The notes under the pieces were generated by a model that worked only from the letters and a program-made list of their open reading frames with translations, did no database searches and was not told the origin of the DNA. From the NCBI RefSeq assembly GCF_003721435.2, contig NZ_CP054585.1, positions 1,612,001-1,676,000 of the forward strand: DNA of 64,000 bases, written 5' to 3'. How positions within the stretch are numbered: the stretch's first letter is position 1; every line of letters starts with the position of its first letter. This DNA is from Halorubrum sp. CBA1229 (lineage in GTDB: Archaea > Halobacteriota > Halobacteria > Halobacteriales > Haloferacaceae). Below are positions 1 through 64,000 of this stretch, piece by piece. The translations under genes and the position numbers were made by a program.

Positions 1-2
1 TC

Positions 3-617
3 GCGCAGGGCCGGCTGCGGATGGCCCGGGACGACCCCGAGGGCGAGCACCTCGACGTGGCGGCGGCCGCGGTCGACCGCACCTTCGAGCTGATCGCCGA
101 CCTGCTCACCCTCGCCAAGCAGGGGGAGAAACCGCGCGAGCTGGAGTCGGTCGGGCTCCGCGAAACAGTCGAGGAGTGCTGGGCGACCGTCGCCACCGGC
201 GACGCGACGCTGGTCGTCGAGAGCGACCGGCGGGTGCTGGCCGACCCGAGCCGGCTGAAACAGCTCCTCGAGAACCTTATCGGCAACAGCGTGGAACACG
301 GTTCCACGGGCAGCCGGGCGGACCCCGGCGACGACGTCACCGTCACCGTCGGCGCCGTGACTCCGATGTACACCGCGACGCGCGCCGACACCAGCCTCCC
401 GACCGGATTTTACGTGGCCGACGACGGCCCGGGGATCCCCGAGGCGGAACGCGACCGCGTCTTCGAGGTGGGGTACACGACCGACCGAGACGGCACCGGC
501 TTCGGGCTCAACATCGTCCGCGAGGTCGCCGCCGCCCACGGCTGGGAGGTCCGCGTCACCGAAAGCGCCGACGGCGGCGCCCGCTTCGAGGTCACCGGCG
601 TCGCCGTCGACGAATGA
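3..617 (+). CDS. Histidine kinase, C-terminal part (5'-truncated by window edge)
   Basis: Only the C-terminal 204 residues are visible; the frame is open to the window start. It contains the end of a dimerisation helix (DLLTLAKQGE) and an HATPase_c domain with an N box (ENLIGNSVEHGST), G1 box (DDGPGIP) and G2 box (GTGFGLNIV). These are the ATP-binding signatures of sensor histidine kinases, so it should phosphorylate a response regulator from ATP. Sensor domains lie outside the window. The kinase at 58045-59655 has a very similar end, including the same VEHGSTG run. No response regulator gene is adjacent, which is common in haloarchaea. Family is certain; the signal sensed is unknown. Confidence 0.92.
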   Translation, partial: AQGRLRMARDDPEGEHLDVAAAAVDRTFELIADLLTLAKQGEKPRELESVGLRETVEECWATVATGDATLVVESDRRVLADPSRLKQLLENLIGNSVEHGSTGSRADPGDDVTVTVGAVTPMYTATRADTSLPTGFYVADDGPGIPEAERDRVFEVGYTTDRDGTGFGLNIVREVAAAHGWEVRVTESADGGARFEVTGVAVDE

Positions 618-1215
618 GAGGGGGTTGGCGACCGCTCCGCGGTGAGGGTCTCGTCGGCGGAAAAATTGCGGCGGCGCTCGCGGCGCGTGGACGGGTCGCC
701 GTCACGGCGCCCGCGTTCCGATTCGGATCGGCTCCGCGTCTGATCCCCCGGTCGACTCCGTCGGCGGGACCCGGGTGCGCGTTCCGATCGGCGATTCCTC
801 GGTCGTCGTGCGGTCGTCGTTCGGCATCGCAACTGTGTGACATTCACAGGTACGGAAGAGCGTTTTGTGCTAATGTGGGGGGATCGGCTTGTAGACTGGA
901 TATTTTAATAGGAGTTGTAACGGAGAGGAGCGAACGTCACGACACCGAGCGAGCCCCGTCGATTCCGCTCGTGGCTCTCCGAAACTCGTTGGTCGGTCTC
1001 AGGCGGGAGCGCCGCGGGATTCGAGACGGCCACCGCGACAGACGCGACATGTCGGCCGAGGTTTCGGCGTCGACCACACCGCGTTCGACCGGGGTTCTCT
1101 GCACCGCGCCGTCACCCGTCTCACGCGGAGCCGATACCGTCTGCGCCGTCCCGGTGACAGAAAAACGGGCGGTACAGCCGCGCTACTGCGGTCGCCGACG
1201 TCGCCGTCTGCGCGC
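618..1215. other. Intergenic region, no gene recognised
   Basis: About 600 bases lie between the convergent ends of the kinase and the TetR-family gene. Open frames here look like GC-rich shadows. A short AT-rich patch near 893-915 could hold a promoter, but no start codon with a convincing frame follows it. Confidence 0.5.
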
Positions 1216-1833
1216 TCACTCGTCTTCGAACACGCCCCTGACGATCGTTTCGATGAGCGCGTCTTCGACCTCCTCGTAGGCGGCGTCGGTGTCGGCACCG
1301 ATCGGGGCGTTCCGCGACCGCGCGGTAAAGACGAGCGAGATGAACATCTGGTCGATCAGCTCGGGATCGTCGTACCGGAACGCGTCGAGTTTCGCCCAGC
1401 GCTCGGCGAACGGGAGCGCCGAATCGCGGATCTCGGTCGCGATCGACTCCCCCTCGGACTCGGCGTCGGCGATGCGGTCCTGTAGCGCGCGCAGCTCGCC
1501 GTCGACGATCAGCGAGGAAATGAGCGGGTTCGATCGCACCTCGCGCAGCGTCGTTTTCAGCAGCACGCGTACCTCCTCGCGCGGGCTGTCGACTTCGGCG
1601 ACGGCGTCGGCGATCTTCCCCTCCAACGACTCGCGCTCCGCGAGGAGCACTTCGACGTACAGCGCCTCCTTGGAGTCGAAAAACTGGTAGAACGTGCTCG
1701 TGCCGATCCCGACTTCTGCCGTGAGATCGCTGATCCGCGTGCGTTCGAACCCGAACTGCGTGAACAACTCTCGGCCGGCGTCGACCAGTTGAGACCGGAT
1801 TCGCTCGCGATCCCGATCGGTGAATCGGCTCAT
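1216..1833 (-). CDS. TetR/AcrR family transcriptional regulator
   Basis: The product is 205 residues, usual for TetR regulators. Residues about 8-55 form the helix-turn-helix region, including the helix run ISDLTAEVGIGTSTFYQFF, the classic TetR DNA-binding signature. The rest is a helical ligand-binding and dimerisation domain. The start at 1833 was chosen because the family signature begins a few residues after it; a longer frame upstream lacks homology. The gene is divergent from the CARDB protein and RND exporter genes, the standard layout for a local repressor that is relieved by the exported compound. That regulatory link is inferred from layout. Ligand unknown. Confidence 0.9.
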   Translation of the reverse strand: MSRFTDRDRERIRSQLVDAGRELFTQFGFERTRISDLTAEVGIGTSTFYQFFDSKEALYVEVLLAERESLEGKIADAVAEVDSPREEVRVLLKTTLREVRSNPLISSLIVDGELRALQDRIADAESEGESIATEIRDSALPFAERWAKLDAFRYDDPELIDQMFISLVFTARSRNAPIGADTDAAYEEVEDALIETIVRGVFEDE

Positions 1834-2074
1834 TGGTGAGATATTCGGCCGTTGTCTATCGATCGGGAATGCTCCATCGATCGCACGTTGTGAACCCAAA
1901 AACAAAGTGTTTATTGATTCGTGGCCGTGTGATCGGGTATGGAGCAGACCGCGGCGGGAGACGACACGGTGCGTTCTAATCGCCAGTATCGAGACGCGAC
2001 ACGGACGCAGGCGGTGGAGCGATGAGGCGGGCCCCCGTCGATACGGACGACCGTCGTCCCGGGAGGGGGTCGGT

Positions 2075-3769
2075 GTGAGACGGACGACGCTTCTCGCCGT
2101 GTTCGCCGCCGCGTTGATGCTGACAAGCGGGACCGTCGGCGTGGCCGCCGGTATGGCGCCCGTGAGCTCGACGGGTACCGAGTCAGGCGGGGCCGGAGCG
2201 GCTGCGGACCTCGCCGGGCCGACCGCCGTGGACTCGCCTGCGCGGTCACAGGTGGCCGGCGTCGTGCGCGGGTCGCCCGACCTGTCAGTCGTCATCCCCC
2301 GGCCGGAAGTGACGCCCGGACGGACGAACGAGGTGACGCTGCAGCTCGTCAACGACGGTGACGTCGATCTCGGGACGCCGCAGACGCGTGACATCGTCAC
2401 CACGGCACGCAACGTCCGCCTGACGGCCGAGGCGGACGATTCCCCGCTCACGGTCGAGACCGGAACGCTGGCGCTCGGCGCCGTGACCGAGACCGCCCCG
2501 CGCGAGGTGCCGATCGCGGTGAGCGTACCGAACGGCACCGATCCGGGCAACTACGAACTCGAGGTCGAACTGGAGTACTCGTACACCCGCCAGCAGTCCG
2601 GCGGCGTCACCTACGACCGGCAGGAGACGGTCACCGCCGATGTCGACGTCGAGGTCACCGAAGACGCGCGCTTCCGGATCGTCGACGTGACGACCGACGC
2701 CCAGATCGGCGATCAGGGCACCATCGAGGCGACGGTCAGAAACGTCGGTGCGACGGCCGCGTACGACGCGACGGTCGCGTTGGAGTCGTCGAGCGCCGGG
2801 CTGGCGCTCGGACAGGGGACGTCGGACGCGGCGCTGGTCGACTCGATCGCCCCGGGCGAGAGCGTCACGGTCCCCTACGACGCCTCGTTCTCACCGACGG
2901 CGCCCAGCCGACAGTACGCCCTCTCCGGTCGCGTCACCTTCGAGACGCCGGACGGCATCCCCCACGCCGACGAGGGACTCTCCGCCGGCGTGGCGCCCCT
3001 CGGTGAGCAGACGTTCTCCGTGAGCGACGTCGCGTCCACGTTACGCGTCGGCGAGGACGGCGAACTCAGGGGCACTGTGACGAACGACGGCCCGGTCGCG
3101 GCGGACAACGTCGTCGTTCAGTACGCGGGCGACTCCGCGAACGTCATTCCGATCGAGCGGTCGGCCGCGGTCGGGTCGCTCGACTCGGGCGAGTCGACGG
3201 AGTTCGCGCTTCCCATCTCGATCGGGGGCGAGTCCGAGACCGGCCTCCGCTCGATCGACCTCGCGGTTCAGTACCGGAACGACGACGGTGAGGTTCGCGG
3301 CTACGACGAGTTGGCCGTCGACGCCGCCGTCGCGCCGGAGCGTGACCGATTCGGCGTCGCCGTCGAGAACCGCAGCATCGAAGCGGGCGGTACGCGGACC
3401 GTCGAGGTCGCGGTCACGAACAACCTCGAGGAGCCCGTGACCGACGTCGAAGCGCGGCTGTTCGCCGACGACCCGCTCGATACGGGCGCCACCGACACGG
3501 GATACGTCCGGTCGCTCGGGCCGGGCGAGACGACGACGCTGACCTTCGAGCTGACCACGACCGGCTCCGCGACGGCCGGGAGCACCTTCCCCGTCTCGCT
3601 CGACTTCCGGTACGACGACGCGGACGGCGACAGCCACCTGTCTGACACCTATCGCGTGCCGATCGACGTGACCGCGAGCGAGGGCGGCGGGCTCCCCGTC
3701 CCCGTCATCGTCGTCGCGCTGCTCGTGGTCGCGACCGGCGCCCTCGTCGTCTATCGGAGGCGGCAGTAG
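2075..3769 (+). CDS. Secreted, C-terminally anchored CARDB/COG1361-type protein, RND exporter partner
   Basis: A GTG start at 2075 is preferred: GGAGG at 2062-2066 is a good ribosome-binding site, and the following residues (RRTTLLAVFAAALML) form a signal peptide. The 564-residue product consists mainly of repeated beta-sandwich CARDB/NEW3-like domains with motifs such as NDGDVDLG, VTNDGPVAADNV and LGPGET, then a C-terminal transmembrane helix (VPVIVVALLVVATGALVVY) and an Arg-rich tail. It is therefore predicted to sit outside the cell, anchored by its C terminus. The exporter gene starts 3 bases after its stop. Such pairs are recurrent in haloarchaea, and the protein probably serves as an extracytoplasmic partner of the pump, which is an inference. 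Confidence 0.82.
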   Translation: MRRTTLLAVFAAALMLTSGTVGVAAGMAPVSSTGTESGGAGAAADLAGPTAVDSPARSQVAGVVRGSPDLSVVIPRPEVTPGRTNEVTLQLVNDGDVDLGTPQTRDIVTTARNVRLTAEADDSPLTVETGTLALGAVTETAPREVPIAVSVPNGTDPGNYELEVELEYSYTRQQSGGVTYDRQETVTADVDVEVTEDARFRIVDVTTDAQIGDQGTIEATVRNVGATAAYDATVALESSSAGLALGQGTSDAALVDSIAPGESVTVPYDASFSPTAPSRQYALSGRVTFETPDGIPHADEGLSAGVAPLGEQTFSVSDVASTLRVGEDGELRGTVTNDGPVAADNVVVQYAGDSANVIPIERSAAVGSLDSGESTEFALPISIGGESETGLRSIDLAVQYRNDDGEVRGYDELAVDAAVAPERDRFGVAVENRSIEAGGTRTVEVAVTNNLEEPVTDVEARLFADDPLDTGATDTGYVRSLGPGETTTLTFELTTTGSATAGSTFPVSLDFRYDDADGDSHLSDTYRVPIDVTASEGGGLPVPVIVVALLVVATGALVVYRRRQ

Positions 3770-3772
3770 CCG

Positions 3773-6250
3773 ATGTCGGTCGGTGAGCGAATCGAGGCGG
3801 GAGCACGCCGGCTCAACGACGTCGTCGTCGATCGACCGCGACGGGTCGTCGTCGCGTTCCTCCTGCTCACGGTGGTGTTCTCCGGCGGGATCGGACTCGT
3901 CAATACCGACACCGGCGCCACCGACGCGTTCACCGAAGGACTCGACGAGCAGGAGGCGCTCGACGCGGTGAACCAAGAGTTCGACGACCCCTTCGAGCCG
4001 GAGCGCGAGTCCACCCAACTCATCCACACCGGCGGAAACGTCCTGACGCAGGAGGCGCTCGTCCGCGAACTCAGACTGCTCGAGGAGCTCACGCGCCGCG
4101 ACGATCTCCGGGTCGCGTCAGCGAACGGGCCCGCGACGGTCGTCGCGAGGGCGATCGATCCGTCGGCGACGACGATCCCGGAGCAGCGACGCGCGCTGGA
4201 GGACGCCAGTCCCACGCAGATCCGTCGTACGGTCCGCGCGCTCCAAGAGGACCCGCGCTTCAGCCGGGCGGTCTCGACCGATTTCAACCCGACGAGCGCC
4301 AGCGCCTCGGCCTCGATCACGGTCGTGTCTCACGACGTCCCCGCCGGCTTCACCGACGCGGACCTCCAGGAGCTGCAGACGACGATCCAAGCGATCACGG
4401 CCGATTCGCCCGGCGATATCCGAGCGTTCGGCGCCGGCGTCACGAACGCCGAGACGGCCAACGTCATCGTCGACTCGCTCACGATCGTGATGCCGGTCGT
4501 CGTGCTCCTGCTGCTGTTGTTCCTGGTCGTCGCCTACCGCGATCCGATCGATCTCGCCTTGGGACTGTTGGCGCTGCTGATGACCGTCGTCTGGACGTTC
4601 GGCTTCCTGGGCTTCTCCGGGATCCCGTTCAGCCAGCCGATGATCTCGGTGCCCGTGCTGTTGCTCGCCGTCGGCGTCGACTTCGGGATCCACATCATCA
4701 ACCGCTATCGCGAGGAGGCGGTCACCGGGTACGAACCCCTCGAGGCGATGCGCGAGGCGAACAACCAGCTCATGATCGCCTTCGTCATCGTGACGGTGAC
4801 GACGGTGTTCGGATTCGGCGCGAACGTGATCTCGGACCTCGGCCCGATCCGCGACTTGGGTATCGCCTCGGCGACCGGCATCATGTTCACCTTCCTGATC
4901 TTCGGGCTGTTCCTCCCGGCGGCGAAACTGGAGGTCGACAAGCTCCGCGAGGCGTACGGGGTCCCCGAGTTCAACTCGGCGCCGATATCCTCGAGCGACT
5001 CCGCCCTCGGCCGACTGCTGACGTTCCCCGCACAGATCAGCCGGTACGCCCCGATCGCCTTCGTGCTCGTGTTGGTCGTCACCGGCGGCATGGCGGCGGC
5101 GTACGGGAGCGGCGTCGACACCTCCTTCGAGACGGAGGACTTCCTCCCGCCCGAAGAGCTGCCCGAGTACGTGACCGGATTGCCGGAGCCGTTCGCGCCC
5201 AGCGAGTACACCGTCACGGAGACGATCACGCTCTTGGAGGACCGCTTCTCGACGAACCAAGACCAATCGGTGACGATATACCTCGAAGGGAACTTCCAAG
5301 AGGACCACGCCTTGGAGGCGCTCGCAGCGCCGAACGACGATCCGCCGGGCGCGCTCGCGGTCGGTGAGGGCGGCAGCGCACGCCCGACCAGCATCGTCAC
5401 CGTGATCCAAACGCAGGCGGATCGCGACCCCGAGTTCGCCCGGCTGGTCGCTCGCAGCGACGTGGACGGGAACGGGATCCCCGACCGCAACCTCGAACGG
5501 ATCTACGACGAGCTGTTCGCCTCGCCGGCCGGTGACCGCGCCGCGCAGTATCTCACGCCGGACCGGCGAACCGCGCAGGTCGAGTACGCGATCGAGGCCG
5601 GCTCCTCCCAGGGCGAAGCGTCCGCCGACGCGCGGGAGTTCGCCACGCAGTTCCGGTTCGCGGCGACGGCGACCGGGCAGCTCGTCGTGTTCGACGCCGT
5701 GACAGACATCATCTTCAACTCGGCGATTCAAGGACTGATCCTCGCGATGGTGTTGACGGGGGTCTTCCTCGTCATCTCGTACGGGGTCTTAGAGGGGAAA
5801 CCGCTGCTCGGGATCGTGAACCTCTTCCCCATCCTCATCGCCATCGCGTTCCTGCTCGGGACCATGCGGTTCCTCGGGCTCTCGCTGAACGCGCTGACGG
5901 CGACGATCCTCTCGATCTCGATCGGGCTGGGCATCGCGTACTCCGTCCACGCCACACACCGGTTCGTCGACGAGTTCAACGAGAACGCAGACGCCTACGA
6001 GTCGATGGTCATCACCTTCTCCGGGACGGGCGGCGCCCTCCTCGGGAGTATGCTGACCACGTCGCTCGGAACCGGGGCGCTCGCGCTCGCGATCACCCCC
6101 GTGCTTGGTGATTTCGGGTTACTGACCGCGCTGAGCGTCCTGTACTCGTTCGTGTTCACGGTCGTGGCGCTCCCCCCGGCCGTGCTGTTGTGGGAGCGGT
6201 ATCACGGCGCGCGGTCGAGCGCCGACCTGCCCGTGGACCGCCACTACTGA
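3773..6250 (+). CDS. RND superfamily (MMPL-type) transporter
   Basis: The product is 825 residues with two-fold repeated architecture: a transmembrane helix near residues 22-42, a large external loop, five helices (about 230-385), a second helix and loop (about 425-640), then five more helices to about residue 810. Each helix bundle contains the sterol-sensing/RND pattern, for example LLLAVGVDFGIHIINRYREE in the first half and ISIGLGIAYSVHATHRF in the second. Acidic and histidine residues in those segments are typical of proton-relay positions. Predicted role is proton-driven export of a hydrophobic compound or envelope lipid. It forms an operon with the CARDB protein and is probably controlled by the divergent TetR regulator. 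Substrate unknown. Confidence 0.9.
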   Translation: MSVGERIEAGARRLNDVVVDRPRRVVVAFLLLTVVFSGGIGLVNTDTGATDAFTEGLDEQEALDAVNQEFDDPFEPERESTQLIHTGGNVLTQEALVRELRLLEELTRRDDLRVASANGPATVVARAIDPSATTIPEQRRALEDASPTQIRRTVRALQEDPRFSRAVSTDFNPTSASASASITVVSHDVPAGFTDADLQELQTTIQAITADSPGDIRAFGAGVTNAETANVIVDSLTIVMPVVVLLLLLFLVVAYRDPIDLALGLLALLMTVVWTFGFLGFSGIPFSQPMISVPVLLLAVGVDFGIHIINRYREEAVTGYEPLEAMREANNQLMIAFVIVTVTTVFGFGANVISDLGPIRDLGIASATGIMFTFLIFGLFLPAAKLEVDKLREAYGVPEFNSAPISSSDSALGRLLTFPAQISRYAPIAFVLVLVVTGGMAAAYGSGVDTSFETEDFLPPEELPEYVTGLPEPFAPSEYTVTETITLLEDRFSTNQDQSVTIYLEGNFQEDHALEALAAPNDDPPGALAVGEGGSARPTSIVTVIQTQADRDPEFARLVARSDVDGNGIPDRNLERIYDELFASPAGDRAAQYLTPDRRTAQVEYAIEAGSSQGEASADAREFATQFRFAATATGQLVVFDAVTDIIFNSAIQGLILAMVLTGVFLVISYGVLEGKPLLGIVNLFPILIAIAFLLGTMRFLGLSLNALTATILSISIGLGIAYSVHATHRFVDEFNENADAYESMVITFSGTGGALLGSMLTTSLGTGALALAITPVLGDFGLLTALSVLYSFVFTVVALPPAVLLWERYHGARSSADLPVDRHY

Positions 6251-6366
6251 AGTCGCGGTCCGCGCGCTCTCTCAACGCCGCTGTGACGACGGGGATCAGA
6301 CGCCTGCCGCTGCGTGAACGCGGAGGGCGTCGGCTCCGTCTCGAGTAGTCGGGAACCGGTTCGTGA

Positions 6367-6378
6367 GAGCGCGACGGG
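6367..6378 (+). repeat. att-like core copy 1 (left edge of accessory region)
   Basis: GAGCGCGACGGG matches 11 of 12 bases of the 3' end of tRNA-Arg at 57739-57750. It marks the change from core genes to accessory genes and is the left end of unit 1. Confidence 0.6.
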
Positions 6379-6466
6379 CGCTGGTTCGACTGTCGAACGG
6401 ATCGACCTTTCAGGCGTGAGACGGTCGCAATCGGCGTCCTGAAAAAAGCGATTTCTGACATCACTC
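6379..6466 (+). repeat. Unit-1 left-end repeat (copy A)
   Basis: About 88 bp following the att-like core closely resemble 7423-7510. Conserved blocks include CTGGTTCG, CTGTCGAACG, CCTTTCAG, CGTGAG and ATTTCTGACA. GTTCGACTGTCGAAC is an inverted repeat and could bind a recombinase arm domain. A weaker version (GTTC, spacer, GAAC, then CCTTTC) follows the core at 17792. Confidence 0.65.
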
Positions 6467-6488
6467 TCCCGTCTCATCATAGCAACAT

Positions 6489-6502
6489 CTACACTGGTGT
6501 AG
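6489..6502 (+). promoter_or_regulatory. Palindromic operator candidate upstream of Doc-like gene
   Basis: CTACACTGGTGTAG has perfect 6-bp arms with a 2-bp centre and ends 17 bases before the chosen ATG. Its position suits autoregulation of a toxin-antitoxin operon. Confidence 0.5.
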
Positions 6503-6519
6503 TATCGAGATTGGAGCGA

Positions 6520-7008
6520 ATGGCCGACTCGTTGTGGTACCCGTCCGTCGAAGACGTCGTCACCATCCACGACGACGTCGTCGCGGAGTACCCCGATACT
6601 CCCGCCGGTGTTCGGAACCGCGGTGACATCGAGTTCGCACTGAACTACGTCGAAGAGGGGAGCTTCGGCTCAGCGCCGGAAACCATCCACCAGAAAGCGT
6701 ATCACCTCCTCCGTCTCCTCGTTGCCAATCATCCCTTCGTCGATGCGAACAAACGCACTGCGCTCAACTTGACGGTCGTCTTCTACTTCCTCAACGGGTA
6801 TCGGTTCGAGTACGACGACGAAGTGCGAACGATTCTGAAAGCGTTCGGCACCGACGAAGCGGCCGTCGATGAGGATGAAACCACCGACTATCTCCGATCC
6901 CACACCGAAGCACTCGATCTGGCCGGTGAGATCGAAGCATGGCGAGACGAACTCGTCCGGTACGGGCTAGACCGATTGACCGGCGATTCCTCGGACCCGA
7001 ACGATTAA
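6520..7008 (+). CDS. Fic/Doc-family (death-on-curing-like) toxin
   Basis: The 162-residue product contains HPFVDANKRTA, the catalytic loop of the Doc branch of the Fic fold (general pattern HxFxxANKR). Upstream helices include the N-terminal hallmark of Doc proteins. Doc enzymes inactivate a translation target such as EF-Tu by phosphorylation, while other Fic proteins transfer AMP; the ANKR ending points to the Doc type. The ATG at 6520 is preferred over an in-frame TTG at 6511. The likely partner is the 46-residue gene 25 bases downstream, since no Phd-like gene lies upstream. This is the only recognisable cargo of accessory unit 1. Confidence 0.85.
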   Translation: MADSLWYPSVEDVVTIHDDVVAEYPDTPAGVRNRGDIEFALNYVEEGSFGSAPETIHQKAYHLLRLLVANHPFVDANKRTALNLTVVFYFLNGYRFEYDDEVRTILKAFGTDEAAVDEDETTDYLRSHTEALDLAGEIEAWRDELVRYGLDRLTGDSSDPND

Positions 7009-7033
7009 CGGCCTTCGAAGCGTCCATTCAGGT

Positions 7034-7174
7034 ATGGCCACCGAAGAAGGCGCAGAAACGACCTCTCCGCTTGACGACGTGATGGAGGACATCCGGCGGG
7101 AACTGGTTCGGCGGGTCGCGGCGGACGACCGAGATGCGAACCGCGAAGTCTACGACGCTCTCGAAGACGAATAA
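7034..7174 (+). CDS. Small acidic protein, candidate antitoxin for the Doc-like toxin
   Basis: ATG at 7034 opens a 46-residue frame with a disordered acidic N terminus, a predicted amphipathic helix (DVMEDIRRELVRRVA) and an acidic C terminus. It lies 25 bases after the toxin gene on the same strand, so the two are likely cotranscribed. I do not recognise a domain. Known Doc systems usually place the antitoxin first, so an antitoxin role is a positional inference. Confidence 0.55.
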   Translation: MATEEGAETTSPLDDVMEDIRRELVRRVAADDRDANREVYDALEDE

Positions 7175-7254
7175 GTGCCTTGTACTGACTGGATCTTCTT
7201 CAGACAGTAGTTGGATCCCGTCGAATTCGAGGCCGTCTCTCCGATCAAGCGAGG

Positions 7255-7410
7255 TGGATGGGTCAATCAGCGATTGATTTTCTCTACTGCCTCCTGAGAT
7301 GTACGCGAACCCCACTGATGCATCCGTGGACGGTCACCTGTCGAACGAAAGCATGCGCCTCGCAGTATTACGGTGTCTATCCCGACGCTGTCATGCGATA
7401 AGAACGATAT
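7255..7410 (+). repeat. Unit-1 right-end repeat (copy A)
   Basis: About 155 bp closely resemble 8398-8560 in the same orientation. Shared blocks include GATTTTCTCTAC, GATGTACGCGAACC, GTCGAACGA, CGCCTCGCAGTATT, GTCATGCGAT and AGAACGATA. Each copy ends exactly at an att-like core. Confidence 0.75.
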
Positions 7411-7422
7411 GGGCGCGACGGG
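7411..7422 (+). repeat. att-like core copy 2
   Basis: GGGCGCGACGGG is identical to the tRNA-Arg 3'-end segment at 57739-57750 and separates units 1 and 2. Confidence 0.7.
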
Positions 7423-7510
7423 TGCTGGTTCGTCTGTCGAACGACCGAACCTTTCAGTCGTGAGGCGGCTGAATTCGGCTGTTTCAAATCCGACATTTCT
7501 GACAACTGAT
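7423..7510 (+). repeat. Unit-2 left-end repeat (copy B)
   Basis: Second copy of the 88-bp repeat at 6379-6466, directly after the att-like core, with the same GTTCG and CGAAC arms. Its neighbouring gene content is unrelated to that of unit 1. Confidence 0.65.
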
Positions 7511-7605
7511 TTAATAGTATGTGCCATCCGTGCGAGATACAAGACGGACATCTCGCGTCGGGCCTCCCCAGCTCAGTGCGGATTTGGTCGGTCTGTATGG
7601 AGGAC

Positions 7606-7920
7606 TTACTTCCAATCGTGCTCCTCGATACCCTCATAGTGCTTCAGACGACTATCGATCTCCCAGTCTTCCCAACCGCATTCGTGGTAGAGGACGTCGG
7701 CGAGTTTGTCGAAGCGGCTCTTGTTGAGTTCGATACCGCGGTTTCCGCGGTAAGTGATGTACGATTCGCTGCGAAGGTCGGCATAGACCTCTCGCGCAGT
7801 CGGGTAGTCGCCGTCGATCGCTGAGAGATTGAGGAGCGCCTCCTCCGCGATCGGTGTGCCCCACTTGTGTTTCGCTATCATCGTCGCCAGGAGGGCACAC
7901 TTCACCGACGGCTTCTCCAT
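7606..7920 (-). CDS. Small protein of unknown function, possible winged-helix fold
   Basis: The 104-residue product starts at the ATG ending at 7920 (MEKPSVKCALLATMIAKHK). A TATA-like box on the minus strand (about 7943-7949) lies 25-30 bases upstream, fitting a leaderless transcript. Helical content plus a segment like YADLRSESYITYRGNRG, which resembles the recognition helix and wing of archaeal winged-helix proteins, suggests DNA binding. It is divergent from the HTH gene at 8013, with two inverted repeats in the shared promoter region. The two are the sole cargo of unit 2. Function is not known. Confidence 0.65.
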   Translation of the reverse strand: MEKPSVKCALLATMIAKHKWGTPIAEEALLNLSAIDGDYPTAREVYADLRSESYITYRGNRGIELNKSRFDKLADVLYHECGWEDWEIDSRLKHYEGIEEHDWK

Positions 7921-7950
7921 AGGGGGAAGTGAATCCACTCTCAAATAAAG

Positions 7951-7965
7951 ACTGTTAATGACAGT
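7951..7965. promoter_or_regulatory. Inverted repeat in divergent promoter
   Basis: ACTGT-TAATG-ACAGT has perfect 5-bp arms between two divergent small genes, next to the minus-strand TATA-like box. It is a candidate operator. Confidence 0.4.
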
Positions 7966-7991
7966 TAACGCCAGTGGGAACACTTATACAC

Positions 7992-8012
7992 ACACAGATG
8001 GTGTCTCTGTGT
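7992..8012. promoter_or_regulatory. Inverted repeat at the start of the HTH gene
   Basis: ACACAGA (7992-7998) and TCTGTGT (8006-8012) are perfect 7-bp arms around a 7-base centre and end directly at the ATG at 8013, downstream of a TTATAC box near 7984. Binding here would block transcription initiation, so autorepression by the HTH protein is likely. Confidence 0.5.
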
Positions 8013-8351
8013 ATGAGTAGTATGGAACAGGCGGACGACCGCGGAGCAAAGAAGAAGCTCCGGAAGGAGCACCCGAGCGGGTGGCTCTACCTCACGCAGC
8101 ACGATGCGATCCCGATTCTCGTAGACGCGCTGCTCGATCTCCCGCCGAACCGCGAGTTCAACAAGACCGAACTCGCGGAACACGCTGGCGTCACGCGCCA
8201 GACCGTCGGCAACTACACCGACCTCCTGATCGAGGTCGAACTCATCGAGGAGGTTCCGAACACGTCACCACGCCGATACCGGGTCGCGGACAGTAACGTC
8301 GTCCGAGAACTCTTCGAGCTAAACAGCGCGCTCAACAACGTCGGCGAGTAG
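8013..8351 (+). CDS. Winged-helix HTH transcriptional regulator
   Basis: The 112-residue product has a basic N terminus and a clear helix-turn-helix segment (KTELAEHAGVTRQTVGNYTD) followed by a wing-like stretch (EEVPNTSPRRYRV). It is a typical small haloarchaeal DNA-binding regulator. The ATG at 8013 is preferred because it directly follows a TATA-like box and a palindrome; ATG at 8022 is an alternative. Divergent arrangement with the 104-residue gene suggests joint control. No ligand domain is present. Targets outside the unit are unknown. Confidence 0.8.
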   Translation: MSSMEQADDRGAKKKLRKEHPSGWLYLTQHDAIPILVDALLDLPPNREFNKTELAEHAGVTRQTVGNYTDLLIEVELIEEVPNTSPRRYRVADSNVVRELFELNSALNNVGE

Positions 8352-8397
8352 CAGCTGTCCGCGAGGGTACGCTGAGTCTCCTGAGGTATCCGTTGCT

Positions 8398-8560
8398 CCA
8401 TCCAATAAGTCAATCAACGATCGATTTTCTCTACGGAGCCCAGTTTGGATGTACGCGAACCTCACCGCTGCACCAGTGAATAACCATCCGTCGAACGAGA
8501 GCACACGCCTCGCAGTATTCCGGTAGTTACCCTGCCGCAGTCATGCGATGAGAACGATAC
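8398..8560 (+). repeat. Unit-2 right-end repeat (copy B)
   Basis: Second copy of the right-end repeat at 7255-7410, ending at att-like core 3. Together with copy A it shows that two units with different genes have the same ends. Confidence 0.75.
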
Positions 8561-8572
8561 GGACGCGACGGG
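8561..8572 (+). repeat. att-like core copy 3
   Basis: GGACGCGACGGG matches 11 of 12 bases of the tRNA-Arg segment, and the next two bases (AT) also match. It lies 86 bases before the start of a broken integrase gene, as an attachment site should. Confidence 0.65.
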
Positions 8573-8658
8573 ATAGCGACCCCAACGCGGAAACGTTGGT
8601 GATTCGCTGAACGGGTGTCGAAGGCCGCGCCTTCGTGTGGTTCGAGATCGATCAAACC

Positions 8659-9387
8659 ATGGAACTCGAACCAATCGACCCCGAAACGGCATTCGAGCTG
8701 TACATCGCGGAGAAAGAAACCTCGGTCGCGGACGCGACCGTCGCCTCTCACAAGTCACGCCTGAGCTTCCTACTCCGGTGGTGTGCGGAACGCGACATCG
8801 AGAACCTGAACGAGCTGACCGGCCGGCGGCTTCAGGAGTTCCAGCTCTGGCGGCGCAACGTCGGCGACCTCACGAAGGTGAGCGAGAAGACGCAGATGGA
8901 CACGCTACGCGTCTTCGTGAAGTGGCTGGAGTCAGTCGACGCCGTCGAGCAGGACCTCCACAAGAAGGTCCGCTCGCCCGATATCACACCCCGAGAGAAC
9001 AGTCGCGACGTGATGCTCGAGACCGAGGACGCCGAGACGATGCTTGCGTACCTCGAGCGATACGAGTACGCCTCGATCCACCACGTGACCGCGACGCTCC
9101 TGTGGCACACGATGCTTCGGATGGGTTCGGTGCGAGCGCTCGACGTCGACAACGGTCGAGGTGTTCCGATTCTTCAATTATTGGTGCTTGATCATTTCCT
9201 CCTACACGACGGGGCTACTTTCTGGGTTGACGCAAACGGGCTCGCGAGGCTGGAGGGCAACTGGATCTGCTCATACGGGAACCTGCCGGCGACGTTTGAG
9301 GACGTGTATGTGCTCAATCGCGACGAGAAGGGGTTCATCAACGCGGGAAGAGCGGGTCAGCGAAGGATGCGAAAGAGTGGCTCGTGA
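8659..9387 (+). pseudogene. Truncated tyrosine recombinase (integrase) with foreign tail
   Basis: Residues 1 to about 167 align without gaps to the intact integrase at 17894 (shared blocks EPIDPETA, LLRWC/FLRWC, EKTQMDT, VFVKWLES, KVRSP and WHTM). This covers the core-binding domain and the first catalytic Arg (LRMGSVRALDVD). After about nucleotide 9155 the similarity stops, and the frame continues with an unrelated sequence (VLDHFLLHDGATFWVDANG) that looks like part of another protein. The HxxR box and the nucleophilic Tyr are missing, so the protein cannot recombine DNA. It is the relic integrase of unit 3. The tail's origin is unknown. Confidence 0.85.
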
Positions 9388-9653
9388 ACGAAGCTAAACC
9401 GCTGTAGTGACTATCAATAAATTCCCGGTATCAAGCCAATAGCTCTGCGAATTACTGGGAGATATTAATCACACTTGTATGAGTGATATCTATTCTCTCC
9501 CTGTAATCATTCCTACATTTGCGATTTAGGCACCCTAGAGTAGAGAAATTAGTTGTATAGCAATAATAGAAAAACAACTAAATTAGTTCTAATCACGTAG
9601 TTACGTTTTGAAGACCATAAACTTCAAGAGGTATAGGTCTCAAAGGGTGGGAT
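9388..9653. other. AT-rich intergenic region with inverted repeat
   Basis: The base composition drops sharply compared with flanking DNA. TTAGTTGT (9549-9556) and ACAACTAA (9574-9581) form a hairpin or operator candidate upstream of the gene at 9654. No gene is seen. Confidence 0.4.
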
Positions 9654-10346
9654 ATGGAGCCCACAACCGCGCTGCTTCGAGAGACGTTCAGGCAGAAAGG
9701 TGTCTACAAGATGAACCTAGTTAACAAGAAGAACGAAGACTCTCTCGAGAAGATGACTCAGCACCTCTTCGATACGGGTGTTGCTACAATCTCGGACTGG
9801 GGAGCCCTGCGGAACGATGTGGCCTTGACAACGCTAGATTGGTCGGAGGCTGGGACCACGATCACCGAGGACAAGTTCGCTGAAATGTACCGGGACGAGA
9901 TTACCGGCGATGTAGATTGGGACGCTGTTCGTGACCAGACTCACAAACGGATGAACAAGGAAACAAAGGTGAAAGCCGGGAACGCGGCTCACTGTATCCG
10001 ACGATTCTTGTTCGAGGTCAATATCGGTGATATCCTGCTCCTCAATACGTCCGAAGGAACAGTCATCACAATTATTACGAGCCCACCGCACATGCTCGAA
10101 AAGGACGCACCGCATCGCGATATTGACTCAAACCACGTCTTCGGGCGAGAAGTGTCGTTCCAGCGGGATGAGGAGGGTGAGGTCGTCTCGTTCGACAGCA
10201 AGAATCTACCGAAGCCGATGACGCCCGATCGCCTAACAATTACTACACTCAAGCGGGACGGGAAGGCGCAGCTGCTTGCGGAGTCGAATGCGCTCCAAGC
10301 CCTCGCCTCGTTCAAGGCTGAGAGTGAACCAGCAGGCGCAGACTAG
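9654..10346 (+). CDS. Protein of unknown function, unit-3 cargo
   Basis: The 230-residue product is not recognised. The N terminus is helical and basic (RQKGVYKMNLVNKKNE). The middle (FLFEVNIGDILLLNTSEG) has the pattern of the small beta-barrel found near the N terminus of some restriction-type and Mrr-like proteins, where an aromatic residue precedes an IGD-hydrophobic stretch. That resemblance is weak. It lies in an AT-rich pocket between the broken integrase and the TFB gene, suggesting separate acquisition. No partner gene is adjacent on the same strand. A role in DNA or RNA modification sensing is speculation. Confidence 0.6.
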   Translation: MEPTTALLRETFRQKGVYKMNLVNKKNEDSLEKMTQHLFDTGVATISDWGALRNDVALTTLDWSEAGTTITEDKFAEMYRDEITGDVDWDAVRDQTHKRMNKETKVKAGNAAHCIRRFLFEVNIGDILLLNTSEGTVITIITSPPHMLEKDAPHRDIDSNHVFGREVSFQRDEEGEVVSFDSKNLPKPMTPDRLTITTLKRDGKAQLLAESNALQALASFKAESEPAGAD

Positions 10347-10619
10347 ACGCAGCTTCATTTCCTACTGGAGCGATAGCTCTGGATAGGAACACTGGATGTT
10401 TATGCGCAGCTCTGAGTGCGGGCACGCCCACACTTCTCGAGAGGTAGAACAAACACGGCAAGTCATGTACCCATTTTCCGGTTTCCGGCATAAATCACAG
10501 AGTATATGTCGAGGTCGTGGCTGCGCGCGCAGCGACCGCAGGGAGCGAGCACGGAGCGGAGGGTGGGGCGGTGGGGCGTCCACGGGTGGCGGCCGCCGAA
10601 AAAATGAGAGCCGCCCCGC

Positions 10620-11699
10620 TCACCGCCGGCTGTCGCGACCCGCCTCGAGTCCGACAGCCGGGTCATCGGTGCCGTGTGCGGCCTTGTAGGCGTCGACGAG
10701 CTCCCGACTGTACCGCCCGATCCGGTGCCGCGAGGTCGGCACAATCGGCTCGACCGCCGCAACCACCTGCGGCTGGGTGAGCTGCGAGCCGTCGAGGAGC
10801 CGGTCGGCCGCGTACAGCGCCGCGCCTGCGACCGTCGCCCGGGGCGTCCCCGGCCCAACCGGCACCCGGTCGGCGAGTGCCAGCAGGTGCTGGGCCAGCT
10901 GCCACGTCCGAACCGCACGGGCACCGGGAAGCGCACCGCCCTCAAGCCCCTCGAGCACCGTCACCACGGCGTCGGGCCGAGTGACGGGCACGTCGAGCGC
11001 GCATTCACACCGGAGCTTCCGGGCCGCCGCACACACCCGTTCGCGGGGTGCTTTGGCGTAGGTGGCGACCGCCTCATCGATCGCCTCACGGTCGAGGGCC
11101 GCGTCGCGCACGGCCAAGAGGACGGCGCCACCGGCGAGCGACTCCCAGGCCATCCGCCCGCCCGGCAGCCGCGCCTCCGAGCCCCGTCGGAGGTACCGGG
11201 CCGCCTGTTTGGTCACGTGGTCCGGGAGCCCCAGGTTGCCGCCGATCATCTCGACGTCACGCAGCCCTTCGTTGAGCCGCTTCGTTCGCTTGCGCTTTGC
11301 GCCGAACTGCATGCGCTTGTGCCACTTCCGCAACCGCTGGACCGTCTCCCACTGCTCGTTGCTCAGGGGATTGCCGTGTCCATCAGTGTTCCGTCCGATC
11401 TTCGTGTGGAGGCCCTTGTCCGTCCGCAGCGGGTCCACCGTCTCGATGCTCTGGTCGGCGTCTCCGACTAGGCCCAGGTCGTTCAGCGTCGGGCTCCGAT
11501 CGACCCACTCGTCGGCGACAACCAGCCCGCAGGCCGTACAGAACGATGTCTCGTCGTTGGTGATCACCTGACTCTCACACTCGGGACACACCGCCCGCGT
11601 CGAGGGCGCGTGTTCGACCGTGGGAGTGTGCCCGCGTTCAGCTGGTGATGGGAGCTGTGCGTCCGAAACCGTCTTTTCGCTCGCGTTCGTACGTGACAT
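10620..11699 (-). CDS. TFB-like transcription initiation factor (TFIIB family)
   Basis: The start at 11699 gives a 359-residue protein. Its N-terminal zinc ribbon (CPEC, 14 residues, CTACG) is followed by a B-finger/linker region and two cyclin-like repeats (roughly residues 160-250 and 260-345). This order defines archaeal TFB, which recruits RNA polymerase to TBP-bound promoters. It is more basic and more GC-rich than chromosomal TFBs usually are. It is divergent from the large ATPase gene, and TFB-like genes are common on haloarchaeal plasmids and integrated elements. It may redirect transcription toward element genes; that is inferred. Confidence 0.88.
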   Translation of the reverse strand: MSRTNASEKTVSDAQLPSPAERGHTPTVEHAPSTRAVCPECESQVITNDETSFCTACGLVVADEWVDRSPTLNDLGLVGDADQSIETVDPLRTDKGLHTKIGRNTDGHGNPLSNEQWETVQRLRKWHKRMQFGAKRKRTKRLNEGLRDVEMIGGNLGLPDHVTKQAARYLRRGSEARLPGGRMAWESLAGGAVLLAVRDAALDREAIDEAVATYAKAPRERVCAAARKLRCECALDVPVTRPDAVVTVLEGLEGGALPGARAVRTWQLAQHLLALADRVPVGPGTPRATVAGAALYAADRLLDGSQLTQPQVVAAVEPIVPTSRHRIGRYSRELVDAYKAAHGTDDPAVGLEAGRDSRR

Positions 11700-12265
11700 C
11701 GCGGTTCTCCGAAGGCGCTCGCGACAGCGCCCGACTCCCCGTGCTCTGACACGGGGATTTCGTCGACGGCACCGCCCGCCAGCGTCGGCTGCGCGCTCTC
11801 GCTCGCGCCTTCGCGAGCGCCCTCCGGGCGCGAGCGAGAGCGCGCCCGCACGGCGGCCCCACAGCCAGCCGCGCGCGGCGAGACCGCCCGGCGCGAGCGG
11901 CCAGCGGAGAAAGCGTGGGGGGTGAGCAGCCACGCCGCGCAACCCCCCGCGCTTTCCCGCTGGCGCCGAGACCATATTCACTTCAGCCCGGAACGCGGCC
12001 GAGCGGAGCGAGGCCGCGCCAGCCCGGAATGGTCGGTCGCGAGCGACGCGCCGGGCGGCAGCGGCGAGCGCGGCGCGCCGGCACACACACGCACCAGCCG
12101 CGAGCGACCACAAGCGCCACACCCCCGGCGGCTGCGCGGGGCCCCTCATCACAGCGCACGAGCCCACACCCGCCACAGCCCAACGGTGGGCCGCGTCCCA
12201 CACCCCACCCAGCAGCGTTTGATTCACAGCCAGATCGGCGGAACGTTAATGTGGGTCGTGGTACC
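11700..12265. other. GC-rich divergent control region
   Basis: This 566-base region separates the divergent TFB and ATPase genes. It is extremely GC-rich, of low complexity and rich in GCGAG/CTCGC words. A very strong hairpin lies at 11791-11845. An AT-richer segment near 12220-12265 probably contains the ATPase promoter. Long frames across it are composition artefacts. A replication or transfer origin is possible. Confidence 0.45.
11791..11845. repeat. 19-bp perfect inverted repeat
   Basis: GCGCGCTCTCGCTCGCGCC (11791-11809) is perfectly complementary to GGCGCGAGCGAGAGCGCGC (11827-11845) around a 17-base loop. It lies in the divergent control region of the element and could be an origin hairpin, a transfer nick region or a terminator. 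Confidence 0.8.
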
Positions 12266-15200
12266 ATGATACACAGTATGGGGCGCGCTGCCGATCCCCC
12301 ATCCGATGAGTCCCCGGAGCACAGCCACCTCCGCATTCGCCCGACCGACACCGAGCTGCCGCCGGCTGCCGTCGAGCAGGGGTTCTGTCGCCTCCATACG
12401 ATTGAGACCCCCACCGAGGGCTGGCGCGACCGGCTGTTCAGCACCGAACCGCCCACCATCGAGTTCCGGCTCCAGCGACCGGCAGGTGCCGACGCCGAGC
12501 TCAGCCTCTATGCCGGCATCGAGGACGCACCGCAGGCGGCGCTGAAAGAAGCGCTCCGCACTGCCTGCCCGAACGCCTACGAGCTCACGCCGGCGACACC
12601 TGACCCCGTCGCCCCGCTTGCCGACGACGTCGAAGATACGCCAGCTACGGACGACGACGACGGAGATACACCAGCCACGACCGACGACACTGAACATACG
12701 TCAGCCACGGACGGCGCCACCCCGGCGCCGCCGGGCGATGCCGCCGACCCCACAGCCACGGGCGACGAGCCGCCCGACCCACGAGCCCCAGCCGCCGACG
12801 CTGACACGCCACCCACGGACGACCCGGACGCACCACCCACCGACGATCCCACCCGTGCGGCCGTCAAGTGGATTGGCGAGGCCGAGCGGCGCGACGACTG
12901 GCAAACCCGGCTCACCCCGTTCGCTACGTTTCAGGAAGACGACGACGCCCAGCTACCGCTGGCGGTGCTCGCGGAGACGCTGGCCGACACGACCGCGGCC
13001 GTCACCGTCCAGATCGTCTGCCAGCGCTACGACGACTGGCGTAGCGAGGCGCACGACCGCCAGTTCCAGCTTGAGGAAGGGCGCGACACCATGGGCGCGC
13101 GGTTTATTGACTTCCTGCTCGGCGGGCCGGAGAGAACCAACTCCGACCAGGCGTCCACCACCGCCCGCGAGTGGGACAATCCGGCCGTCATCGGCCGGCA
13201 GGACGCGATCGCCGCCGCCGATCCGCAACACGCGTTTTGCGTGTCGGCCCGGTGTGTTATTGCTGGCCCCGACGCGAAGGGGTTGGCCCGCCGGCTCACC
13301 ACTGCCCTGGAGGCGCTCAGCGGCGACTACTACACGATCGATGGCTCCGTCCACACGGGAGACGCGGTCGAGCCGGTCTGTACAGCAATTCAGGAGCGCG
13401 CGGTCCACGAGCCCAGCTACGAAACAGCAAAGACGAAGCTGCCGTGGACCCGCAACCGAAGCCGCGCGCTCATCATGGACGCGGGGACGGTGCCCGCACT
13501 CTGTTTACTCGATGGGACGGCGCTCACCACGGGCGGCGACCGCGCCGTCGACCCGCCCGGCGCCGACCGGACGGCGCTGCCGCCGCCACCCGACGACCAG
13601 CTGGCCCGGTATCAACAGCCCGGGCTCACGCTGGGCCAGCCGCTTGATCAGGACGGCGAGCCCACCAGCGACACCGTGGCGGTGCCGCCGTCGCTCCAGC
13701 GGCTCCACGTCGCGTGGTTCGGGAAGACCGGCGCCGGCAAATCAACGAGTCTCCTCACCGGCATACTCGCCAATCAGGCCGCCACGGACGGCGCCGACAT
13801 CCTCATCACGCCGAAAGGCGACGCGACCGCCGAGGCGTATCTCCGCGCGCATTACGCCGAGACCGGGAGCCTCGAGGACGTCTACTATTTCGATTGTAGC
13901 GAGACGCTGCCGGCGCTGTCGTTTTTCGATATCCGGCCGCAGCTGGCCGCCGGGATCGATCGGGCGACCGCCGTCGAGGATCTCACCGACCACTACATCG
14001 AGATTCTCGAAGCCATCATGGGCCCCGAGCAGTTCCACCAAGCAGTCCGCTCGCCCGACATCATCCGCCAGCTGGTGAAAGCGCTCTTCGATCCGGTCCA
14101 CGGCGACGACGCGTTCACCCATCGGGCGCTCCAGCAGGCGGCCGCCCGCTTTCATGAGACGGGCGAGCCACCGCCGGTGGTCGACGATGAGCTTCAGTCG
14201 ATGTTGTACAACGTCGCCGCCAACAGCCAACAGACGTTTGACGAACTCCTTCAGGGGGTTCACAACCGCATCGAGAAGATCCCGCTCGACCAGCGGCTCG
14301 GCCAGCTGTTTAATCACGTCCCGGACGATGACGATCCCCACTTCGACCTGCGGGAGGTGATTGATGAGGACGCGGTCGTCATTATCGACACCGGCGACCT
14401 CCGGGCGGCCAGCCAGCAGGCGGTGGCCCGGACCGTCCTCTCGAAGCTGTGGACGGCGCTCCAGCGGCGCGCCCAGACGACGGAGCCGGCCGATCGGCCG
14501 GTGGTCAACCTGTATCTCGAGGAGGCGGCCCAGCTCGTCAGCTCCGGTGTTATCGATGACTTCCTCGCGCAGGTCCGGTCGTTCGGCTGTGGCGTGACGC
14601 TTGCCACGCAGTTCCCCGGCCAGCTGCGGGTCCGCGACGAGGCCGCGTACGTGGAGCTGCTCAACAACGTCTCGACGATCATCACGGGGAGCGTCCCCGT
14701 CGATGACGCACTCGCCACGCGGCTCGCCACCGCCGATCTGGAGCCGAGCGCCGTCGGCAACCGGCTGCGGTCGCTCCAGCGGGGCCACTGGCTGGCCCGG
14801 CTGCCCGCCCCCTTCAACACCCAGCCACCCCGGCCGTTCCTGCTCGCGAGCGCGCCGCTGCCGCCGGGCCATCCCGACGGCGACGGGTTCCGGCCGGCAC
14901 GGGAGGCCACCTTTACCACCCGCTCCGAGCAGTTGCGCGAGCGCACCCGCGAGCAGTACGGGCTCGACGTGACGGCCACGCAGGCGACAACTGGGTCGAC
15001 GACCGAGGCGGCCGAGCCAACGGATGCGGCCGCTGACGACGCGCCGACCCGCGTTGATTCGGCGCTGCCGTACACCGACCGGCTCCCCGAGCCCGTCGCG
15101 TACGACGGCGAGCGCCACGCGGTCATCTGTACGGGCTGTGACACCCGGTATGACCCGTCACCCGACGGCCTCCGCGCGGCGGTCGTCTGCTGTCATGATC

Positions 15201-16015
15201 CGGGCGCCGTTGATCGCGCCGCGTACCCGATCTGTGAGCTGCCGCTCAAGCTCACGTACACTGAACGCCAGGAGAGCGCGATCAGCGACGCCGGCCTGCG
15301 GTTCCTCCAAGCGGTGTACTCGGCGCATCAGGGCCAGTACGACCCCGAGTTGGAGTACGACATCACCCGCGACAGTATGCGCCGGCTTCAGGAGTACGTT
15401 GGCATCGACGCCGCCGAAGTTGATGAGCTCCGGGAGGCGGGGCTGGTCAGCCGGGACTGTCGGTACCCGCATACGCTGTATACCGTCACGCCGGAGGGGC
15501 GGGACGCAATCGGCGTGCGCCACCGGGAGGGCGTCGCGTACGGCGCCGGCGCCGGCGACCTCAGCGAATCCAGCCTTCATGTGGCGATGGTCGAGGTGGG
15601 CACACAGCTGCTCGAACACGAGTACGTCGCCGACCCTGAGTCGCCGGCCACCCGGGTTGAAGAGTACTATGAGGTGGCCGACGGGCGGCTTGATGCCGCG
15701 GCCGTCGATGAGGCCGGCGACGTCGTCGCCGCGCTCGAAGCCGAGCGGATCAACAACGACGCCGTAGAAGCGATCCCCGCCGATTACGACAAGCTCGCCG
15801 CCCAAGAGCCGGCGGCGGCCGTCTGGATCGTCAAAAACCGGGCGGCCGCCCACGAGGTGATTACGGCGCTCAACGACCCCGCGACGGGCTCGGCGCGCGT
15901 CGCAAAAACGTACGGCGAACAGACCCGACCCGACATGTTCACCATCGACCAGCCAGGGCTCACGGACGTTGTTACGTTTCAGGCCGCCCGGGATGCGTAT
16001 CTCGACCGGGCGTGA
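12266..16015 (+). CDS. Large DNA-translocase-type ATPase (VirD4/HerA-like) of an integrated element
   Basis: The 1249-residue product begins at ATG 12266; the frame upstream lies in low-complexity DNA. Residues 1-115 are unrecognised. About 115-200 is an acidic Thr/Asp/Pro-rich spacer. Walker A is GKTGAGKST near residue 487, and Walker B is NLYLEEAAQL near 747, followed by a sensor-like ATQFPGQ. This is the TraD/VirD4/HerA pattern of hexameric DNA pumps. Near 955, CTGC and VVCC may bind zinc. A winged-helix-like segment follows. The last 110 residues (GRLDAAAVDEAGDVVAALEA) resemble a PD-(D/E)XK-type core. Predicted role is moving or replicating element DNA. No relaxase or type IV channel gene is present. 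Confidence 0.82.
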   Translation: MIHSMGRAADPPSDESPEHSHLRIRPTDTELPPAAVEQGFCRLHTIETPTEGWRDRLFSTEPPTIEFRLQRPAGADAELSLYAGIEDAPQAALKEALRTACPNAYELTPATPDPVAPLADDVEDTPATDDDDGDTPATTDDTEHTSATDGATPAPPGDAADPTATGDEPPDPRAPAADADTPPTDDPDAPPTDDPTRAAVKWIGEAERRDDWQTRLTPFATFQEDDDAQLPLAVLAETLADTTAAVTVQIVCQRYDDWRSEAHDRQFQLEEGRDTMGARFIDFLLGGPERTNSDQASTTAREWDNPAVIGRQDAIAAADPQHAFCVSARCVIAGPDAKGLARRLTTALEALSGDYYTIDGSVHTGDAVEPVCTAIQERAVHEPSYETAKTKLPWTRNRSRALIMDAGTVPALCLLDGTALTTGGDRAVDPPGADRTALPPPPDDQLARYQQPGLTLGQPLDQDGEPTSDTVAVPPSLQRLHVAWFGKTGAGKSTSLLTGILANQAATDGADILITPKGDATAEAYLRAHYAETGSLEDVYYFDCSETLPALSFFDIRPQLAAGIDRATAVEDLTDHYIEILEAIMGPEQFHQAVRSPDIIRQLVKALFDPVHGDDAFTHRALQQAAARFHETGEPPPVVDDELQSMLYNVAANSQQTFDELLQGVHNRIEKIPLDQRLGQLFNHVPDDDDPHFDLREVIDEDAVVIIDTGDLRAASQQAVARTVLSKLWTALQRRAQTTEPADRPVVNLYLEEAAQLVSSGVIDDFLAQVRSFGCGVTLATQFPGQLRVRDEAAYVELLNNVSTIITGSVPVDDALATRLATADLEPSAVGNRLRSLQRGHWLARLPAPFNTQPPRPFLLASAPLPPGHPDGDGFRPAREATFTTRSEQLRERTREQYGLDVTATQATTGSTTEAAEPTDAAADDAPTRVDSALPYTDRLPEPVAYDGERHAVICTGCDTRYDPSPDGLRAAVVCCHDPGAVDRAAYPICELPLKLTYTERQESAISDAGLRFLQAVYSAHQGQYDPELEYDITRDSMRRLQEYVGIDAAEVDELREAGLVSRDCRYPHTLYTVTPEGRDAIGVRHREGVAYGAGAGDLSESSLHVAMVEVGTQLLEHEYVADPESPATRVEEYYEVADGRLDAAAVDEAGDVVAALEAERINNDAVEAIPADYDKLAAQEPAAAVWIVKNRAAAHEVITALNDPATGSARVAKTYGEQTRPDMFTIDQPGLTDVVTFQAARDAYLDRA

Positions 16016-16938
16016 TCGGGGGCAGCGAACGCGCCGTGGCGTGGTGGAACCACCTGGGGCACGGCCGGGCCCCCACAGACGCTGGCAGCACATGGTGGTC
16101 CAAGCTTAACCACCCCGCAGGTGGCCGCTGAGGGGAAAAGCGAGCGTAGCGGCCCACAAATCGAGGTGTTTCAGCCACTGTGCCGTCCGCAAGAACCCCG
16201 TCACGTACGGGTGAAAGCTACTCTCACCACCGCGAGTGACGCCACAGCCGCGTGGCTCGTGTGGTGAAGTGGTGCCCGGCGATCCAGACAGCAACAAACC
16301 GCCTGCCCGCAGCGGGATCAGATACAACTCGTGACAACGGTCGCCGCGCCACGACACGTCGGTATGCTAAATATCTCAGCAATACGATATCAAAGATCTG
16401 CCGTACCACCCCCGTGTTGTCGGGGGTGGTGCGACAGTTCGAATACGTTCTCACATAAATCTGAAATATATAGCGCCGCTGTCGCACACGGCGCCGATCG
16501 CGGCGGGGATCGAACACCCCCGGAAAGACGGCCGCGTTACGGCCCGTGTCACGCCGATTTCATCGATCAGGACGGAGGGCAGTCCACCTGAAACGAAGGT
16601 TATTACGGAGTATGCTGTCGGAGTTTTCACTCGTTTCGACTGTGGATCTTGCGGACGGCGCAGTCGCTGAAACACGACCGAGTACGGTGCGATAGCCCGA
16701 ATTCAAGGGTGGTCACCGGTGGGACATGGGCAACTCGTAGTGTCATAAAACACGACGGCTGCCCTGTGGTCAAAACACCCGCCGAATCCGCCTGACACTC
16801 CACAACAGAAGCGTCAAGAACCACCGGCTACGCCCGCAAAAAATATTGTTCTCCCGTGAGCAGCGCACACACACAGCCGCGACACCGCGTGAGCAATCGC
16901 CCACAACCAGCCAGCCACGCGCCAAACCCGACGTCCGC
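16016..16938. other. Long intergenic region, no convincing gene
   Basis: About 920 bases follow the ATPase gene. They contain one perfect hairpin (16405-16430). A segment at 16501-16525 resembles a tRNA T-arm but does not complete a tRNA. Short frames on both strands lack protein-like composition. Confidence 0.5.
16405..16430. terminator. Perfect 10-bp hairpin, terminator or structural element
   Basis: ACCACCCCCG (16405-16414) pairs with CGGGGGTGGT (16421-16430) over a 6-base loop. It lies 390 bases after the ATPase stop and has no T-run, so a protein-binding or origin role is as likely as termination. Confidence 0.4.
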
Positions 16939-17541
16939 ATGAATGGACTCCGTGTGACCGCCCCGATTCAGCAGATCGCCCACTGGATTACGACGGGCGA
17001 GATTGCGCCGCTGGTCGTGCTGTATGCCATGTTAACTGTTGGTGATCTACAGCTTCAGCGGGTGTTGCGGCGGCTCACCCATCGTGAGTGGGTACATGGG
17101 ATGCCGGTTGGCTACCGTGTCGGCCGGCTCCTGCGCGCGTACGCACCGTCACAGATGTTGCTCCGGTATGTGTCCGGCGTTGCGGTCACTGCGCCATACG
17201 CCGAGATAGAGCCGCCACAGAACCTGTGGGGGTATTTCTCGGTACAGACGGCCGCAATAGTTGGGGTGGCCACCGAAGAGGGTGTGTTCCGCGGGCTGGC
17301 GTATCTCGGCGCAGGTGTCATCGGGATTGATCCGCTGTGGCCGGTTGTCGCGGGCACCGTGGTGTGGGCGGCCCTCCACGGCATTGGCCGCGGAATTACG
17401 ATACTGGTGACCACCGGCTGGCTCTACGTGGCCTTATGGAGTGTCGGCCACTGGGAGATCGCAGTTGGCCTCCATCTCGCCACCAATCTCAGTGCCGTCA
17501 CCTATGGGTATCACGACTACTTTGGCCTCGGAGGAGAATGA
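16939..17541 (+). CDS. CPBP-family intramembrane metalloprotease (CAAX protease-like)
   Basis: The 200-residue product has several hydrophobic helices and the three motifs of the CPBP/Abi family: EEGVFRG (EExxxR type), a later helix with ALHGIGRG, and HLATNLSA (HxxxN type). The Glu and His residues coordinate the catalytic metal in this family. In bacteria such proteins process or protect against small peptides such as bacteriocins; haloarchaeal roles are mostly unknown. ATG at 16939 is chosen; an in-frame start at 16846 would add an unstructured leader. It is the last gene of unit 3, so immunity to a peptide toxin is one possible role. Confidence 0.85.
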   Translation: MNGLRVTAPIQQIAHWITTGEIAPLVVLYAMLTVGDLQLQRVLRRLTHREWVHGMPVGYRVGRLLRAYAPSQMLLRYVSGVAVTAPYAEIEPPQNLWGYFSVQTAAIVGVATEEGVFRGLAYLGAGVIGIDPLWPVVAGTVVWAALHGIGRGITILVTTGWLYVALWSVGHWEIAVGLHLATNLSAVTYGYHDYFGLGGE

Positions 17542-17893
17542 GCAGTGATGGGGCAACCGCTATCGTCATTGAATGGTCAGGCGTCTATGAATCGGTGGTG
17601 GCCGATGCGATCCAAGGAGCGCCCGAACTACACGTTGGGATTGTGCTTCAATAGCGGGCTCCGAGTACCCCATATGCTCTCAGGTCCGGCGATGGAGATC
17701 CACATATCGACACGGAAGAAGAACTCCCGCCACGTGGTTGGTAACGAGTTCAGAGCAGGTTGAACGGCAGAGAGTAAGCGGGCGCGACGGGCGCGCGTTC
17801 ACGCTAGGAACGAATCGTCCTTTCGGGCCTGTACTGCCCAAAATTGGGGACTTCAGATCGGGGTCGTAACTGCGACTCGCGCCACAAAGAGCG
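17542..17893. other. Junction of accessory units 3 and 4
   Basis: No gene is convincing here. The region holds the fourth att-like core (17780-17791). After it, GTTC and GAAC arms plus CCTTTC echo the unit-1 and unit-2 left ends. A 72-codon frame starting at 17545 has no clear coding character. Confidence 0.5.
17780..17791 (+). repeat. att-like core copy 4 (left end of the defence unit)
   Basis: GGGCGCGACGGG is identical to the tRNA-Arg segment. It lies 102 bases before the start of the intact integrase gene, the expected arrangement for an element that integrates at the tRNA. Confidence 0.75.
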
Positions 17894-18904
17894 ATGAGTC
17901 TCGAACCAATCGACCCGGAAACAGCCGTAGAACTGTACCTCGCCGATCGCAAAGCCGAGGTGGCCAAGGCAACGCTGTACTCGCACAGCTCCCGTCTCGG
18001 TCACTTCCTTCGCTGGTGTGACGAGGAGGACATAGACAATCTGAACGAGCTGAGCGGACGGACGCTCCACGAGTACCGTCTGTGGCGTCGTCGCGAGGGA
18101 GATCTCGCACCCGCTACGGAGAAAACCCAGATGGACACAATCCGTGTCTTCGTGAAGTGGCTCGAGAGCATCGACGCCGTCGTCGACGACCTCCACACGA
18201 AGGTGCGGTCGCCCGTGTTACGAGACGGTCAGAACGTCCGTGACGTGATGCTTGAGTCCGATCGTGCCGAAGAGATTCTCGAATACCTCTCGAAGTACGA
18301 GTACGCCTCACGCCCCCACGTCGTGATCACGCTGATGTGGCACACGATGATGCGGACCGGTGCGGTCCACTCGCTTGACGTCGACGACTACGATCCGGAA
18401 GGCCGGTACATCGCCGTCGTCCACCGTCCTGAAACCGGCACGACGATCAAGAATGGGGCCGATGGAGAACGGTTGATCGCGTTATCGAATGAGGTGTGCG
18501 GGCTTATCGACGACTGGATAGCGAATCGGCGGACCGATGTTGACGACGAGTTCGGCAGGCGACCACTCGTGTCAACGTCGAACGGACGCGCACATCGATC
18601 GACGCTTCGAGGAGATTGTTACAGATACACAAGGCCCTGCGTTTCTACTGGAGAGTGCCCCCACAATCGTGATCCAGATAATTGCGATGCAATGGAGTAT
18701 ACTGCTGCGTTCGACTGTCCGTCAAGCGTGAGCCCGCACGGTCTCAGGCGTGGTGGAATCACCCACCATTTGAACAGCGATGTTCCGAAAGATATTGTCA
18801 GCGATCGTGCGAACGTGACACCGGGTGTACTCAACGAACACTATGACCGGCGGAGCCAACGCGAAAGGATGGAACAGCGACGGAGGTATCTCAACAACAT
18901 CTAG
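17894..18904 (+). CDS. Tyrosine recombinase / integrase (XerC/D-like)
   Basis: The 336-residue product has an N-terminal SAM-like core-binding domain (residues about 1-110) and a C-terminal catalytic domain. Visible catalytic residues are Arg in MMRTGAVHSLD, the HGLRR box (HxxR) and Tyr in LNEHYDRRS near the end. All expected positions are present, so the enzyme is probably active. It should catalyse site-specific recombination between attP and the tRNA-Arg attB. The gene sits directly inside the att-like core at 17780 and heads the 40-kb defence unit. The broken gene at 8659 is a close relative. Confidence 0.93.
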   Translation: MSLEPIDPETAVELYLADRKAEVAKATLYSHSSRLGHFLRWCDEEDIDNLNELSGRTLHEYRLWRRREGDLAPATEKTQMDTIRVFVKWLESIDAVVDDLHTKVRSPVLRDGQNVRDVMLESDRAEEILEYLSKYEYASRPHVVITLMWHTMMRTGAVHSLDVDDYDPEGRYIAVVHRPETGTTIKNGADGERLIALSNEVCGLIDDWIANRRTDVDDEFGRRPLVSTSNGRAHRSTLRGDCYRYTRPCVSTGECPHNRDPDNCDAMEYTAAFDCPSSVSPHGLRRGGITHHLNSDVPKDIVSDRANVTPGVLNEHYDRRSQRERMEQRRRYLNNI

Positions 18905-19133
18905 TATAAATTCGATACCGATTATTACAAACGTTGTTGCGATTTACTTCCAACAGTTGATCAATAAATGTGCTATGCGTAGATAACCGGATTGTTACAC
19001 GTGAATTCTTCTACAGTATCTCGATTCATCAGTAGCTGACAGTGAGTAGATAGCTACAATGCTGTGGCACAGGCCTTGGATAACTCAACTCTTCCCAAGT
19101 GACGATAGTATGCTGGACTGAAAACAGAGCCCC

Positions 19134-20465
19134 TCAATTATTTTCGTCGCTCTCGTTTGACCTGTCCGGAAAGTAGAGCGGCATGTACATCTTGGATATT
19201 TTTTTAAATAAACTATCTATCTCAGCTAGTGAGATCTGATCCTCAGCTGGTAGAGTAGTTTTCTTTTTGTGATCATCGTATAAGTCTTCAATCATTTCGT
19301 CTCTATCTTCATACATAAACGCAGCATCCCAAAACCAGTGAACACGTCGCTCACAAAGAGATCTCATTCTATTTCTTTCCTTTATGATCTTCTTCATATC
19401 CGGTTCCATGTTTTGTTGTAGAAACTCTCGAAGGGTATCGTGTACAAAGTAGCCAGTCCAGAAGAGGTCTGGTTCAGGAACGCCCATCTCTGGGTCTACG
19501 TAAAGATACTGTATCTTTTCTTTGCGAATAATACTTCTACCGCTTAAGTCATAGAGGATATCCTTAATCATAGTTCTGTCAAATGGTATGTCGTCTGGAA
19601 GCACCCAAGAACATGTCTCCAACGATAGGAAAGGGAGAGGTGAAGTAATTCTTAGGAAACGTCTGTGTTCTCTTGGAATTGATTGGAGATACCGCCGCTG
19701 AATCTCCTCTTGGATATCATACTTTGGAATTTCTGGCGACTCATTAGAATCATTTGAGTTAATTAGAAGATTAATATAAAGCGGATGACCGTCTAGTTTT
19801 TTGTGTATTTCAGCTATTCTCTCCCGAGATAGGTTAATAAAATGATTAGTTAGCATGGTTGATGTCTGCTGTTTGGAAAATTTGCCTACACGGATAGCAG
19901 TATCACCATTTGAGTATGTAATCTGTCCAGATGAAATAAGAACTATTTGTTCAGGAAGTAGATCAGATATTTCTTCCAAAACATCATATACTTTATAATC
20001 GTTGTCTGATATTTTGTGAACGTCATCAATACAGATTAAAAGACGTTTGTCGTCCGGATAATATCCAACACAGTCTTGTATGATATTTGAGATTGTTTGA
20101 GTAGGTTTTGACGCTTCTGGGCCTGTGTTTTCCCAAGACACCCCCGCAGAAGCGCCTGCTCCTAAACTTATACCCGTCAATTTTCGATCGTTTTTAGTTG
20201 CTCTCTCTGGTAGATTTTCATATATCTTCCATGCCAAATTTTTAAATACTTGACCGATGCCGTTATGTTCTCTAATCCTTATTATTTCTACGTCAATCTC
20301 ACCACGGTACTTATTAGATATATTCTCTAGTAATTGGGTCTTTCCAACCCCAGGCTCTCCAAATAAGTGTAAATGATCTTTTTCGCCTTCAATAAATTCA
20401 TGAATCTGATCTTCAATTTTGGGCCGTTGGATATGGTGACCAGTCCCAGAACCTGGTGTTGACAT
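19134..20465 (-). CDS. STAND-type P-loop NTPase, candidate defence protein
   Basis: The 443-residue product has Walker A GEPGVGKTQ near residue 36 and Walker B LLICIDDVHK near 147, followed by an AAA/STAND-like helical region (KFSKQQTSTMLTNHF) and a segment resembling winged-helix domains (about 260-345). This is the core of signal-transducing NTPases related to NACHT/AP-ATPases, many of which sense phage proteins. No obvious nuclease, TIR or repeat sensor domain is visible, so effector and sensor are missing or divergent. The gene is strikingly AT-rich, indicating recent transfer. It stands alone with 228 bases to the integrase gene. Confidence 0.7.
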   Translation of the reverse strand: MSTPGSGTGHHIQRPKIEDQIHEFIEGEKDHLHLFGEPGVGKTQLLENISNKYRGEIDVEIIRIREHNGIGQVFKNLAWKIYENLPERATKNDRKLTGISLGAGASAGVSWENTGPEASKPTQTISNIIQDCVGYYPDDKRLLICIDDVHKISDNDYKVYDVLEEISDLLPEQIVLISSGQITYSNGDTAIRVGKFSKQQTSTMLTNHFINLSRERIAEIHKKLDGHPLYINLLINSNDSNESPEIPKYDIQEEIQRRYLQSIPREHRRFLRITSPLPFLSLETCSWVLPDDIPFDRTMIKDILYDLSGRSIIRKEKIQYLYVDPEMGVPEPDLFWTGYFVHDTLREFLQQNMEPDMKKIIKERNRMRSLCERRVHWFWDAAFMYEDRDEMIEDLYDDHKKKTTLPAEDQISLAEIDSLFKKISKMYMPLYFPDRSNESDENN

Positions 20466-20546
20466 AGATTCATATGTGTTTCAGATATATTCAACTTTCC
20501 GGCTTGTTCTGTCTTAGCGTTACGACAGAAGACGTTAGATTAATTT

Positions 20547-20897
20547 GGCTCTGTTGAAATCCTCTTCTTCAGATAAGTTTTCATCTGAAACAGCCGGTTA
20601 ATGTGAGATGCGAATTGGCCACTGGATATTCATAATTTCGTCAGTTTAGTGAGCACTATGGCCTTCTCTCTGTCAGCAACCATCGCCTACGGCTTTTTGA
20701 CATCTGCTATCGTTGGCCTTTCTCTTAGCCATTTTACCGATCAAATATCTGTGAAGATGGCATTGCTCATAGCAGTCTGTACTGCGGCTGGTACAGTAGT
20801 TGGCAGAATACTGTGAGAAGCGTGTACCGGCCTGTGCTTCACCTGTACCTCGCACGACGCACGAAACTTATCACTAACTGAGTATTTCAACAGAGCC
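20547..20897. mobile_element. 351-bp element with 14-bp terminal inverted repeats
   Basis: GGCTCTGTTGAAAT (20547-20560) and ATTTCAACAGAGCC (20884-20897) are perfect inverted ends of a type common to haloarchaeal insertion sequences. There is no transposase, only a 52-residue frame, so it is a MITE-like or deleted IS copy. Confidence 0.75.
20658..20816 (+). CDS. Small membrane protein (52 aa)
   Basis: ATG at 20658 opens a 52-residue frame with two hydrophobic helices (TIAYGFLTSAIVGLSL and MALLIAVCTAAGTVVG) separated by a short polar loop. It lies wholly inside the terminal-repeat-bounded element. It could be a small toxin, holin-like or membrane-sensing peptide, but no family is recognised. 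Confidence 0.5.
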   Translation: MAFSLSATIAYGFLTSAIVGLSLSHFTDQISVKMALLIAVCTAAGTVVGRIL

Positions 20898-20919
20898 GAA
20901 TATGATTATCTAAAATATT

Positions 20920-21000
20920 GGCTCTGTTGAAGTCCCCTTCTTCAGACATATTCTTGTTTGAAATGGCTGGTCACTGAAAAGTGCGAACTGAACGCCGTCG
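20920..21000. mobile_element. Second, one-ended copy of the IS-like end
   Basis: GGCTCTGTTGAA at 20920 begins about 70 bases homologous to 20547-20617 in the same orientation (shared GGCTCTGTTGAA, CTTCTTCAGA, TTTGAAA/TCTGAAA blocks). No matching right end is seen nearby. Confidence 0.6.
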
Positions 21001-21016
21001 GTGTCCACTGACGCTC

Positions 21017-21172
21017 CTATCGTGTTCTGGCTGCTTCAAGCAATCCGATAAGGACCATTCCCCCAGCAATCACAGTTAACAAAAAAGAGTTGTACGGAAT
21101 CGAGAGCACACCAGCAGTGATACCCACTAATGTGATCTCGATTGCGAATAGCATCTCTTTCAGGTCGCTCAT
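21017..21172 (-). CDS. Small membrane protein (51 aa)
   Basis: A 51-residue frame from ATG 21172 encodes a short charged N terminus (MSDLKEM), two hydrophobic helices (IEITLVGITAGVLS and LLTVIAGGMVLIGLL) and a basic end. Its layout is like that of the small frame at 20658, next to another IS-like end. Function unknown. Confidence 0.5.
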   Translation of the reverse strand: MSDLKEMLFAIEITLVGITAGVLSIPYNSFLLTVIAGGMVLIGLLEAARTR

Positions 21173-21214
21173 ACGAGTGTTATCCACAGCAGTATCCTAA
21201 TAGAGTAACTCTCT

Positions 21215-21364
21215 CTATTTTACCGTGTCCTTGAGCGACAGCTGGTGAAGTGCCATCGCTCCACCACCGATAAGATACGCCTCAACCTCTATTTGGAACT
21301 GCTCCGCGATCTTCCGAAGTTCGGCCTCGATATAGTCACGGCCGAATCGTTCACGAGAACTCAT
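21215..21364 (-). pseudogene. Truncated nucleotidyltransferase (AbiEii/MNT-like toxin remnant)
   Basis: The 49-codon frame begins at ATG 21364, overlapping the stop of the upstream regulator gene by 4 bases (ATGA). The peptide contains YLIGGGAMALHQL, the start of the nucleotidyltransferase fold in MNT/AbiEii-type toxins (GGxAL signature), then stops at KDTVK just before the expected catalytic DxD (usually KDIDL). Without that motif it should be inactive. The coupling to an HTH regulator is the usual antitoxin-toxin order. Confidence 0.65.
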
Positions 21365-22311
21365 AGAGTGACCTCATACTCCCTAGCTGTTTGTTTGAAC
21401 TCTTCCCATTTGGGGAGGGGCTCAGCCGTCGTTTCTCCGCTTGTCTCCAAGTATTCAGTGAGACCGTCGACGATACCATGTAGATCGATCGGCGCCTCAG
21501 GATGATAGTGTTCAGCGCACTCTCGTAATCCCGTTCGATCAATATCATGTTTCTGTATCAGTAACAGACAGTACGTTTGGTACCGAGAGCCATCATCGAT
21601 CAGGAGGGTATGACAGACTAACTCTACAGGGTCGACTTCGGTGACTCGATCGGTTCGGAGGTAGTGTCGACGATCACGGGTGAGCAGTGGAACGCCAAAC
21701 TCACCGAACAGCGCCGGTCCGGTCAGATGAAACCCTTCAGCGCTGGTGTCGCTGTCACACGCGAAGAGATACTCGTCGTGTGTTTCCCAGAGAAAATTGA
21801 GTCCAGCGGCGTGTTCTCCTGCTTCACGGCGATGTTTCTGATGGAACAGTCCTCGTGCAATTGAGACCAATACAGTAAATGGCTCGTTGAGACGGTACCG
21901 GGACTTCGATTTCCCAATGATACCAACAAGCTGGAGATCGTCTAACCGACGGTAGACAGTTGCCTGACTCACGCCACTTCGCTCGGCTAATTCGGTTGCA
22001 GTCCGTCCTTGATCGAGATAATAGAGGATCTGTAACCCAGAGCCGGCGATGAGGGCCGGGAGATCCATATGACGATATTCCGTGAGGAGTCCCTCGAGTT
22101 GCTCTATCGGTTCGATTTCCGTAAGAGAAACCAGCTTTTCTCGACCGCTTTGGTTAGTTTGGACGCAGCCGTAGGCTTCTAATTCGGAGATGATGCGTGA
22201 GGCATGGCTAGTGCTCCATTCAAGTTGATCAGCGAGCGCACTAACACTCAGTTCCGGATCACCTCCCTCTATGAGTTGAGATATTACCCGAAAGTGGCTC
22301 TTTGACATCAT
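21361..22311 (-). CDS. HTH regulator, AbiEi-like antitoxin of an MNT pair
   Basis: The 316-residue product has an N-terminal winged-helix domain (LSVSALADQLEWSTSHASRI) and a second helix-turn-helix (TATELAERSGVSQATVYRRL) near residue 110, then a large C-terminal domain of unknown fold. In haloarchaea such proteins are paired with nucleotidyltransferase toxins in AbiE-like systems, and here a truncated nucleotidyltransferase follows with a 4-base overlap. The promoter is flanked by a perfect 11-bp inverted repeat (22313-22364), so autoregulation is likely. The start could also be the second ATG at 22308. Confidence 0.78.
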   Translation of the reverse strand: MMSKSHFRVISQLIEGGDPELSVSALADQLEWSTSHASRIISELEAYGCVQTNQSGREKLVSLTEIEPIEQLEGLLTEYRHMDLPALIAGSGLQILYYLDQGRTATELAERSGVSQATVYRRLDDLQLVGIIGKSKSRYRLNEPFTVLVSIARGLFHQKHRREAGEHAAGLNFLWETHDEYLFACDSDTSAEGFHLTGPALFGEFGVPLLTRDRRHYLRTDRVTEVDPVELVCHTLLIDDGSRYQTYCLLLIQKHDIDRTGLRECAEHYHPEAPIDLHGIVDGLTEYLETSGETTAEPLPKWEEFKQTAREYEVTL

Positions 22312-22312
22312 G

Positions 22313-22364
22313 TTGTCTCAAATAACGCAAACGATTTATAAAATACTTTCGTGATTTGAGACAA
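22313..22364 (-). promoter_or_regulatory. Operator flanking the promoter of the AbiEi-like gene
   Basis: TTGTCTCAAAT (22313-22323) and ATTTGAGACAA (22354-22364) are perfect 11-bp arms. Between them, the minus strand has a TATA-like box (TTTTATAAA, 22335-22343) placed about 26 bases before the start codon. A dimer bound to both arms would close the promoter. Confidence 0.7.
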
Positions 22365-22552
22365 AAAGTAGTATTTCCAACTAGATTGGCACCGTGTATC
22401 GGAGGTCTCAGATCTATTCTAATTCTGTGTAGTGGAACCCTCCGTCGATGATAGCTCCAGATATGATATTCTAGAATATGATTATTCAGAATATTTATTT
22501 AGTGCCTGTTGACTCAGCGCTGTGACAGACCAAATCACCCGCGTTGCACCAA

Positions 22553-25039
22553 CTATGTCTTCCAAACCGTTCCACATCGGCAGTATATTCCTTCTCGTCC
22601 GTCTTTACGCCATGTATTACAGTCTGGACAATGAAGAAGGCGATAGAGTTCTTTGAAGACCTCTATATCCTCTCTAAGGTCGTCCGGAGAGTAGCTTGCG
22701 TCGAACTCCTCATTATAGTGAATATTCTCGTTAAGGCCCCAAATGTGTTCGTCCTTAAGTCGTCGTAGATCGTCGACTATCTCTCTCTTGTTCTGGAATT
22801 CCGGTTCTCCAAATTTAGTCTCACCATCTACGTTTCCACGATCCAGCAAGTCTTCTAACTCATCGACAACCCCGTCGAAATAGTCCTGTAACCCCAAACT
22901 TTCTCGATCACCATAGGGAAGTTCTGCGTCGAACCGTTCACACCCCTTACTACAAAACCACTCAGCAGTCTTTCGCCCCCAGGCAGCAGCAGCCGTAATA
23001 TCATTCCCCTCTAAGTAGTGGTCAATCATTCCCCAGGGGTTGGCGATGTCCTCACTATGATGAACTCCAGTATTGAACGTACAATCAGCGAAATGAACCG
23101 TATTCTGGATGTATTTCGTTGTTCGTAACCGACGAGCCCAGACCTTATCATGGGTCGTCATGACCAGTTGGAAATCTTCGCCAATTTCGTTCCCGAGCAG
23201 ATTAGCGATAGCCGAGCGATGTGCTGCGTCAATCGACGTGACCACGTCGTCAAGTAACAGAAACTCAATCGCGTCACCCCCTACAACCTCGCACATCGCC
23301 AAGAACAGAGCCAACCCCATACTATCCTGATGCCCTTCACTATAGACGAGATTAGGACGATGCGTATCCTCATCGCGGAACGAGGTTCTGAACTTCACAC
23401 CTTGCTTCGTTGACTGTAAATTTGCTGAGAAATCCTCCACTTCCTCATCAGAATGTAGCGCAGAGTATATCTCTTCGAACCGTTCCTGAATCTCCTCTAA
23501 ATTCCGGTCATAATGTCGCTGCCTTGCAGTTCGAAACTCGCTATCGATCGTTTCTAACGTAGATAGGACATCCTGAGCCGTTTCAACATCAGACTTAATC
23601 TCCGAATAGCGAGAGAATCGGTCTTGAGCGACTGCAAGAACACGGTACGAACTCATCCCCTCGCTCTCTTCCTGTTCCTTCTCCCATTGCTCTCTCATAC
23701 CATCAGCAGTTTCTTCGAAGCTATCAGGTAACAGCTTATCAGCTAACTCGCCATCCGAGAGCGAAGAATACGGTACTTCCAAAACATCGCCTCCTTCCAA
23801 CTGCTTGCGATACTTACTAAGTTCGCTCTCAAAAGAGTCTAATTCCGTCTTCCAGCGTTCAGTCGGCTGATCGTACGCCTCAAGGTCCTCATCGTCGAAT
23901 ACCCTAATCAGCGTCTCAACTGCACTCAATACGTCTTTGATTAGACTAAGCTGTTGATCTTTTAGATCCTCTATTTCTTCTCGAAGCTCTTCTGCGCGAC
24001 TGGCTCGGTCACGGCGTTCCTGGATTCTCGATCTGAGATCTGTGGCTTCGTCCCACGTATGTAGACATAGTGGGCAATCCGGTTCAAATTCTGGTAGAAG
24101 CTCCTCCCCTTGTGTAAGGAGATTCTGTGCACGGACATCTTGACGCAGGTCTTCGTCCTCTTCGAATTCCTCAATACGGTCTCGTAACTTTCGATGGCTT
24201 TCAAGCGCCTCCACACCTTCCCAATCGAACCACTCCTCAATCGATTCAAGCTCTTGTCTAAGATCAGGACGGTCTAAGGGGTGAGATTTCGCGTAAGTCG
24301 CAGGTTCCGTAATGTCCGCTGTGAACTCCTTTTCATCCAGCTCGGAAATCTGATCGATCTCATATTCATCGCGCAGAGTATTGATAACGTCTAAAGCATC
24401 AGAATCAGCATCAACTGTCACGTGCTCGTCAGTTGCTTCAGGTACTGAATCCCCGAGAGCATCGTAGAAGTCATCACGCTGCTTCTTCAGATCCTCTCTT
24501 AGCGACTCTACCTTATCCTCCTGATCTCTAACAGCCTTTGCGAAGGCCTTCCGTTTGTCCTCCGTGTTCTGGACTCGGAGAATCTCATTGAGGGCCTCCC
24601 CACGTGAGCCTGGGGAGGTCGTCACAAACTCAAGAACCTCATCGCGGGATAACCGGTTTTGAGACAGTTGCATCGCAGTCCGCTGGGTTTGCAACTTTGG
24701 AGGTAGTTCATGGTGATCAGAAACGTATTCGAGCTGGTCAGAATCTTCGACTGTCCGCTTGATTGTTATCTCCTCATCACCCTCCAGAAACGTGGCCTCC
24801 ACCCAGCTTTCATCCGGTTCAACTCCTCTATGACGAATATGCTTCTCCGCATCCTGTCTGCCTGTACCGGTCCCCTCTAAATCGCGGACACCTCCCGTTA
24901 GGAGAAATTCGATTGATTGGAGGACACTACTCTTGCCTGCACCATTCGGCCCGTAAAATAGGGCTCCACTCCTCCGGAGTTCTGTCTGGTAGTCACGGAT
25001 CCCCCGAAAATTCCGAATGTGTAGTTTATGAATCCGCAT
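22553..25039 (-). CDS. Rad50/SMC-like ABC ATPase with zinc hook (Lamassu/ABC-3C type)
   Basis: The 828-residue product starts with the recF/SMC-type RNFRGI and Walker A (YGPNGAGKSS, about 28-37). Coiled coils surround a hook CPLC near 322. An SEGHQDSMGLALFLA signature and Walker B (LLLDDVVTSID, about 592) follow. A helical C-terminal extension ends in a zinc ribbon (CPDC, then CRCG, about 804-823). This domain order fits defence SMC proteins of Lamassu and ABC three-component systems more than repair Rad50. A 61-residue gene overlaps its start by 14 bases and may be the small middle subunit. No separate effector nuclease is adjacent. Confidence 0.82.
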   Translation of the reverse strand: MRIHKLHIRNFRGIRDYQTELRRSGALFYGPNGAGKSSVLQSIEFLLTGGVRDLEGTGTGRQDAEKHIRHRGVEPDESWVEATFLEGDEEITIKRTVEDSDQLEYVSDHHELPPKLQTQRTAMQLSQNRLSRDEVLEFVTTSPGSRGEALNEILRVQNTEDKRKAFAKAVRDQEDKVESLREDLKKQRDDFYDALGDSVPEATDEHVTVDADSDALDVINTLRDEYEIDQISELDEKEFTADITEPATYAKSHPLDRPDLRQELESIEEWFDWEGVEALESHRKLRDRIEEFEEDEDLRQDVRAQNLLTQGEELLPEFEPDCPLCLHTWDEATDLRSRIQERRDRASRAEELREEIEDLKDQQLSLIKDVLSAVETLIRVFDDEDLEAYDQPTERWKTELDSFESELSKYRKQLEGGDVLEVPYSSLSDGELADKLLPDSFEETADGMREQWEKEQEESEGMSSYRVLAVAQDRFSRYSEIKSDVETAQDVLSTLETIDSEFRTARQRHYDRNLEEIQERFEEIYSALHSDEEVEDFSANLQSTKQGVKFRTSFRDEDTHRPNLVYSEGHQDSMGLALFLAMCEVVGGDAIEFLLLDDVVTSIDAAHRSAIANLLGNEIGEDFQLVMTTHDKVWARRLRTTKYIQNTVHFADCTFNTGVHHSEDIANPWGMIDHYLEGNDITAAAAWGRKTAEWFCSKGCERFDAELPYGDRESLGLQDYFDGVVDELEDLLDRGNVDGETKFGEPEFQNKREIVDDLRRLKDEHIWGLNENIHYNEEFDASYSPDDLREDIEVFKELYRLLHCPDCNTWRKDGREGIYCRCGTVWKT

Positions 25040-25211
25040 TATCCAACGCCTCCTGAACTACACTCTGAATTATCTCGGAGTCCGTCATCTCCTCGTCACT
25101 CAATTCAATAATGGAACTCGTGAGTGAGTCCGAGAGATCGTCATTATCTTCGATCCGGTCCCGAAAGGTTTCCTTGACCTCCTCATGGACGTTAAGAAGA
25201 TCGTCTGACAT
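25026..25211 (-). CDS. Small acidic protein coupled to the ABC ATPase
   Basis: The 61-residue product (from ATG 25211; GTG codons upstream are alternatives) is acidic and helical, ending in SEIIQSVVQEALDNADS. Its stop lies inside the ATPase gene, giving a 14-base overlap and likely translational coupling. A gene of equal size precedes the DndD-like ATPase at 44923. By analogy with Lamassu LmuC or ABC-3C middle components it may regulate the ATPase, but sequence homology cannot be claimed. Confidence 0.6.
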   Translation of the reverse strand: MSDDLLNVHEEVKETFRDRIEDNDDLSDSLTSSIIELSDEEMTDSEIIQSVVQEALDNADS

Positions 25212-25492
25212 ATTGTTTGACACCACAGGCCATCCCCAAAGAGATTACTGTCATTTTGCGAGACTCCGTATACCAATATATACCGTACTGTGCGAACTAT
25301 GGAAACGAGGTTATCGTCATCGGAAACCTTGATCGGTTCCAGAAGTGGCTCGGTATCACTCCGGAGGGGTCCTCTTCCGAGCTCTGGGCTCATTTCACCA
25401 GCCGTGTCTGAGGCTGAATGATTGCGCTAATCACTTTCACCCCGGTAGGACCAGCATTATGACACCGCCACCACATATTCCAATCAAGATTC

Positions 25493-26692
25493 ATGACTCG
25501 TATCCTCCACGTTAGTGACACTCATCTCGGGAAACGCCAATACGGCGATGACACCCGTCGTGAGGACTTCGCTGACGCCTTCGACGCAGCAATCGACCTC
25601 GCTATCGATGAACAAGTAGACGCCGTCATCCACACCGGCGACTTATTTGACGACCCACAGCCAGGCGTTCCAGATGTGAACCGGTGTCTCGACACGCTCG
25701 CCAAACTGAACGACGCCGGCATCCCCTTTTACGGAATCGTCGGCAACCACGAACGCAAATTAGACGAACAGTGGCTCGACCTCATCGACCGTTTCGACCT
25801 CGTCCACCATCTCGACGAAACACCAGTCCTTGTGAACAACGACGTCGCCCTCTACGGTATCGACGCCATCCGAGCGCCATCCTGGAACACCTACGAATTC
25901 GAGCTGGAGGAGCCACCGACCTCGGCCGACGTAACTATCGTCTGTATGCACCACCTCTTCGAGGAACTCGTCCCTCCGCAACAGGCGAACTACGAACTCC
26001 AAGAGGTCATCGACCGGCTGAAGATCACACCGACAGCGATCGCGCTTGGCGACTATCACGGCTACACAGAGGAAACGGTGGACGGCGTTCAGGCGTTCTA
26101 TCCCGGGTCTACCGAGCGCTGCTCCACCAAGGAATCAGCGCCTCGAGGAGTTCTGATGCTTGAGGTCGAAGACGGTGACCTCGAGATCCGTCGACGCACG
26201 CTCGATACTCCGACGGGCGAAGCGCCACGTGACTTCCTCCAAGTCCCGGTACAATTTGGCGAACAGGACGGCATCGGACTCGTCGAGCAACACCTTGACG
26301 AAGCGCTCGGCCCCCAAGAGACGCTCGATGAGCAGCTTGTCGTCATCGAACTTCATGGGGACGATACGACAGTTTCCCAGCGCGACGTCTACGAACTGGT
26401 TTCCTCCCGGGGTGCAGGCGTCGTCCATGTTCAAGACAAACGCCGCGCGAGCGTCGATCTCGACTTCGAAGGTGGGGAAACAGACGTTGCGGATATCCAG
26501 TCACTCATCGACGAGACGATCAGCGAGTTAGATATCCAACCAACGAGTTCACGCATCGAGGAGGTCGTTCGGGCGACGGACGCAACCAAGGATTCGCATA
26601 TCCGGAACGATGTCGAGGAGATCCTCGAAGAGGAGCGCGAAGCACAGTTCGATAACATCGAGGATGACCAGCAAATGGCGGGTGATGCGTGA
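25493..26692 (+). CDS. mre11: Mre11-like DNA exonuclease
   Basis: The 399-residue product carries the calcineurin-like phosphoesterase motifs in order: DTHLG, GDLFDD, GNHERK, CMHHL and GDYHGYT. These residues bind two metal ions that cut DNA. Mre11 with Rad50 processes DNA double-strand ends. The Rad50 gene begins one base inside its stop, and NurA and HerA genes follow, forming a complete archaeal end-resection operon. Codon use is closer to the GC-rich core genome than that of neighbours such as 22553 or 42631. It may be the genome's own mre11 or an element copy; the window cannot decide. Confidence 0.9.
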   Translation: MTRILHVSDTHLGKRQYGDDTRREDFADAFDAAIDLAIDEQVDAVIHTGDLFDDPQPGVPDVNRCLDTLAKLNDAGIPFYGIVGNHERKLDEQWLDLIDRFDLVHHLDETPVLVNNDVALYGIDAIRAPSWNTYEFELEEPPTSADVTIVCMHHLFEELVPPQQANYELQEVIDRLKITPTAIALGDYHGYTEETVDGVQAFYPGSTERCSTKESAPRGVLMLEVEDGDLEIRRRTLDTPTGEAPRDFLQVPVQFGEQDGIGLVEQHLDEALGPQETLDEQLVVIELHGDDTTVSQRDVYELVSSRGAGVVHVQDKRRASVDLDFEGGETDVADIQSLIDETISELDIQPTSSRIEEVVRATDATKDSHIRNDVEEILEEEREAQFDNIEDDQQMAGDA

Positions 26693-29415
26693 TGCTTCTG
26701 CGCGAACTCACCATCGAGAACATCCAGAGCTACACGCACGAAACGATCGACTTCGGGGACGGCGAGACGCTCATCTACGGGAAGAACGGCGCCGGGAAAT
26801 CGACGATTTTCCGGAGTGTATTCGGCGTGCTCTTCCCCCAGAGCGGTAAGCACGAGATTGGAGCGGACTTCAGTCTCGCTGACTTCGTCCGCCGCGACGA
26901 AGAGCAAGGCCGCATCGAGCTCACGTTCGAAGCCGGTGGACGGGACTACACCGTCAAGTGGGTCATCGATGCTGACGGTAGCACGGACTCCTGTGAACTC
27001 CGGTCGGATGCACTAACCGAACCGGTGTCCGGTGTTCGGAAGGTCGAGAACACAGTTAGCCAGGATCTGCTCGGAATGGACGCGTCATCGTTCGTTAGTA
27101 GTGTCTACGTTCAGCAGGGGGATATTGCGCGTCTCGTTCACGCTGACGAAGACACCCGGAAAGAGATTCTTGATGGCCTCCTTGGCCTGAGTCGCGTCGA
27201 TGATTTGATCGACCGCGCAGTAAAGGCGCGCAGGGAGGCGAAAAACAAACGGGACGAGGCGAAAAACCGCCTTGCCGAGGCACGTGACCAACTCAACGAC
27301 CTCCCGGAGGAAGACACCCTCCAAGCGGAGATTGCTGATCTGAGCGAGCAAATCGACGAGAAGGCGGCCGAGATCGAAGAGTACGAAGACGACATTGAGG
27401 ATATCGATGAGCAGTTAGAGAGCTGGCGCGAGCAACTCGAAACGGTTGACGACCTGAAGAGCGACCGCGAGGACCTGGCAGCCGAGTTGGAAGAGAAACG
27501 CGGGGAATACGAGTCCCAAGGAGAGGACTTGGAAGAAGCGAAGGAGAACAAAGAGGCGGCCGAACGGAAGCAGTCAGAGGCGAACAAGCGGATCTCAGAA
27601 CTTGATGACGCTGTTGATGCGTACGACTTGTCCTCGGGTGAGGCCGCCGAAGCGGCGCTCGGCGATATCGAAGCAGAGCTGAGCGACGAGCAGGAAGAAA
27701 AAGCAGGAATCAATGCCGACCTCCGGAACGCGAAGCAGGAAGTCGAACGACTGGAGGGTAAGAAAGACGAGCGCGAGGAGGACTTGGAAGAGGCCGAGCG
27801 CGAATACGAACAACTCGAAGAGGATCTGGACGCAGAGCGCGAGGAAGAAGAACAGTTGGAGGCGGAGCTTACAGAGGCCGACTCCGAAGCTGAAGCCGCC
27901 GTTGACGAGGTTCGAGCGCGAGCTGCTGACCTCCCTATCCCAGAGGATGCCGCGTTGGAAACGCTTCGTGACGACGAAATCCCAGACGCCCGTGACGCGT
28001 TGGCCGACGAACGCGAAGAATTCGAGAACAAGATTGGACGCCTCCAGACGAAAGAAGAACAACTGAGCGACCTCGGCGACGATGGTGTTTGCCCCGTTTG
28101 TGGCGCTGAACATGAGGGGGGCCACACAGCTGACGGCCGAAGCGTCGATCAGGCACTCGCTGACACACAGGCAGACATCGAGGACTTACACGAGGAACGG
28201 GAGCGGCTGAGTGAGCAGCGGGACACACTCTCGGACCTCCGAGAGGATGTCAACGACGCGCTGGCGAAACAGGAAACCGTTCAGGATCTGGAGGCTGACT
28301 TAGAGGATGTTCAAGAGAAAATCGAGCGCTTGGAAGGCGAGCTCGAAGACCAAGAGGCAACGATCGAGGAGGCCGAAGAGAAACTCGAAGCGGCCCAAGA
28401 AGAACTAGCAGACGCTCATGACCGCGTCGAAGAGCTCGAGGACGATCTAGAGGCTGTCGAGAATCGAATCGACGAACTTGACGACATCAAAGAGCCCGTC
28501 GAGGAAGCCTGCGAGAAATACGAGGAAATCGATGACCTCGCGGGAGACATCGACCAGTACGAGCAGAATATCGAACACGCCCGCGAAATGCGGCGTACGC
28601 TTCTCGAGGACATCGACGACCTCGAAGATGAGATCGAAGAGATAGACGACGAACTCGCGGACATCGATGTCGAAGATTTGGAGTCGAAGATTGACGAGTA
28701 CGAAGGCTACCGGGAAACCGCGGTCGAAGAGAAGGAAACCGCTGAAGAGGAACACGAACGGCTCGTACAGGACCGCGCGGACAAGAAGGCGGCGCTCAAC
28801 ACGGTTGAACAGCAGGAAGAGCGCGTCGAGACCCTCACCAAGCAGAAAGAATGGGGCGACACCGTCGTGGAGGATATCAACGACATCATCACGGGCTATG
28901 AGGACGTCAAAACCCAGCTACGAAAGGAGAACGTCGAACTGCTGAACGCCTACACGAACGAGGTCTTCAACGACCTGTACCAGAACCAGAGCTACGCCGG
29001 CGTTCACATCGATCAGGATTACACAATCAGTCTCGTGACCAGCGATGGCACCCACATGAAGCCCGAAGTCACGAGCGGGGGCGAGAGCACGGTCGTCAAT
29101 CTCGCGTTGCGCGCCGGCGTCTACCGTCTCGTGGCCAAGCGCGACAGCTCCGGAGGTGATCGTCTCCCACCGTTCATCCTCGATGAACCGACGAGCTTCC
29201 TCGATGACGACCACGTCGACGAGCTCCACTCCGTCATCCAAGCAATCTCCGAATGGAACGTCCCGCAGATCCTTGTCGTGAGCCACAACGACCGGCTCAT
29301 CCAGAACGCAGACGCTGCGCTCCACGTCGAAAAGGATCCCACCGAGGATGCGAGTACAGTCACGCCGAGTCACGGGGTGTCCGGAACAGGAGGCGTCGCC
29401 GGGGACGATGACTGA
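26692..29415 (+). CDS. rad50: Rad50 ATPase
   Basis: The 907-residue product has Walker A GKNGAGKST (about 33-41), long coiled coils rich in Glu and Asp, a zinc hook CPVCGAEH near 465, a second coiled coil, the signature TSGGEST, and Walker B with ILDEPTSFLDDDH. This is the full Rad50 layout, tethering and opening DNA ends for Mre11. ATG at 26692 shares one base with the Mre11 stop; a GTG one codon earlier is possible. It differs from the ATPase at 22553 by its longer coils and lack of a C-terminal zinc ribbon. Confidence 0.93.
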   Translation: MLLRELTIENIQSYTHETIDFGDGETLIYGKNGAGKSTIFRSVFGVLFPQSGKHEIGADFSLADFVRRDEEQGRIELTFEAGGRDYTVKWVIDADGSTDSCELRSDALTEPVSGVRKVENTVSQDLLGMDASSFVSSVYVQQGDIARLVHADEDTRKEILDGLLGLSRVDDLIDRAVKARREAKNKRDEAKNRLAEARDQLNDLPEEDTLQAEIADLSEQIDEKAAEIEEYEDDIEDIDEQLESWREQLETVDDLKSDREDLAAELEEKRGEYESQGEDLEEAKENKEAAERKQSEANKRISELDDAVDAYDLSSGEAAEAALGDIEAELSDEQEEKAGINADLRNAKQEVERLEGKKDEREEDLEEAEREYEQLEEDLDAEREEEEQLEAELTEADSEAEAAVDEVRARAADLPIPEDAALETLRDDEIPDARDALADEREEFENKIGRLQTKEEQLSDLGDDGVCPVCGAEHEGGHTADGRSVDQALADTQADIEDLHEERERLSEQRDTLSDLREDVNDALAKQETVQDLEADLEDVQEKIERLEGELEDQEATIEEAEEKLEAAQEELADAHDRVEELEDDLEAVENRIDELDDIKEPVEEACEKYEEIDDLAGDIDQYEQNIEHAREMRRTLLEDIDDLEDEIEEIDDELADIDVEDLESKIDEYEGYRETAVEEKETAEEEHERLVQDRADKKAALNTVEQQEERVETLTKQKEWGDTVVEDINDIITGYEDVKTQLRKENVELLNAYTNEVFNDLYQNQSYAGVHIDQDYTISLVTSDGTHMKPEVTSGGESTVVNLALRAGVYRLVAKRDSSGGDRLPPFILDEPTSFLDDDHVDELHSVIQAISEWNVPQILVVSHNDRLIQNADAALHVEKDPTEDASTVTPSHGVSGTGGVAGDDD

Positions 29416-30694
29416 CCCGAATACACTCGGTGCGCTCCGGGATGTCTTCAGTTCTATCGATGGTCGCGTCGATGACGCTGCTGACGAAGAGGAACGACCC
29501 GCTGCTGACCTGTTCGAATACGTTGCCCGCCCCGGAGGCGATATTGAAGCGCTTGAGCAGCCAGCCATCAAACACGAACTCGTTGACGACGTCCAAGAGT
29601 GGGATGATCCGTGGCCGGTGACCTACGGCGTTGACGCGAGCACCACTCAGCCGCTCCAATTCAGCAACGGCCTCCTTCTCGGGGCTGCCAACGCCAAACT
29701 CGGGATCGGTGGCCAGACTGATCACGCTGACCTCGCCAAGGAAAGCACCCTGACGACCGTCGTCTACTTCGACAACGAGGAATTTGATGTTGATGACCTT
29801 CGTCCGGAATACGACAACGTTGACGCCGACGTGTTCCGGTTTCCAACGATTTCGTCTCGTCAGCGTGACCTCGCCGACTGGGTGACCGGGATCGCGCGAA
29901 CGTACGCGGAGGGGTGGCACGCCCGCCGTCACCTGGACGACATTAATGGGCCACTGTTTATTGACGGTCCGTTGTACCCGAGTCGGGTGTTGCTCTGGAC
30001 GATGTTCGCACAAACCCCGGATTCCCGAGAAACGCCACTTGACTTCTGGCCGGACATGATCGACGACATCGTCACCAACTACCTCCGCGTCGTTGAAGGC
30101 CAAGACCAAGCAGACCTTCCCGTCGCCGGGATCGTCAAATCTCCGACCAGCACCCAGGTTGTCTCGGCAATCGAGGCAAAATCACCAGACGAGGTAGACA
30201 CGCCGCTACGCTGGGGGAACGATAACCTGTTCTTCAGCGAAGCCCTGTACAATCCCGACGACTGGTACGGCGACGACGGCGCCGTCATCAGCTACACGAC
30301 GTGGCTCGTCCAACGCCAGATGACACCCGCGCAAGCGGATAGCGCGTTCGTTCCCCTAGAAGGTCTCGATGGCATCGAATTCCGTCGCGGCGATGCCGCC
30401 GAATACCAGACAGCGTTCTTTTACGCTCGCATCCCACTCCAGAACACCGTCATCCGCGTCGAAGCTCCGCTTATGATGGTTCGAGACGAAACAGACCGCG
30501 AGCGACTCCGACAGAAAGTTCTCGCTGAAATCGCTGCGACTCGAAGCATTCCCTTTGCGATCGAGGCCGCAGATGAAGCCGCCACAATTAGCCGGGAGAA
30601 CCGACAACGGTTACGGCGTGAACTTCAACATGCGACATCGGTTCGCACTTACAACCAGCTCCGCGGTTATAACGACCTGAACAACCAGGAGTGA
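29408..30694 (+). CDS. nurA: NurA-type 5'-3' nuclease
   Basis: ATG at 29408 overlaps the end of rad50 by 8 bases and gives a 428-residue protein. It has the NurA pattern: an early Asp within YGVDAS, a conserved IDGPL block, and conserved downstream motifs in the RNase H-like nuclease fold. NurA works with the HerA translocase, whose gene follows 6 bases later, to resect DNA ends to 3' overhangs. Operon position strongly supports the call. The protein is somewhat longer than the thermophile versions. Confidence 0.85.
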   Translation: MTDPNTLGALRDVFSSIDGRVDDAADEEERPAADLFEYVARPGGDIEALEQPAIKHELVDDVQEWDDPWPVTYGVDASTTQPLQFSNGLLLGAANAKLGIGGQTDHADLAKESTLTTVVYFDNEEFDVDDLRPEYDNVDADVFRFPTISSRQRDLADWVTGIARTYAEGWHARRHLDDINGPLFIDGPLYPSRVLLWTMFAQTPDSRETPLDFWPDMIDDIVTNYLRVVEGQDQADLPVAGIVKSPTSTQVVSAIEAKSPDEVDTPLRWGNDNLFFSEALYNPDDWYGDDGAVISYTTWLVQRQMTPAQADSAFVPLEGLDGIEFRRGDAAEYQTAFFYARIPLQNTVIRVEAPLMMVRDETDRERLRQKVLAEIAATRSIPFAIEAADEAATISRENRQRLRRELQHATSVRTYNQLRGYNDLNNQE

Positions 30695-30700
30695 CCCACG

Positions 30701-32503
30701 ATGACTGATTCAACAGACGACATCGCAGCAAAGTACGGTAACCAAGACAGTACTGCGGGGGAAGCCGAAGAGGAAGAGATGGCAGATCCTGTTCTCGGCG
30801 ATGACAGCCTCGGCCACGTTGCCCTCAAAGACTCACAGTTGTTCGTCGGGCGGAGCGAAATGCAGATTATCGCCTACATCGACCAGCACGAACGCGATGG
30901 TCTCCGCGTCGGCAACTACGTCTGTATCCCCTACCCTGACGCGACAACCGAGCCGAACGAAGACGAAGTCCTTCTCGCCGCGATTGACCGCCTCGAATAC
31001 CGACCGATAACCGAGGTCAACGACTGGGTCGATGGGGGTGGTTACAGCGATTTCGGCGAGCAAAACCTAGCCTACGTCTCTCATCTCGACCCGATCGCTA
31101 TCGTCAAACACGACCGCCTCAAAGACACCCTGACCAGACAGACGGTAGATCGCCCTCCAAAGCCCGGTGAGGACGTTCATCTCATCGAAGACGAGGAAAT
31201 CCTCCGGGTCGGCCTCAACATCCCGAGTGACGGCATCTACATCGGCGATATGGCCGTCAGCGGCGACTTCATCCCCAACGACGAGAACCCGCTCACATAC
31301 CTTCTATCAAACCCGAACTCAACAGACGGAACCGCTGACGAAGGCGAACCCGCGATCTTCCGCCACTTACTCGTCGCGGGCAGCACCGGAAAGGGGAAGA
31401 CACATTTCTCGAAGAATATCCTCCGGCAGTGCGCCGTCTCGAAACAATACCCAATCGAAGTTCCGCCCGAGGAGCAGGAAGCGTTCGGCATTGACGATGA
31501 CATCCGTCACCGCTATCTAAATCTGTTCGTCATCGACCCCGAAGACGAATACGTCGAAATGCGTGATGACAACCCGGGACTTTCTCCAGAAAAGGCCCGA
31601 GAACTTGAGGACAAAGGCGTTGCCGTCGGCGGTCTGGACGACGATCTCCAAGTCTTCGCACCAGTCACAGCGAATAGCCAGCCGACACTCGATGACATCC
31701 GCACCTTCGGTATCCCGTTCTCTGTCGTCGAAAACCGGCCCCAACTCCTGCTATCGTCACGACCGAAAGACCCGACGTTCAACGCGATTCGGAACGTCCT
31801 CAACGCGTACTTTGGCCGATTCGACGACGACAGTAACGATGAACCGACGTACAACGACTTTGAGACCTGGCTCGAACTGAATGGCGACCAGATCGTCAAT
31901 AACGACAACATTCTCGCCGCAGTCGAACGCCGCGTCACTGGCCCTATCTACGACCGTGTCTTCGACCACGGGAGCACCAGCCTCGACGAATACACGAACG
32001 ACATGTTCAATCGCGGCCAAGTAACCGTTGTCCCGACCGGCCACCTTCGCGGTGAAACCGAGAAGTTGGTTCTCCTGGCCTTGATGACCCACATCGTTGA
32101 GAACAAAATCGACACCGGTGTCGAACATCCACAAATCAAAGGCACCCCAATGCTCCTCTGCGTCGACGAGGCTCACGAATACCTCTCGAGCACAGATCGT
32201 CCCCGGGAGCAATATCTCGTCCAGAATTTCCGCCAAGCGGCCAAGCGTGGCCGGAAAGATAAATTCGGTCTCTACATGGTCACGCAGAATCCGCAAGATA
32301 TCGACGATGAAATTCTCAAGCAGACGAACACACGTATCTATCTCGGTCTCCAACCTGAGATCGTCGAACGTATCCGCATTCCTTCTGACTACGACGATCG
32401 GATTGTCACTTTCGACAAGGGTCAAGCAGTTGTGGACGCGCCAGATGTTCGCCCAGTCGAAGTCCAAGGACTTGACGTGTGTGTGACCAACCACTCAAAC
32501 TGA
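30701..32503 (+). CDS. herA: HerA-type hexameric DNA translocase
   Basis: The 600-residue product has an N-terminal HAS-barrel-like region (residues 35-170), Walker A GSTGKGKTHFS near 227, Walker B LLCVDEAHEYLS near 487, and a C-terminal arginine-finger region (FRQAAKRGRKDKFG). HerA pumps DNA into the NurA nuclease. Together with Mre11 and Rad50 it completes the four-gene operon. The IS element starts 94 bases after the stop, with a small disrupted frame between. Confidence 0.88.
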   Translation: MTDSTDDIAAKYGNQDSTAGEAEEEEMADPVLGDDSLGHVALKDSQLFVGRSEMQIIAYIDQHERDGLRVGNYVCIPYPDATTEPNEDEVLLAAIDRLEYRPITEVNDWVDGGGYSDFGEQNLAYVSHLDPIAIVKHDRLKDTLTRQTVDRPPKPGEDVHLIEDEEILRVGLNIPSDGIYIGDMAVSGDFIPNDENPLTYLLSNPNSTDGTADEGEPAIFRHLLVAGSTGKGKTHFSKNILRQCAVSKQYPIEVPPEEQEAFGIDDDIRHRYLNLFVIDPEDEYVEMRDDNPGLSPEKARELEDKGVAVGGLDDDLQVFAPVTANSQPTLDDIRTFGIPFSVVENRPQLLLSSRPKDPTFNAIRNVLNAYFGRFDDDSNDEPTYNDFETWLELNGDQIVNNDNILAAVERRVTGPIYDRVFDHGSTSLDEYTNDMFNRGQVTVVPTGHLRGETEKLVLLALMTHIVENKIDTGVEHPQIKGTPMLLCVDEAHEYLSSTDRPREQYLVQNFRQAAKRGRKDKFGLYMVTQNPQDIDDEILKQTNTRIYLGLQPEIVERIRIPSDYDDRIVTFDKGQAVVDAPDVRPVEVQGLDVCVTNHSN

Positions 32504-32546
32504 ACTCGCGATACCATACCTTGATGAATCCGGTGTGTTGCTTGTT

Positions 32547-32597
32547 CTAAGTTGTATTACGGAGGTCAGCAAAGCATTCGTTAATGTTCTCAATCTT
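32547..32597 (-). pseudogene. C-terminal fragment of an IS-interrupted small frame
   Basis: The minus-strand reading KIENINECFADLRNTT ends in a stop at 32547-32549. It directly adjoins the IS left end and is in phase with the 44-codon fragment on the other side of the IS (33537-33668). Confidence 0.4.
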
Positions 32598-33536
32598 GGG
32601 CTTTGGTGAATCGCCGGAAGGCGTTTGATTTCACGGTTTCACAGCTCGCTTGATGCTGTAGACCGCACACATCAGAACGATCTCACGAAATTCGCGGTAC
32701 CACGCTCGGGCACGCACCGCGTGGCCGAGCGTGCGCTTGATCGTTGAGAAGACGGTCTCAGACAACGCTCTCTGGTTGTGTAGAGACCCGTCGATTCGCG
32801 CGTTATGCGCGCAATCGACGGGTCGGAACTCACGATGCTTGATCAACGGTCTCACACCCTCTTCGCGCAATTTCTCGCGTAATCGCTGCCAATCGTAGCC
32901 TTTGTCGGCGGCGAGGCTGGCAATCTCGCCCGCGTTGCGGAGGGCGAGTTGCCAGCCGATCTGTGTGTCGTGACGTTTCTCGGTCGTACAGCGAACGTCG
33001 AGTACAGCTTGCGTTTTTGTATCGACGAGCGCGGTCGTTTTCAGCGTTTGAACGCGATAGTTCGTCCGACGACAGTAGTGCTTGCTAGCGGTTTCACGGT
33101 CGAAGAATGTCGCGTCCATCGCGGCGTGATCGGCGGTGTCGTGCAGCTGCGCCGAGAGGCGCAGCAGCACTCGCCAGACTTTCATCTCGAACCTATCAAA
33201 CGCCTTTACTAGCGTCGAGTGATCAGGGAGATCGCCCTCTTCGAGGCCGATCTCGGCCAAAATTTGTGGCATCTCGCTCAGGAGATCAAGCGCCTCGCGG
33301 TAGGATTTCTCTAGGTAAATCCGGAGACAGTGGAGCGAAACAACGGCGTAGTCGGCGAAGCCCCCACCCCCTTCGGGGGCGGCGGCTTCGCCTCGGCCAC
33401 CAACAGCATTTTTAGCTAACGTGACCGCCTTGCTTGTGAAGCGGGAGATCTTCGACATAGGCATCGCCGATTTCCCGCTTCACTTCCTTTGATTTGACGA
33501 CCTATCCTGTCGTCTTACAGCGATTCACCAGAGCCC
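32598..33536. mobile_element. IS5-family insertion sequence, 939 bp
   Basis: Terminal inverted repeats GGGCTTTGGTGAATCGC (32598-32614) and GCGATTCACCAGAGCCC (33520-33536) differ at one position. They enclose one intact transposase gene. No direct target duplication is visible at the borders, which may reflect later change. Confidence 0.85.
32631..33464 (-). CDS. IS5-family transposase
   Basis: The 277-residue product has the DDE catalytic triad of IS4/IS5-type transposases: Asp in AAMDATFFD, Asp in AADKGYDW and Glu in LSETVFSTIKR (the YREK-like region). The frame is intact, so the element may be active. It lies between HerA and the McrC-like gene, and its GC content is above that of the neighbouring defence genes. 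Confidence 0.93.
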   Translation of the reverse strand: MPMSKISRFTSKAVTLAKNAVGGRGEAAAPEGGGGFADYAVVSLHCLRIYLEKSYREALDLLSEMPQILAEIGLEEGDLPDHSTLVKAFDRFEMKVWRVLLRLSAQLHDTADHAAMDATFFDRETASKHYCRRTNYRVQTLKTTALVDTKTQAVLDVRCTTEKRHDTQIGWQLALRNAGEIASLAADKGYDWQRLREKLREEGVRPLIKHREFRPVDCAHNARIDGSLHNQRALSETVFSTIKRTLGHAVRARAWYREFREIVLMCAVYSIKRAVKP

Positions 33537-33668
33537 GGAGATGGTTAGGTTACACTCCTCGGCAGCGCGAGTGAGCTTGGTCTTCGAGTCCGATTCGATA
33601 CGAGCGGCAACCGATTCAGTGGAGCTTGTCACATCAGGGGGCAGACCGAACTTGCTGATATAGGTTAG
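33537..33668 (-). pseudogene. N-terminal fragment of an IS-interrupted small frame
   Basis: A 44-codon open minus-strand stretch (including KFGLPPDVTSSTESVAARIE) abuts the IS right end and joins in phase with KIENINECFADL beyond its left end. No start codon is seen. The joined peptide looks helical and DNA-binding-like, but no family is recognised. Confidence 0.35.
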
Positions 33669-34225
33669 TCAGAATTGGTGGTTGGACTGCCTATATTCAC
33701 CAACTCCTGTCAGGAGTACAGTCTATTCTGGCACATATCTGATCGAATCAGATATTATATCGCCAATTACAGTTCTGTATTTGTGTCTTGATACCAACTA
33801 CAGAGACGAGATCCTAGGTTATCTACCAACTTCCGTTTACGAGTGATCCATTTTGTCAAATCGCCATACTGAACGGTGATGTTGGCATTTCAAATCCCAG
33901 TGAGAGAGATTCGGTTACTCGTGAGAAAAGTGTCAATATCCGGGAGTTCGTGGCGAAAAATCCTCGCGCGACATTAATAGGTAAATTCGATCAGTTCGTT
34001 CTGGACTACCACAAGCTTAGAGGTATACGGTTCTGTCGAAATACTTACCCGGTGATAGTTTGTCGATCCCTTGCTGAATACAGGATGCGGGCTCTGTTGG
34101 GTCTTGGTTAGTTGTGAGTGGGCAATGGAGTGCGTCAGAGTGCATTTCGGGAATTGGAAGCCAGCCAACGAGAGGAGGGTAAAACCAGGGCGCTGTTTAT
34201 TCACCAGGCTCTGCGAGATGAGCCG
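33669..34225. other. Intergenic region with an isolated IS-like end
   Basis: About 560 bases hold no convincing gene. GGTTCTGTCGAAAT at 34029-34042 resembles the IS-like ends at 20547 and 53258, so this is probably transposon scar tissue downstream of the McrC-like gene. Confidence 0.4.
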
Positions 34226-35692
34226 TTATTCGTCGTCCGCATCTTCGAAGGGTACGTAGGATGACCCATGCTCAACGATCGAAATCGGTAAGGAGTCGTC
34301 AGTAACCTCCCCTGAGACTTGCTTTGTGAAGAGCACTGCTTCGATGCGATCGTCGATACCGCCATCCCGATACGGCTTCTTGAGTAGGTACTTATTGGCG
34401 CTGTTTGAGCACAAGTAGACGTATTCGAGCAGCTCACGAATACCCGATTTAAGATAGCTCTTGTTGTCGGAGTATTTCACCTCCCCAAGGAGAACTTTCT
34501 TTAGCGATCCGGTGTCTCGGTCGAGTTTATAGAGGATAATGTCTGGAATCCCCGCCCAGATATTGGAATCCGGGGAAATATCGAATGCTGTGTCTGCATA
34601 GGACGCAGCATGCGCTTCGGCTGCGAACATTCGGGGGAGATATCCTTCCGGATCACCAAGAGCGGTCTCAACTTCAGTCTCGACTGTAGACAGGGGGACT
34701 GCAAAGTCAAGCGGTCCCTCCGTTCGATTCGTCCGATAGAGCTCGTACGTCGATTCGGTGTTTTGCCATTCCGCAATCAAATCGTTGCTGTCGGTGACTG
34801 GCTTGAGCCGTGCATCCCCGAACGCCTCAATAAGCGAGAACATCCAGTAGAGTTCAAAGAGATCACTACCAGTCTCCGAGTCGGGCCGAATATAGGTATC
34901 CCTAAGTACTTCTCGGGCTTCCGATTCGGAGAAATCTTGACTGTCGATAACGCGATGATAGCGTTCTAGGAGGTGGGCTGCTTCCCGATAGATGGGCTTT
35001 CGCGTTCGTTTGACGGACCGGATCTCCCGCAGCGATATCGACCCCATGATACCGGGTTGTTGTTGCTCTCGTCGGTCGAGTGCGCGCATGACCGGGTTCT
35101 GTATCAGTGTCCGGTCGAGGATGGGCTTCAGTGGCTCACCATCGTCGGCTTGTAACCACGGGTTCAGCCACTGGAAGCCGTCTGGGTCATCGACTGCGGC
35201 CGCGAGTTCGTTTTCAAAGATCGACTGCAGAGTGATCAACAGTTCACGAAGGACACGGTTCCCAGTAATCAGTAGCTCATCCTCGTCACGACGGGTCACA
35301 TACGCGGTCCGATTGAGGTACCCCTGCTTCCGATACAGTTCCGTCGTCGCTTGCCAGTCGACAGGGCCATCGATACCGCCATGGGAAACCTGCCGTTCAG
35401 TATGAATATCCGTATCAAGCCGGCGGACCCGATCCGCTAACGTCCTCATAAACGGGATTACGCGTGGATTGTCTTCGTCGAAGCTGGACTGGTTGAGTCC
35501 GCTCAACAGAAAGTGAACCCGGAGTACTTCGTCCAAATCATCGACGTTGAGCGACGGCTGAGGGGTGGGTCTCCCATCAGTCAGCGAACTTGGGCCGGGT
35601 ATGCTGATCCCTTTTCCGAGGTACGTATGGAAGCTCTCGGCGACATCAGCCACGAGTTCGTTGCGAAACGTTGCCTCAGTATTCGACGGCAT
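34226..35692 (-). CDS. McrC-like PD-(D/E)XK nuclease, third gene of the GHKL-McrB operon
   Basis: The 488-residue product has a long helical N-terminal part of unknown function and a C-terminal nuclease core: IPDIIL near residue 382, then LLGEVKYSD near 402, the PD...ExK pattern of restriction enzymes. A helical region (IRELLEYVYLC) follows, as in McrC-type proteins. Its gene begins 2 bases after the McrB-like ATPase gene, matching the order mcrB-mcrC. It should cut DNA when powered by that ATPase. Overall similarity to classic McrC is low, so the nuclease assignment rests on motif and position. Confidence 0.78.
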   Translation of the reverse strand: MPSNTEATFRNELVADVAESFHTYLGKGISIPGPSSLTDGRPTPQPSLNVDDLDEVLRVHFLLSGLNQSSFDEDNPRVIPFMRTLADRVRRLDTDIHTERQVSHGGIDGPVDWQATTELYRKQGYLNRTAYVTRRDEDELLITGNRVLRELLITLQSIFENELAAAVDDPDGFQWLNPWLQADDGEPLKPILDRTLIQNPVMRALDRREQQQPGIMGSISLREIRSVKRTRKPIYREAAHLLERYHRVIDSQDFSESEAREVLRDTYIRPDSETGSDLFELYWMFSLIEAFGDARLKPVTDSNDLIAEWQNTESTYELYRTNRTEGPLDFAVPLSTVETEVETALGDPEGYLPRMFAAEAHAASYADTAFDISPDSNIWAGIPDIILYKLDRDTGSLKKVLLGEVKYSDNKSYLKSGIRELLEYVYLCSNSANKYLLKKPYRDGGIDDRIEAVLFTKQVSGEVTDDSLPISIVEHGSSYVPFEDADDE

Positions 35693-35694
35693 GC

Positions 35695-37833
35695 TTACGC
35701 CTGCGTGTTGTGGAGATCGCCACGATTGATCCCCAAGTAGTCTTCTGAAAAAGTGATGATCTCTTCGTCCTTGAGCTGAAGATCCGCTTCTGGGTCAAGC
35801 AATGCGTCAATCGCATTTTCTTGGGTCTGGCGCGGCAGATCCTCGAGCTGAGGTATGACGTACATCTTCGTGGGACGGGTCAAATCTACACCCTCACCAC
35901 AAAACGTGCGAGCGACTTTCTCGATGACGGCCGGCCCCAACGCTCGATGGGGTTGCAGTTGTGACCAGTATTGTTTGAGTTGCTCAACCCCCTCGTCTGA
36001 TAGAGTACCAGCTAGGTCGTCCGAGGATATATCATGATGGGACGCTGGCTCGGTCTCTGATTCCGTACTGTCCGGACTCGTCTCTCCAGCTGTGTCTTCG
36101 GCACCGGTGTCCTCGCCGTCAGTGTCCGCGTCGATCGCGATTTTCCACCGAGTCAGATATTCCTCGATAGCGTCGGTGGTGATGTCTGTCTCGCTTGGTG
36201 CACCAACGTGGATGAAGGCAAACCGACGAATAAATGCGTAACTTAGATCGAAAAGCGACATCTTGTCATGGGTGTTCATCGTCGCAATAAGTCGCCACGT
36301 ATCGGGGACGCAATACCGGTGGGCAGCAACTGACTCACCCGATACATCCGCCTTGGTTACTAACTCAATCTCGTTGCCGTCGTCGTCTTTGAACGACGTA
36401 GTGACGCTATCGTCAGCCAGCGCCGAGAATAGTGAGCCGAAGGCTTTGTCGACGTTGGCCCGGTTCAGTTCATCGACGATCAGCCACTCGTTGGTCGGAT
36501 TCCCGTTATCGTCTTGGAACCGATCGAGGAAGACACCCGGCGAGAAATTCAGCCCGGACTGACCTTCAGGTTGATACCCACCAATCGTGTCGAACGACGA
36601 CCAGTCAGCGGTTGCCGTCACCATGGTCACAGATGAATCGGTGAGCTTGGCAGCCACCTGCTTTGCCAGCTCACTCTTCCCCGTTCCAGGCGGCCCAACC
36701 AATACAATATGTTGACCGCCAGTCAGCGCTTGGACCATTTGGCCGATGATCTCTGTAAGGACACCTCCTGGGTAATAGAGATCCTCAATCTCGTCTGGTG
36801 TCGGGGGATTCTCGAATTCGTACTCCGGGACTGCCTCAGCGTATGTGTAATCGGCGTCAACAGAGCTGAGTATCGTCTGTGCGGCGTCTCCTCCGAGTTC
36901 GCCAATCGTGACTTCTGTAAGGCCGGTCGCTGAGAATGGGTAGCTGTCGGGACGGGTTATTGAATCGGAGCGCAAAAGTTCGCCGATGACTCCCTGAATA
37001 CCGACGGGGTCGTCAAACCGAACGACGTTGACGGGAACGCGCCGATATCGTGTGCCGTTCTGCGTGGTTTCGGTCGCTGCTTCTGATTGGCGTGAATACC
37101 CACGGAACTCGTCGTCGACGAGGTGGATAAATAGCGCATTTGAGGATAGCTTCCGTAGCGAAATGTCGTGTCGGTTGTCTTCCGGAATGAGGATATGACT
37201 CTCGTGGAAATTTCCGATATCTTGGGCTACGAGATATACTTCGGGAGGATTGTCTTGGTCGAAAACGTCGACAATATCGGTCTGGTCCGGTGGAGCTTGG
37301 AACTGGGCTCGTTCAGATCTTCCTTCGATGAAATCGCGGCCGTCCTCACTGAGCGAATACGTACCCTCTTCAAGTTCTACGTATCCAATAGAGCGGAGAT
37401 AATTCAGCCGGCGCGTCACCTGCTCCGATGTTTCCCAGCCAACACCGATACTTTCCGAGAGGTGTTCATTTAGTTCCTTAGCGTTCGCCTCATGTCGGAA
37501 TAGCTCTTCGAGGATCTCGCGAAAGCCAACAATCTCACTGTCGAAAGTTCCGAAATGTGTCTCCGCATCTGCCCCTTCAGCAAGCCATTTGCCCCCCTCG
37601 AGTCCGGGACTAAGCCGCTCCCCGGTTTTGGCCAACATATTGATCCCGACGAGGAAACGAATGACGCGATCGGCTCGAGTGTCACCTTCGAGGGAGAATT
37701 CATCCTCGATCCAGTCGGCAAGTTCCTTGACGAGTGGCGATTCCGAGTCGACATACCTGAGAATCTTTTCAATCGACTCAGTTTGGCTATCGACGCCACC
37801 CGGAATTCGTTCGACGCTTTTTCGTGGAGACAT
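35695..37833 (-). CDS. McrB-like AAA+ NTPase
   Basis: The 712-residue product has an N-terminal region with two winged-helix-like segments (residues about 30-175), an unrecognised middle domain (about 185-340) that could read modified DNA, and an AAA+ motor. Walker A is VGPPGTGKSELAK near 380, and Walker B is LIVDELNRANVDKAF near 450, the ELNRA form typical of McrB. McrB proteins use GTP or ATP to translocate on DNA and activate a McrC nuclease, encoded next. It follows the GHKL gene by 10 bases. A Ser/Thr/Glu/Asp-rich insert (about 575-605) is typical of haloarchaeal surface loops. Confidence 0.85.
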   Translation of the reverse strand: MSPRKSVERIPGGVDSQTESIEKILRYVDSESPLVKELADWIEDEFSLEGDTRADRVIRFLVGINMLAKTGERLSPGLEGGKWLAEGADAETHFGTFDSEIVGFREILEELFRHEANAKELNEHLSESIGVGWETSEQVTRRLNYLRSIGYVELEEGTYSLSEDGRDFIEGRSERAQFQAPPDQTDIVDVFDQDNPPEVYLVAQDIGNFHESHILIPEDNRHDISLRKLSSNALFIHLVDDEFRGYSRQSEAATETTQNGTRYRRVPVNVVRFDDPVGIQGVIGELLRSDSITRPDSYPFSATGLTEVTIGELGGDAAQTILSSVDADYTYAEAVPEYEFENPPTPDEIEDLYYPGGVLTEIIGQMVQALTGGQHIVLVGPPGTGKSELAKQVAAKLTDSSVTMVTATADWSSFDTIGGYQPEGQSGLNFSPGVFLDRFQDDNGNPTNEWLIVDELNRANVDKAFGSLFSALADDSVTTSFKDDDGNEIELVTKADVSGESVAAHRYCVPDTWRLIATMNTHDKMSLFDLSYAFIRRFAFIHVGAPSETDITTDAIEEYLTRWKIAIDADTDGEDTGAEDTAGETSPDSTESETEPASHHDISSDDLAGTLSDEGVEQLKQYWSQLQPHRALGPAVIEKVARTFCGEGVDLTRPTKMYVIPQLEDLPRQTQENAIDALLDPEADLQLKDEEIITFSEDYLGINRGDLHNTQA

Positions 37834-37843
37834 TACTGGAGCG

Positions 37844-39865
37844 TCACTCAGTTACCCACGACAGATTCTCGGACGCCGTTTCCGGCGTGACGAACACAAA
37901 TTCATACGGGTCATCGTGGTCGTCAGTCCGATGTGTGATACTATCGTAATCGGACTGTGCGTCATCCGTAAGACCAGTACAGATCAGGATCGTCTTCCCA
38001 TATTCCCCCTCCCCGGATCGCTTGAAGTGGTCTTGATACATCATCATCTCGTAGATGTCTTCGGGCCGAGCCTGGCCATACACGATCTTATAGAGGTTAG
38101 TCGGACCATCCGCTTGATCGTGGATGATATCGATCTCGCCACCATCAAGCTCGGTTTCCGAACGGAGGCTATCTCCTGTCTTTGTGGATGCTTCTAGATT
38201 TTCAACGAGTGCTTCAATCCCTGTCTGGTCAGATTCGTCATCATCGTCGTCAGTCTCGTCGTCGTCATCCGTGCCGTCACCGTCGTCACCGCCGGATTCA
38301 TCATCGCCATCGGTTGTGTCGTCGCCGTTGTCGTCACCCGTATTGTCATCATCATCGTCATCCGTATCACCGTCGCCACCACTAACAGTGCCGCCGTCGT
38401 CATCGTCTGTCTCGTCATCGTCCCCAACCGTGGTATTGCCATTACTGCCCGTGTCGTCGCCACCATCACCTGTGCCAGTGTCATCATCGCCACCGTTCGT
38501 GTCGTTAGTGTCACCACCATCGCCACTGCTTGGATCGTCGTCATCGTCGTCCCGATCACTCTCGTATTGCGTTCGCTGTGGCTTTCGAGAGTCGTTATTG
38601 AGCCAGTCCCTCAATTTCTGCCACAGAGACGATGTCTTATCGATCCCTGTCTTCTCGTTATTCGTCGGCACCTCATGCTCTTCCAAGGCAGGTTCGATGC
38701 GGATGGCCCCGTTGAATCGGTTTAGTGTCTGGTGTCGGCTGATGTCAAACGGCCATTCATTCGTGTCTAACACCCGGCCGTTTGCATACACGTCAACCCC
38801 CGCATCGTTTGTCGAAATCCGATAGCGATAACGGAAGTTATCGCTTCCGTCCGTCGTCACTGTGAAGTTGCGGTCATCGGCATCGACCGCCTCACCCATT
38901 GCCTTGAGATCAATATTCCCATACTCATAGGAGACGTTGTACGTGACTCCGAGATCGTCCGTAATCGTCGTCGTATCGTAGCCGTATTTCGTGTCTTCGG
39001 GGATTTCTAAGTCAGCAACTGCGTCTTCGAATTCCTCGAACGTATCGTAGTCGGCCATATCCGAGGGGGCAGACTCGGCTGCGTCTATGAACGAAATGTC
39101 GACGGGCGGCACTTCGATCGTATCCTCGGAGGTAACCTCTTCGTCCCCGTCGATATCTCGGTAGGTGATCGTAATGGAGTTGTCCGCATGTGCACCCAAC
39201 AGCCGCCGGAAACGGATTCCGAGCACCAGCGCAACGTAGCTGGCTTTCATCGACATATTCGATGACATTCGGGCAACATCGTCATCGAAATCCGACCGTG
39301 CGGCGGTCAAATGCACGCGAGTCCCGGAAGAATCTGCTGAGAGTTCCGAAGTGCCTTCCGCCCAGAGCTCTTCATCCTCCGAGTTATAGACCGACATCTC
39401 ATTGCTAATCGGCCCATCAACCCGCTGAATCGGTGCGTCAGCATCGGTTCGGGAGAGCAGATGGAACGCGTTTGTCGAGAAATTCGCTCCCGGGGCCATC
39501 CGGAGCGAGTTTTCACACCAGGCAATACTGGCTTTGAGCCCCGCACCCATATTGTTGAGAATGCCGTCTGATGCATCCTCATTCGCAGTCTGGAAAATGA
39601 TATCCCGAATCGTATCCCGACCCATTCCCGGGCCTTCATCACCCACAATCGCGCGGACGGTATTCGGCCGGCGTTCTAAATCGATCTGGATCTTGACGGG
39701 TTCTGGATCTCTGAAGTACTGCTCGGATTTTACAGTTGCTGAGACCGAGTTATCGATCGGCTCTTGGAGCATCTCCAAGTACTCATCGTGCTGTTTTGCG
39801 AGAAAACTGGAGAGTTGCGCGAAATTGGAGGTTTGCTCAATCTCCTCAAGGTCTTGCGTTACCAT
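37844..39865 (-). CDS. MORC-like GHKL ATPase with Asp-rich linker
   Basis: The ATG at 39865 (GTG at 39892 is an alternative) gives 673 residues. The N-terminal GHKL ATP site is complete: EPIDNSV (catalytic Glu 35, Asn 39), VGDEGPGMG (76-82) and NNMGAGLKAS (105-112). An S5-like region follows to about 430. Residues about 435-547 are nearly only Asp, Gly, Thr, Ser and Asn. The C-terminal domain (GGEIDIIHD, YKIVYGQARPEDIYEMM) resembles a restriction-endonuclease fold without a clear ExK. MORC/paraMORC ATPases are known from prokaryotic restriction-modification neighbourhoods. It is the first gene of an operon with McrB- and McrC-like genes. Confidence 0.82.
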   Translation of the reverse strand: MVTQDLEEIEQTSNFAQLSSFLAKQHDEYLEMLQEPIDNSVSATVKSEQYFRDPEPVKIQIDLERRPNTVRAIVGDEGPGMGRDTIRDIIFQTANEDASDGILNNMGAGLKASIAWCENSLRMAPGANFSTNAFHLLSRTDADAPIQRVDGPISNEMSVYNSEDEELWAEGTSELSADSSGTRVHLTAARSDFDDDVARMSSNMSMKASYVALVLGIRFRRLLGAHADNSITITYRDIDGDEEVTSEDTIEVPPVDISFIDAAESAPSDMADYDTFEEFEDAVADLEIPEDTKYGYDTTTITDDLGVTYNVSYEYGNIDLKAMGEAVDADDRNFTVTTDGSDNFRYRYRISTNDAGVDVYANGRVLDTNEWPFDISRHQTLNRFNGAIRIEPALEEHEVPTNNEKTGIDKTSSLWQKLRDWLNNDSRKPQRTQYESDRDDDDDDPSSGDGGDTNDTNGGDDDTGTGDGGDDTGSNGNTTVGDDDETDDDDGGTVSGGDGDTDDDDDDNTGDDNGDDTTDGDDESGGDDGDGTDDDDETDDDDDESDQTGIEALVENLEASTKTGDSLRSETELDGGEIDIIHDQADGPTNLYKIVYGQARPEDIYEMMMYQDHFKRSGEGEYGKTILICTGLTDDAQSDYDSITHRTDDHDDPYEFVFVTPETASENLSWVTE

Positions 39866-40033
39866 GTATACAAATCTGCGGTTAGTGGTCACCCACTACC
39901 CAACACCATAATAGTATTTCGGAGACCATTTGGCGTCATCGAGCGATTTGAACGCATTTGCAGGGGTCCCCTCCGCTATACCATATCATTCGAATCGGAC
40001 TGCTTTAGTAGAAATCCACCTGACAGGCTAACT

Positions 40034-40279
40034 TCATATGTGATAAGAGTCTCGCCCGTGCTCGAGATATCGACATCGACGGTCCGTCTCGAACCGTATA
40101 TCCTGCTTACGAAAGATGATGTTCCCGAAGAAGTGGGACTTCTCTTCAGGGAGATACAGGAGGTCCTCGAACAAATCTGTGAGCTGGGGCTCTGTCCACG
40201 AATAGCTACGCTGGTAACTCGAAATATCGAACAACCCGTCTGTCAACAGGGAGTCAAGATGGATCGGGTCGGTTTCCAT
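40034..40279 (-). pseudogene. Truncated DUF262 / GmrSD-like protein
   Basis: The 81-codon frame contains SYQRSYSWTEPQLTDLFEDL and FFGNIIF, the N-terminal signature of DUF262 (GmrS part of modification-dependent restriction enzymes). It then stops before the DGQQR nucleotide-handling motif that follows in intact proteins. It should be inactive. It lies upstream of the GHKL operon on the same strand. Confidence 0.7.
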
Positions 40280-40394
40280 GATGGTACGAAGGTGTACAGT
40301 CGATATAAACTGGGATTGTCATGTCTCGGATGTATTGGAGCAATTTTTAATCAGGAATTTTAGCAGAGCCGATCGTTCAAAGTGATGACTGGGA

Positions 40395-40409
40395 GAGGGG
40401 GGTGCGTCC
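40395..40409 (+). repeat. ORB-like repeat copy 1
   Basis: GAGGGGGGTGCGTCC, within the longer match CTGGGAGAGGGGGGTGCGTC, followed by CGACAA. Copies 2 and 3 lie on the opposite strand nearer the Orc1/Cdc6 gene. Confidence 0.65.
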
Positions 40410-40481
40410 GACAAAACGATCGCATGTAGGATACTCACGTAGTGCGTCTATTACACTGATGATATTGTTTATATACCAACT

Positions 40482-40628
40482 TTAATTGCTACGCAGAGAT
40501 CTGTCTTCTGTAACTTCGATCCAAAGAAATACGGCTGCTACTCCAAGGATGAGCCCTGATATTATGTTGAGAACTCCTGTCGGAAGTATCTCCAGAACCG
40601 GCTGAATGCTGAGCCCGTCTGACGCCAT
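40482..40628 (-). CDS. Small membrane protein (48 aa)
   Basis: ATG at 40628 opens a 48-residue frame with a hydrophobic helix (GVLNIISGLILGVAAVFLW) and charged ends. It overlaps the 83-codon frame at 40562-40813 on the same strand, so at most one may be the main product over the overlap, or the two may be coupled. No family is recognised. Confidence 0.45.
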   Translation of the reverse strand: MASDGLSIQPVLEILPTGVLNIISGLILGVAAVFLWIEVTEDRSLRSN

Positions 40629-40813
40629 TTCGGCAGACAAATCGAGTTACCGGCTATGGAAAGAGCCTCGCCCAGAACTGGATCAAAACTACCAGCGAAC
40701 GCAAAGACCCCTGCCAGAATTGCAGTAAAAGGATCGATCCCTGCAGCTCCCAACCCTAGTAGAACTGCGAATTCACCGGATCCGCTGGCGACTGCCTGCT
40801 CTCGAGTCACCAT
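40562..40813 (-). CDS. Small membrane protein (83 aa)
   Basis: The 83-residue frame starts MVTREQAVASGSGEFAVLL and has a hydrophobic stretch (FAVLLGLGAAGIDPF and AILAGVFAFAGSFDP) and a basic, aromatic C terminus. AT-rich sequence just upstream could hold a promoter. It lies between ORB-like repeats, so it may belong to an origin region. Function unknown. Confidence 0.45.
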   Translation of the reverse strand: MVTREQAVASGSGEFAVLLGLGAAGIDPFTAILAGVFAFAGSFDPVLGEALSIAGNSICLPKWRQTGSAFSRFWRYFRQEFST

Positions 40814-40968
40814 ATCTCACATTACAAGGTTATAGCAAATAAAACCCAAAACGGATCGATGAGCATCCGTTAAGATTCACGCCGACCTCCACTCGATTCT
40901 ACGAATCTAGCTGAACTGTCTCATGTCGATCCGGCACGATGTTGACGAGCGGTTTGAGACTTGTTGTC

Positions 40969-40983
40969 GGACGCATCCCCCTC
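40969..40983 (-). repeat. ORB-like repeat copy 2
   Basis: On the minus strand it reads GAGGGGGATGCGTCC followed by GACAA, and it is preceded by CTGGGG. It differs from copy 1 at one base within the core. Confidence 0.65.
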
Positions 40984-41110
40984 CCCCAGGAAGACTAATT
41001 CAGAGCCGATGAATATGATCGTTGTTCCAGCTGCAGAAACAGTCATAGGATCGTCTGTGTCTCGTTGTTACGGGCCTCAACTCACCGTCTAGTATCTCGA
41101 TGATTTGCTG

Positions 41111-41125
41111 GACGCACCCCCCTCT
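41111..41125 (-). repeat. ORB-like repeat copy 3
   Basis: On the minus strand it reads GAGGGGGGTGCGTCC, identical to copy 1 in the 15-base core, but it lacks the CGACAA extension. Confidence 0.6.
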
Positions 41126-41261
41126 GTCCCTGTCCTCTACCTGAGGAACAGTGGAATAGCAAGGGAACCAACACCGATATTCTAGACGCTATCCCGTCTG
41201 CTAGTCAGGAAGACATGTAGGACACGGGGGTTTTATACGTAATACCTGAAAACGGGAGCGT

Positions 41262-42530
41262 ATGAAGGCGTTCGGCGACGAGGACACGATCTTCGAGGAT
41301 ATGGACGTCCTCAACCCTAACGAGCAGACGTATCAGCCCGAGTCGCTGCCGGAGCGCGAGGTCGAACTCGATCAGATCCACTCCGCACTCCGTCCAGCGA
41401 CGATGGGCTCGACGCCGCTCAACCTGATCGTATACGGTCAATCCGGGCAGGGGAAGACCGTCGGAATCCGCCTCAAGACCGACCAGCTTCAGGAGTACGC
41501 CGATGACTCCGAGATGGACCTCACCGTGGTTCACATCCGTTGTAAGGGCATGGACGGGTCCTATCACGTCCTGACGCATCTCGTCAAGCGACTCCGTGAG
41601 AAGCGATTCGGCCCCGGTGAGGAGCTCCCGAGCGGTCACCAGCGGAAGACCCTCCTCAACATGGTGATCGAGAACTTGGAGGAGATCGGCGGGACGGTCA
41701 TCGTCGTCCTCGACGAGATCGATGCCATCGGCGACGACGACTACATCCTCTACGAACTCCCGCGGTCGAATCCGGACGGGGTCCGTCTCTCGCTCATCGG
41801 AATCACGAACGACCTCCAGTTCCGTGAGAACCTCGACGCCGACGTCCGGTCGAGCCTTGGCGAGGATGAGGTTCGCTTCGAACCCTATGACGCCGATCAG
41901 CTCCGCAACATCCTCGCACGGCGTGCCGTCGGTGCCCTCCGTGACACGTATTTCGAGGACGATATCGAGGACTACCAGCATCTCCGAAGCGAGATTCTAA
42001 GCGACGACACGATCCCGCTTGCTGCGGCGTTAGGCGCACAGGACACGGGAGACGCTCGCGAAGCGATCCGGCTGCTGTTCCGTGCGACCAGATTCGCCGA
42101 CGATAGAGGTGAGACGATCGTCACAGAAGAGCACGTGCGCGAGGCACGTGACTTCCTCGAGACGAAGGCTATCGAGTCGGGGATTCAGACACTCCCGAAT
42201 CAACGAATGCTCGCGCTCATGGCGGTCACGTATCACGGGATTCACGGCGATACCCCCGTGACGACAACACCGATCTACACCCAGTACAAGACCTTCTGCG
42301 AGTACGCAGAGGTGAACGCCCTCTCGAACCGGCGATTCCGTGACCGACTCAACGATCTCGCCGATACGAACGTGCTCAATAAGCGGCAGGGCCGGGGTCG
42401 TGGAGACGAAAACCAGTATTCGCTGGCGGTCGATCTCGATACGGCGCTCGAGAATCTCCCGAAGGAATCGGAGCGTCTGGGGGATGTCGCAACGGTTCTT
42501 CGAGAACAGGGTGGTGTTGCGGGCAACTAA
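41262..42530 (+). CDS. Orc1/Cdc6 family AAA+ replication initiator
   Basis: The 422-residue product has Walker A YGQSGQGKTVG near residue 67, Walker B VVLDEIDAIGDDD near 150, sensor and lid regions, and a C-terminal winged-helix domain (about 300-400). This is the archaeal Orc1/Cdc6 layout, which binds ORB repeats and opens origins. Three ORB-like repeats lie upstream. It sits between two defence operons. It may drive replication of the element when excised, or act as a regulator. The start at 41262 follows a TATA-like box by 28 bases, so the transcript is likely leaderless. Confidence 0.9.
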   Translation: MKAFGDEDTIFEDMDVLNPNEQTYQPESLPEREVELDQIHSALRPATMGSTPLNLIVYGQSGQGKTVGIRLKTDQLQEYADDSEMDLTVVHIRCKGMDGSYHVLTHLVKRLREKRFGPGEELPSGHQRKTLLNMVIENLEEIGGTVIVVLDEIDAIGDDDYILYELPRSNPDGVRLSLIGITNDLQFRENLDADVRSSLGEDEVRFEPYDADQLRNILARRAVGALRDTYFEDDIEDYQHLRSEILSDDTIPLAAALGAQDTGDAREAIRLLFRATRFADDRGETIVTEEHVREARDFLETKAIESGIQTLPNQRMLALMAVTYHGIHGDTPVTTTPIYTQYKTFCEYAEVNALSNRRFRDRLNDLADTNVLNKRQGRGRGDENQYSLAVDLDTALENLPKESERLGDVATVLREQGGVAGN

Positions 42531-42547
42531 CCCCGAATGCCGTCTTC

Positions 42548-42594
42548 CTATGGTAACCTGTTGTTCGCTTAGAAATAACAGAGAGCTACCATAG
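42548..42594. promoter_or_regulatory. Long inverted repeat between orc and the helicase operon
   Basis: CTATGGTA (42548-42555) pairs with TACCATAG (42587-42594), and inside it CTGTT pairs with AACAG. It may terminate orc transcription or serve as an operator for the PLD-helicase operon, which starts 37 bases later. Confidence 0.5.
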
Positions 42595-42630
42595 ACTTAT
42601 TTCGATGCTTTACCACAATCCAACAATCAA

Positions 42631-44676
42631 ATGAGCGAGGACGACCTGTTTACCACCTTGGATATCCCTCGGGTTATCGATACTTCTGACGTAGATTTTG
42701 TTGAAGCCTTCTATAATCCACTCCTTTCTCGCTCTGTTGAATATAAACGCGGTGTTGGATATTTCACCACCAACTGGCTTCGTTCCGCATCACGCGGGAT
42801 CGCTGAACTCGCAGATAATGGTGGAACAGCGAAATGGATTATGAGTCCCATGCTGGAAAAAGACGACTGGGACGCGATTAAGCGGGGCGAAGCTGCGAAG
42901 AAGGATGAAATCCTCCGAAGCGAATTGAAGGATGAGATTCGGGACCTCCAATATGATCTCGAATATCAAACTCGGAACGCAATTGCATGGATGATCGCAG
43001 ATGGACTTCTGGAAATCCGATTTGCGATCCCAGAGCAAAAACTCCACGGAGATTTCCATGACAAATTCGGTATATTTCGCGATCCAGATGGAAACAAAGT
43101 GGCATTTCACGGATCAAAAAATGACAGTGCTCATGCTTTTGAGAACTATGAGGCATATAGTATAGATTGTGACTGGCTGAGTGAGCGTGACGCAGAAGGT
43201 GTTTCTCTGCAAGAGAAGCGCTTTGATGAGATTTGGGAGGGACAAAAAGCGAATCTTAACGTAATTCCTCTACCTGAGGGCATAGAACAAGATATCGCAG
43301 ACCTTCGCGATCGCGACCATAGACCGTACGAGAATCCAGAAGAGGGAGGAGATAACATCACCCTCCGTCCCTACCAACGAGAAGCAGTTGACAGCTGGTT
43401 TGCTAATCAAAACCGAGGTCTGTTCCGGATGGCTACGGGTACTGGGAAGACTTTCACTGCCCTGGGAGCGATGGACGAATTTATTGAACAAACAGTAAAG
43501 CCGATGCTCGTGGTTATTGCAGTTCCGTATACCCACCTTGCTAATCAGTGGAAGGAAGAGTTAGAGAAATTTGGTTACAGCAATCCGAAATTCCTCTACG
43601 GATCGGCAAATACTGAGTGGAAAGCGGATCTATCGCGTCTCCTCTCAGACTTGGCACTCGGGCTCGGCTCTGATCAGCTCGTAATTACAACACACACTAC
43701 GCTTGCAAGCGAATATTTTCGGGATCAAATACAACGCTCAGGTTGTGAGACACTCTTGATCGCTGATGAGGTCCATGGCCTAGGATCCAGTCACCGTCGT
43801 GAAGCGCTCTTGGATGAATATGAATACCGTATTGGTCTGTCTGCAACCCCGGAGCGCCATTATGATGAAGAAGGTTCGGAATATCTTCTCGACTACTTTG
43901 GAGACATCGTGTTTGAGTATTCTTTGGGGGAAGCCATTCCGGAATTTCTGACGCCATACGACTACTATCCGATTATTGTTGAGTTGACGGAAGAAGAGAT
44001 GGAAGACTACAGTTCCCTCTCGAAACGACTCGCAAAGGCATATGCAAGCGACGATGCTGACGAGGAGTTGGTAAATCGGTTGGCGATGAAACGTGCAAAC
44101 ATCATAAAAAGTGCCGAGAATAAATACGTGAGTCTCCGTTCCGTCCTGAAATCAATCGGAGAGCCTGACCACCTCCTCGTTTATACTAACTCGCAGCAGA
44201 TCGATCATGTTCAGGACATATTGAACGAACTCGGAATCCGCCAGCATAAATTCACTTATCGCGAAGACGATACAGAACGACAGCGTCTCTTGAATTCGTT
44301 CGATGAAGGTGATGTTGATGCACTCGTTGCAATGAAGTGCCTCGATGAGGGGGTAGACGTCCCTTCTACCAAACAGGCGATCCTAATGTCGAACACGGGA
44401 AATCCAATGCAGTTTATTCAGCGTCGTGGACGAGTGCTTCGAAAATATCCGGGGAAAGAGAAGGCGCTAATCTACGATTTTATTGTAGTCCCAACTATGA
44501 ATCCAACCCAGCAGATTGCGGACTCTGAGAAGAATATTCTCCGAAAGGAATTGCGTCGGTTCGAAGAATTTGCCGAAAACGCTCGAAACGAACACGCTGC
44601 TCGAAACGAGATTGAGGAAATTCGAATGGAATATAGTATTGCTGGAGACGATAAAGAAGAACGCGATCCCAATTAA
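42631..44676 (+). CDS. PLD-domain superfamily II helicase
   Basis: The 681-residue product joins an N-terminal phospholipase D-like nuclease half (GDFHDKFGIF near 140 and GSKND near 161) to an SF2 helicase: Walker A MATGTGKT near 268, DEVH near 379, SATP near 403 and QRRGRVLRK near 597. PLD-helicase fusions act as restriction-type nucleases or remodelers in several defence systems. It leads an operon with a small protein, a DndD-like ATPase and a Dnd4-like protein. The AT-rich composition contrasts with the orc gene just before it. A single HxK motif implies dimerisation for nuclease activity, as known for the family. Confidence 0.85.
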   Translation: MSEDDLFTTLDIPRVIDTSDVDFVEAFYNPLLSRSVEYKRGVGYFTTNWLRSASRGIAELADNGGTAKWIMSPMLEKDDWDAIKRGEAAKKDEILRSELKDEIRDLQYDLEYQTRNAIAWMIADGLLEIRFAIPEQKLHGDFHDKFGIFRDPDGNKVAFHGSKNDSAHAFENYEAYSIDCDWLSERDAEGVSLQEKRFDEIWEGQKANLNVIPLPEGIEQDIADLRDRDHRPYENPEEGGDNITLRPYQREAVDSWFANQNRGLFRMATGTGKTFTALGAMDEFIEQTVKPMLVVIAVPYTHLANQWKEELEKFGYSNPKFLYGSANTEWKADLSRLLSDLALGLGSDQLVITTHTTLASEYFRDQIQRSGCETLLIADEVHGLGSSHRREALLDEYEYRIGLSATPERHYDEEGSEYLLDYFGDIVFEYSLGEAIPEFLTPYDYYPIIVELTEEEMEDYSSLSKRLAKAYASDDADEELVNRLAMKRANIIKSAENKYVSLRSVLKSIGEPDHLLVYTNSQQIDHVQDILNELGIRQHKFTYREDDTERQRLLNSFDEGDVDALVAMKCLDEGVDVPSTKQAILMSNTGNPMQFIQRRGRVLRKYPGKEKALIYDFIVVPTMNPTQQIADSEKNILRKELRRFEEFAENARNEHAARNEIEEIRMEYSIAGDDKEERDPN

Positions 44677-44743
44677 CCATAGTTATAATATTAGCGAGCC
44701 AGACATTTAAGTAAACTACTGTACTCTGTACTGTTAGACCTCA

Positions 44744-44926
44744 ATGAATAAATCCGACGTAAACAGTCTCATCTTGGAGCACGTCGACAAGATTGAGACC
44801 GATAATAAGCGTCAGTTTATCAACGAAATCCTCACTTTCGAGCGGTCTAAGATGGATAGGGAGCAACCCCATTTTAAAGATGAATACGATGAGCTCATCG
44901 AGAAATATATGAGTGATCCGGAATGA
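44744..44926 (+). CDS. Small helical protein coupled to the DndD-like ATPase
   Basis: The 60-residue product (MNKSDVNSLILEHVDKI) is charged and helical. Its stop overlaps the ATPase start by 4 bases (ATGA), indicating coupled translation. Size and position match the small gene before the ABC ATPase at 22553. No family is recognised. Confidence 0.65.
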   Translation: MNKSDVNSLILEHVDKIETDNKRQFINEILTFERSKMDREQPHFKDEYDELIEKYMSDPE

Positions 44927-46893
44927 CGAATTTACAGTTTTTATCGATCACGCTGAATGACTACCGTCAGTACAAGGGTGAACAGAAGATAGATCTTCAA
45001 ATCCGTAATGATCGTCATATAAATGTCATAGAGGGTCAAAACGGTGCTGGAAAGTCCAACATCCTGAATTCGATCACTCTCTGTTTTTATGGTACTGAGG
45101 AACATCTAAAAGACGAGAAGGAGGGTGGATTGGAGACGTTTCCTCTCGTTAACCGAGACCGTCTCGAAGATCTTGATGAAGATGAGACGGCAAAGGGATA
45201 TGTCGAAATAGAACTTGGAGAAAACGAGCCCGAATACGTTTTTAAACGAGAATTTACCACCGTCAAAACGCCTTCTGGGTTCAATAGCACTATTGGGGAT
45301 TTACGTCTTCAACGTCGAGTAAACCGAGACTGGAAACCAGTCGATAATCCCCATACCTACCTGAATGAGATATTACCTACTCGTGTACATGAATACTTCC
45401 TATTCGACGGAGAACGTCTTCACGAATTCTTCGAGGAAGGTTACCCAGAGAGGGTTCAGACAGCAATACTCGATGTCTCTCACATCGAGCTATTAAACCG
45501 ATCTCTGGACCATCTCGAGAAGATGGACACAGAAATCGGACGAAAGGCATCCAACTTCGAAGGAGAAGCAAAACGGTTGAAAAATCAGCTTGACGAAAAG
45601 AAGCAGGAACGTGAGCAAAAGAAGGAAAGAAAACAAGAGTTAGAAGCAAACATCGCTGAAGCAGAGTCCACAATCACTGGAATAGATAATAAGCTAAGAG
45701 ACAGTAGTGATGCCGCGGTTCGCGAAAAGCAAGAACGCCGAAAGTATTTGAATGACCGCCTAGACCAACTCGAAGACGAAATTGACGATCTGAAGGAAGA
45801 AACGACTGAGGAGATGGTGCAAGCAGCACCCATCATCTACAATCTCAAAGCGTTGGAATATACGCATGAGCAATTCGCGGAATTGGCTCAGACTGGTCAA
45901 CTTCCACCGAAGATCCAAGACTGGTTCGTACAGGAACTCCTTGAGAAGGGAGAGTGTATCTGCGGTGCCAATCTTGATTCCGATGAAGAAAAGCGACGCC
46001 ACCTCGCAGAACTTGAACAAGAGATGTCTCTCGTGATGCAAGAGAATCTTGAAGGAAAAGCTGAAATTCCGCGTATTATCGAAGACGGTCAGGACTCTCT
46101 TCGTCAAATTATTGAGAATCGTAAAAAGATCTCTGAACGCCAGACTGAAGTTGATAATGTGGATGTCGAACTACGCGACATTTCTAACGAGCTCAAGAAC
46201 TACGATTTACCTGAGGATGTCGATGTGAGTAGTCTTGAATCTCAACGTAGCGAAATTGAGGATCGAATTACCGAAATGAGCCAAGAGATCGGTCGAGTGG
46301 ACCAACAGATTGAGACTCTGACCGAAAAGATCGACGAGCTTGATGAAGAGTGGCGTGATGAAGCGGCAAAAGAGGACAAACACCGGAGGCTGATGAGGAA
46401 ACTGGACTTCGTTGAGGAGGCCAGTGAGGAGATTTCCGAGATTAAGCAGACTATCCTCACACAAATCCGGAAAAATACAGAAGAGAACATGAATCAGTAC
46501 TTTAATGATCTCATTTGGAAGGATGAGGAGTATACTGTTGAGCTAGGAGAGAACTATACTGTAAGCGTGTATGGAAAACACGGCGACAACAAAATCGGAT
46601 CCCTGTCAGCCGGTGAGAAACAAGTTCTCGCATTATCGTTCATGTCTGCCTTAACCAAGATTAGTGGATTTAACGCGCCAATAGTAATCGACACTCCTCT
46701 TGGAAGGATCTCGAGCAAACCAAAGAAACGTATCGCACAAAATCTCCCAACGTACTTGAAAGATACTCAAATAACGTTCCTCATGACTGACGAGGAATAT
46801 ACCGATGATGTCCGTGCCCGTCTGCAAAACAGCGTTGCTAACGAATATCAGCTTGACTATTCGAATGAAGTTACCGAGGTGAGAGAAGTATGA
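44923..46893 (+). CDS. DndD-like SMC/ABC ATPase
   Basis: The 656-residue product starts with LNDYRQYKGEQ, Walker A GQNGAGKSN (about 38-46) and the family-typical YFLFDGERLHEFF near 165. It has coiled coils around a single CICG hook near 343, the signature LSAGEKQVLAL near 563, and Walker B IVIDTPLGRIS near 587. The FDGE and DTPLGR blocks are diagnostic of DndD from DNA phosphorothioation systems. DndD nicks or remodels DNA for sulfur insertion, but no dndA, dndC or dndE is nearby. It is likely part of a related restriction system with the PLD-helicase. Confidence 0.82.
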   Translation: MTNLQFLSITLNDYRQYKGEQKIDLQIRNDRHINVIEGQNGAGKSNILNSITLCFYGTEEHLKDEKEGGLETFPLVNRDRLEDLDEDETAKGYVEIELGENEPEYVFKREFTTVKTPSGFNSTIGDLRLQRRVNRDWKPVDNPHTYLNEILPTRVHEYFLFDGERLHEFFEEGYPERVQTAILDVSHIELLNRSLDHLEKMDTEIGRKASNFEGEAKRLKNQLDEKKQEREQKKERKQELEANIAEAESTITGIDNKLRDSSDAAVREKQERRKYLNDRLDQLEDEIDDLKEETTEEMVQAAPIIYNLKALEYTHEQFAELAQTGQLPPKIQDWFVQELLEKGECICGANLDSDEEKRRHLAELEQEMSLVMQENLEGKAEIPRIIEDGQDSLRQIIENRKKISERQTEVDNVDVELRDISNELKNYDLPEDVDVSSLESQRSEIEDRITEMSQEIGRVDQQIETLTEKIDELDEEWRDEAAKEDKHRRLMRKLDFVEEASEEISEIKQTILTQIRKNTEENMNQYFNDLIWKDEEYTVELGENYTVSVYGKHGDNKIGSLSAGEKQVLALSFMSALTKISGFNAPIVIDTPLGRISSKPKKRIAQNLPTYLKDTQITFLMTDEEYTDDVRARLQNSVANEYQLDYSNEVTEVREV

Positions 46894-47345
46894 CTGACAC
46901 TGATCCTGATATTGAGTACGAAGATACAGAAGCAGGGCGCGACGTTATTGTTGACGACCAAGCGCGCGAGTACTACGACACATTAGTTGAAGAGGAAGAC
47001 TCGCCGTTCTATGGCGTACAACGAATTGATCTGTTCATGTTCGCACTCGGATACGGTAAAAAACGAGCTGGGCAGGTGACGCAAGGTTCCGGTCGTAATG
47101 CCCTGTTTAATCGCCCCTCTTTGTCCGAACAACAAGAATGGATTATTAAATCAATCGCGACATACGAAGAGCGAGACCCTCAGGTACTTCGAGACGAGAA
47201 GCAAGTGTATCAAATAGCTCAAGAATATGCACGAGGAGGTATCGAAGAGCTACATAATCTATACATTCGACCGGGTGATTCATTCAGTGAACTTACTACA
47301 GATCTCGTCCAAATAGGTAAAGTATTTTATGATTTCGAAGAGTAG
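46890..47345 (+). CDS. Dnd4-like small protein, last gene of the helicase-DndD-like operon
   Basis: The 151-residue product overlaps the DndD-like gene by 4 bases. The central VQRIDLFMFALGYGKKRAG resembles the FxFAxxxGY..(K/R)R core of Dnd-system-associated protein 4. The remainder is helical. Dnd4 proteins accompany phosphorothioation loci, but their role is not settled. Alternative: an unrelated small subunit of the complex. Confidence 0.6.
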   Translation: MTDTDPDIEYEDTEAGRDVIVDDQAREYYDTLVEEEDSPFYGVQRIDLFMFALGYGKKRAGQVTQGSGRNALFNRPSLSEQQEWIIKSIATYEERDPQVLRDEKQVYQIAQEYARGGIEELHNLYIRPGDSFSELTTDLVQIGKVFYDFEE

Positions 47346-47395
47346 TAGCAATACTCCACGACAAGAACCGATCTGATATTATATATTCATCAGAC

Positions 47396-48949
47396 TCAAC
47401 TATTGTTGAATTTCTCTATCGCTCGATCAACGGATCCGAATACTTCCTCAAAATAGGTGGGTGGATACCGTGCGAACGATCGAATATCTGCACTCGTTGT
47501 TTGACCTGCAACAGCATTATTAACCCACTCTACCTCATCAAGGAGTGATTGCTCAGAAGGAAGCATATACTCGTTCCAGAGCTTGTCGATTTCTTTTGAA
47601 CTGAGTCCACTGACGCCCGCCTTTTTTAATGCAGCTTCCCAGTTGACAAAATGATTCTTTACTGTCTGCGAGGTCATGTCCGCATACCTATCGAAATCAC
47701 TAGTCGTTGGTACAGCGCCAACACGAATCGTAACACGGCGGATCTCCTCCAGCAATTCTTGTCTCATGTATCCCTGAGGAGATTCATTATCAGCAACCGC
47801 AGCATCACCATCATAACCCGCATTTTTGAGTGCACTAATCCACGTATCGAACACGTCTCTTACAGTTACTACTGATAGAGTAGACTGTCGCTCAAACTCG
47901 TACGGTGTGGGAGGATCTGCTGGGACTGTTCCGATACGCTTCAATTCCTGAACTACCCCTTCCCTATCAGGGTTTGGTGTTTCTGGCTTGTCCTGTTGGC
48001 TATCCGTCTCTTGCTCAAATGCTTCTTCAGTGATTCCTGCTAATTCAAAAGCAGTGGATAAATTGCCGAAATTGTCACTAACTGAAATCGCATAAAGATC
48101 TGTATTTTTCCAGACATCAATTGGTTCCGGTACCTCACCAACTTCTGCGGCGTATTCACAAAGCTCATCCAAAATATCCACTCTTGATTGGTTCCTTGTT
48201 TTCACCTTTTCTGTATCTACTTGAGAGAGATCGGCAGACTCTAATGCCTTTTCCCACGAACCAAATCGACTTTCATACGCGCTGATCGGATACGAGCCAT
48301 AGTGAGTTACAAATTCTTCAGTTGGAGGTTCTCCAAATATTTCAAATAGTCTGCTGAGATAGTCCTCTAACTCTTCTCGAGTATATTTCGACTCAGCATC
48401 ACTCGCTGTCTCTTTCGAGTCATCCTGTACTTCTGAGCTAGAGGAAGCTTTCTCCAAAGACGGACTCCACTCAAATTCTTCTTCATTAGAGTCAACGGCC
48501 GCATGTTTCTGTGAATCGTCTGCTTCGTTTTGGTCCAGCTCTTCATTCTCTGTTGCTTGAGACTCTATTTCCCGGCTTTTTTCGTCCAAATGCTCTTTCG
48601 CAGTACTCCACTGTCCAAAGTACCGTGCATACATACTGCTACTATAACGGCCCATGGAGTTCATTTCAGTTGCCGTCGGCTTCCGACCCAACTCTACCGT
48701 CACTTGTTGAAGCTCTCTAAGGAGTTCTTTTTCTTTGTTTATTCCTGCCGCTTCTAGTGCATCATCCCAGGACCCAAACTTGGTTCGGTACGCCTCAACA
48801 GTATAATTACTTTTCTCTGAGATGTCAGATGGGTACGGTAAGCGGTCCAGAGACGAATCAATTTGACATAGCTCGCTGATTAGTTCATCACGAGATGGTG
48901 ACTCCGCCGGCTGATTCATATCGGAGGACCCCTCTGTTTCCTTTTTCAC
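47396..48949 (-). CDS. Protein made of tandem homing-endonuclease-associated HTH repeats
   Basis: The 517-residue product contains about seven repeats of roughly 50-60 residues. Each has a pattern like P(x)..(Y/F)xxx(Y/F)G(S/N)WxxALxxAG, for example FGSWDDALEAAG, FGSWEKALESAD, FDTWISALKNAG and FVNWEAALKKAG. This repeat accompanies homing endonucleases and probably binds DNA. No nuclease domain is present. It lies convergently to the DndD-like operon and divergently to the GHKL-methyltransferase fusion gene (202 bases apart). It might supply sequence recognition for a neighbouring enzyme; that is inference. Confidence 0.78.
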   Translation of the reverse strand: MKKETEGSSDMNQPAESPSRDELISELCQIDSSLDRLPYPSDISEKSNYTVEAYRTKFGSWDDALEAAGINKEKELLRELQQVTVELGRKPTATEMNSMGRYSSSMYARYFGQWSTAKEHLDEKSREIESQATENEELDQNEADDSQKHAAVDSNEEEFEWSPSLEKASSSSEVQDDSKETASDAESKYTREELEDYLSRLFEIFGEPPTEEFVTHYGSYPISAYESRFGSWEKALESADLSQVDTEKVKTRNQSRVDILDELCEYAAEVGEVPEPIDVWKNTDLYAISVSDNFGNLSTAFELAGITEEAFEQETDSQQDKPETPNPDREGVVQELKRIGTVPADPPTPYEFERQSTLSVVTVRDVFDTWISALKNAGYDGDAAVADNESPQGYMRQELLEEIRRVTIRVGAVPTTSDFDRYADMTSQTVKNHFVNWEAALKKAGVSGLSSKEIDKLWNEYMLPSEQSLLDEVEWVNNAVAGQTTSADIRSFARYPPTYFEEVFGSVDRAIEKFNNS

Positions 48950-49150
48950 TGTCTCTTACCTGTATTTCCAATTAGAAAATTCTTGTCTGTAAGCCACCAT
49001 AGTGTTTAATCGAGAGACGACACTTTTCCTGAGAGCTAGTTCTATGGGTTGTCTCAACCAGATCCATAGATTAAACCGGGATAAGGGAATCATGTAGTAC
49101 AAGCCCCAGTATGATGGTTAATACAAAAGTCACGGAGGAACATTCGTTTC

Positions 49151-52057
49151 ATGAGTAGTGATACCTGCGAGTCTGCCGTAGAACTAGAACTGCTGGCCTC
49201 TGGGATGGCGAAGCAACATGAGAACTTCCTAGACGCACTACAAGAGCTGATTGACAACTCCGTCGCCGCCTCGATAAATAGTGAATCGTACTTTGACAAC
49301 CCAGATGAGCAGGTGGAAATTTCAATACACTTTGTTCGTGGAGAAGACACAGTAACCACATATATTTCCGATACGGGACCAGGAATCTCTAGACAAGAAT
49401 TACAAAATCACGTCTTTAGAACAGGAAATAAAGAGATATCTGAAGGGATACTTAACAACGTTGGATGGGGATTAAAGGCTAGCCTCGCGTGGTTTGAGGA
49501 ATCACTCAAACAGCGAGATGCTGGTAATGATACCAATTGGTTTTCATTAGTTACTCAGACGAGCCAAAGTGAGTGTATTCGTGTAGACGGGCCTATCACG
49601 GGTGATCTACCAATATCGAGTGCAGATGAAAGTGAATGGGAGATTGGCCTCCCTGATACAGTTCCAACATTCAAAGATTCAGACCACGGTACGCATATCC
49701 ATGCAACCTGTGCTCGCTCACAGTTTGACAACGACGTTTGGCCATCTGCGGATTCTCTCGAGACCAAAATACAGTATGTACGCGAACGTCTAGGTGTTCT
49801 GTTTCGTCGGCTATTATCTGTACAAGAAGCCAATCAGATTGTTATTAGCTATCATGATCTACCAAATAATGATAGAGGAACGTTTGAGGTGGTCCCTGTC
49901 CGGCCGATCTATTCTGATGAGGACCAAATGAAAGCGCATCAATTTGAGGTTTCGACGGCATTAGGAGACCACTATGAGGTACAGTATGAAGCCGGGACGT
50001 TAGATATTGATGCTATGGCCGATAAGGCAAAGGATGAGTATCCGGGTCTACTCACTCAGAGCGGTAAATTTCGATACCGCTATCGACCCAGTCAGAACAG
50101 ACAGGGGGTCGACATCTATGCAAATGGCCGTGTCTTGATGACATCGGTCTTTGAGGACCTATTCGACCTAACTCGAAATAACCAGTACAACTACTTTGGG
50201 GGAACGTTGCGGATTTTCCCGAAGGGCGAAACGACCGAAGTTCCAACTGATAACAAGAAAACAAGGTTGGACACGAACAGTGAGCTATGGCGCGAAATTC
50301 AGGGGACTCTATCGCAAGAAGAGCTACTTCCCGATGGAAGAGAGTACGGTAAGCGGGTCTCTACAGGCGGAGCCTCTATCGAGACAAAGGCGGACCAAGC
50401 CGAGAGTCAATCCAAGACGTCTGAGTCCCCACCGACATTTGATCCAGACTCCGGCATTTTCGGTCTTCACCACGGTGACGCTAGATCGATTGTCCCGGCG
50501 ATCAAAGATCACACTGCTGACTCCGCTGATGAAGAAGGAGGCATTATCGATGCCACAGTTACATCACCTCCGTACTACGATCTCAAAGAATACGGGTCCC
50601 GAGACCAGGACGAGATCGGTCAGCACGGCACATACGTTGAATATCTTGAAGAGCTACGAGACCTCTTCTCAGAAGTTTATGAACTTACTGACGACGATGG
50701 ATCGCTCTGGATAGTTGTCAACACCTTCAGACGAAACAGAGAAATCGTGCAACTTCCGTTTGACCTCGCTCGGGTATGCCAAAACCTTGATCAGGGACTT
50801 GAGTGCTCTAACTGTGGAAATACAATTCTAAGAGGAGTTGACGAACTCGATTCTCGTAAGACGACGTGTCCGAATTGTGGTCACACGACCACAAACGACG
50901 ACTCGTGGATCCTACAAGACATCGTCGTCTGGAATAAGAATCGAGCCCTTCCTTACACCAAAGAAGGCAGATTGAGAAACGTATTTGAGTACATACTTTG
51001 TTTCAGCAAAACCCCTGAGTTTGAGCTCAAAATGGATCGGATTCGTGAATCCGATCCTAATGGGTTTCAACAGTGGTGGGCCGACTTCCCAGAACGGTAC
51101 CATCCACTTGGAAAGCTTCCAGAGAACATTTGGGAATTTGAGCCACCAACACGCGGTTCGTTTACTGGTGAGGCGGATGTATTTGATCATCCAGCGGCCT
51201 TCCCGCCAGACCTAGTAGAAAGAATTCTCACACTCTCAACTGATGATAACGACGTCGTGCTTGATCCATTCGCCGGTTCGGGTGTAGTTGTGGGCCAAGC
51301 AGAATTGATGAATAGAAAAGCGATCGGCGCCGAGCTCAACAACAAGTATTGTGACGCGTATCCTGATCTAAAACAATATCTACAGGACCACGATGAAGGG
51401 CAGGAACAGGTCGCATCTCAGGAAGATCTTGATCGAATTATATGCGGATTGCGTCAAATCAAATATGCACGTGAGCTACTACGAACAGTAGCTGGTGAGG
51501 TTGGATTGTCTAGTCCGTCTCAATTAGAAATCCATACCGTATTCCTCGTGAGCCGAGAACTCGGCCATCAATCGGTAGGAGAAGACATCCACGGTCAGGT
51601 AGATGTCGTTCTACTCGTAGATAATGAAACAACTGCACGAGACGCATTAGATTACGTCGAAAAAGCAGAGGAAGCGACTACTATACAGCCCTGCTCTGGA
51701 TTTGGAATTCACGCTCGTCCGCTCGTTTTGACCACTGAGGAATTCATTTCGGAAATCTCTGAGGGGACCTACGATCACCTTCCTGAGGACCTCTATGTGT
51801 ATGAGAACGGTCGTCACTACGTTTACTCGGAAGGTGTATCGTACGAAGAGTGGAGAAAAATGAATGATGGGTCCGAATTATGGACCAAGAAATATTCAGA
51901 TGATGACACCCCACCAATTGTGAGCAATATCGGTATTGAGGTAAATCACCCAAAACACTCGATGGAAACAATCTCTCGGGAACTGTCTGGTAATCACGAG
52001 TTCATATTGAACTTGCCTTCTGGTGACAAACAGCAGTCAATCATCGACTCAAACTAA
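49151..52057 (+). CDS. GHKL ATPase fused to a DNA methyltransferase
   Basis: The 968-residue protein has an N-terminal MORC-like ATPase: ELIDNSV (Glu 32, Asn 36), SDTGPGIS (73-80) and NNVGWGLKAS (102-111), aligned through about residue 390 with the gene at 37844. A polar linker (about 390-435) leads to a beta-type methyltransferase: TSPPYYDL (471-478), a CxxC...CxxC zinc insert (about 552-576) and DPFAGSGVV (about 705). TSPPY favours N4-cytosine methylation, though N6-adenine is possible. The last 200 residues match the end of the enzyme at 54074. Such a fusion ties ATP-driven DNA clamping to methylation. The gene is divergent from the HTH-repeat gene. Confidence 0.85.
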   Translation: MSSDTCESAVELELLASGMAKQHENFLDALQELIDNSVAASINSESYFDNPDEQVEISIHFVRGEDTVTTYISDTGPGISRQELQNHVFRTGNKEISEGILNNVGWGLKASLAWFEESLKQRDAGNDTNWFSLVTQTSQSECIRVDGPITGDLPISSADESEWEIGLPDTVPTFKDSDHGTHIHATCARSQFDNDVWPSADSLETKIQYVRERLGVLFRRLLSVQEANQIVISYHDLPNNDRGTFEVVPVRPIYSDEDQMKAHQFEVSTALGDHYEVQYEAGTLDIDAMADKAKDEYPGLLTQSGKFRYRYRPSQNRQGVDIYANGRVLMTSVFEDLFDLTRNNQYNYFGGTLRIFPKGETTEVPTDNKKTRLDTNSELWREIQGTLSQEELLPDGREYGKRVSTGGASIETKADQAESQSKTSESPPTFDPDSGIFGLHHGDARSIVPAIKDHTADSADEEGGIIDATVTSPPYYDLKEYGSRDQDEIGQHGTYVEYLEELRDLFSEVYELTDDDGSLWIVVNTFRRNREIVQLPFDLARVCQNLDQGLECSNCGNTILRGVDELDSRKTTCPNCGHTTTNDDSWILQDIVVWNKNRALPYTKEGRLRNVFEYILCFSKTPEFELKMDRIRESDPNGFQQWWADFPERYHPLGKLPENIWEFEPPTRGSFTGEADVFDHPAAFPPDLVERILTLSTDDNDVVLDPFAGSGVVVGQAELMNRKAIGAELNNKYCDAYPDLKQYLQDHDEGQEQVASQEDLDRIICGLRQIKYARELLRTVAGEVGLSSPSQLEIHTVFLVSRELGHQSVGEDIHGQVDVVLLVDNETTARDALDYVEKAEEATTIQPCSGFGIHARPLVLTTEEFISEISEGTYDHLPEDLYVYENGRHYVYSEGVSYEEWRKMNDGSELWTKKYSDDDTPPIVSNIGIEVNHPKHSMETISRELSGNHEFILNLPSGDKQQSIIDSN

Positions 52058-52169
52058 CTGTATAAGCCCGTAACTGTCGTTCTCTGTTTTCTTCTCCCGT
52101 GAACTTGGACCCTCGCCTAACGGTTAGCTCTATGCTTGTCTGGTAAATCTGATCTACAACGATACGTGC

Positions 52170-53036
52170 TTAGACGTAATTTCCCAGATCCTGCTGCTGC
52201 TGGTCTTCTTTCGCGACATTTGTGATGATCACTTCAGCGACATCGTCCCGGTTATCCGGATCGCTGTTTATCATCCTCGACGCACCGACAGTGCTCACAT
52301 CGAATTCGTCGATATCTTGGTACAATTCCCACACCGGTGGTGAATTCGAGATTACGACGTTGACTCCCGTATTACTGAGTTGCTCGGCTAAATCTCGGAG
52401 ACGCCGTTGATCGTCTTTATTGAACCCTTCGGACTGATATTCGGTAAAATCCGCGGTCTGTGATACGGGTTCGTAGGGGGGATCGAAATACACGAGATCA
52501 CCTTCGGCTGCGCGGTCCTTCAAATATGAAAAGTCTCTATTGTATATCTCAATATGTTCAAGAACGGCACTTGCCTTCCGAATTTGGCGTTCTCTGACAA
52601 AGTCCGGATTCCGGTGAGTCCCGAATGGCACATTAAATTCGTTAGATTGGTTAACACGATAAAGTCCGTTATACCCTGTTCGATTTAGATACAACATCAA
52701 GCTCGCTTCCTCTATCTCCTGTTCTATCGACCGCTCTTCGAGCTGATGTAATTCATTAAAACGATCTCGGGCGTCGTAATAATAGCCTTCTTCGTATCTG
52801 TGCCGCTGATTCTCCTCTATTAGGTCCTCTGGATAATCTCGAATAACTTCATAGAATGTAATCAATCGTCGGTTGAGATCGTTTATTGATCCTTCAGTGG
52901 GTTCCATTTCAAAGAACACCGCTCCTCCTCCAATAAACGGCTCGTGGTACTCCTCATACGAAATCGGGAAGTGTGCTCTTAGCTCCTGAAGCAACTGTCG
53001 CTTCCCACCTACCCACTTAAGAATCGGCTCAGCCAT
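52170..53036 (-). CDS. Dam-type (D12 class) adenine-N6 DNA methyltransferase
   Basis: The 288-residue product has KWVGGKRQLL at the N terminus, the AdoMet-binding PFIGGGAVFF near 35, and the catalytic DPPYEPV near 178. This order and size define the Dam/MT-D12 family, which methylates adenine in short sites. It is convergent with the fusion gene. It may protect against restriction by one of the neighbouring nucleases. The target sequence cannot be read from the gene. Confidence 0.93.
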   Translation of the reverse strand: MAEPILKWVGGKRQLLQELRAHFPISYEEYHEPFIGGGAVFFEMEPTEGSINDLNRRLITFYEVIRDYPEDLIEENQRHRYEEGYYYDARDRFNELHQLEERSIEQEIEEASLMLYLNRTGYNGLYRVNQSNEFNVPFGTHRNPDFVRERQIRKASAVLEHIEIYNRDFSYLKDRAAEGDLVYFDPPYEPVSQTADFTEYQSEGFNKDDQRRLRDLAEQLSNTGVNVVISNSPPVWELYQDIDEFDVSTVGASRMINSDPDNRDDVAEVIITNVAKEDQQQQDLGNYV

Positions 53037-53257
53037 CTACTCAAGCTATCTATCGTTACGTCATAAACCTAAGGCTCCTCACTTTTGAGATGTATTGATC
53101 TCTTATTGAGATTGCCGACCGCAAATACTGGGATCCCTATGCCAATAGAATCAGTACTTAATTTCTGATATGTAAGACGAATTACCAGACTGATCGGCAC
53201 ATAAATTCAAAATATCGATCACAACTAGTCCAACTGTGTAACAACCACCCGATGAGG

Positions 53258-53271
53258 ATTTCGACAGAGCC
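53258..53271. repeat. Isolated IS-like terminal repeat
   Basis: ATTTCGACAGAGCC matches, with one change, the right end of the element at 20884-20897. No partner end is seen within a few hundred bases, so it is a scar or one end of a degraded IS. Confidence 0.5.
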
Positions 53272-53308
53272 AAATAGATTAATATGCTATCAGATCAACC
53301 AATATGAC

Positions 53309-53767
53309 ATGACATCCCGACGCCACTATCCCAGTATTGGGGAGATAATCGAAGTCAAGCCGGAGTCGGTGTCAAGATCATCGAGATTAAAAGGCAAAAG
53401 CCCACTATCATTTGGAGCAGACCAGGTACTGATAAAAAACAAGAATCTGGACGGGATCTTATCTACAGATATTCAAAATGCGATAGATGGAGATGAAACC
53501 CCGTTTCGTATAAGAGAGGTGAAAGAAAAACACCCAGCAAAAATTGTTGATATTTCCAGTGGTCACATCACGGTGGAATTCCTTTCTGAAGAAGAGATCC
53601 GTGCAAATGAGGACTCTGAGTCGCTATTTAATCCGCCAGAACGAGAGGAATCAGTAGACGGAGAATGGGAAGGAACTCCACAGGAAGTGGACGATGAGAA
53701 GACTAAAAGGCGGAATGAAACGTTCAACGAGGGCGATCGCCGTGGATCAAAGAATGATTTGCTATGA
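53309..53767 (+). CDS. Protein of unknown function (152 aa)
   Basis: The ATG at 53309 is chosen because TTAATAT lies about 28 bases before it; the longer frame starts inside an IS-like end. The N-terminal half may form a small beta-barrel (SIGEIIEVKPESV, HPAKIVDISSGHITVEF), and the C-terminal 50 residues are charged and disordered. No family is recognised. It is flanked by two methyltransferase genes on the opposite strand. Confidence 0.6.
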   Translation: MTSRRHYPSIGEIIEVKPESVSRSSRLKGKSPLSFGADQVLIKNKNLDGILSTDIQNAIDGDETPFRIREVKEKHPAKIVDISSGHITVEFLSEEEIRANEDSESLFNPPEREESVDGEWEGTPQEVDDEKTKRRNETFNEGDRRGSKNDLL

Positions 53768-53856
53768 GATTGTACTGACCACAGCGGAGCGTGCCACTAA
53801 TAGAGACTTCGATAGGCCGGAAATGATTAAGACCGTCGGTAATGTCATTTCATACA

Positions 53857-54069
53857 ATGACGACTAGCCAGGATACTCACCCAACGCAAGATATCTACGA
53901 AGAAAAGGCCAAAATGCTGGTTGAGCAACTGATTGAAAGAGGGACCATCGAGATGGAACATGACGAACCAATTTTATATCACGTGCCTACCGGCGCTCAG
54001 TTCGATTCAGTAGTGAATATAGCTCATTTCCACAGGGGATGGGAAGCAGCTCAGACTGGAGAGACATAA
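53857..54069 (+). CDS. Protein of unknown function (70 aa)
   Basis: From ATG 53857 the product has a helical segment (EEKAKMLVEQLIERG) and a short conserved-looking end (AHFHRGWEAAQ). It ends 4 bases from the end of the convergent methyltransferase gene. No family is recognised. It may be cotranscribed with 53309. Confidence 0.5.
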   Translation: MTTSQDTHPTQDIYEEKAKMLVEQLIERGTIEMEHDEPILYHVPTGAQFDSVVNIAHFHRGWEAAQTGET

Positions 54070-54073
54070 CCAA

Positions 54074-55621
54074 TTAGCTAAAATTGGTGAAGTTCGCTTG
54101 GCGGCCATCGGTATCTCGCTTCCGTTTGTCCATCGGATTTTCTACCTGTATTTTCAGGTTTGACACGAGTGGCGGGTTCTTATTCGACTGATATCGCTTC
54201 CATTCGCCTTCTTCAACAAGTGCTTTCCAATCTTCGGGCGAGAAGCTGTGTTCGGCCCAACTGTGGATTCCGTTGACATAAAGGTGGAACCGTCTCTCCG
54301 AGTCCTGATTATATTCTGCCGAATACTTGTTGAGATATTGATCAACGGTAGTAAACCTAGCATCAAATTCGACACCGTAGTAGTCTCCAGAACCTTTGTT
54401 CTCAGAAAGCATTCCTTCCTTCGCATCTTCCATTTCTATGCCTGTGAAGGCCTCTTTCGAACTAGAAACGAAGAGTAACTCCGCACTCGGATCATCGGAA
54501 TCACTGAATGTTGAGGGATCACTGAACGCATGAATGAACTCGATTTGATCTCCCCGAATATCATGGTCGTCGGAGTTTGCGAGCTCTTTGTATAGTTCGT
54601 ATGCGTATTTGTGGATCCGAAGAGTGTAGATCTTCTGTGCGAGTTCCGCCTGCTCGTCTCGTAGTGTCGACTGGACAGTTCCTACCTCACGAAGAGCAGT
54701 TGGTCGCACGTGCTTCTCGTAATAATCAATATATTCTTCATTAAGTTCGAATCCGAGTGGTTTTCTGTCTAGTGCTTCGGCAATCGCAAGAGTGGTTCCA
54801 ATTCCCGCAAACGGATCGAATACGACATCTCCAGGCTCAGATGCTAGATGTACGATTCTTTCTACGAGACCTTCCGGAAACGGGCTCGGATGGTAACTTA
54901 CCTTTGGTCCCCACTGTCCCTGTTTCGGGATTGGGAAATCCCAGACATTACTCGGAACCATCCCCTTTGGATTGTACCGTTCTGGGTAATTCACCCACCA
55001 CCGCTCAAATTCGTCTGTATCCGTAATCCGGATGGCATCCTTGTCGTATTTGAAATCATCCGTCTTTGAGAACATCGTAATGTGCTCATAGACGTTACGC
55101 AGGCGTCCTTTCTGGTGCCAAGGCCGTGTCCGGAGCTTATCCCAGATAATATTGTCTTCCATCCGCCACGAATCCTGTAGTGGATCGTACACTGACCCAC
55201 ACTCTCGGCAGATTAACGAGCCATCTCCCCGGTTGCGTTGAAGACACCCATTACAATTCTCTTCGAGACACGTCTCATAATTCGGTAAATTCTCGAGCTC
55301 GTCAGCAATATCAAACGGGAGTCGAACGACACGACCACCGGTTTTGTACGTATCTGTTACGATCCATAGGGTACAGTCATCTGCTGCAATCTCGTAACAT
55401 TGCTTGTATATCTCCCGAATATCGCTGAGAAAATCCTCATAGCTCTGTTTTCCTACCTGCTCATCTTGATCGCCATAATCGACGAGGTCAGCATACGGGG
55501 GAGAAGTAATGATGGTATCGACGAGCCCGTCAACGTTACTGAATTCTTTCTCCAGTCTCGTTTTCAACTCTCGTGAGTCATGTTGATATATGCGATATTG
55601 AGAGTCTGGTTCGTCGCTCAT
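54074..55621 (-). CDS. Stand-alone DNA methyltransferase, homologous to the fused enzyme
   Basis: The 515-residue product has TSPPYADLVDYG near 39, a partial zinc-binding insert (CNGC...CREC, about 120-138) and DPFAGIGTT near 270, the beta-class motif order. Its length, inserts and C-terminal region (PPLVSNLKIQVENP) correspond to residues about 435-968 of the GHKL fusion (PPIVSNIGIEVNHP). It probably methylates N4-cytosine or N6-adenine. A PD-(D/E)XK gene lies upstream on the same strand and could be its restriction partner. Confidence 0.88.
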   Translation of the reverse strand: MSDEPDSQYRIYQHDSRELKTRLEKEFSNVDGLVDTIITSPPYADLVDYGDQDEQVGKQSYEDFLSDIREIYKQCYEIAADDCTLWIVTDTYKTGGRVVRLPFDIADELENLPNYETCLEENCNGCLQRNRGDGSLICRECGSVYDPLQDSWRMEDNIIWDKLRTRPWHQKGRLRNVYEHITMFSKTDDFKYDKDAIRITDTDEFERWWVNYPERYNPKGMVPSNVWDFPIPKQGQWGPKVSYHPSPFPEGLVERIVHLASEPGDVVFDPFAGIGTTLAIAEALDRKPLGFELNEEYIDYYEKHVRPTALREVGTVQSTLRDEQAELAQKIYTLRIHKYAYELYKELANSDDHDIRGDQIEFIHAFSDPSTFSDSDDPSAELLFVSSSKEAFTGIEMEDAKEGMLSENKGSGDYYGVEFDARFTTVDQYLNKYSAEYNQDSERRFHLYVNGIHSWAEHSFSPEDWKALVEEGEWKRYQSNKNPPLVSNLKIQVENPMDKRKRDTDGRQANFTNFS

Positions 55622-55806
55622 TTACTCATCAAAGGTTCAGTTAGGACTGATGATAAAGGAGTTGGTACCCTCCAGAAATTATTAGCGAGCTGATTGCCTG
55701 CTAGTCGTCTTCACTGTATCTTCGTTCAATAGTCGGTCTACTATTAGAATACTGAAGTTTAAGATAGAATCTTTTGCTAGGGAAACAGTACATTACAGCA
55801 GCTGGA

Positions 55807-56847
55807 TCAGTCTTGCGTTGAGAAATTCAGTTCCGAATACTCGTACGTGTAGCACTTAATCCCGTTCTCCTCACAGTGCGTCGCAAGCTCTCCTGGCGAT
55901 ACGTCCTCCGCCTCGAAGTCACCCAAGAATGCGACTGTCACGTTGTCATCGCCACGCTCCTCAGATCCTTCCACCACGACGGCCGTGTTCGGATCGTTGT
56001 GGCTGGTCTTGATTACCAGGTCCCCCGGCACATACGGGTTCTCCGCGAACGCGAGATTCTCGTGTTTGTACGTCCAGAGCTTGACGTCCTGGTCGTCACA
56101 GTACGACGCGAGGATCGCGGGGTGGTAGTCGCGCCACGCACCCGGTCCCTCGTCGAGCGAACTCGGGAATGCGACCCGCACCGCTTCCCCGTCCATTTCG
56201 TGTCCGAACGCCCCGGTGTTCTGCTCCGGCGGCAACACCTCGACGACAATCCCCACCGACGGCTCCGAGTCACCGGCCTTCACCACACGATCCCCCGGTG
56301 AAAACGGATTCTCCGGCTTCTGGTTCATGTGGGCGGTGTTGGGGCCGAGGTCGAGCAGTTCGTTCATCGGGCGAGCCGCGAGGTGGTCGAGTTTCTCTGG
56401 GGAGTCGCCAGAGAAGGCCGCCTCCGTTTCAACCTTCGACTTCAGAGTCTCGAGGCGCTCCCACCCGAGCAGCATCAGACTGTCCTCGTTGTCCCGGTGC
56501 CAGACCATCACCACGATGTCGTCGTCGGGGTCCCGTTCGACTAGCGACTCGGGAAGAAAGGCAGAGACGTCCCGTGAGGACTTCACGTCGACCGTGTAGC
56601 CGAACACCTCGAAGTCGTGTCCGGAGAAGCTCTCGGGGTTACACCGCCGGATCGCTTCCTCGTTTTCCCACTCCCACATTTCGACGGGGAGGTACTCGCG
56701 ACAGAACTGTTCGAACGCGAGCTCGCCGAGGTTGCCGATCCGCTTGACGTCCAGGTCGTCGGCTCCCTGAATGACCGCTTGGTGGTGGGCTCGCTCGTGA
56801 TCGATTTCGTCCGGGGTAAACCGATACATTACTTGAGTATCAGACAC
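55807..56847 (-). CDS. PD-(D/E)XK nuclease-like protein with tandem SH3-like domains
   Basis: The 346-residue product has GNLGELAFEQF near 39 and GHDFEVFGYTVDVKSS near 75, the E...D...DxK arrangement of restriction-type nucleases. Two repeated beta-barrel segments follow (NPFSPGDRVVKAGD near 183 and NPYVPGDLVIKTSH near 273). These might bind DNA or protein. Base composition is GC-rich, closer to the core genome than to the defence genes. It is upstream of the stand-alone methyltransferase, so it may be the nuclease of an R-M pair, or an unrelated core gene. Confidence 0.65.
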   Translation of the reverse strand: MSDTQVMYRFTPDEIDHERAHHQAVIQGADDLDVKRIGNLGELAFEQFCREYLPVEMWEWENEEAIRRCNPESFSGHDFEVFGYTVDVKSSRDVSAFLPESLVERDPDDDIVVMVWHRDNEDSLMLLGWERLETLKSKVETEAAFSGDSPEKLDHLAARPMNELLDLGPNTAHMNQKPENPFSPGDRVVKAGDSEPSVGIVVEVLPPEQNTGAFGHEMDGEAVRVAFPSSLDEGPGAWRDYHPAILASYCDDQDVKLWTYKHENLAFAENPYVPGDLVIKTSHNDPNTAVVVEGSEERGDDNVTVAFLGDFEAEDVSPGELATHCEENGIKCYTYEYSELNFSTQD

Positions 56848-56962
56848 CGGATAGATGTATTTTCAATATAAGATATCAAATCAAAGAAAGAGAGGGGCGA
56901 AGGAGTGTGAGATCCGGGCCTCCGACGACTACCTCTGATTCGGTGCGTGATTCCTTCCAGGC

Positions 56963-57259
56963 CTACGCCGCGTTGAGGTAGTCATCGGGGGGATACCCGG
57001 CCTTCGAGACAAGCTTGCGTGCGTCCTTCCGGACAGCTTGGTTGGCGGGACGTTCTTCGTGTGTCCGGATGTGGTCCTTGATCGAGGCCGCCACTTCGTC
57101 CATCAGATCCGGCCCCGCAATGTCGAGCACACTATCGAGCGTCTTCCGATAGCCGGCCTCCGATGCCGGGAACCCCTGACGGGAGCCGAGAACCTCGTCG
57201 TTTACCGACGCGATCTCGTACAGATGGCCGTTACGGCGGAGCTCGGCGTCTCGTTCCAT
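56963..57259 (-). CDS. Hypothetical protein (98 aa)
   Basis: The 98-residue product begins MERDAELRRNGHLYEIASVN and is helical with a charged middle. A TATA-like TATATAA on the complementary strand (57284-57290) lies about 27 bases before the start, fitting a leaderless transcript. No family is recognised. It is the last gene before the tRNA. Confidence 0.6.
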   Translation of the reverse strand: MERDAELRRNGHLYEIASVNDEVLGSRQGFPASEAGYRKTLDSVLDIAGPDLMDEVAASIKDHIRTHEERPANQAVRKDARKLVSKAGYPPDDYLNAA

Positions 57260-57737
57260 TACTGGCCGATAGAACGGAATCGGGTATATAATCGAGGATC
57301 GCCTGCCTCGAGGGGATCCGAATCGTCCTGAACAGCAATCCCGGGATTGCCAACTCCCCCCAATTGCCGGATTTCCTTTAACCAGGATCCCCGGTCGCTC
57401 ATTCCTCCACTCTCATGATCGCTTTTGCCCCGGAATCCACAGTTGCCATCGACGCTGATCTGCGGTTCGGTTATCGTGGGATTCTCGAAATGGTCTACGA
57501 ACTGCTCACGACGACGGCCGTCTTTTCGTGAAGCTCTCTCGACCTAAGCCGACCTGGCACGAAGAAGCTGCCAACCACCCAAAGGACTTTACCCCGACTC
57601 CGTCACGTGTATTTCACGAACCGCACGAAGGCGACGACCCCCATCACGCTGCGTGACGAACTCAAAATCGTCACTGGGGGTTCGCCTTATATACACCCGG
57701 CCGCCGTCCTGTCAATTTATCCCGTCAGAAATTGTGA
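57260..57737. other. Intergenic region adjoining the tRNA
   Basis: No convincing gene is seen; a 38-codon frame starting at 57415 is too short to support. The promoter of the 98-residue gene lies at the left. This is the right arm of the accessory region next to its attachment site. Confidence 0.45.
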
Positions 57738-57741
57738 CGGG
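57721..57741 (-). terminator. Hairpin downstream of tRNA-Arg
   Basis: CCCGTCA (57721-57727) and TGACGGG (57735-57741) are perfect 7-bp arms overlapping the tRNA 3' end. It may aid termination or 3' processing. Confidence 0.4.
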
Positions 57742-57810
57742 CGCGACGGGATTTGAACCCGCGGCATCTTGGTCCGGAACCAAGTGCTCTGTCCGCTGAG
57801 CTACGCGCCC
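57738..57810 (-). tRNA. tRNA-Arg (anticodon CCG)
   Basis: The minus strand folds into a full cloverleaf. The acceptor stem is GGGCGCG/CGCGCCC, the D arm has TAGCTCAGCGG, and the anticodon stem CTTGG/CCAAG holds the loop TTCCGGA with anticodon CCG. The T arm is GCGGGTTCAAATCCCGT. There is no intron and CCA is not encoded. It reads CGG arginine codons. Its 3' half is the apparent integration site of the accessory region. Confidence 0.95.
57739..57750 (+). repeat. att-like core copy 5 (inside tRNA-Arg 3' end)
   Basis: GGGCGCGACGGG is the acceptor and T-stem end of the tRNA gene. The four identical or near-identical copies at 6367, 7411, 8561 and 17780 lie in the same orientation. Confidence 0.75.
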
Positions 57811-58044
57811 TCACGCTCGAATATCCGCGGCGAGCGTTTAACGCTTCTGACTCGGGGCGTCACGATCGCCTGACCGCGCTCCGTCACTCCTCTGATTCCG
57901 TCCCAACAGAGGCGACGTCACTGAGCCCCGTCTACCGTCCGAACCCGCTGACCGTCGTCCCACGCCTTGCCATCGGTCCGCAGTCCCACAAATTATTTGC
58001 TCTGATACCTTCGGGGTGCGGGTTTATACACACGCGTTCGTAGC

Positions 58045-59655
58045 GTGGACAGAACGAACGTGACCCTCCGTCCAAGCGATCGGTCGTCCGCCCCGCGGGA
58101 CGATTCACTTCACGACGACGACGGGCGGCCCTCTGATGAGCACCGACATTCGACGGCCGACGGGGGATCGAGCTCCGATCCGACGGCCGGACCCGATCTC
58201 GACGCGGCGGCCCCGGCGACCGCGGCCGACCGCGGCTCGGACCGGTTCGTCGCGGCCGTCGCCGTCGACGGCGAGGTGCTGTTCGCGGGGCCGTCGGTGC
58301 CCGCGGTGCTGGGCGTCGAACGGGATGCGCTGCTGGGCGACAACCTGCTCGAGCACGTCCACCCGAACGACCGCGACCCCGTCTCCGACGCGCTCTCCGC
58401 GGTCGCGGCCGACCGCACCGTCACCCACCGGCTCCGACACGCGAGCGGCGGCTACGTCTGGGTCGAGTCCGTCGTCGACGAGGAGCTCGCCCCGGAGTTC
58501 GGCGGGCGCGTCGTCACCGCGCGCCGCGTCGACGTCGACCGCGCCTTCCCGGAGCGGTTCCGCCAGTTCCTCGAGTACGGGACCGACCTAGTCACCGTCG
58601 TCGACGACGACGGGCTGGTCAGGTACGAGAGCCCCTCAATCGAGGAGGTGCTCGGCTACGAGCAGGGATCGACCGTCGGTCGGTCGCCGCTCGGGTACGT
58701 CCACCCCGACGACCGCGAGCGCGTGACAGAGCGGTTCTACCGCGCCCTCGACGACCCCGAGGCGGCGCCGACGATGGAGTACCGATACCGCACCGCCGAC
58801 GGCGACTGGGTCTGGTTGGAGTCGCGGACGCGCTCCCTGCCGGACGCCGCGGTCGGACAGCTCCTCATCAACTCTCGGGACGTGAGCGAGCGGAAGGCGC
58901 GCGAGCGACGGCTCACCGACCGCAACGAGCGGCTCGACCGGTTCGCTGGCATCGTCTCGCACGACCTCCGGAACCCGCTGTCCGTGATCCGCGGGTCGAT
59001 GGAGATGGCGCGGCTGCAGGGGGACACCGAGCCGCTGGAGCGCGGCGAGCGCGCGGTCGACAGAATCGATCAGCTCGTCTCCGAGCTGCTGACGCTCGCC
59101 CGGCAGGGGTCGGGGATCGACGAGCCGACCGAGTTCGACCTCGAAGGGGCCGTCCGCGAGGCCTGGGCGACCGCCGGAAGCGACGACGCGACGCTCGTCG
59201 TCGGCGCCCACGCCCGGGTCCGCGGCGACCGCGGGCGCCTGCGACAGGCGCTGGAGAACCTGTTCCGGAACTGCGTCGAGCACGGCTCGACTGGCGGCCG
59301 GACGAACTCCGACGACCGCGTCGACCACACCTCTGACGGCGGTGACGACCTCACCGTCGTCGTGAGCGCGACCGCGGAGGGATTCCTCGTCGCCGACGAC
59401 GGTCCGGGGATCGACCCCGAGCACCGCGACGAAGCGTTCGACCCCGGCTTCACCACCAGCGCCGACGGGACCGGGTACGGCCTCGACATCGTCCGCGAGG
59501 TCGTCGAATCTCACGGGTGGACGGTCCGGCTCCGGCCGGACGCGGACGTGCCCGCCCTCCCGCCTGCGGTCCCGCAGCCGGACGGCGCGTGCTTCGTCGT
59601 CGAGGCGCCGGGCCCCGACGCGGTTACGGCGGCGGAGCCGTGGATCGACGGCTGA
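58045..59655 (+). CDS. PAS-domain sensor histidine kinase
   Basis: The 536-residue product starts at GTG 58045, which follows TTTATA (58023-58028). It has an Asp-rich leader, a PAS-like domain (about 65-165), a second PAS domain (about 170-290), HisKA with the phospho-His in IVSHDLRNPL (about 306) and HATPase_c with ENLFRNCVEHGST, DDGPGID and GTGYGLDIV. No transmembrane helix is seen, so it is cytoplasmic. It resembles the partial kinase at 3-617 through the catalytic domain. Signal unknown. Confidence 0.92.
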   Translation: MDRTNVTLRPSDRSSAPRDDSLHDDDGRPSDEHRHSTADGGSSSDPTAGPDLDAAAPATAADRGSDRFVAAVAVDGEVLFAGPSVPAVLGVERDALLGDNLLEHVHPNDRDPVSDALSAVAADRTVTHRLRHASGGYVWVESVVDEELAPEFGGRVVTARRVDVDRAFPERFRQFLEYGTDLVTVVDDDGLVRYESPSIEEVLGYEQGSTVGRSPLGYVHPDDRERVTERFYRALDDPEAAPTMEYRYRTADGDWVWLESRTRSLPDAAVGQLLINSRDVSERKARERRLTDRNERLDRFAGIVSHDLRNPLSVIRGSMEMARLQGDTEPLERGERAVDRIDQLVSELLTLARQGSGIDEPTEFDLEGAVREAWATAGSDDATLVVGAHARVRGDRGRLRQALENLFRNCVEHGSTGGRTNSDDRVDHTSDGGDDLTVVVSATAEGFLVADDGPGIDPEHRDEAFDPGFTTSADGTGYGLDIVREVVESHGWTVRLRPDADVPALPPAVPQPDGACFVVEAPGPDAVTAAEPWIDG

Positions 59656-59741
59656 GACCGACTGATCCAGCGGGGAAGAACGCGGACGGGGCCGCGCTCG
59701 CGTCCCGTCGCGTTTATTCATCCCGCCCGCCAATTCGATTC

Positions 59742-60215
59742 GTGACCCCCGTCGACGCCACGATCCGCCGGGTCGAGCGCGCGGACCTGCTCGCGGTGGT
59801 GCGGATCGAGCGGGCGTGCTTCTCGGACCCGTGGCCGTACGACGCCTTCGAGCGGCTGCTCGACGAGCCCGCGTTCCTCGTCGCCGAGCGCGACGGCGAG
59901 GTCGTCGGCTACGTCGTCGCGGACGCCACGCCGAACCACGGCCGCGACATCGGCCACGTCAAGGACCTCGCGGTCCACCCGGAGGCGCGCGGTGAAGGGC
60001 TCGGGCGGGGACTGCTCCGCTCGGCGCTCGCGCGGCTCCGCGGTCTCGGCGTCGCGGTCGTGCGCTTGGAGGTCCGCGAGAGCAACGCGGTCGCGAGGTC
60101 GCTGTACGCGGACGAGGGGTTCGAGCCCGTCCGCCGCGTCTCGAACTACTACCGAGACGGGGAGGACGCCATCGTGCTCGTCGTCGACCTCGCGGAGTGG
60201 GCGGCGGGGGCGTAA
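59742..60215 (+). CDS. rimI: RimI-type N-acetyltransferase
   Basis: A GTG start at 59742 is chosen because TTTATTC lies about 26 bases upstream and the GNAT fold begins there. The 157-residue product has the GNAT acetyl-CoA site (VHPEARGEGLGRGLL), ERACFSDPW and LEVRESNAVARSLY, all typical of RimI/Ard1, which acetylate protein N termini (ribosomal S18 in bacteria, broad targets in archaea). Confidence 0.9.
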   Translation: MTPVDATIRRVERADLLAVVRIERACFSDPWPYDAFERLLDEPAFLVAERDGEVVGYVVADATPNHGRDIGHVKDLAVHPEARGEGLGRGLLRSALARLRGLGVAVVRLEVRESNAVARSLYADEGFEPVRRVSNYYRDGEDAIVLVVDLAEWAAGA

Positions 60216-60329
60216 TTGCCGGCGGTGCGAGCGGCGGGGATCAGACGGTCGCTCGCCTCGTCGGTCCCGATCGACACGCGAACTTCCGCTTTTAACAAGC
60301 CTTAGTGCCCTGAGCGCGAACCGAACGAT

Positions 60330-62129
60330 ATGAGTTCGGTTCCCGAGCGAGCGGAGATCGACGAGGCGTACAAGTGGGACCTCCAGAGCATCTACGAGGA
60401 CGACGAGGGGTGGGAGTCGGCCTACGAGACGGTCTCCGACCGGATCGACGAGCTACGCGACTACGAGGGACGCGTCACCGAGGACGCCGCGACCCTGCTG
60501 AAGCTGCTCGAGCTCCGCGAGGAGATCTTCCGAGAGCTCCAGCAGGTGACGACGTACGCCCGCCTGCGGAGCGCCGAGGACACACGGAACCAGGAGTACC
60601 AGGCGATGTCGGCGAAGGCGTCCTCGTTGGGCTCCGAGGCGTCGAGCGCGCTCTCGTATCTCGAGCCCGAGCTGCAGTCGCTCACCGAGGCGGCAGTCGA
60701 GGAGTTCCTCGAGAGCGAGCCCGCGCTGGAGGCGTACGAGCACTACCTCGACGACGTGTTGCGGATGAAAGAACACACGCGCTCGGCGGAGGTCGAGGAG
60801 GTGCTCGCCGACCTCTCCGAGGTCACCGACGCGCCGAGCGAGATCTACTCGATGCTGACGAACGCCGACATGACCTACGGCGTCGTCGAGGACCCCGACG
60901 GCGAGGAGGTGGAGATCACGCAGTCGAACTTCACGAAGCTCCAGACGAACCCGGACCGCGACTTCCGCCGCCGCGTCCACGAGACGTTCTACGAGCAGTG
61001 GGCGGACGTGCGCAACACGGTCGGCACCTCCCTCGAGAAGGCCGTCCGCGAGCACGCGACGAGCGCCGACATCCGCGGCTACGACAGCGCCCGCGCGGCC
61101 GCGCTCGACGGCTCGAACGTCCCGGTCGAGGTGTACGACACGCTCGTCGACACGGTCGACGACAACCTCGACGTGCTCCACCGGCACGCCGAGCTGAAGG
61201 AGCAAGCGCTCGGCGTCGACCAGCTGGAGAGTCACGACCTCTACATGTCGCTGACGGGCGATCAGGGGCCGGACGTCGAGTACGACCAGGCCCGCGAGTG
61301 GGTGATCGAGGCGGTCGCGCCGCTCGGCGAGGCGTACCAGGAACGGATGGCCGAGGGGCTCGACTCCCGGTGGGTCGACGTGTACGAGAACCGCGGGAAG
61401 CGCTCCGGCGCGTTCTCCTCGGGCACGTACGACACGCAGCCGTACATCATGATGAACTACCAGGACGACATCGCCTCGATGTTCACGCTGGCGCACGAGC
61501 TCGGCCACTCGATGCACTCCGAGCTCGCGGGCGACGCACAGCCGTGGCACGACGCGAGCTACGAGATCTTCGTCGCCGAGATCGCCTCCACGGTCAACGA
61601 GACCCTCCTCACGCACCACCTGCTCGACACCGTCGAGGACGACGAGCTGCGGACGCACGTCCTCGACGAGTACCTCGAGCGCTTCCGCTCGACCCTCTTC
61701 CGGCAGACGATGTTCGCGACGTTCGAACAGCGGATCCACGAGCGCGTGGAGGCCGGCGACGCGCTCACGCCCGACGCCTTCGACGAGATCTACGGCGACC
61801 TGAAGGGCGACTACTACGCGCCCGCCGAGCTGACCGGCGGCATCGAGCGCGAGTGGGAGCGGATCCCGCACTTCTACTACAACTTCTACGTTTACCAGTA
61901 CGCGACCGGCATCTCCGCGGCCGCCGCGATCGTCGAGCGCGTCCTCAACGAGGGCGAGCCCGCCGCCGCCGACTACCGCGAGATGCTGAAAGCGGGCGGC
62001 TCCGACTACCCGCTTTCCGTCGTCGAGCTCGCGGGCATCGACATGGCCTCGCCGGACCCGATCGAGGCCGCCGTCGGGATCTACGACGACTACCTCCACG
62101 AGATCGCGGCGCTGCTCGACCTGGAGTAG
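60330..62129 (+). CDS. pepF: Oligoendopeptidase F (M3 family metallopeptidase)
   Basis: The 599-residue product has the M3B zinc motif HELGHSMHSEL near residue 388, with the third zinc ligand Glu further downstream (EIASTVNE). Length and the helical N-terminal half agree with PepF. It cleaves short cytoplasmic peptides. A TATA-like stretch (TTTTAACA near 60290) precedes the start. Confidence 0.95.
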   Translation: MSSVPERAEIDEAYKWDLQSIYEDDEGWESAYETVSDRIDELRDYEGRVTEDAATLLKLLELREEIFRELQQVTTYARLRSAEDTRNQEYQAMSAKASSLGSEASSALSYLEPELQSLTEAAVEEFLESEPALEAYEHYLDDVLRMKEHTRSAEVEEVLADLSEVTDAPSEIYSMLTNADMTYGVVEDPDGEEVEITQSNFTKLQTNPDRDFRRRVHETFYEQWADVRNTVGTSLEKAVREHATSADIRGYDSARAAALDGSNVPVEVYDTLVDTVDDNLDVLHRHAELKEQALGVDQLESHDLYMSLTGDQGPDVEYDQAREWVIEAVAPLGEAYQERMAEGLDSRWVDVYENRGKRSGAFSSGTYDTQPYIMMNYQDDIASMFTLAHELGHSMHSELAGDAQPWHDASYEIFVAEIASTVNETLLTHHLLDTVEDDELRTHVLDEYLERFRSTLFRQTMFATFEQRIHERVEAGDALTPDAFDEIYGDLKGDYYAPAELTGGIEREWERIPHFYYNFYVYQYATGISAAAAIVERVLNEGEPAAADYREMLKAGGSDYPLSVVELAGIDMASPDPIEAAVGIYDDYLHEIAALLDLE

Positions 62130-62309
62130 TCGGTTCGAAGGGCTCTCGTGCTGCGCGTTTTATAAACCGCTCACGCCGGGCGCATCGACCTTTTCTCCCT
62201 GCCGTTCGCCCGCTCGCCGCTCCCCCTCCTCGTCTGCTCGCGGGTGCCAGTATCTATCATGTTAATTTATTATACTACCGCGGGACCGGGTAGACGGAGC
62301 ACACGCAGT

Positions 62310-62723
62310 ATGACTCACGTAACACTAGACGTCGCCAAGAAGGTCATCGCGGCCGCGGAGGAGGAGGCCGCGGCGATCGACGTACCGATGTGTATCGCGG
62401 TGATGGACGACGGCGCGAACCTTGTGGGATTCCACCGGATGGACGGCGCGCTGCTCGGGAGCGTCGACATCGCCCAGAACAAGGCGTACTCCTCGGTGTC
62501 GCTGAAGTTGGACACCGAGGCGATCCACGAGGCGTCACAGCCGGGCGAGTCGCTGTACGGGATCGGGAACACGAACGACGGGCGAATCGTCACCTTCGGT
62601 GGCGGGTTCCCGCTAGAGGTCGACGACGGAACAGTCGTCGGCGGCGTGGGCGTCTCCGGTGGCAGCGTCGACGAAGACATGACGGTCGCACGGGCGGGGG
62701 TGGAGCGCTTCGAGGAGCTCTGA
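62310..62723 (+). CDS. GlcG/HbpS family (DUF336) protein
   Basis: ATG at 62310 gives 137 residues. The pattern AVMDDGANLVGFHRMDGA with later GVGVSGGSVDEDMTVARAG is diagnostic of the GlcG/HbpS fold. Members bind heme or small ligands or accompany diol-handling pathways. The chromosomal role is unclear. An AT-rich TTTATTATA-like box about 45 bases upstream suggests a short leader. Confidence 0.88.
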   Translation: MTHVTLDVAKKVIAAAEEEAAAIDVPMCIAVMDDGANLVGFHRMDGALLGSVDIAQNKAYSSVSLKLDTEAIHEASQPGESLYGIGNTNDGRIVTFGGGFPLEVDDGTVVGGVGVSGGSVDEDMTVARAGVERFEEL

Positions 62724-62891
62724 GAGCGCTGCCGCATTCGGTGGCCTCGGACCCCCTCTCACCGGACGCGTCGATGAGCACGCGAACCGTTCCGTGACGG
62801 CCCGCACTCACGTATCAACAGAGACCGATCACGTCCGAACGGCGATCACCGTCCCGGCACCGATTTACCGCTCCCACACGACGCGGCGACC

Positions 62892-64000
62892 ATGGACGAA
62901 CGCGTACGCGAGCACGCCGAGGTGCTCGTCGACTGGAGCGCGCGGGTCGAGGCGGGAGACGACGTCGTCGTCAGCGTCGCCGAGGACGCCCACGACCTCG
63001 GCGTCGCCGTCGCCGAGGCGCTCGGCGAGCGCGGGGCGACCGTCACGACGCTGTACGGCTCCGACGAACTCTCCCGAGCCTATTTAAAAGGCGCCGAGGC
63101 GGGAGTCGACGGAAGCGGCAGCGACGACGACAGTGGCGACGCCCCCGACTTCGACGACGATCCCGCCGTCGACCGCGCGATCTTCGAGGCCGCCGACGCC
63201 TACCTCCGGATCGGCGGCGGGCGCAACACTACCGCGACCGCGGACGTCTCCCCCGAAACCCGACAGGCGTACGCGAAAGCGCGGAAGGGCGTCCGCGAGG
63301 CTCGGATGGACACCGACTGGGTGTCGACGGTCCACCCGACCCGCAGCCTCGCGCAGCAGGCCGGGATGGCCTACGAGGAGTACCGGGAGTTCGTCTACGA
63401 CGCGGTCCTCCGCGACTGGGAGGCGCTCGCCGACGAGATGGCACAGATGAAAGCGATCCTCGACGCGGGCGAGGAGGTCCGGCTCGTCACCGAGCGCGAC
63501 GACGCGCCCGATACCGACGTGACGATGTCGATCGCGGGTCGCACCGCGGTCAACTCCGCCGCCTCCGTGGCGTACGACTCCCACAACCTCCCGTCCGGCG
63601 AGGTGTTCACCGCGCCGTACGACACCGAGGGCGAGGCGTTCTTCGACGTGCCGATGACGATCGACGCGACCCGGGTCCGGGACGTGCGCCTCGTCTTCGA
63701 GGGCGGCGAGGTCGTCGACTTCGCGGCCGAAGCCGGCGAGGACGCGCTCGCGAGCGTGCTCGACACCGATCCGGGCGCCCGGCGGCTCGGCGAGCTCGGG
63801 ATCGGGATGAACCGCGGGATCGACCGGTTCACCGACTCGATCCTCTTCGACGAGAAGATGGGCGACACGGTCCACCTGGCGGTCGGCCGCGCCTACGACG
63901 CCTGCCTCCCCGCGGGCGAGTCGGGCAACGACAGCGCGGTCCACGTCGACATGATAAGCGACGTGAGCGAGCGCTCCCGGATGGAAGTCGACGGCGAGGT
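62892..64000 (+). CDS. M29 family aminopeptidase (3'-truncated by window edge)
   Basis: The frame from ATG 62892 stays open to the window end (369 codons). It shows M29 features: YGSDELSRAYL early, HPTRSLAQQAGM, then metal-ligand regions NLPSGEVFTAP (Glu), LGELGIGMN (Glu), DEKMGDTVHLAVG (His) and SAVHVDMI (His, Asp). These enzymes remove N-terminal residues using two metal ions. The last few residues are outside the window. An Asp/Ser/Gly-rich insert near residue 80 is typical of haloarchaeal versions. Confidence 0.93.
   Translation, partial: MDERVREHAEVLVDWSARVEAGDDVVVSVAEDAHDLGVAVAEALGERGATVTTLYGSDELSRAYLKGAEAGVDGSGSDDDSGDAPDFDDDPAVDRAIFEAADAYLRIGGGRNTTATADVSPETRQAYAKARKGVREARMDTDWVSTVHPTRSLAQQAGMAYEEYREFVYDAVLRDWEALADEMAQMKAILDAGEEVRLVTERDDAPDTDVTMSIAGRTAVNSAASVAYDSHNLPSGEVFTAPYDTEGEAFFDVPMTIDATRVRDVRLVFEGGEVVDFAAEAGEDALASVLDTDPGARRLGELGIGMNRGIDRFTDSILFDEKMGDTVHLAVGRAYDACLPAGESGNDSAVHVDMISDVSERSRMEVDGE

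Follow-up and report, generated by a model that had tools for sequence, protein, structure and literature searches.

A conserved hairpin-rich non-coding element before RPA-like and TFB genes in haloarchaeal plasmids and genomes: a possible DNA site for initiation or expression control

Results and Discussion

The window, by which we mean the whole 64-kb stretch of DNA that was analysed, contains a TFB-family gene and a large ATPase gene in divergent orientation with a hairpin between them (hairpin D, Table 1). An earlier note on this DNA had described it as a perfect 19-bp stem with a 17-base loop, flanked by these two genes and far beyond chance, and all of this could be confirmed. The arms at 11791-11809 and 11827-11845 are complementary at 19 of 19 positions, and perfect stems in 1000 dinucleotide shuffles of 11700-12265 reached at most 13. 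With loops of 3-30 allowed, the second longest independent perfect stem of the 64-kb window measures 12, and 20 shuffles of the window gave at most 12. What had been overlooked is that hairpin D is one of at least five hairpins in a conserved block at about 11708-12090 and belongs to a larger conserved hairpin-rich non-coding element, which is the upstream region of the window TFB gene. The ATPase lies outside this block; its matches to TrwB_AAD_bind (E 8.4e-4) and DUF87/HerA (E 1.9e-3) do not reach the curated cut-offs and hint weakly at a HerA/VirD4-like protein. Two integrase-like genes flank the region (8635-9384 and 17894-18901), the first showing nothing but a weak N-terminal SAM-like domain below cut-off and the second a phage-integrase domain. 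The segment 22556-55621 resembles a defence island and encodes, judged from Pfam domains, SMC/AAA ATPases, a metallophosphatase and Rad50-like pair, a HerA-like ATPase, a McrB-like AAA_5 protein, a ResIII helicase and two N6/N4 DNA methylases.

Table 1: Features of the locus, given as positions in the window.
Feature	Position	Strand	Description
TFB-family gene	10623-11699	-	359 aa; TFIIB repeat, E 6.7e-7
Conserved non-coding block as present in the window	11708-12090	-	sequence matches elsewhere
Hairpin B	11711-11731	-	arms 11714-11718 and 11727-11731, GGCGC/GCGCC
Hairpin C	11736-11757	-	TCCCCGTG/CACGGGGA in the window; CCGCGATG/CATCGCGG in many other copies
Hairpin D	11791-11845	-	19-bp stem, 17-nt loop
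Hairpin E	11901-11963	-	closing stem CCAGCGG/CCGCTGG
Hairpin F	11986-12029	-	arms 11994-12000 and 12012-12018, flanked by two GCCCGGAA direct repeats
Conserved short inverted repeat with adjoining linker	12036-12047	undefined	GTCGC/GCGAC
Large ATPase gene	12266 (ATG)-16012	+	weak domain matches

Read in gene orientation, which is the minus strand in the window, the element starts at its 5' end with an outer part, followed by a linker that is conserved, hairpin F with a TTCCGGGC repeat on either side, another conserved stretch, hairpin E, a second conserved linker and hairpins D, C and B. In most copies with an RPA-like gene behind them a hairpin A with a highly variable stem is the last one before the gene. 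Hairpin B overlaps the nearly invariant gene-strand motif GAGCGCCTTC (11711-11720), and the gene-strand 3' arm and the loop of hairpin D are nearly invariant as well. This loop is able to pair with part of either arm, and the RNAalifold consensus of the gene strand offers a shorter stem plus two small inner hairpins as an alternative at hairpin D. The closing stem of hairpin E is paired in 32 of 32 aligned copies and its interior is swapped wholesale between some of them; the sequence of hairpin F is replaced among copies. The block has a length of about 380 bp in the window and of up to about 570 bp elsewhere. Both hairpin A and the outer part (GAAAGCCCTCGGC... to ...GTCCGCCAGG), which many other copies carry, are absent from the window copy, which is a shortened TFB-type copy. 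As no primase gene was found beside it either, it may be a remnant; with the outer part absent and the ATPase as its divergent neighbour, it may also be a rearranged copy.

For a closer look at the family we compiled 143 copies, which all hold an exact 23-base core by construction and from which repeated contexts were removed; this requirement inflates the conservation of the core among them. Measured against one RPA-type reference, matches extend to -450 from the core in 55, to -400 in 84 and to -275 in 137 of these copies. The outer half also occurs alone, as 15 of 145 hits of its motif have no hairpin D motif within 520 nt; two of these (L174 and L187) carry a variant D, so that at most 13 remain. 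Several lone outer halves have a full copy within a few kb and continue into another conserved, apparently non-coding tail. In five loci with the outer half alone, mostly near a full copy (L193, L194, L196, L197 and L203), these tails are mutually similar around GAACTGTTCA..TTATTTTCG..GTAAGTAGAT; no long reading frame follows them immediately, and a lone outer half with its different tail could be a second non-coding element. Three other loci (L039, L082 and L134) show the hairpin D core twice in tandem, 80-101 bp apart. That the outer part is the end of an insertion sequence found no support: seven of eight genomes checked have 2-4 matches to it and the eighth has 13, the stronger ones lying at or near the element or a lone half.

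With the block of the window as query, 136 plasmid records were matched, and the 60 listed are all haloarchaeal. Identity was 90-95% in two records, 80-90% in 61 and 60-80% in 73, and at least 80% of the query was covered at one place in 62 of the 136. Among 391 genomes of the class, 278 match the window query at E<=0.001, where the weakest matches lie near the E limit and may be due to GC-rich chance, and 200, from 65 of 86 genera, match an RPA-type query at E<=1e-15. Of 194 genomes, 70 contain the exact 23-base core, as do at least 119 stretches of the genome-contig collection, and the genome of the window itself has five copies; the reversed core, used as a control, gave zero hits among the matches listed for the 194 genomes. 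A viral origin of the element was considered and rejected, since an RPA-type copy had no match in 50,697 phage records and a search of viral contigs for the exact core found none.

In order to counter the selection for the exact 23-mer, the census of hairpin D was repeated on loci chosen by BLAST. A stem of at least 19 bp with one mismatch allowed was found in all 30 best loci, one of which is the window itself. Among 20 lower-ranked loci, 16 have a stem of at least 18 bp by a looser stem search (14 by the strict motif), three have short forms of 10-11 bp and one is a truncated copy. Conservation and compensatory changes had been named in the earlier note as the check on the hairpin, and both were found: the hairpin is kept in these loci, and matched changes on both arms of D occur in some copies (L003, L140, L152 and L181). 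Two copies have no arm 1 (L048 and L096) and three show a one-sided change in arm 2 (L071, L111 and L164).

Covariation was scored over the element in 32 of 76 non-redundant copies, picked for alignability. Changes on both sides were seen in 16 of 47 pairs against a mean of 5.2 in shuffled data, and none of 500 shuffles reached 16. Nine of these pairs belong to helices 1 and 2 of hairpin E, five to C, where they make up all scored pairs, two to D and none to B; hairpin D varies little, as double-sided changes affect two of its 19 pairs among the 32 copies, and hairpin B never varies. Sliding the alignment by 1-3 columns lowered the paired cells from 98% to 29-55%. The pairs of E, C and B derive from the consensus that RNAalifold gave for this very alignment and are thereby favoured, while those of D come from the window sequence. 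Selection acts on the structure of the element. In 47 RPA-type copies (1081 pairs), the type for which this comparison was made, the 250 nt before the gene have a mean identity of 0.77 (about 0.75 by arithmetic once the 23 selected bases are dropped) against 0.64 for the coding sequence, and the same copies show 0.49 at fourfold sites and 0.58 at the protein level. Recombination could also homogenise this leader without strong selection. Haloarchaeal intergenic DNA contains many GC-rich inverted repeats, from which one might take the hairpin for a functionless chance or low-complexity GC structure spread by hitch-hiking. This is contradicted by the shuffles, by the covariation and by a leader more conserved than the coding sequence, and it can be practically dismissed.

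The gene directly behind the element is of two types. In 104 of the 143 copies the element runs up to the start codon of a gene for an RPA-like OB-fold protein and in 20, the window included, a TFB gene follows; another 12 could not be classified by the motif used, though several of them look RPA-like, and seven were too short. From the end of the core to the ATG we measured a median of 103 nt for the RPA type (10-90%: 100-111) and of 99 nt for the TFB type (10-90%: 97-105). The consensus sequences of the first 12 codons are identical between both types at 28 of 36 bases, the mean pairwise identity being only 0.60. All 33 RPA-like proteins compared match the NCBIfam model for replication factor A, PRK07217, where the match detailed for one member covers the OB domain and is far below the cut-off, and two Pfam OB families match 15 and seven of the 33. 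Together with PDB profile matches to OB and SSB proteins (E 5e-17 and 1.6e-5) this points to a C-terminal OB fold like that of single-strand-DNA-binding proteins. In the structural model the C-terminal OB domain is confident (pLDDT about 90; overall mean 73.6) and matches OB domains from archaeal, SSB, RPA, POT1 and, in addition, HIN proteins. Where hairpin A was scored, its end falls 0-2 nt ahead of the ATG in 93 of 101 RPA-type and in eight of 20 TFB-type copies. Its role as a Shine-Dalgarno site exposed in the loop was rejected, as the loops have no constant motif and a Shine-Dalgarno-like word occurs in 24 of 66. No TATA-like box was seen by eye in the roughly 100 nt before the gene.

The near-constant distance to the start codon in the classifiable copies, the first codons shared in consensus by two unrelated gene types and hairpin A beside the ATG of RPA-type copies are what one would expect from a structured 5' mRNA leader. 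Transcription would then begin further upstream, for instance around the AT-richer patch that precedes hairpin E, and the hairpins would control how the transcript is elongated or how the RPA-like or TFB gene is translated, possibly through autoregulation. A simple autoregulation fits poorly with one leader serving two unrelated proteins. The pairing statistics bear on this reading as well. Stems D, E, C and B together have 1438 Watson-Crick, nine GU, six AC and 23 other pairs, and hairpin A, counted in the 70 of 89 distinct segments where it is formed (19 without the hairpin were omitted), has 369 Watson-Crick, no GU, 11 AC and one other among 381 pairs. The consensus of the element folds equally well on both strands (-108.9 vs -109.6; -114.8 when the other strand was aligned separately). 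RNase P RNA of the same class, obtained as a control from 30 of 39 genomes searched, has -98.7 on the true strand vs -83.2 on the other one.

On the gene strand the whole consensus fold has 2.5% GU and 0.5% AC pairs, against 5.0% and 0.6% when the other strand is folded; the RNase P fold has 7.0% and 0.8% on the true strand and 9.4% and 1.5% on the other. Because GU is favoured by the fold program regardless of the strand supplied, and even RNase P RNA has more GU on its other strand, the GU share alone cannot tell the strand, and the informative points are the equal strand energies and the balanced counts of D, E, C and B. The excess of GU over AC and the stability on one strand that mark a structured RNA were thus seen neither in hairpins D, E, C, B and A nor in the folding energy. 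Hairpin F does have such an excess (42 GU vs 6 AC, a count inflated by related sequences), and hairpin C has it in part when the loop-closing pairs are included (26 vs 12). Rare wobble without strand bias in hairpins B-E suggests a structure in DNA, the excess in hairpin F favours a structure in RNA or on the gene strand, and overall the case for DNA is suggestive only. A known RNA family was rejected for the element, as a tRNA was the only Rfam match at gathering score in the window. Weighing the energy without strand preference and the almost wobble-free hairpins D, E, C, B and A against hairpin F and the position before the gene, we regard an mRNA leader as somewhat unlikely.

The wider neighbourhood shows that the element sits in a recurrent gene order. 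A primase-polymerase gene (PF22763) lies within 12 kb of at least 33 of 113 elements (second members of the three tandem pairs omitted), upstream in 33 of 33 cases, on the same strand in 31 of them and at a distance of 2.5-11 kb among the matches listed within 12 kb. A PF22763 match is present on the same contig for at least 50 of the 113 elements in the 194-genome sample, and 80 have none within 12 kb among the matches listed; the numbers of elements with a match are lower bounds. In 107 loci, which are short so that missing genes are uninformative, tblastn found an NrS-1-like polymerase upstream on the same strand in 14 of 14 cases and a D5-like helicase upstream in 12 loci, 10 times on the same strand, where the helicase reference has itself a Pox_D5 match below cut-off. 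Small reading frames were also found upstream in these loci. On the other side the RPA-like gene is downstream in 89 of 89 cases, TFB in 44 of 47 (43 of these on the same strand), a 293-aa protein in 22 of 23 and DUF6735 in nine of nine.

Since a plasmid primase-polymerase gene is often upstream on the same strand, a role linked to replication is plausible, and this much of the earlier note's proposal of a replication origin can be kept; the origin itself finds less support. As an origin, the hairpins would serve the NrS-1/pRN1-type primase-polymerase as the template on which it starts and would play no part in expressing the gene next to them. This would agree with the position and strand of the polymerase genes, with the stem-loop required for pRN1 replication (PMC4234260) and with the grouping of NrS-1-like primases with pRN1-like ones (PMC5862659). 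An origin, however, needs neither a fixed distance to a start codon nor shared first codons, and two or more exact-core copies were found on 14 contigs of the sample. Such plasmids also carry other replication genes, namely of the orc1/cdc6 type on pJ7-1 and pJCM16430-01, and no primase was found beside the window copy. We therefore regard a pure origin as rather unlikely. The annotation of pJ7-1 (L205/L206) lists two Orc1/Cdc6-type genes, BREX genes, an ArdC-like single-strand-DNA-binding protein and a SOS-associated peptidase.

The earlier note had further seen in the hairpin a transfer origin or a binding site for the neighbouring ATPase. The weak similarity of the window ATPase to conjugation coupling proteins is in line with this, as is mating-pair formation of type MPF_T, typed on six of 10 carrier plasmids viewed. 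However, the conserved block stops near 12090 and a homologue of the ATPase occurs in eight of the 107 loci, about 6 kb away (median), 55 of these loci holding at least 4 kb upstream. A transfer origin would lead one to expect carriers with a recognisable relaxase or typed as mobilizable, and all 136 matching plasmid records are typed non-mobilizable (MOB-suite via PLSDB, a tool that may miss archaeal systems). The hairpin travels with the TFB or RPA-like gene instead. Because conservation stops short of the ATPase gene and goes along with the RPA-like or TFB gene, ATPase binding or the role of a divergent promoter was rejected as the main reading, and the link to the ATPase or to transfer appears very improbable.

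Our preferred, still tentative reading is that the element could be a cis-acting DNA-hairpin site for initiation and expression control within a haloarchaeal plasmid module. This module would consist of an NrS-1-like primase-polymerase and, less surely, a D5-like helicase upstream, and of the RPA-like single-strand-DNA-binding protein and TFB downstream. The near-constant distance to the start codon and the exchange of the downstream gene argue for control of that gene, and the DNA-like profile, the RPA-like protein and the primase-polymerase argue for an event on single-stranded DNA; joined together they suggest a site of initiation at which priming or transcription is linked to the expression of the first gene. 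The element would act mainly as DNA, with hairpins formed when the stretch is single-stranded or extruded; together with the conserved unpaired linkers they would make up a fixed scaffold. Proteins of the plasmid and the host, possibly the RPA-like protein, the primase-polymerase and TFB/TBP, would recognise it; their binding would start primer and/or transcript synthesis, and the gene directly behind the element, RPA-like or TFB, would be made first. We infer, rather than show, that DNA is the functional form, that the element initiates synthesis and which proteins bind.

A more specific version, which we consider unlikely, would make the element an archaeal counterpart of the bacterial Frpo/ssi sites: hairpins in incoming or displaced plasmid single-stranded DNA would recruit archaeal RNA polymerase factors or the plasmid primase and thereby provide primers and the first transcripts for the RPA-like and TFB genes. 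Such a single-strand model predicts that copies on one replicon share the same strand. Among 14 contigs with several exact-core copies the strands agree in seven, or in seven of 10 once four contigs numbered C1 are removed, and the prediction is not clearly borne out. A hand count from the BLAST list (about 19 to 5 for agreement) was discarded, as neighbouring half-copies had been mixed in.

Conclusion

In summary, hairpin D is part of a conserved element for which we recognised no earlier description in the open-licence literature searched, so that the family appears to be new, while structured initiation or control DNA on plasmids is an already known kind. As the RPA-type leader is kept more strictly than the protein behind it and matches were found in 65 of 86 sampled genera, the element probably does something basic for its carrier plasmids and integrated elements. 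The start of replication and expression in haloarchaeal plasmids and their passage through single-stranded DNA are poorly understood, and the element offers a defined target for studying both. If the single-strand reading were true, it would imply a single-stranded stage in the life of these plasmids.

Like structured 5' mRNA leaders, the element lies directly upstream of a start codon, but its profile of wobble pairs and strand energies does not resemble that of RNA in most hairpins, hairpin F being the exception. With the stem-loops found downstream of Rep-Arvir genes it shares the conserved stem-loop in non-coding DNA of haloarchaeal mobile elements (PMC13107129); it differs by its tie to RPA-like and TFB genes, for which a term search of the main text of that source found no mention, and by having no match to phage records. 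In the Sulfolobus plasmid pRN1 the essential stem-loop of about 100 bp lies downstream of, and adjoins, the gene of a replication protein with primase activity and is kept more in structure than in sequence (PMC4234260). This last feature recalls the present element, which in contrast has several hairpins, is anchored to the start codon of another gene and has its primase gene kilobases away on the other side. Bacterial Frpo is known as a dual site coupling priming or transcription to expression of the first gene, and conjugative plasmids have several Frpo/ssi candidates per element (PMC11541004). Unlike these, the present element is archaeal, no promoter motifs were identified in its stems and it has no known oriT or leading region; its copies agree in strand in half of the multi-copy contigs, or in seven of 10 without those numbered C1. 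We do not claim that it belongs to Frpo/ssi or to the pRN1-type origins, and the analogy to Frpo/ssi lies in hairpin-forming non-coding DNA placed directly before an SSB-type gene, which is RPA-like in 104 of 143 copies and has its place taken by TFB in the window.

Follow-up and report, generated by a model that had tools for sequence, protein, structure and literature searches.

A GHKL ATPase-DNA methyltransferase fusion encoded beside a PbeABCD cassette in Halorubrum

The closest described relative of the locus analyzed here is DndCDEA-PbeABCD, a haloarchaeal system whose Pbe genes accompany a phosphorothioate module (Xiong 2019, PMC6459918). Of the 553 PbeAC pairs in the 2019 survey, 320 lacked dnd modification genes in their vicinity (PMC6459918), and how Pbe recognizes self and non-self without phosphorothioation is the question on which loci such as this one bear. 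CxC ABC-ATPase/DndE systems with methylases have also been described (Wang 2024, PMC10853773), and cytosine-N4 methylases are reported in some of their neighborhoods; in a word search, the terms GHKL and MORC were absent from the text of that paper. MORC and paraMORC ATPases, for which DNA looping has been proposed, are known from restriction-modification systems (Iyer 2008, PMC2292703), and McrBC type IV systems are known with methylase neighbors (Bell 2024, PMC11090510).

We analyzed a stretch of 64,000 nucleotides from Halorubrum sp. CBA1229 (the window). The first-pass annotation had correctly placed three reading frames, encoding a stand-alone GHKL protein, a GHKL-methyltransferase fusion and a stand-alone methyltransferase (Table 1). 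It joined them with McrB-like and nuclease genes into a single modification-plus-restriction machine and overlooked a PbeABCD (CxC ABC-ATPase/DndE) cassette at 42631-47345, between the GHKL-McrB-McrC operon and the fusion.

Table 1. Genes of the locus, in window coordinates.
Feature	Coordinates	Strand	Basis or remark
McrC-like subunit	34226..35692	-	PD-(D/E)XK motif (GIPDIIL...LLGEVKYS)
McrB-like AAA+ protein, NxxD clade (MNTHDK)	35695..37833	-	AAA_5 2e-21
Stand-alone GHKL (paraMORC-like) ATPase	37844..39892	-	38% to fusion
PbeA: HKD nuclease + superfamily 2 helicase	42631..44676	+	PADLOC PbeA 4.5e-239
Candidate PbeB, 60 aa	44744..44926	+	ORF between pbeA and pbeC, as pbeB
PbeC: CxC-type ABC ATPase	44923..46893	+	PADLOC PbeC E 0, 1023 bits
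PbeD: DndE-like protein	46890..47345	+	TIGR04062 dnd_assoc_4 E 3e-7, below cut-off
HNH-repeat protein, accessory	47396..48949	-	PF18780 8.7e-70
GHKL ATPase + beta-class DNA methyltransferase fusion	49151..52057	+	968 aa
Dam-family adenine methyltransferase	52170..53036	-	TIGR00571 6e-81, above cut-off
Stand-alone SPPY methyltransferase	54074..55621	-	Same C-terminal extension as fusion

The fusion protein and the Pbe cassette

Both halves of the fusion are recognized by Pfam (HATPase_c_3 6e-8, above cut-off; N6_N4_Mtase 6e-41), the second being an SPPY methyltransferase with a Cys4 zinc ribbon and a C-terminal extension. BLASTP bore out the earlier matching of these halves to the stand-alone genes: residues 6-399 align with the GHKL protein (38% over 433 aa, E 4e-76) and residues 431-955 with the methylase, C-terminal extension included (31% over 534 aa, E 2e-79). 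Across 12 GHKL sequences, E32, N36, D74-x-G-x-G and GILNN-G-GLK are invariant, so that the ATP-binding motifs are intact. The sequence GVDIYANGRVL fits the S5-region motif of MORC proteins (GhXhhpXXRhl) at 10 of 11 positions, with A or G at the polar position, and together with the intact ATPase motifs this near-match makes a MORC-type clamp plausible. A PDB profile search returned histidine kinase, Hsp90 and topo VI as the only GHKL matches (E 0.02-0.3) and no MORC. Foldseek led from the fusion model to Hsp90 and SMCHD1, but that model is poor (pLDDT 53) and supports nothing past an "Hsp90-like fold".

In the methylase alignment the catalytic motifs and zinc ribbon are invariant, and all 18 rows contain TSPPY and DxFxGxG. 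Judged by the N4-cytosine criteria (SPP[YFW] in motif IV and DPFxG in motif I), the SPPY methylases are predicted to modify cytosine at N4. The stand-alone enzyme scores 1e-41 against N6_N4_Mtase; the nearest structures to a methylase model (pLDDT 73) were beta-class N4C and N6A methylases alike, and the model yielded no identity for the C-terminal extension.

Within the Pbe cassette, PbeA contains the HDKFGIFRD motif and scores 487 bits against TIGR04095, under the 600-bit cut-off, while PbeC carries a CIC hook, a P-loop and LSAGE. The end of the candidate pbeB overlaps the start of pbeC by 4 bases, and Halobaculum rubrum has an annotated 64-aa gene at this position. PbeD has no PADLOC match; synteny holds for it in most Pbe loci of clade A. 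DndC (TIGR03183) was found in 0 of 10 fusion/methylase genomes, the window genome included, compared with 4 of 26 other Pbe genomes in which the same profile scored above cut-off. The lack of DndC in the ten genomes tested indicates a Pbe system of methylation type, not phosphorothioate type. In other clade A loci a different SPP-type methylase directly follows PbeD, showing that Pbe is commonly paired with methylases, a pairing also reported previously (PMC6459918, PMC10853773).

Linkage of the fusion and exchange of its effectors

The fusion is rare. It occurs in 8 of 391 haloarchaeal genomes, and adding Halosimplex pelagicum, a Haloquadratum MAG and a Halococcus dombrowskii plasmid gives 11 loci. 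A second methylase, PbeA and PbeC adjoin it at all 11, and by genome the fusion and PbeC co-occur with P about 2e-9, a value uncorrected for kinship. Its length is kept in full in 10/10 complete copies; the eleventh, on the MAG contig, is truncated by the contig end and was left out of this count. The idea that the GHKL ATPase and methylase act together therefore gains from their union in one polypeptide in ten complete copies, each with a further methylase and a nuclease/helicase module as neighbors. The restriction partner that is constantly present is Pbe and not the operon nuclease.

Dam accompanies the fusion at 8 of the 11 loci and the HNH-repeat gene at 4 (beyond the window, in G205, G210 and Halosimplex). 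An apparent promoter shared by pbeA and the fusion was dropped, as the similarity, seen only in G205, was a fragment of fusion coding sequence. Two plasmid records, from Halococcus dombrowskii and Halobaculum rubrum, carry the fusion. In a phylum-wide sample nothing outside the haloarchaea had the fusion, a scan of a viral contig set for the GHKL domain found none, and phage records matched the methylase alone. A GHKL match on a Lactiplantibacillus plasmid is not a fusion; it adjoins a Sau3AI-like enzyme and lacks a methylase half.

The fusion module is partnered with three unlike Pbe effector clades. Between G148 and G103, the fusion, methylase and Dam are 90%, 89% and 82% identical, compared with 40% for PbeA and 31% for PbeC; between G207 and G210 the corresponding values are 87/84/90% and 33/27%. 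The divergent effectors at these swapped loci are Pbe proteins by PADLOC. Because near-identical fusion-methylase-Dam sets (82-90%) are found with unrelated effectors (27-40%) in two cases, we conclude that the fusion travels as a modification module. Since every relative that we found has a second methylase and Pbe beside it, the fusion is most likely the half of a methylation-based Pbe defense that marks self. It could instead be a regulatory or orphan methylase hitch-hiking in defense islands. A regulatory enzyme whose activity the GHKL domain controls, for example during replication, with no part in the effector's choice of target, would fit the invariant catalytic motifs and zinc ribbon; we think this very improbable, as it leaves the strict pairing with three unlike effector clades unexplained.

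The GHKL-McrB-McrC operon

As the first-pass annotation had proposed, the stand-alone GHKL gene heads an operon with McrB-like and PD-(D/E)XK genes, which follow one another in the same orientation, about 10 and 2 bases apart, and are co-inherited in 5/5 cases. The GHKL protein comprises the ATPase (EPIDNS, DEGPGM and GILNNMGAGLK), an acidic linker and a degenerate restriction-endonuclease-like C-terminal domain. Its assignment comes from its match to the fusion, because its own Pfam score is sub-threshold (HATPase_c 0.007). In an alignment read by eye, the C-terminal domain aligns with that of the G103 GHKL protein but lacks its ExK. The McrB-like protein matches E. coli McrB structures (1e-16). 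Its 325-aa N-terminal region, a fold without assignment, was a candidate winged-helix methyl-adenine sensor and had no significant match in the PDB; residues 5-170 reappear in a protein of Halorhabdus, where they precede an HNH domain. Pfam assigned the McrC-like protein neither to DUF2357 nor, above threshold, to any nuclease family, but six relatives all keep the PD...E(V/C)K motif unchanged.

The McrBC-like pair did not prove to be the constant restriction partner that had been supposed: GHKL-McrBC is missing at 8 of the 11 fusion loci. The independent distribution of the families that the first-pass annotation held to speak against a common machine is partly what we observe, because the operon is missing at those loci, occurs without the fusion in G352 (where it adjoins a related methylase) and has a decoupled sequence history; the linkage of fusion to Pbe is constant, and the operon is exchanged separately. 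Compared with G352, the window operon is 88-93% identical and Pbe 49-57%; compared with G205, Pbe and the fusion are 76-84% and the operon 40-45%. The operon therefore has a history separate from that of the fusion module, and is an independently exchanged cassette.

These data bear on an integrated machine in which the methylases mark self, the GHKL clamp brings in McrB and McrC to cleave DNA that lacks the mark, and Pbe takes no part. The GHKL and methylase domains in common with the fusion, the intact operon, its position adjoining the fusion or methylase in the window, G205 and G269 and the related methylase in G352 would suit such a machine, as would a co-directional run in G148 (fusion-methylase-Dam-PbeA-PbeC-157-aa DndE-like gene-McrB-McrC). 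We nevertheless regard it as unlikely, given that Pbe and not the operon is present at 11/11 loci, that the histories are decoupled and that the fusion and operon GHKL domains are about 37-44% alike and separate in a tree, weakly where G269 is included. We rejected the idea that McrBC stands in for the HKD nuclease that PbeA lacks in G148, since that Pbe clade is generally HKD-less and mostly lacks McrBC.

Co-location alone is weak evidence here, because an unrelated nuclease cassette of metallophosphatase, SMC, NurA and HerA (window 25493-32503) also recurs near the Pbe loci of G103, G269 and G022. Two unrelated cassettes, a methylation-type Pbe and a type IV GHKL-McrBC, may simply share a defense island, with the paraMORC module, itself widespread, used in parallel by both. 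Independent exchange, further defense-like cassettes at the same place and the abundance of GHKL ATPases in restriction-modification loci (PMC2292703) speak for this reading, which is a tenable possibility short of a probable one. Against it, no more than about 1.5 kb separates the operon from Pbe or methylase genes in G205, G269 and G352, four of the five genomes that carry it have Pbe (P 3e-4), and in G148 and G079 McrBC alone comes directly after PbeC and a DndE-like gene. Repeated re-association, with 4/5 copies adjoining Pbe, argues for a functional affinity, and the operon is probably an accessory to the Pbe locus.

A probable methylation-type Pbe system and its described relatives

On balance, we think that the locus probably encodes a Pbe restriction-modification system of methylation type, with the fusion in its modification module and GHKL-McrBC as a separate, exchangeable cassette. 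Self DNA would be marked by the fusion together with the other SPPY methylase and, in most cases, Dam, and PbeABCD (HKD nuclease-helicase, small protein, CxC ABC ATPase and DndE-like protein) would act on DNA without the right mark, as in DndCDEA-PbeABCD, with methylation substituting for phosphorothioation. Most likely, the ATPase half would form an ATP-dependent dimer, a clamp like those of MutL and Hsp90 by which DNA is held or bridged, and this clamp may couple methylation state or methylase docking to the Pbe effector. GHKL-McrB-McrC, recruited repeatedly beside Pbe, would supply a second AAA+/PD-(D/E)XK nuclease together with a GHKL partner dedicated to it. A bolder and rather doubtful version has the clamp built into the methylase sense methylation state and license interchangeable Pbe effectors; the clamp-McrBC nuclease would serve as back-up, and the whole would be a prokaryotic counterpart of methylation-coupled MORC silencing.

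There are also points against the methylation-type reading. E. coli McrBC cuts N4-methylcytosine DNA, and it would therefore conflict with N4 methylases here unless this McrB has another specificity. PbeABCD expressed without dnd genes is not toxic (PMC6459918), which implies that Pbe may need a mark instead of being blocked by the absence of one. Natural genome pairs in which the modification module stays the same and the effectors differ (27-40% identity) make self/non-self recognition directly testable by swapping, and the fusion offers a single protein in which a connection of MORC-like ATPases to DNA methylation, long suspected, can be assayed.

The GHKL-N4-methylase fusion and the effector swapping appear undescribed in the literature that we searched. 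The operon resembles McrBC type IV systems (PMC11090510) and NTD-wH-NTPase/McrC pairs (PMC11037411) in having an NxxD McrB and a PD-(D/E)XK McrC near methylases, but it is GHKL-headed, its McrB N-terminus is unlike the solved specificity domains and its McrC lacks DUF2357. Like the MORC and paraMORC ATPases of restriction-modification systems (PMC2292703), the fusion combines a GHKL domain with a predicted S5 region and has SF2 helicases, nucleases and methylases as neighbors; unlike them, it has a methylase in the same polypeptide and fits the MORC signature at only 10/11 positions. With the CxC ABC-ATPase/DndE systems (PMC10853773) the window shares an HKD-SF2 protein, a small protein, a CxC ABC ATPase and a DndE-like protein, but it has two SPPY methylases and Dam, one methylase bearing a GHKL domain. 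Finally, PbeA, a PbeB-sized gene, PbeC and PbeD stand in the same order as in haloarchaeal DndCDEA-PbeABCD (PMC6459918), whereas the window genome lacks DndC, and methylases, one of them GHKL-fused, replace the phosphorothioate module.

The fusion protein and its methylase partner

The fusion joins a GHKL ATPase to an SPPY DNA methyltransferase. As the first-pass annotation had claimed, its N-terminal half matches the stand-alone GHKL protein (E 4e-76) and its C-terminal half the second methylase, C-terminal extension included (E 2e-79), so the shared domains are genuine and well outside what chance would give. Aligning eight fusions with four stand-alone GHKL proteins showed E32, N36, DxGxG, GILNN-G-GLK and GT to be invariant, and all 18 methylase rows of a second alignment keep TSPPY, a DxFxGxG motif and the four cysteines of the zinc ribbon. 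By an established rule, SPPY points to N4-cytosine methylation; because N4C and N6A enzymes are both among the nearest methylase structures, N4-cytosine is the putative target base. The "MORC-type" label proposed for the clamp could not be established: the fusion matches 10 of 11 positions of the MORC signature motif, and a profile search retrieved no MORC structures.

Features of the window and of compared neighbourhoods (L-numbers)
Feature	Record	Position	Strand
GC-poor tract	window	~19-57 kb	
Metallophosphatase, SMC/LmuB-like ATPase, NurA-like and HerA-like genes (one cassette)	window	25493-32503	
Transposases: downstream of McrC-like gene (window), abutting truncated GHKL gene of G042 (L073)	window; L073	32631-33464; 9602-10435	
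McrC-like	window	34226-35692	-
McrB-like	window	35695-37833	-
Stand-alone GHKL	window	37844-39892	-
Orc1/Cdc6-type gene, between GHKL operon and pbeA	window	41262-42530	
PbeA, PbeB-sized ORF, PbeC, probable PbeD	window	42631-47345	+
Fusion (968 aa)	window	49151-52057	+
Dam	window	52170-53036	-
Second methylase	window	54074-55621	-
tRNA-Arg	window	57738	
Relic of a second fusion gene (first ~46 codons left), between GHKL-McrBC operon and pbeA	L054 (G205, Halorubrum halodurans)	9939-10193	
GHKL protein (489 aa) near PbeD	L062 (G103, Halorubrum xinjiangense)	4828-6297	
HNH nuclease	L138 (Halorhabdus amylolytica)	18204-19196	
Two conserved proteins (~380 and ~330 aa) adjoining PbeD	L142; also L141, L139, L062, L069	15752-17871 (L142)	

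Pbe effectors and the proposed modification module

The first-pass annotation overlooked the Pbe cassette. In DndCDEA-PbeABCD (PMC6459918), PbeABCD supplies the antiviral effector; a later paper (PMC10853773) re-reads it as a CxC ABC-ATPase/DndE system whose nuclease-helicase is of the HKD type. A model search found no DndC in this genome or in nine others tested; of 26 further Pbe genomes, 4 did score above the cut-off of that model. Where clade A Pbe loci lack the fusion, a different SPP-type methylase often follows PbeD directly, which agrees with the idea, put forward in PMC6459918, that methylation is the partner of solitary Pbe.

Class-wide scans recovered the full-length fusion in 8 of 391 haloarchaeal genomes, although only two or three candidates were scored per genome and weak copies may be missed; scans of named collections added Halosimplex pelagicum R2, a Haloquadratum MAG and a Halococcus dombrowskii plasmid. 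The second methylase, PbeA and PbeC adjoin the fusion in all 11 loci, and Dam is found in eight (fusion-Pbe co-occurrence P 2e-9, a statistic that ignores kinship). Three unlike Pbe clades are paired with the fusion. One is that of the window; the other two, which PADLOC confirmed as Pbe, are the G148 type, whose PbeA has no HKD, and the G207/G269 type. Between genomes G148 and G103, identity is 90% for the fusion, 89% for the methylase and 82% for Dam, against 40% for PbeA and 31% for PbeC; between G207 and G210 (Halorubrum aidingense), it is 87/84/90% against 33/27%. This pattern implies that the modification genes are inherited as one block. The Pbe effectors, by contrast, have been exchanged for distant ones, yet some Pbe effector is always present. 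These swaps are the strongest evidence for a Pbe restriction-modification system in which the fusion and methylase, with Dam where present, would supply the modification half.

A further Pbe subtype has a ~454-470 aa SPP-type methylase after PbeD (L150, L152-L155, L146, L147, L149); genes of ~202 aa and ~156 aa often come next. By eye, the ~330-aa protein beside PbeD contains a LAGLIDADG-like stretch, YVAGMFDAKGRIRF.

The GHKL-McrB-McrC operon and its surroundings

The window belongs to a haloarchaeal chromosome. Its GC-poor tract (GC mostly 0.39-0.60, versus 0.6-0.73 outside) is filled with defence-type genes, and the tRNA-Arg lies near the end of the tract. Several other Pbe loci have relatives of the Orc1/Cdc6-type gene no more than 10-20 kb away.

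Our first reading had placed GHKL, McrBC-like and methyltransferase genes in one modification-plus-restriction machine, and this holds in part. In class-wide scans under the same limit of two or three candidates per genome, close relatives of the stand-alone GHKL gene occur in 5 of 391 genomes, beside an McrB-like gene in all five and adjoining Pbe or methylase genes in four (GHKL-Pbe co-occurrence P 3e-4, again ignoring kinship). The window operon is 88-93% identical to that of genome G352, where Pbe is 49-57% identical, whereas relative to G205 the Pbe/fusion genes reach 76-84% and the operon 40-45%; the operon has a history of its own. In G148 and G079, an McrBC that lacks GHKL comes immediately after PbeC and a DndE-like gene. 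McrBC-type cassettes have thus landed next to Pbe more than once or twice. Such repetition suggests, but does not prove, cooperation, and caution is warranted: the metallophosphatase-SMC-NurA-HerA cassette, an unrelated one that looks like another defence module, is likewise found again close to Pbe in three genomes, G103, G269 and G022.

The G042 copy of the stand-alone GHKL gene is truncated and abuts a transposase, to which the window transposase is 92% identical. The alignment shows a degenerate endonuclease-like C-domain in the stand-alone GHKL protein; the 489-aa G103 protein keeps the ExK motif in its own. The N-terminal half of the HNH nuclease matches McrB-like residues 5-170, suggesting a shared domain that may sense DNA or a mark.

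Proposed mechanism and known systems

Judging from their families, the methylases and Dam would mark host DNA. If the phosphorothioate system, which has been tested, is a guide, PbeA, PbeC and PbeD would then act on wrongly marked DNA. With its motifs intact, the GHKL half of the fusion probably closes on ATP like MutL or Hsp90, coupling methylase and effector on DNA. GHKL-McrBC, its own GHKL endonuclease-like domain being degenerate, would add a second, AAA+ driven PD-(D/E)XK nuclease. In the published DndCDEA-PbeABCD system, Pbe expressed without the mark is harmless and gives no defence (PMC6459918), so the mark is possibly required by the effector rather than simply protective; if so, the step in which Pbe acts on wrongly marked DNA would change.

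The component parts are of known kinds: a 2008 paper (PMC2292703) described GHKL ATPases in R-M loci, and two papers of 2024 reported methylases next to McrBC (PMC11090510) and N4 methylases next to CxC systems (PMC10853773). The literature searched contained no GHKL-methylase fusion; the fusion, the strictness with which it is linked to Pbe and the exchange of effectors all appear to be new.
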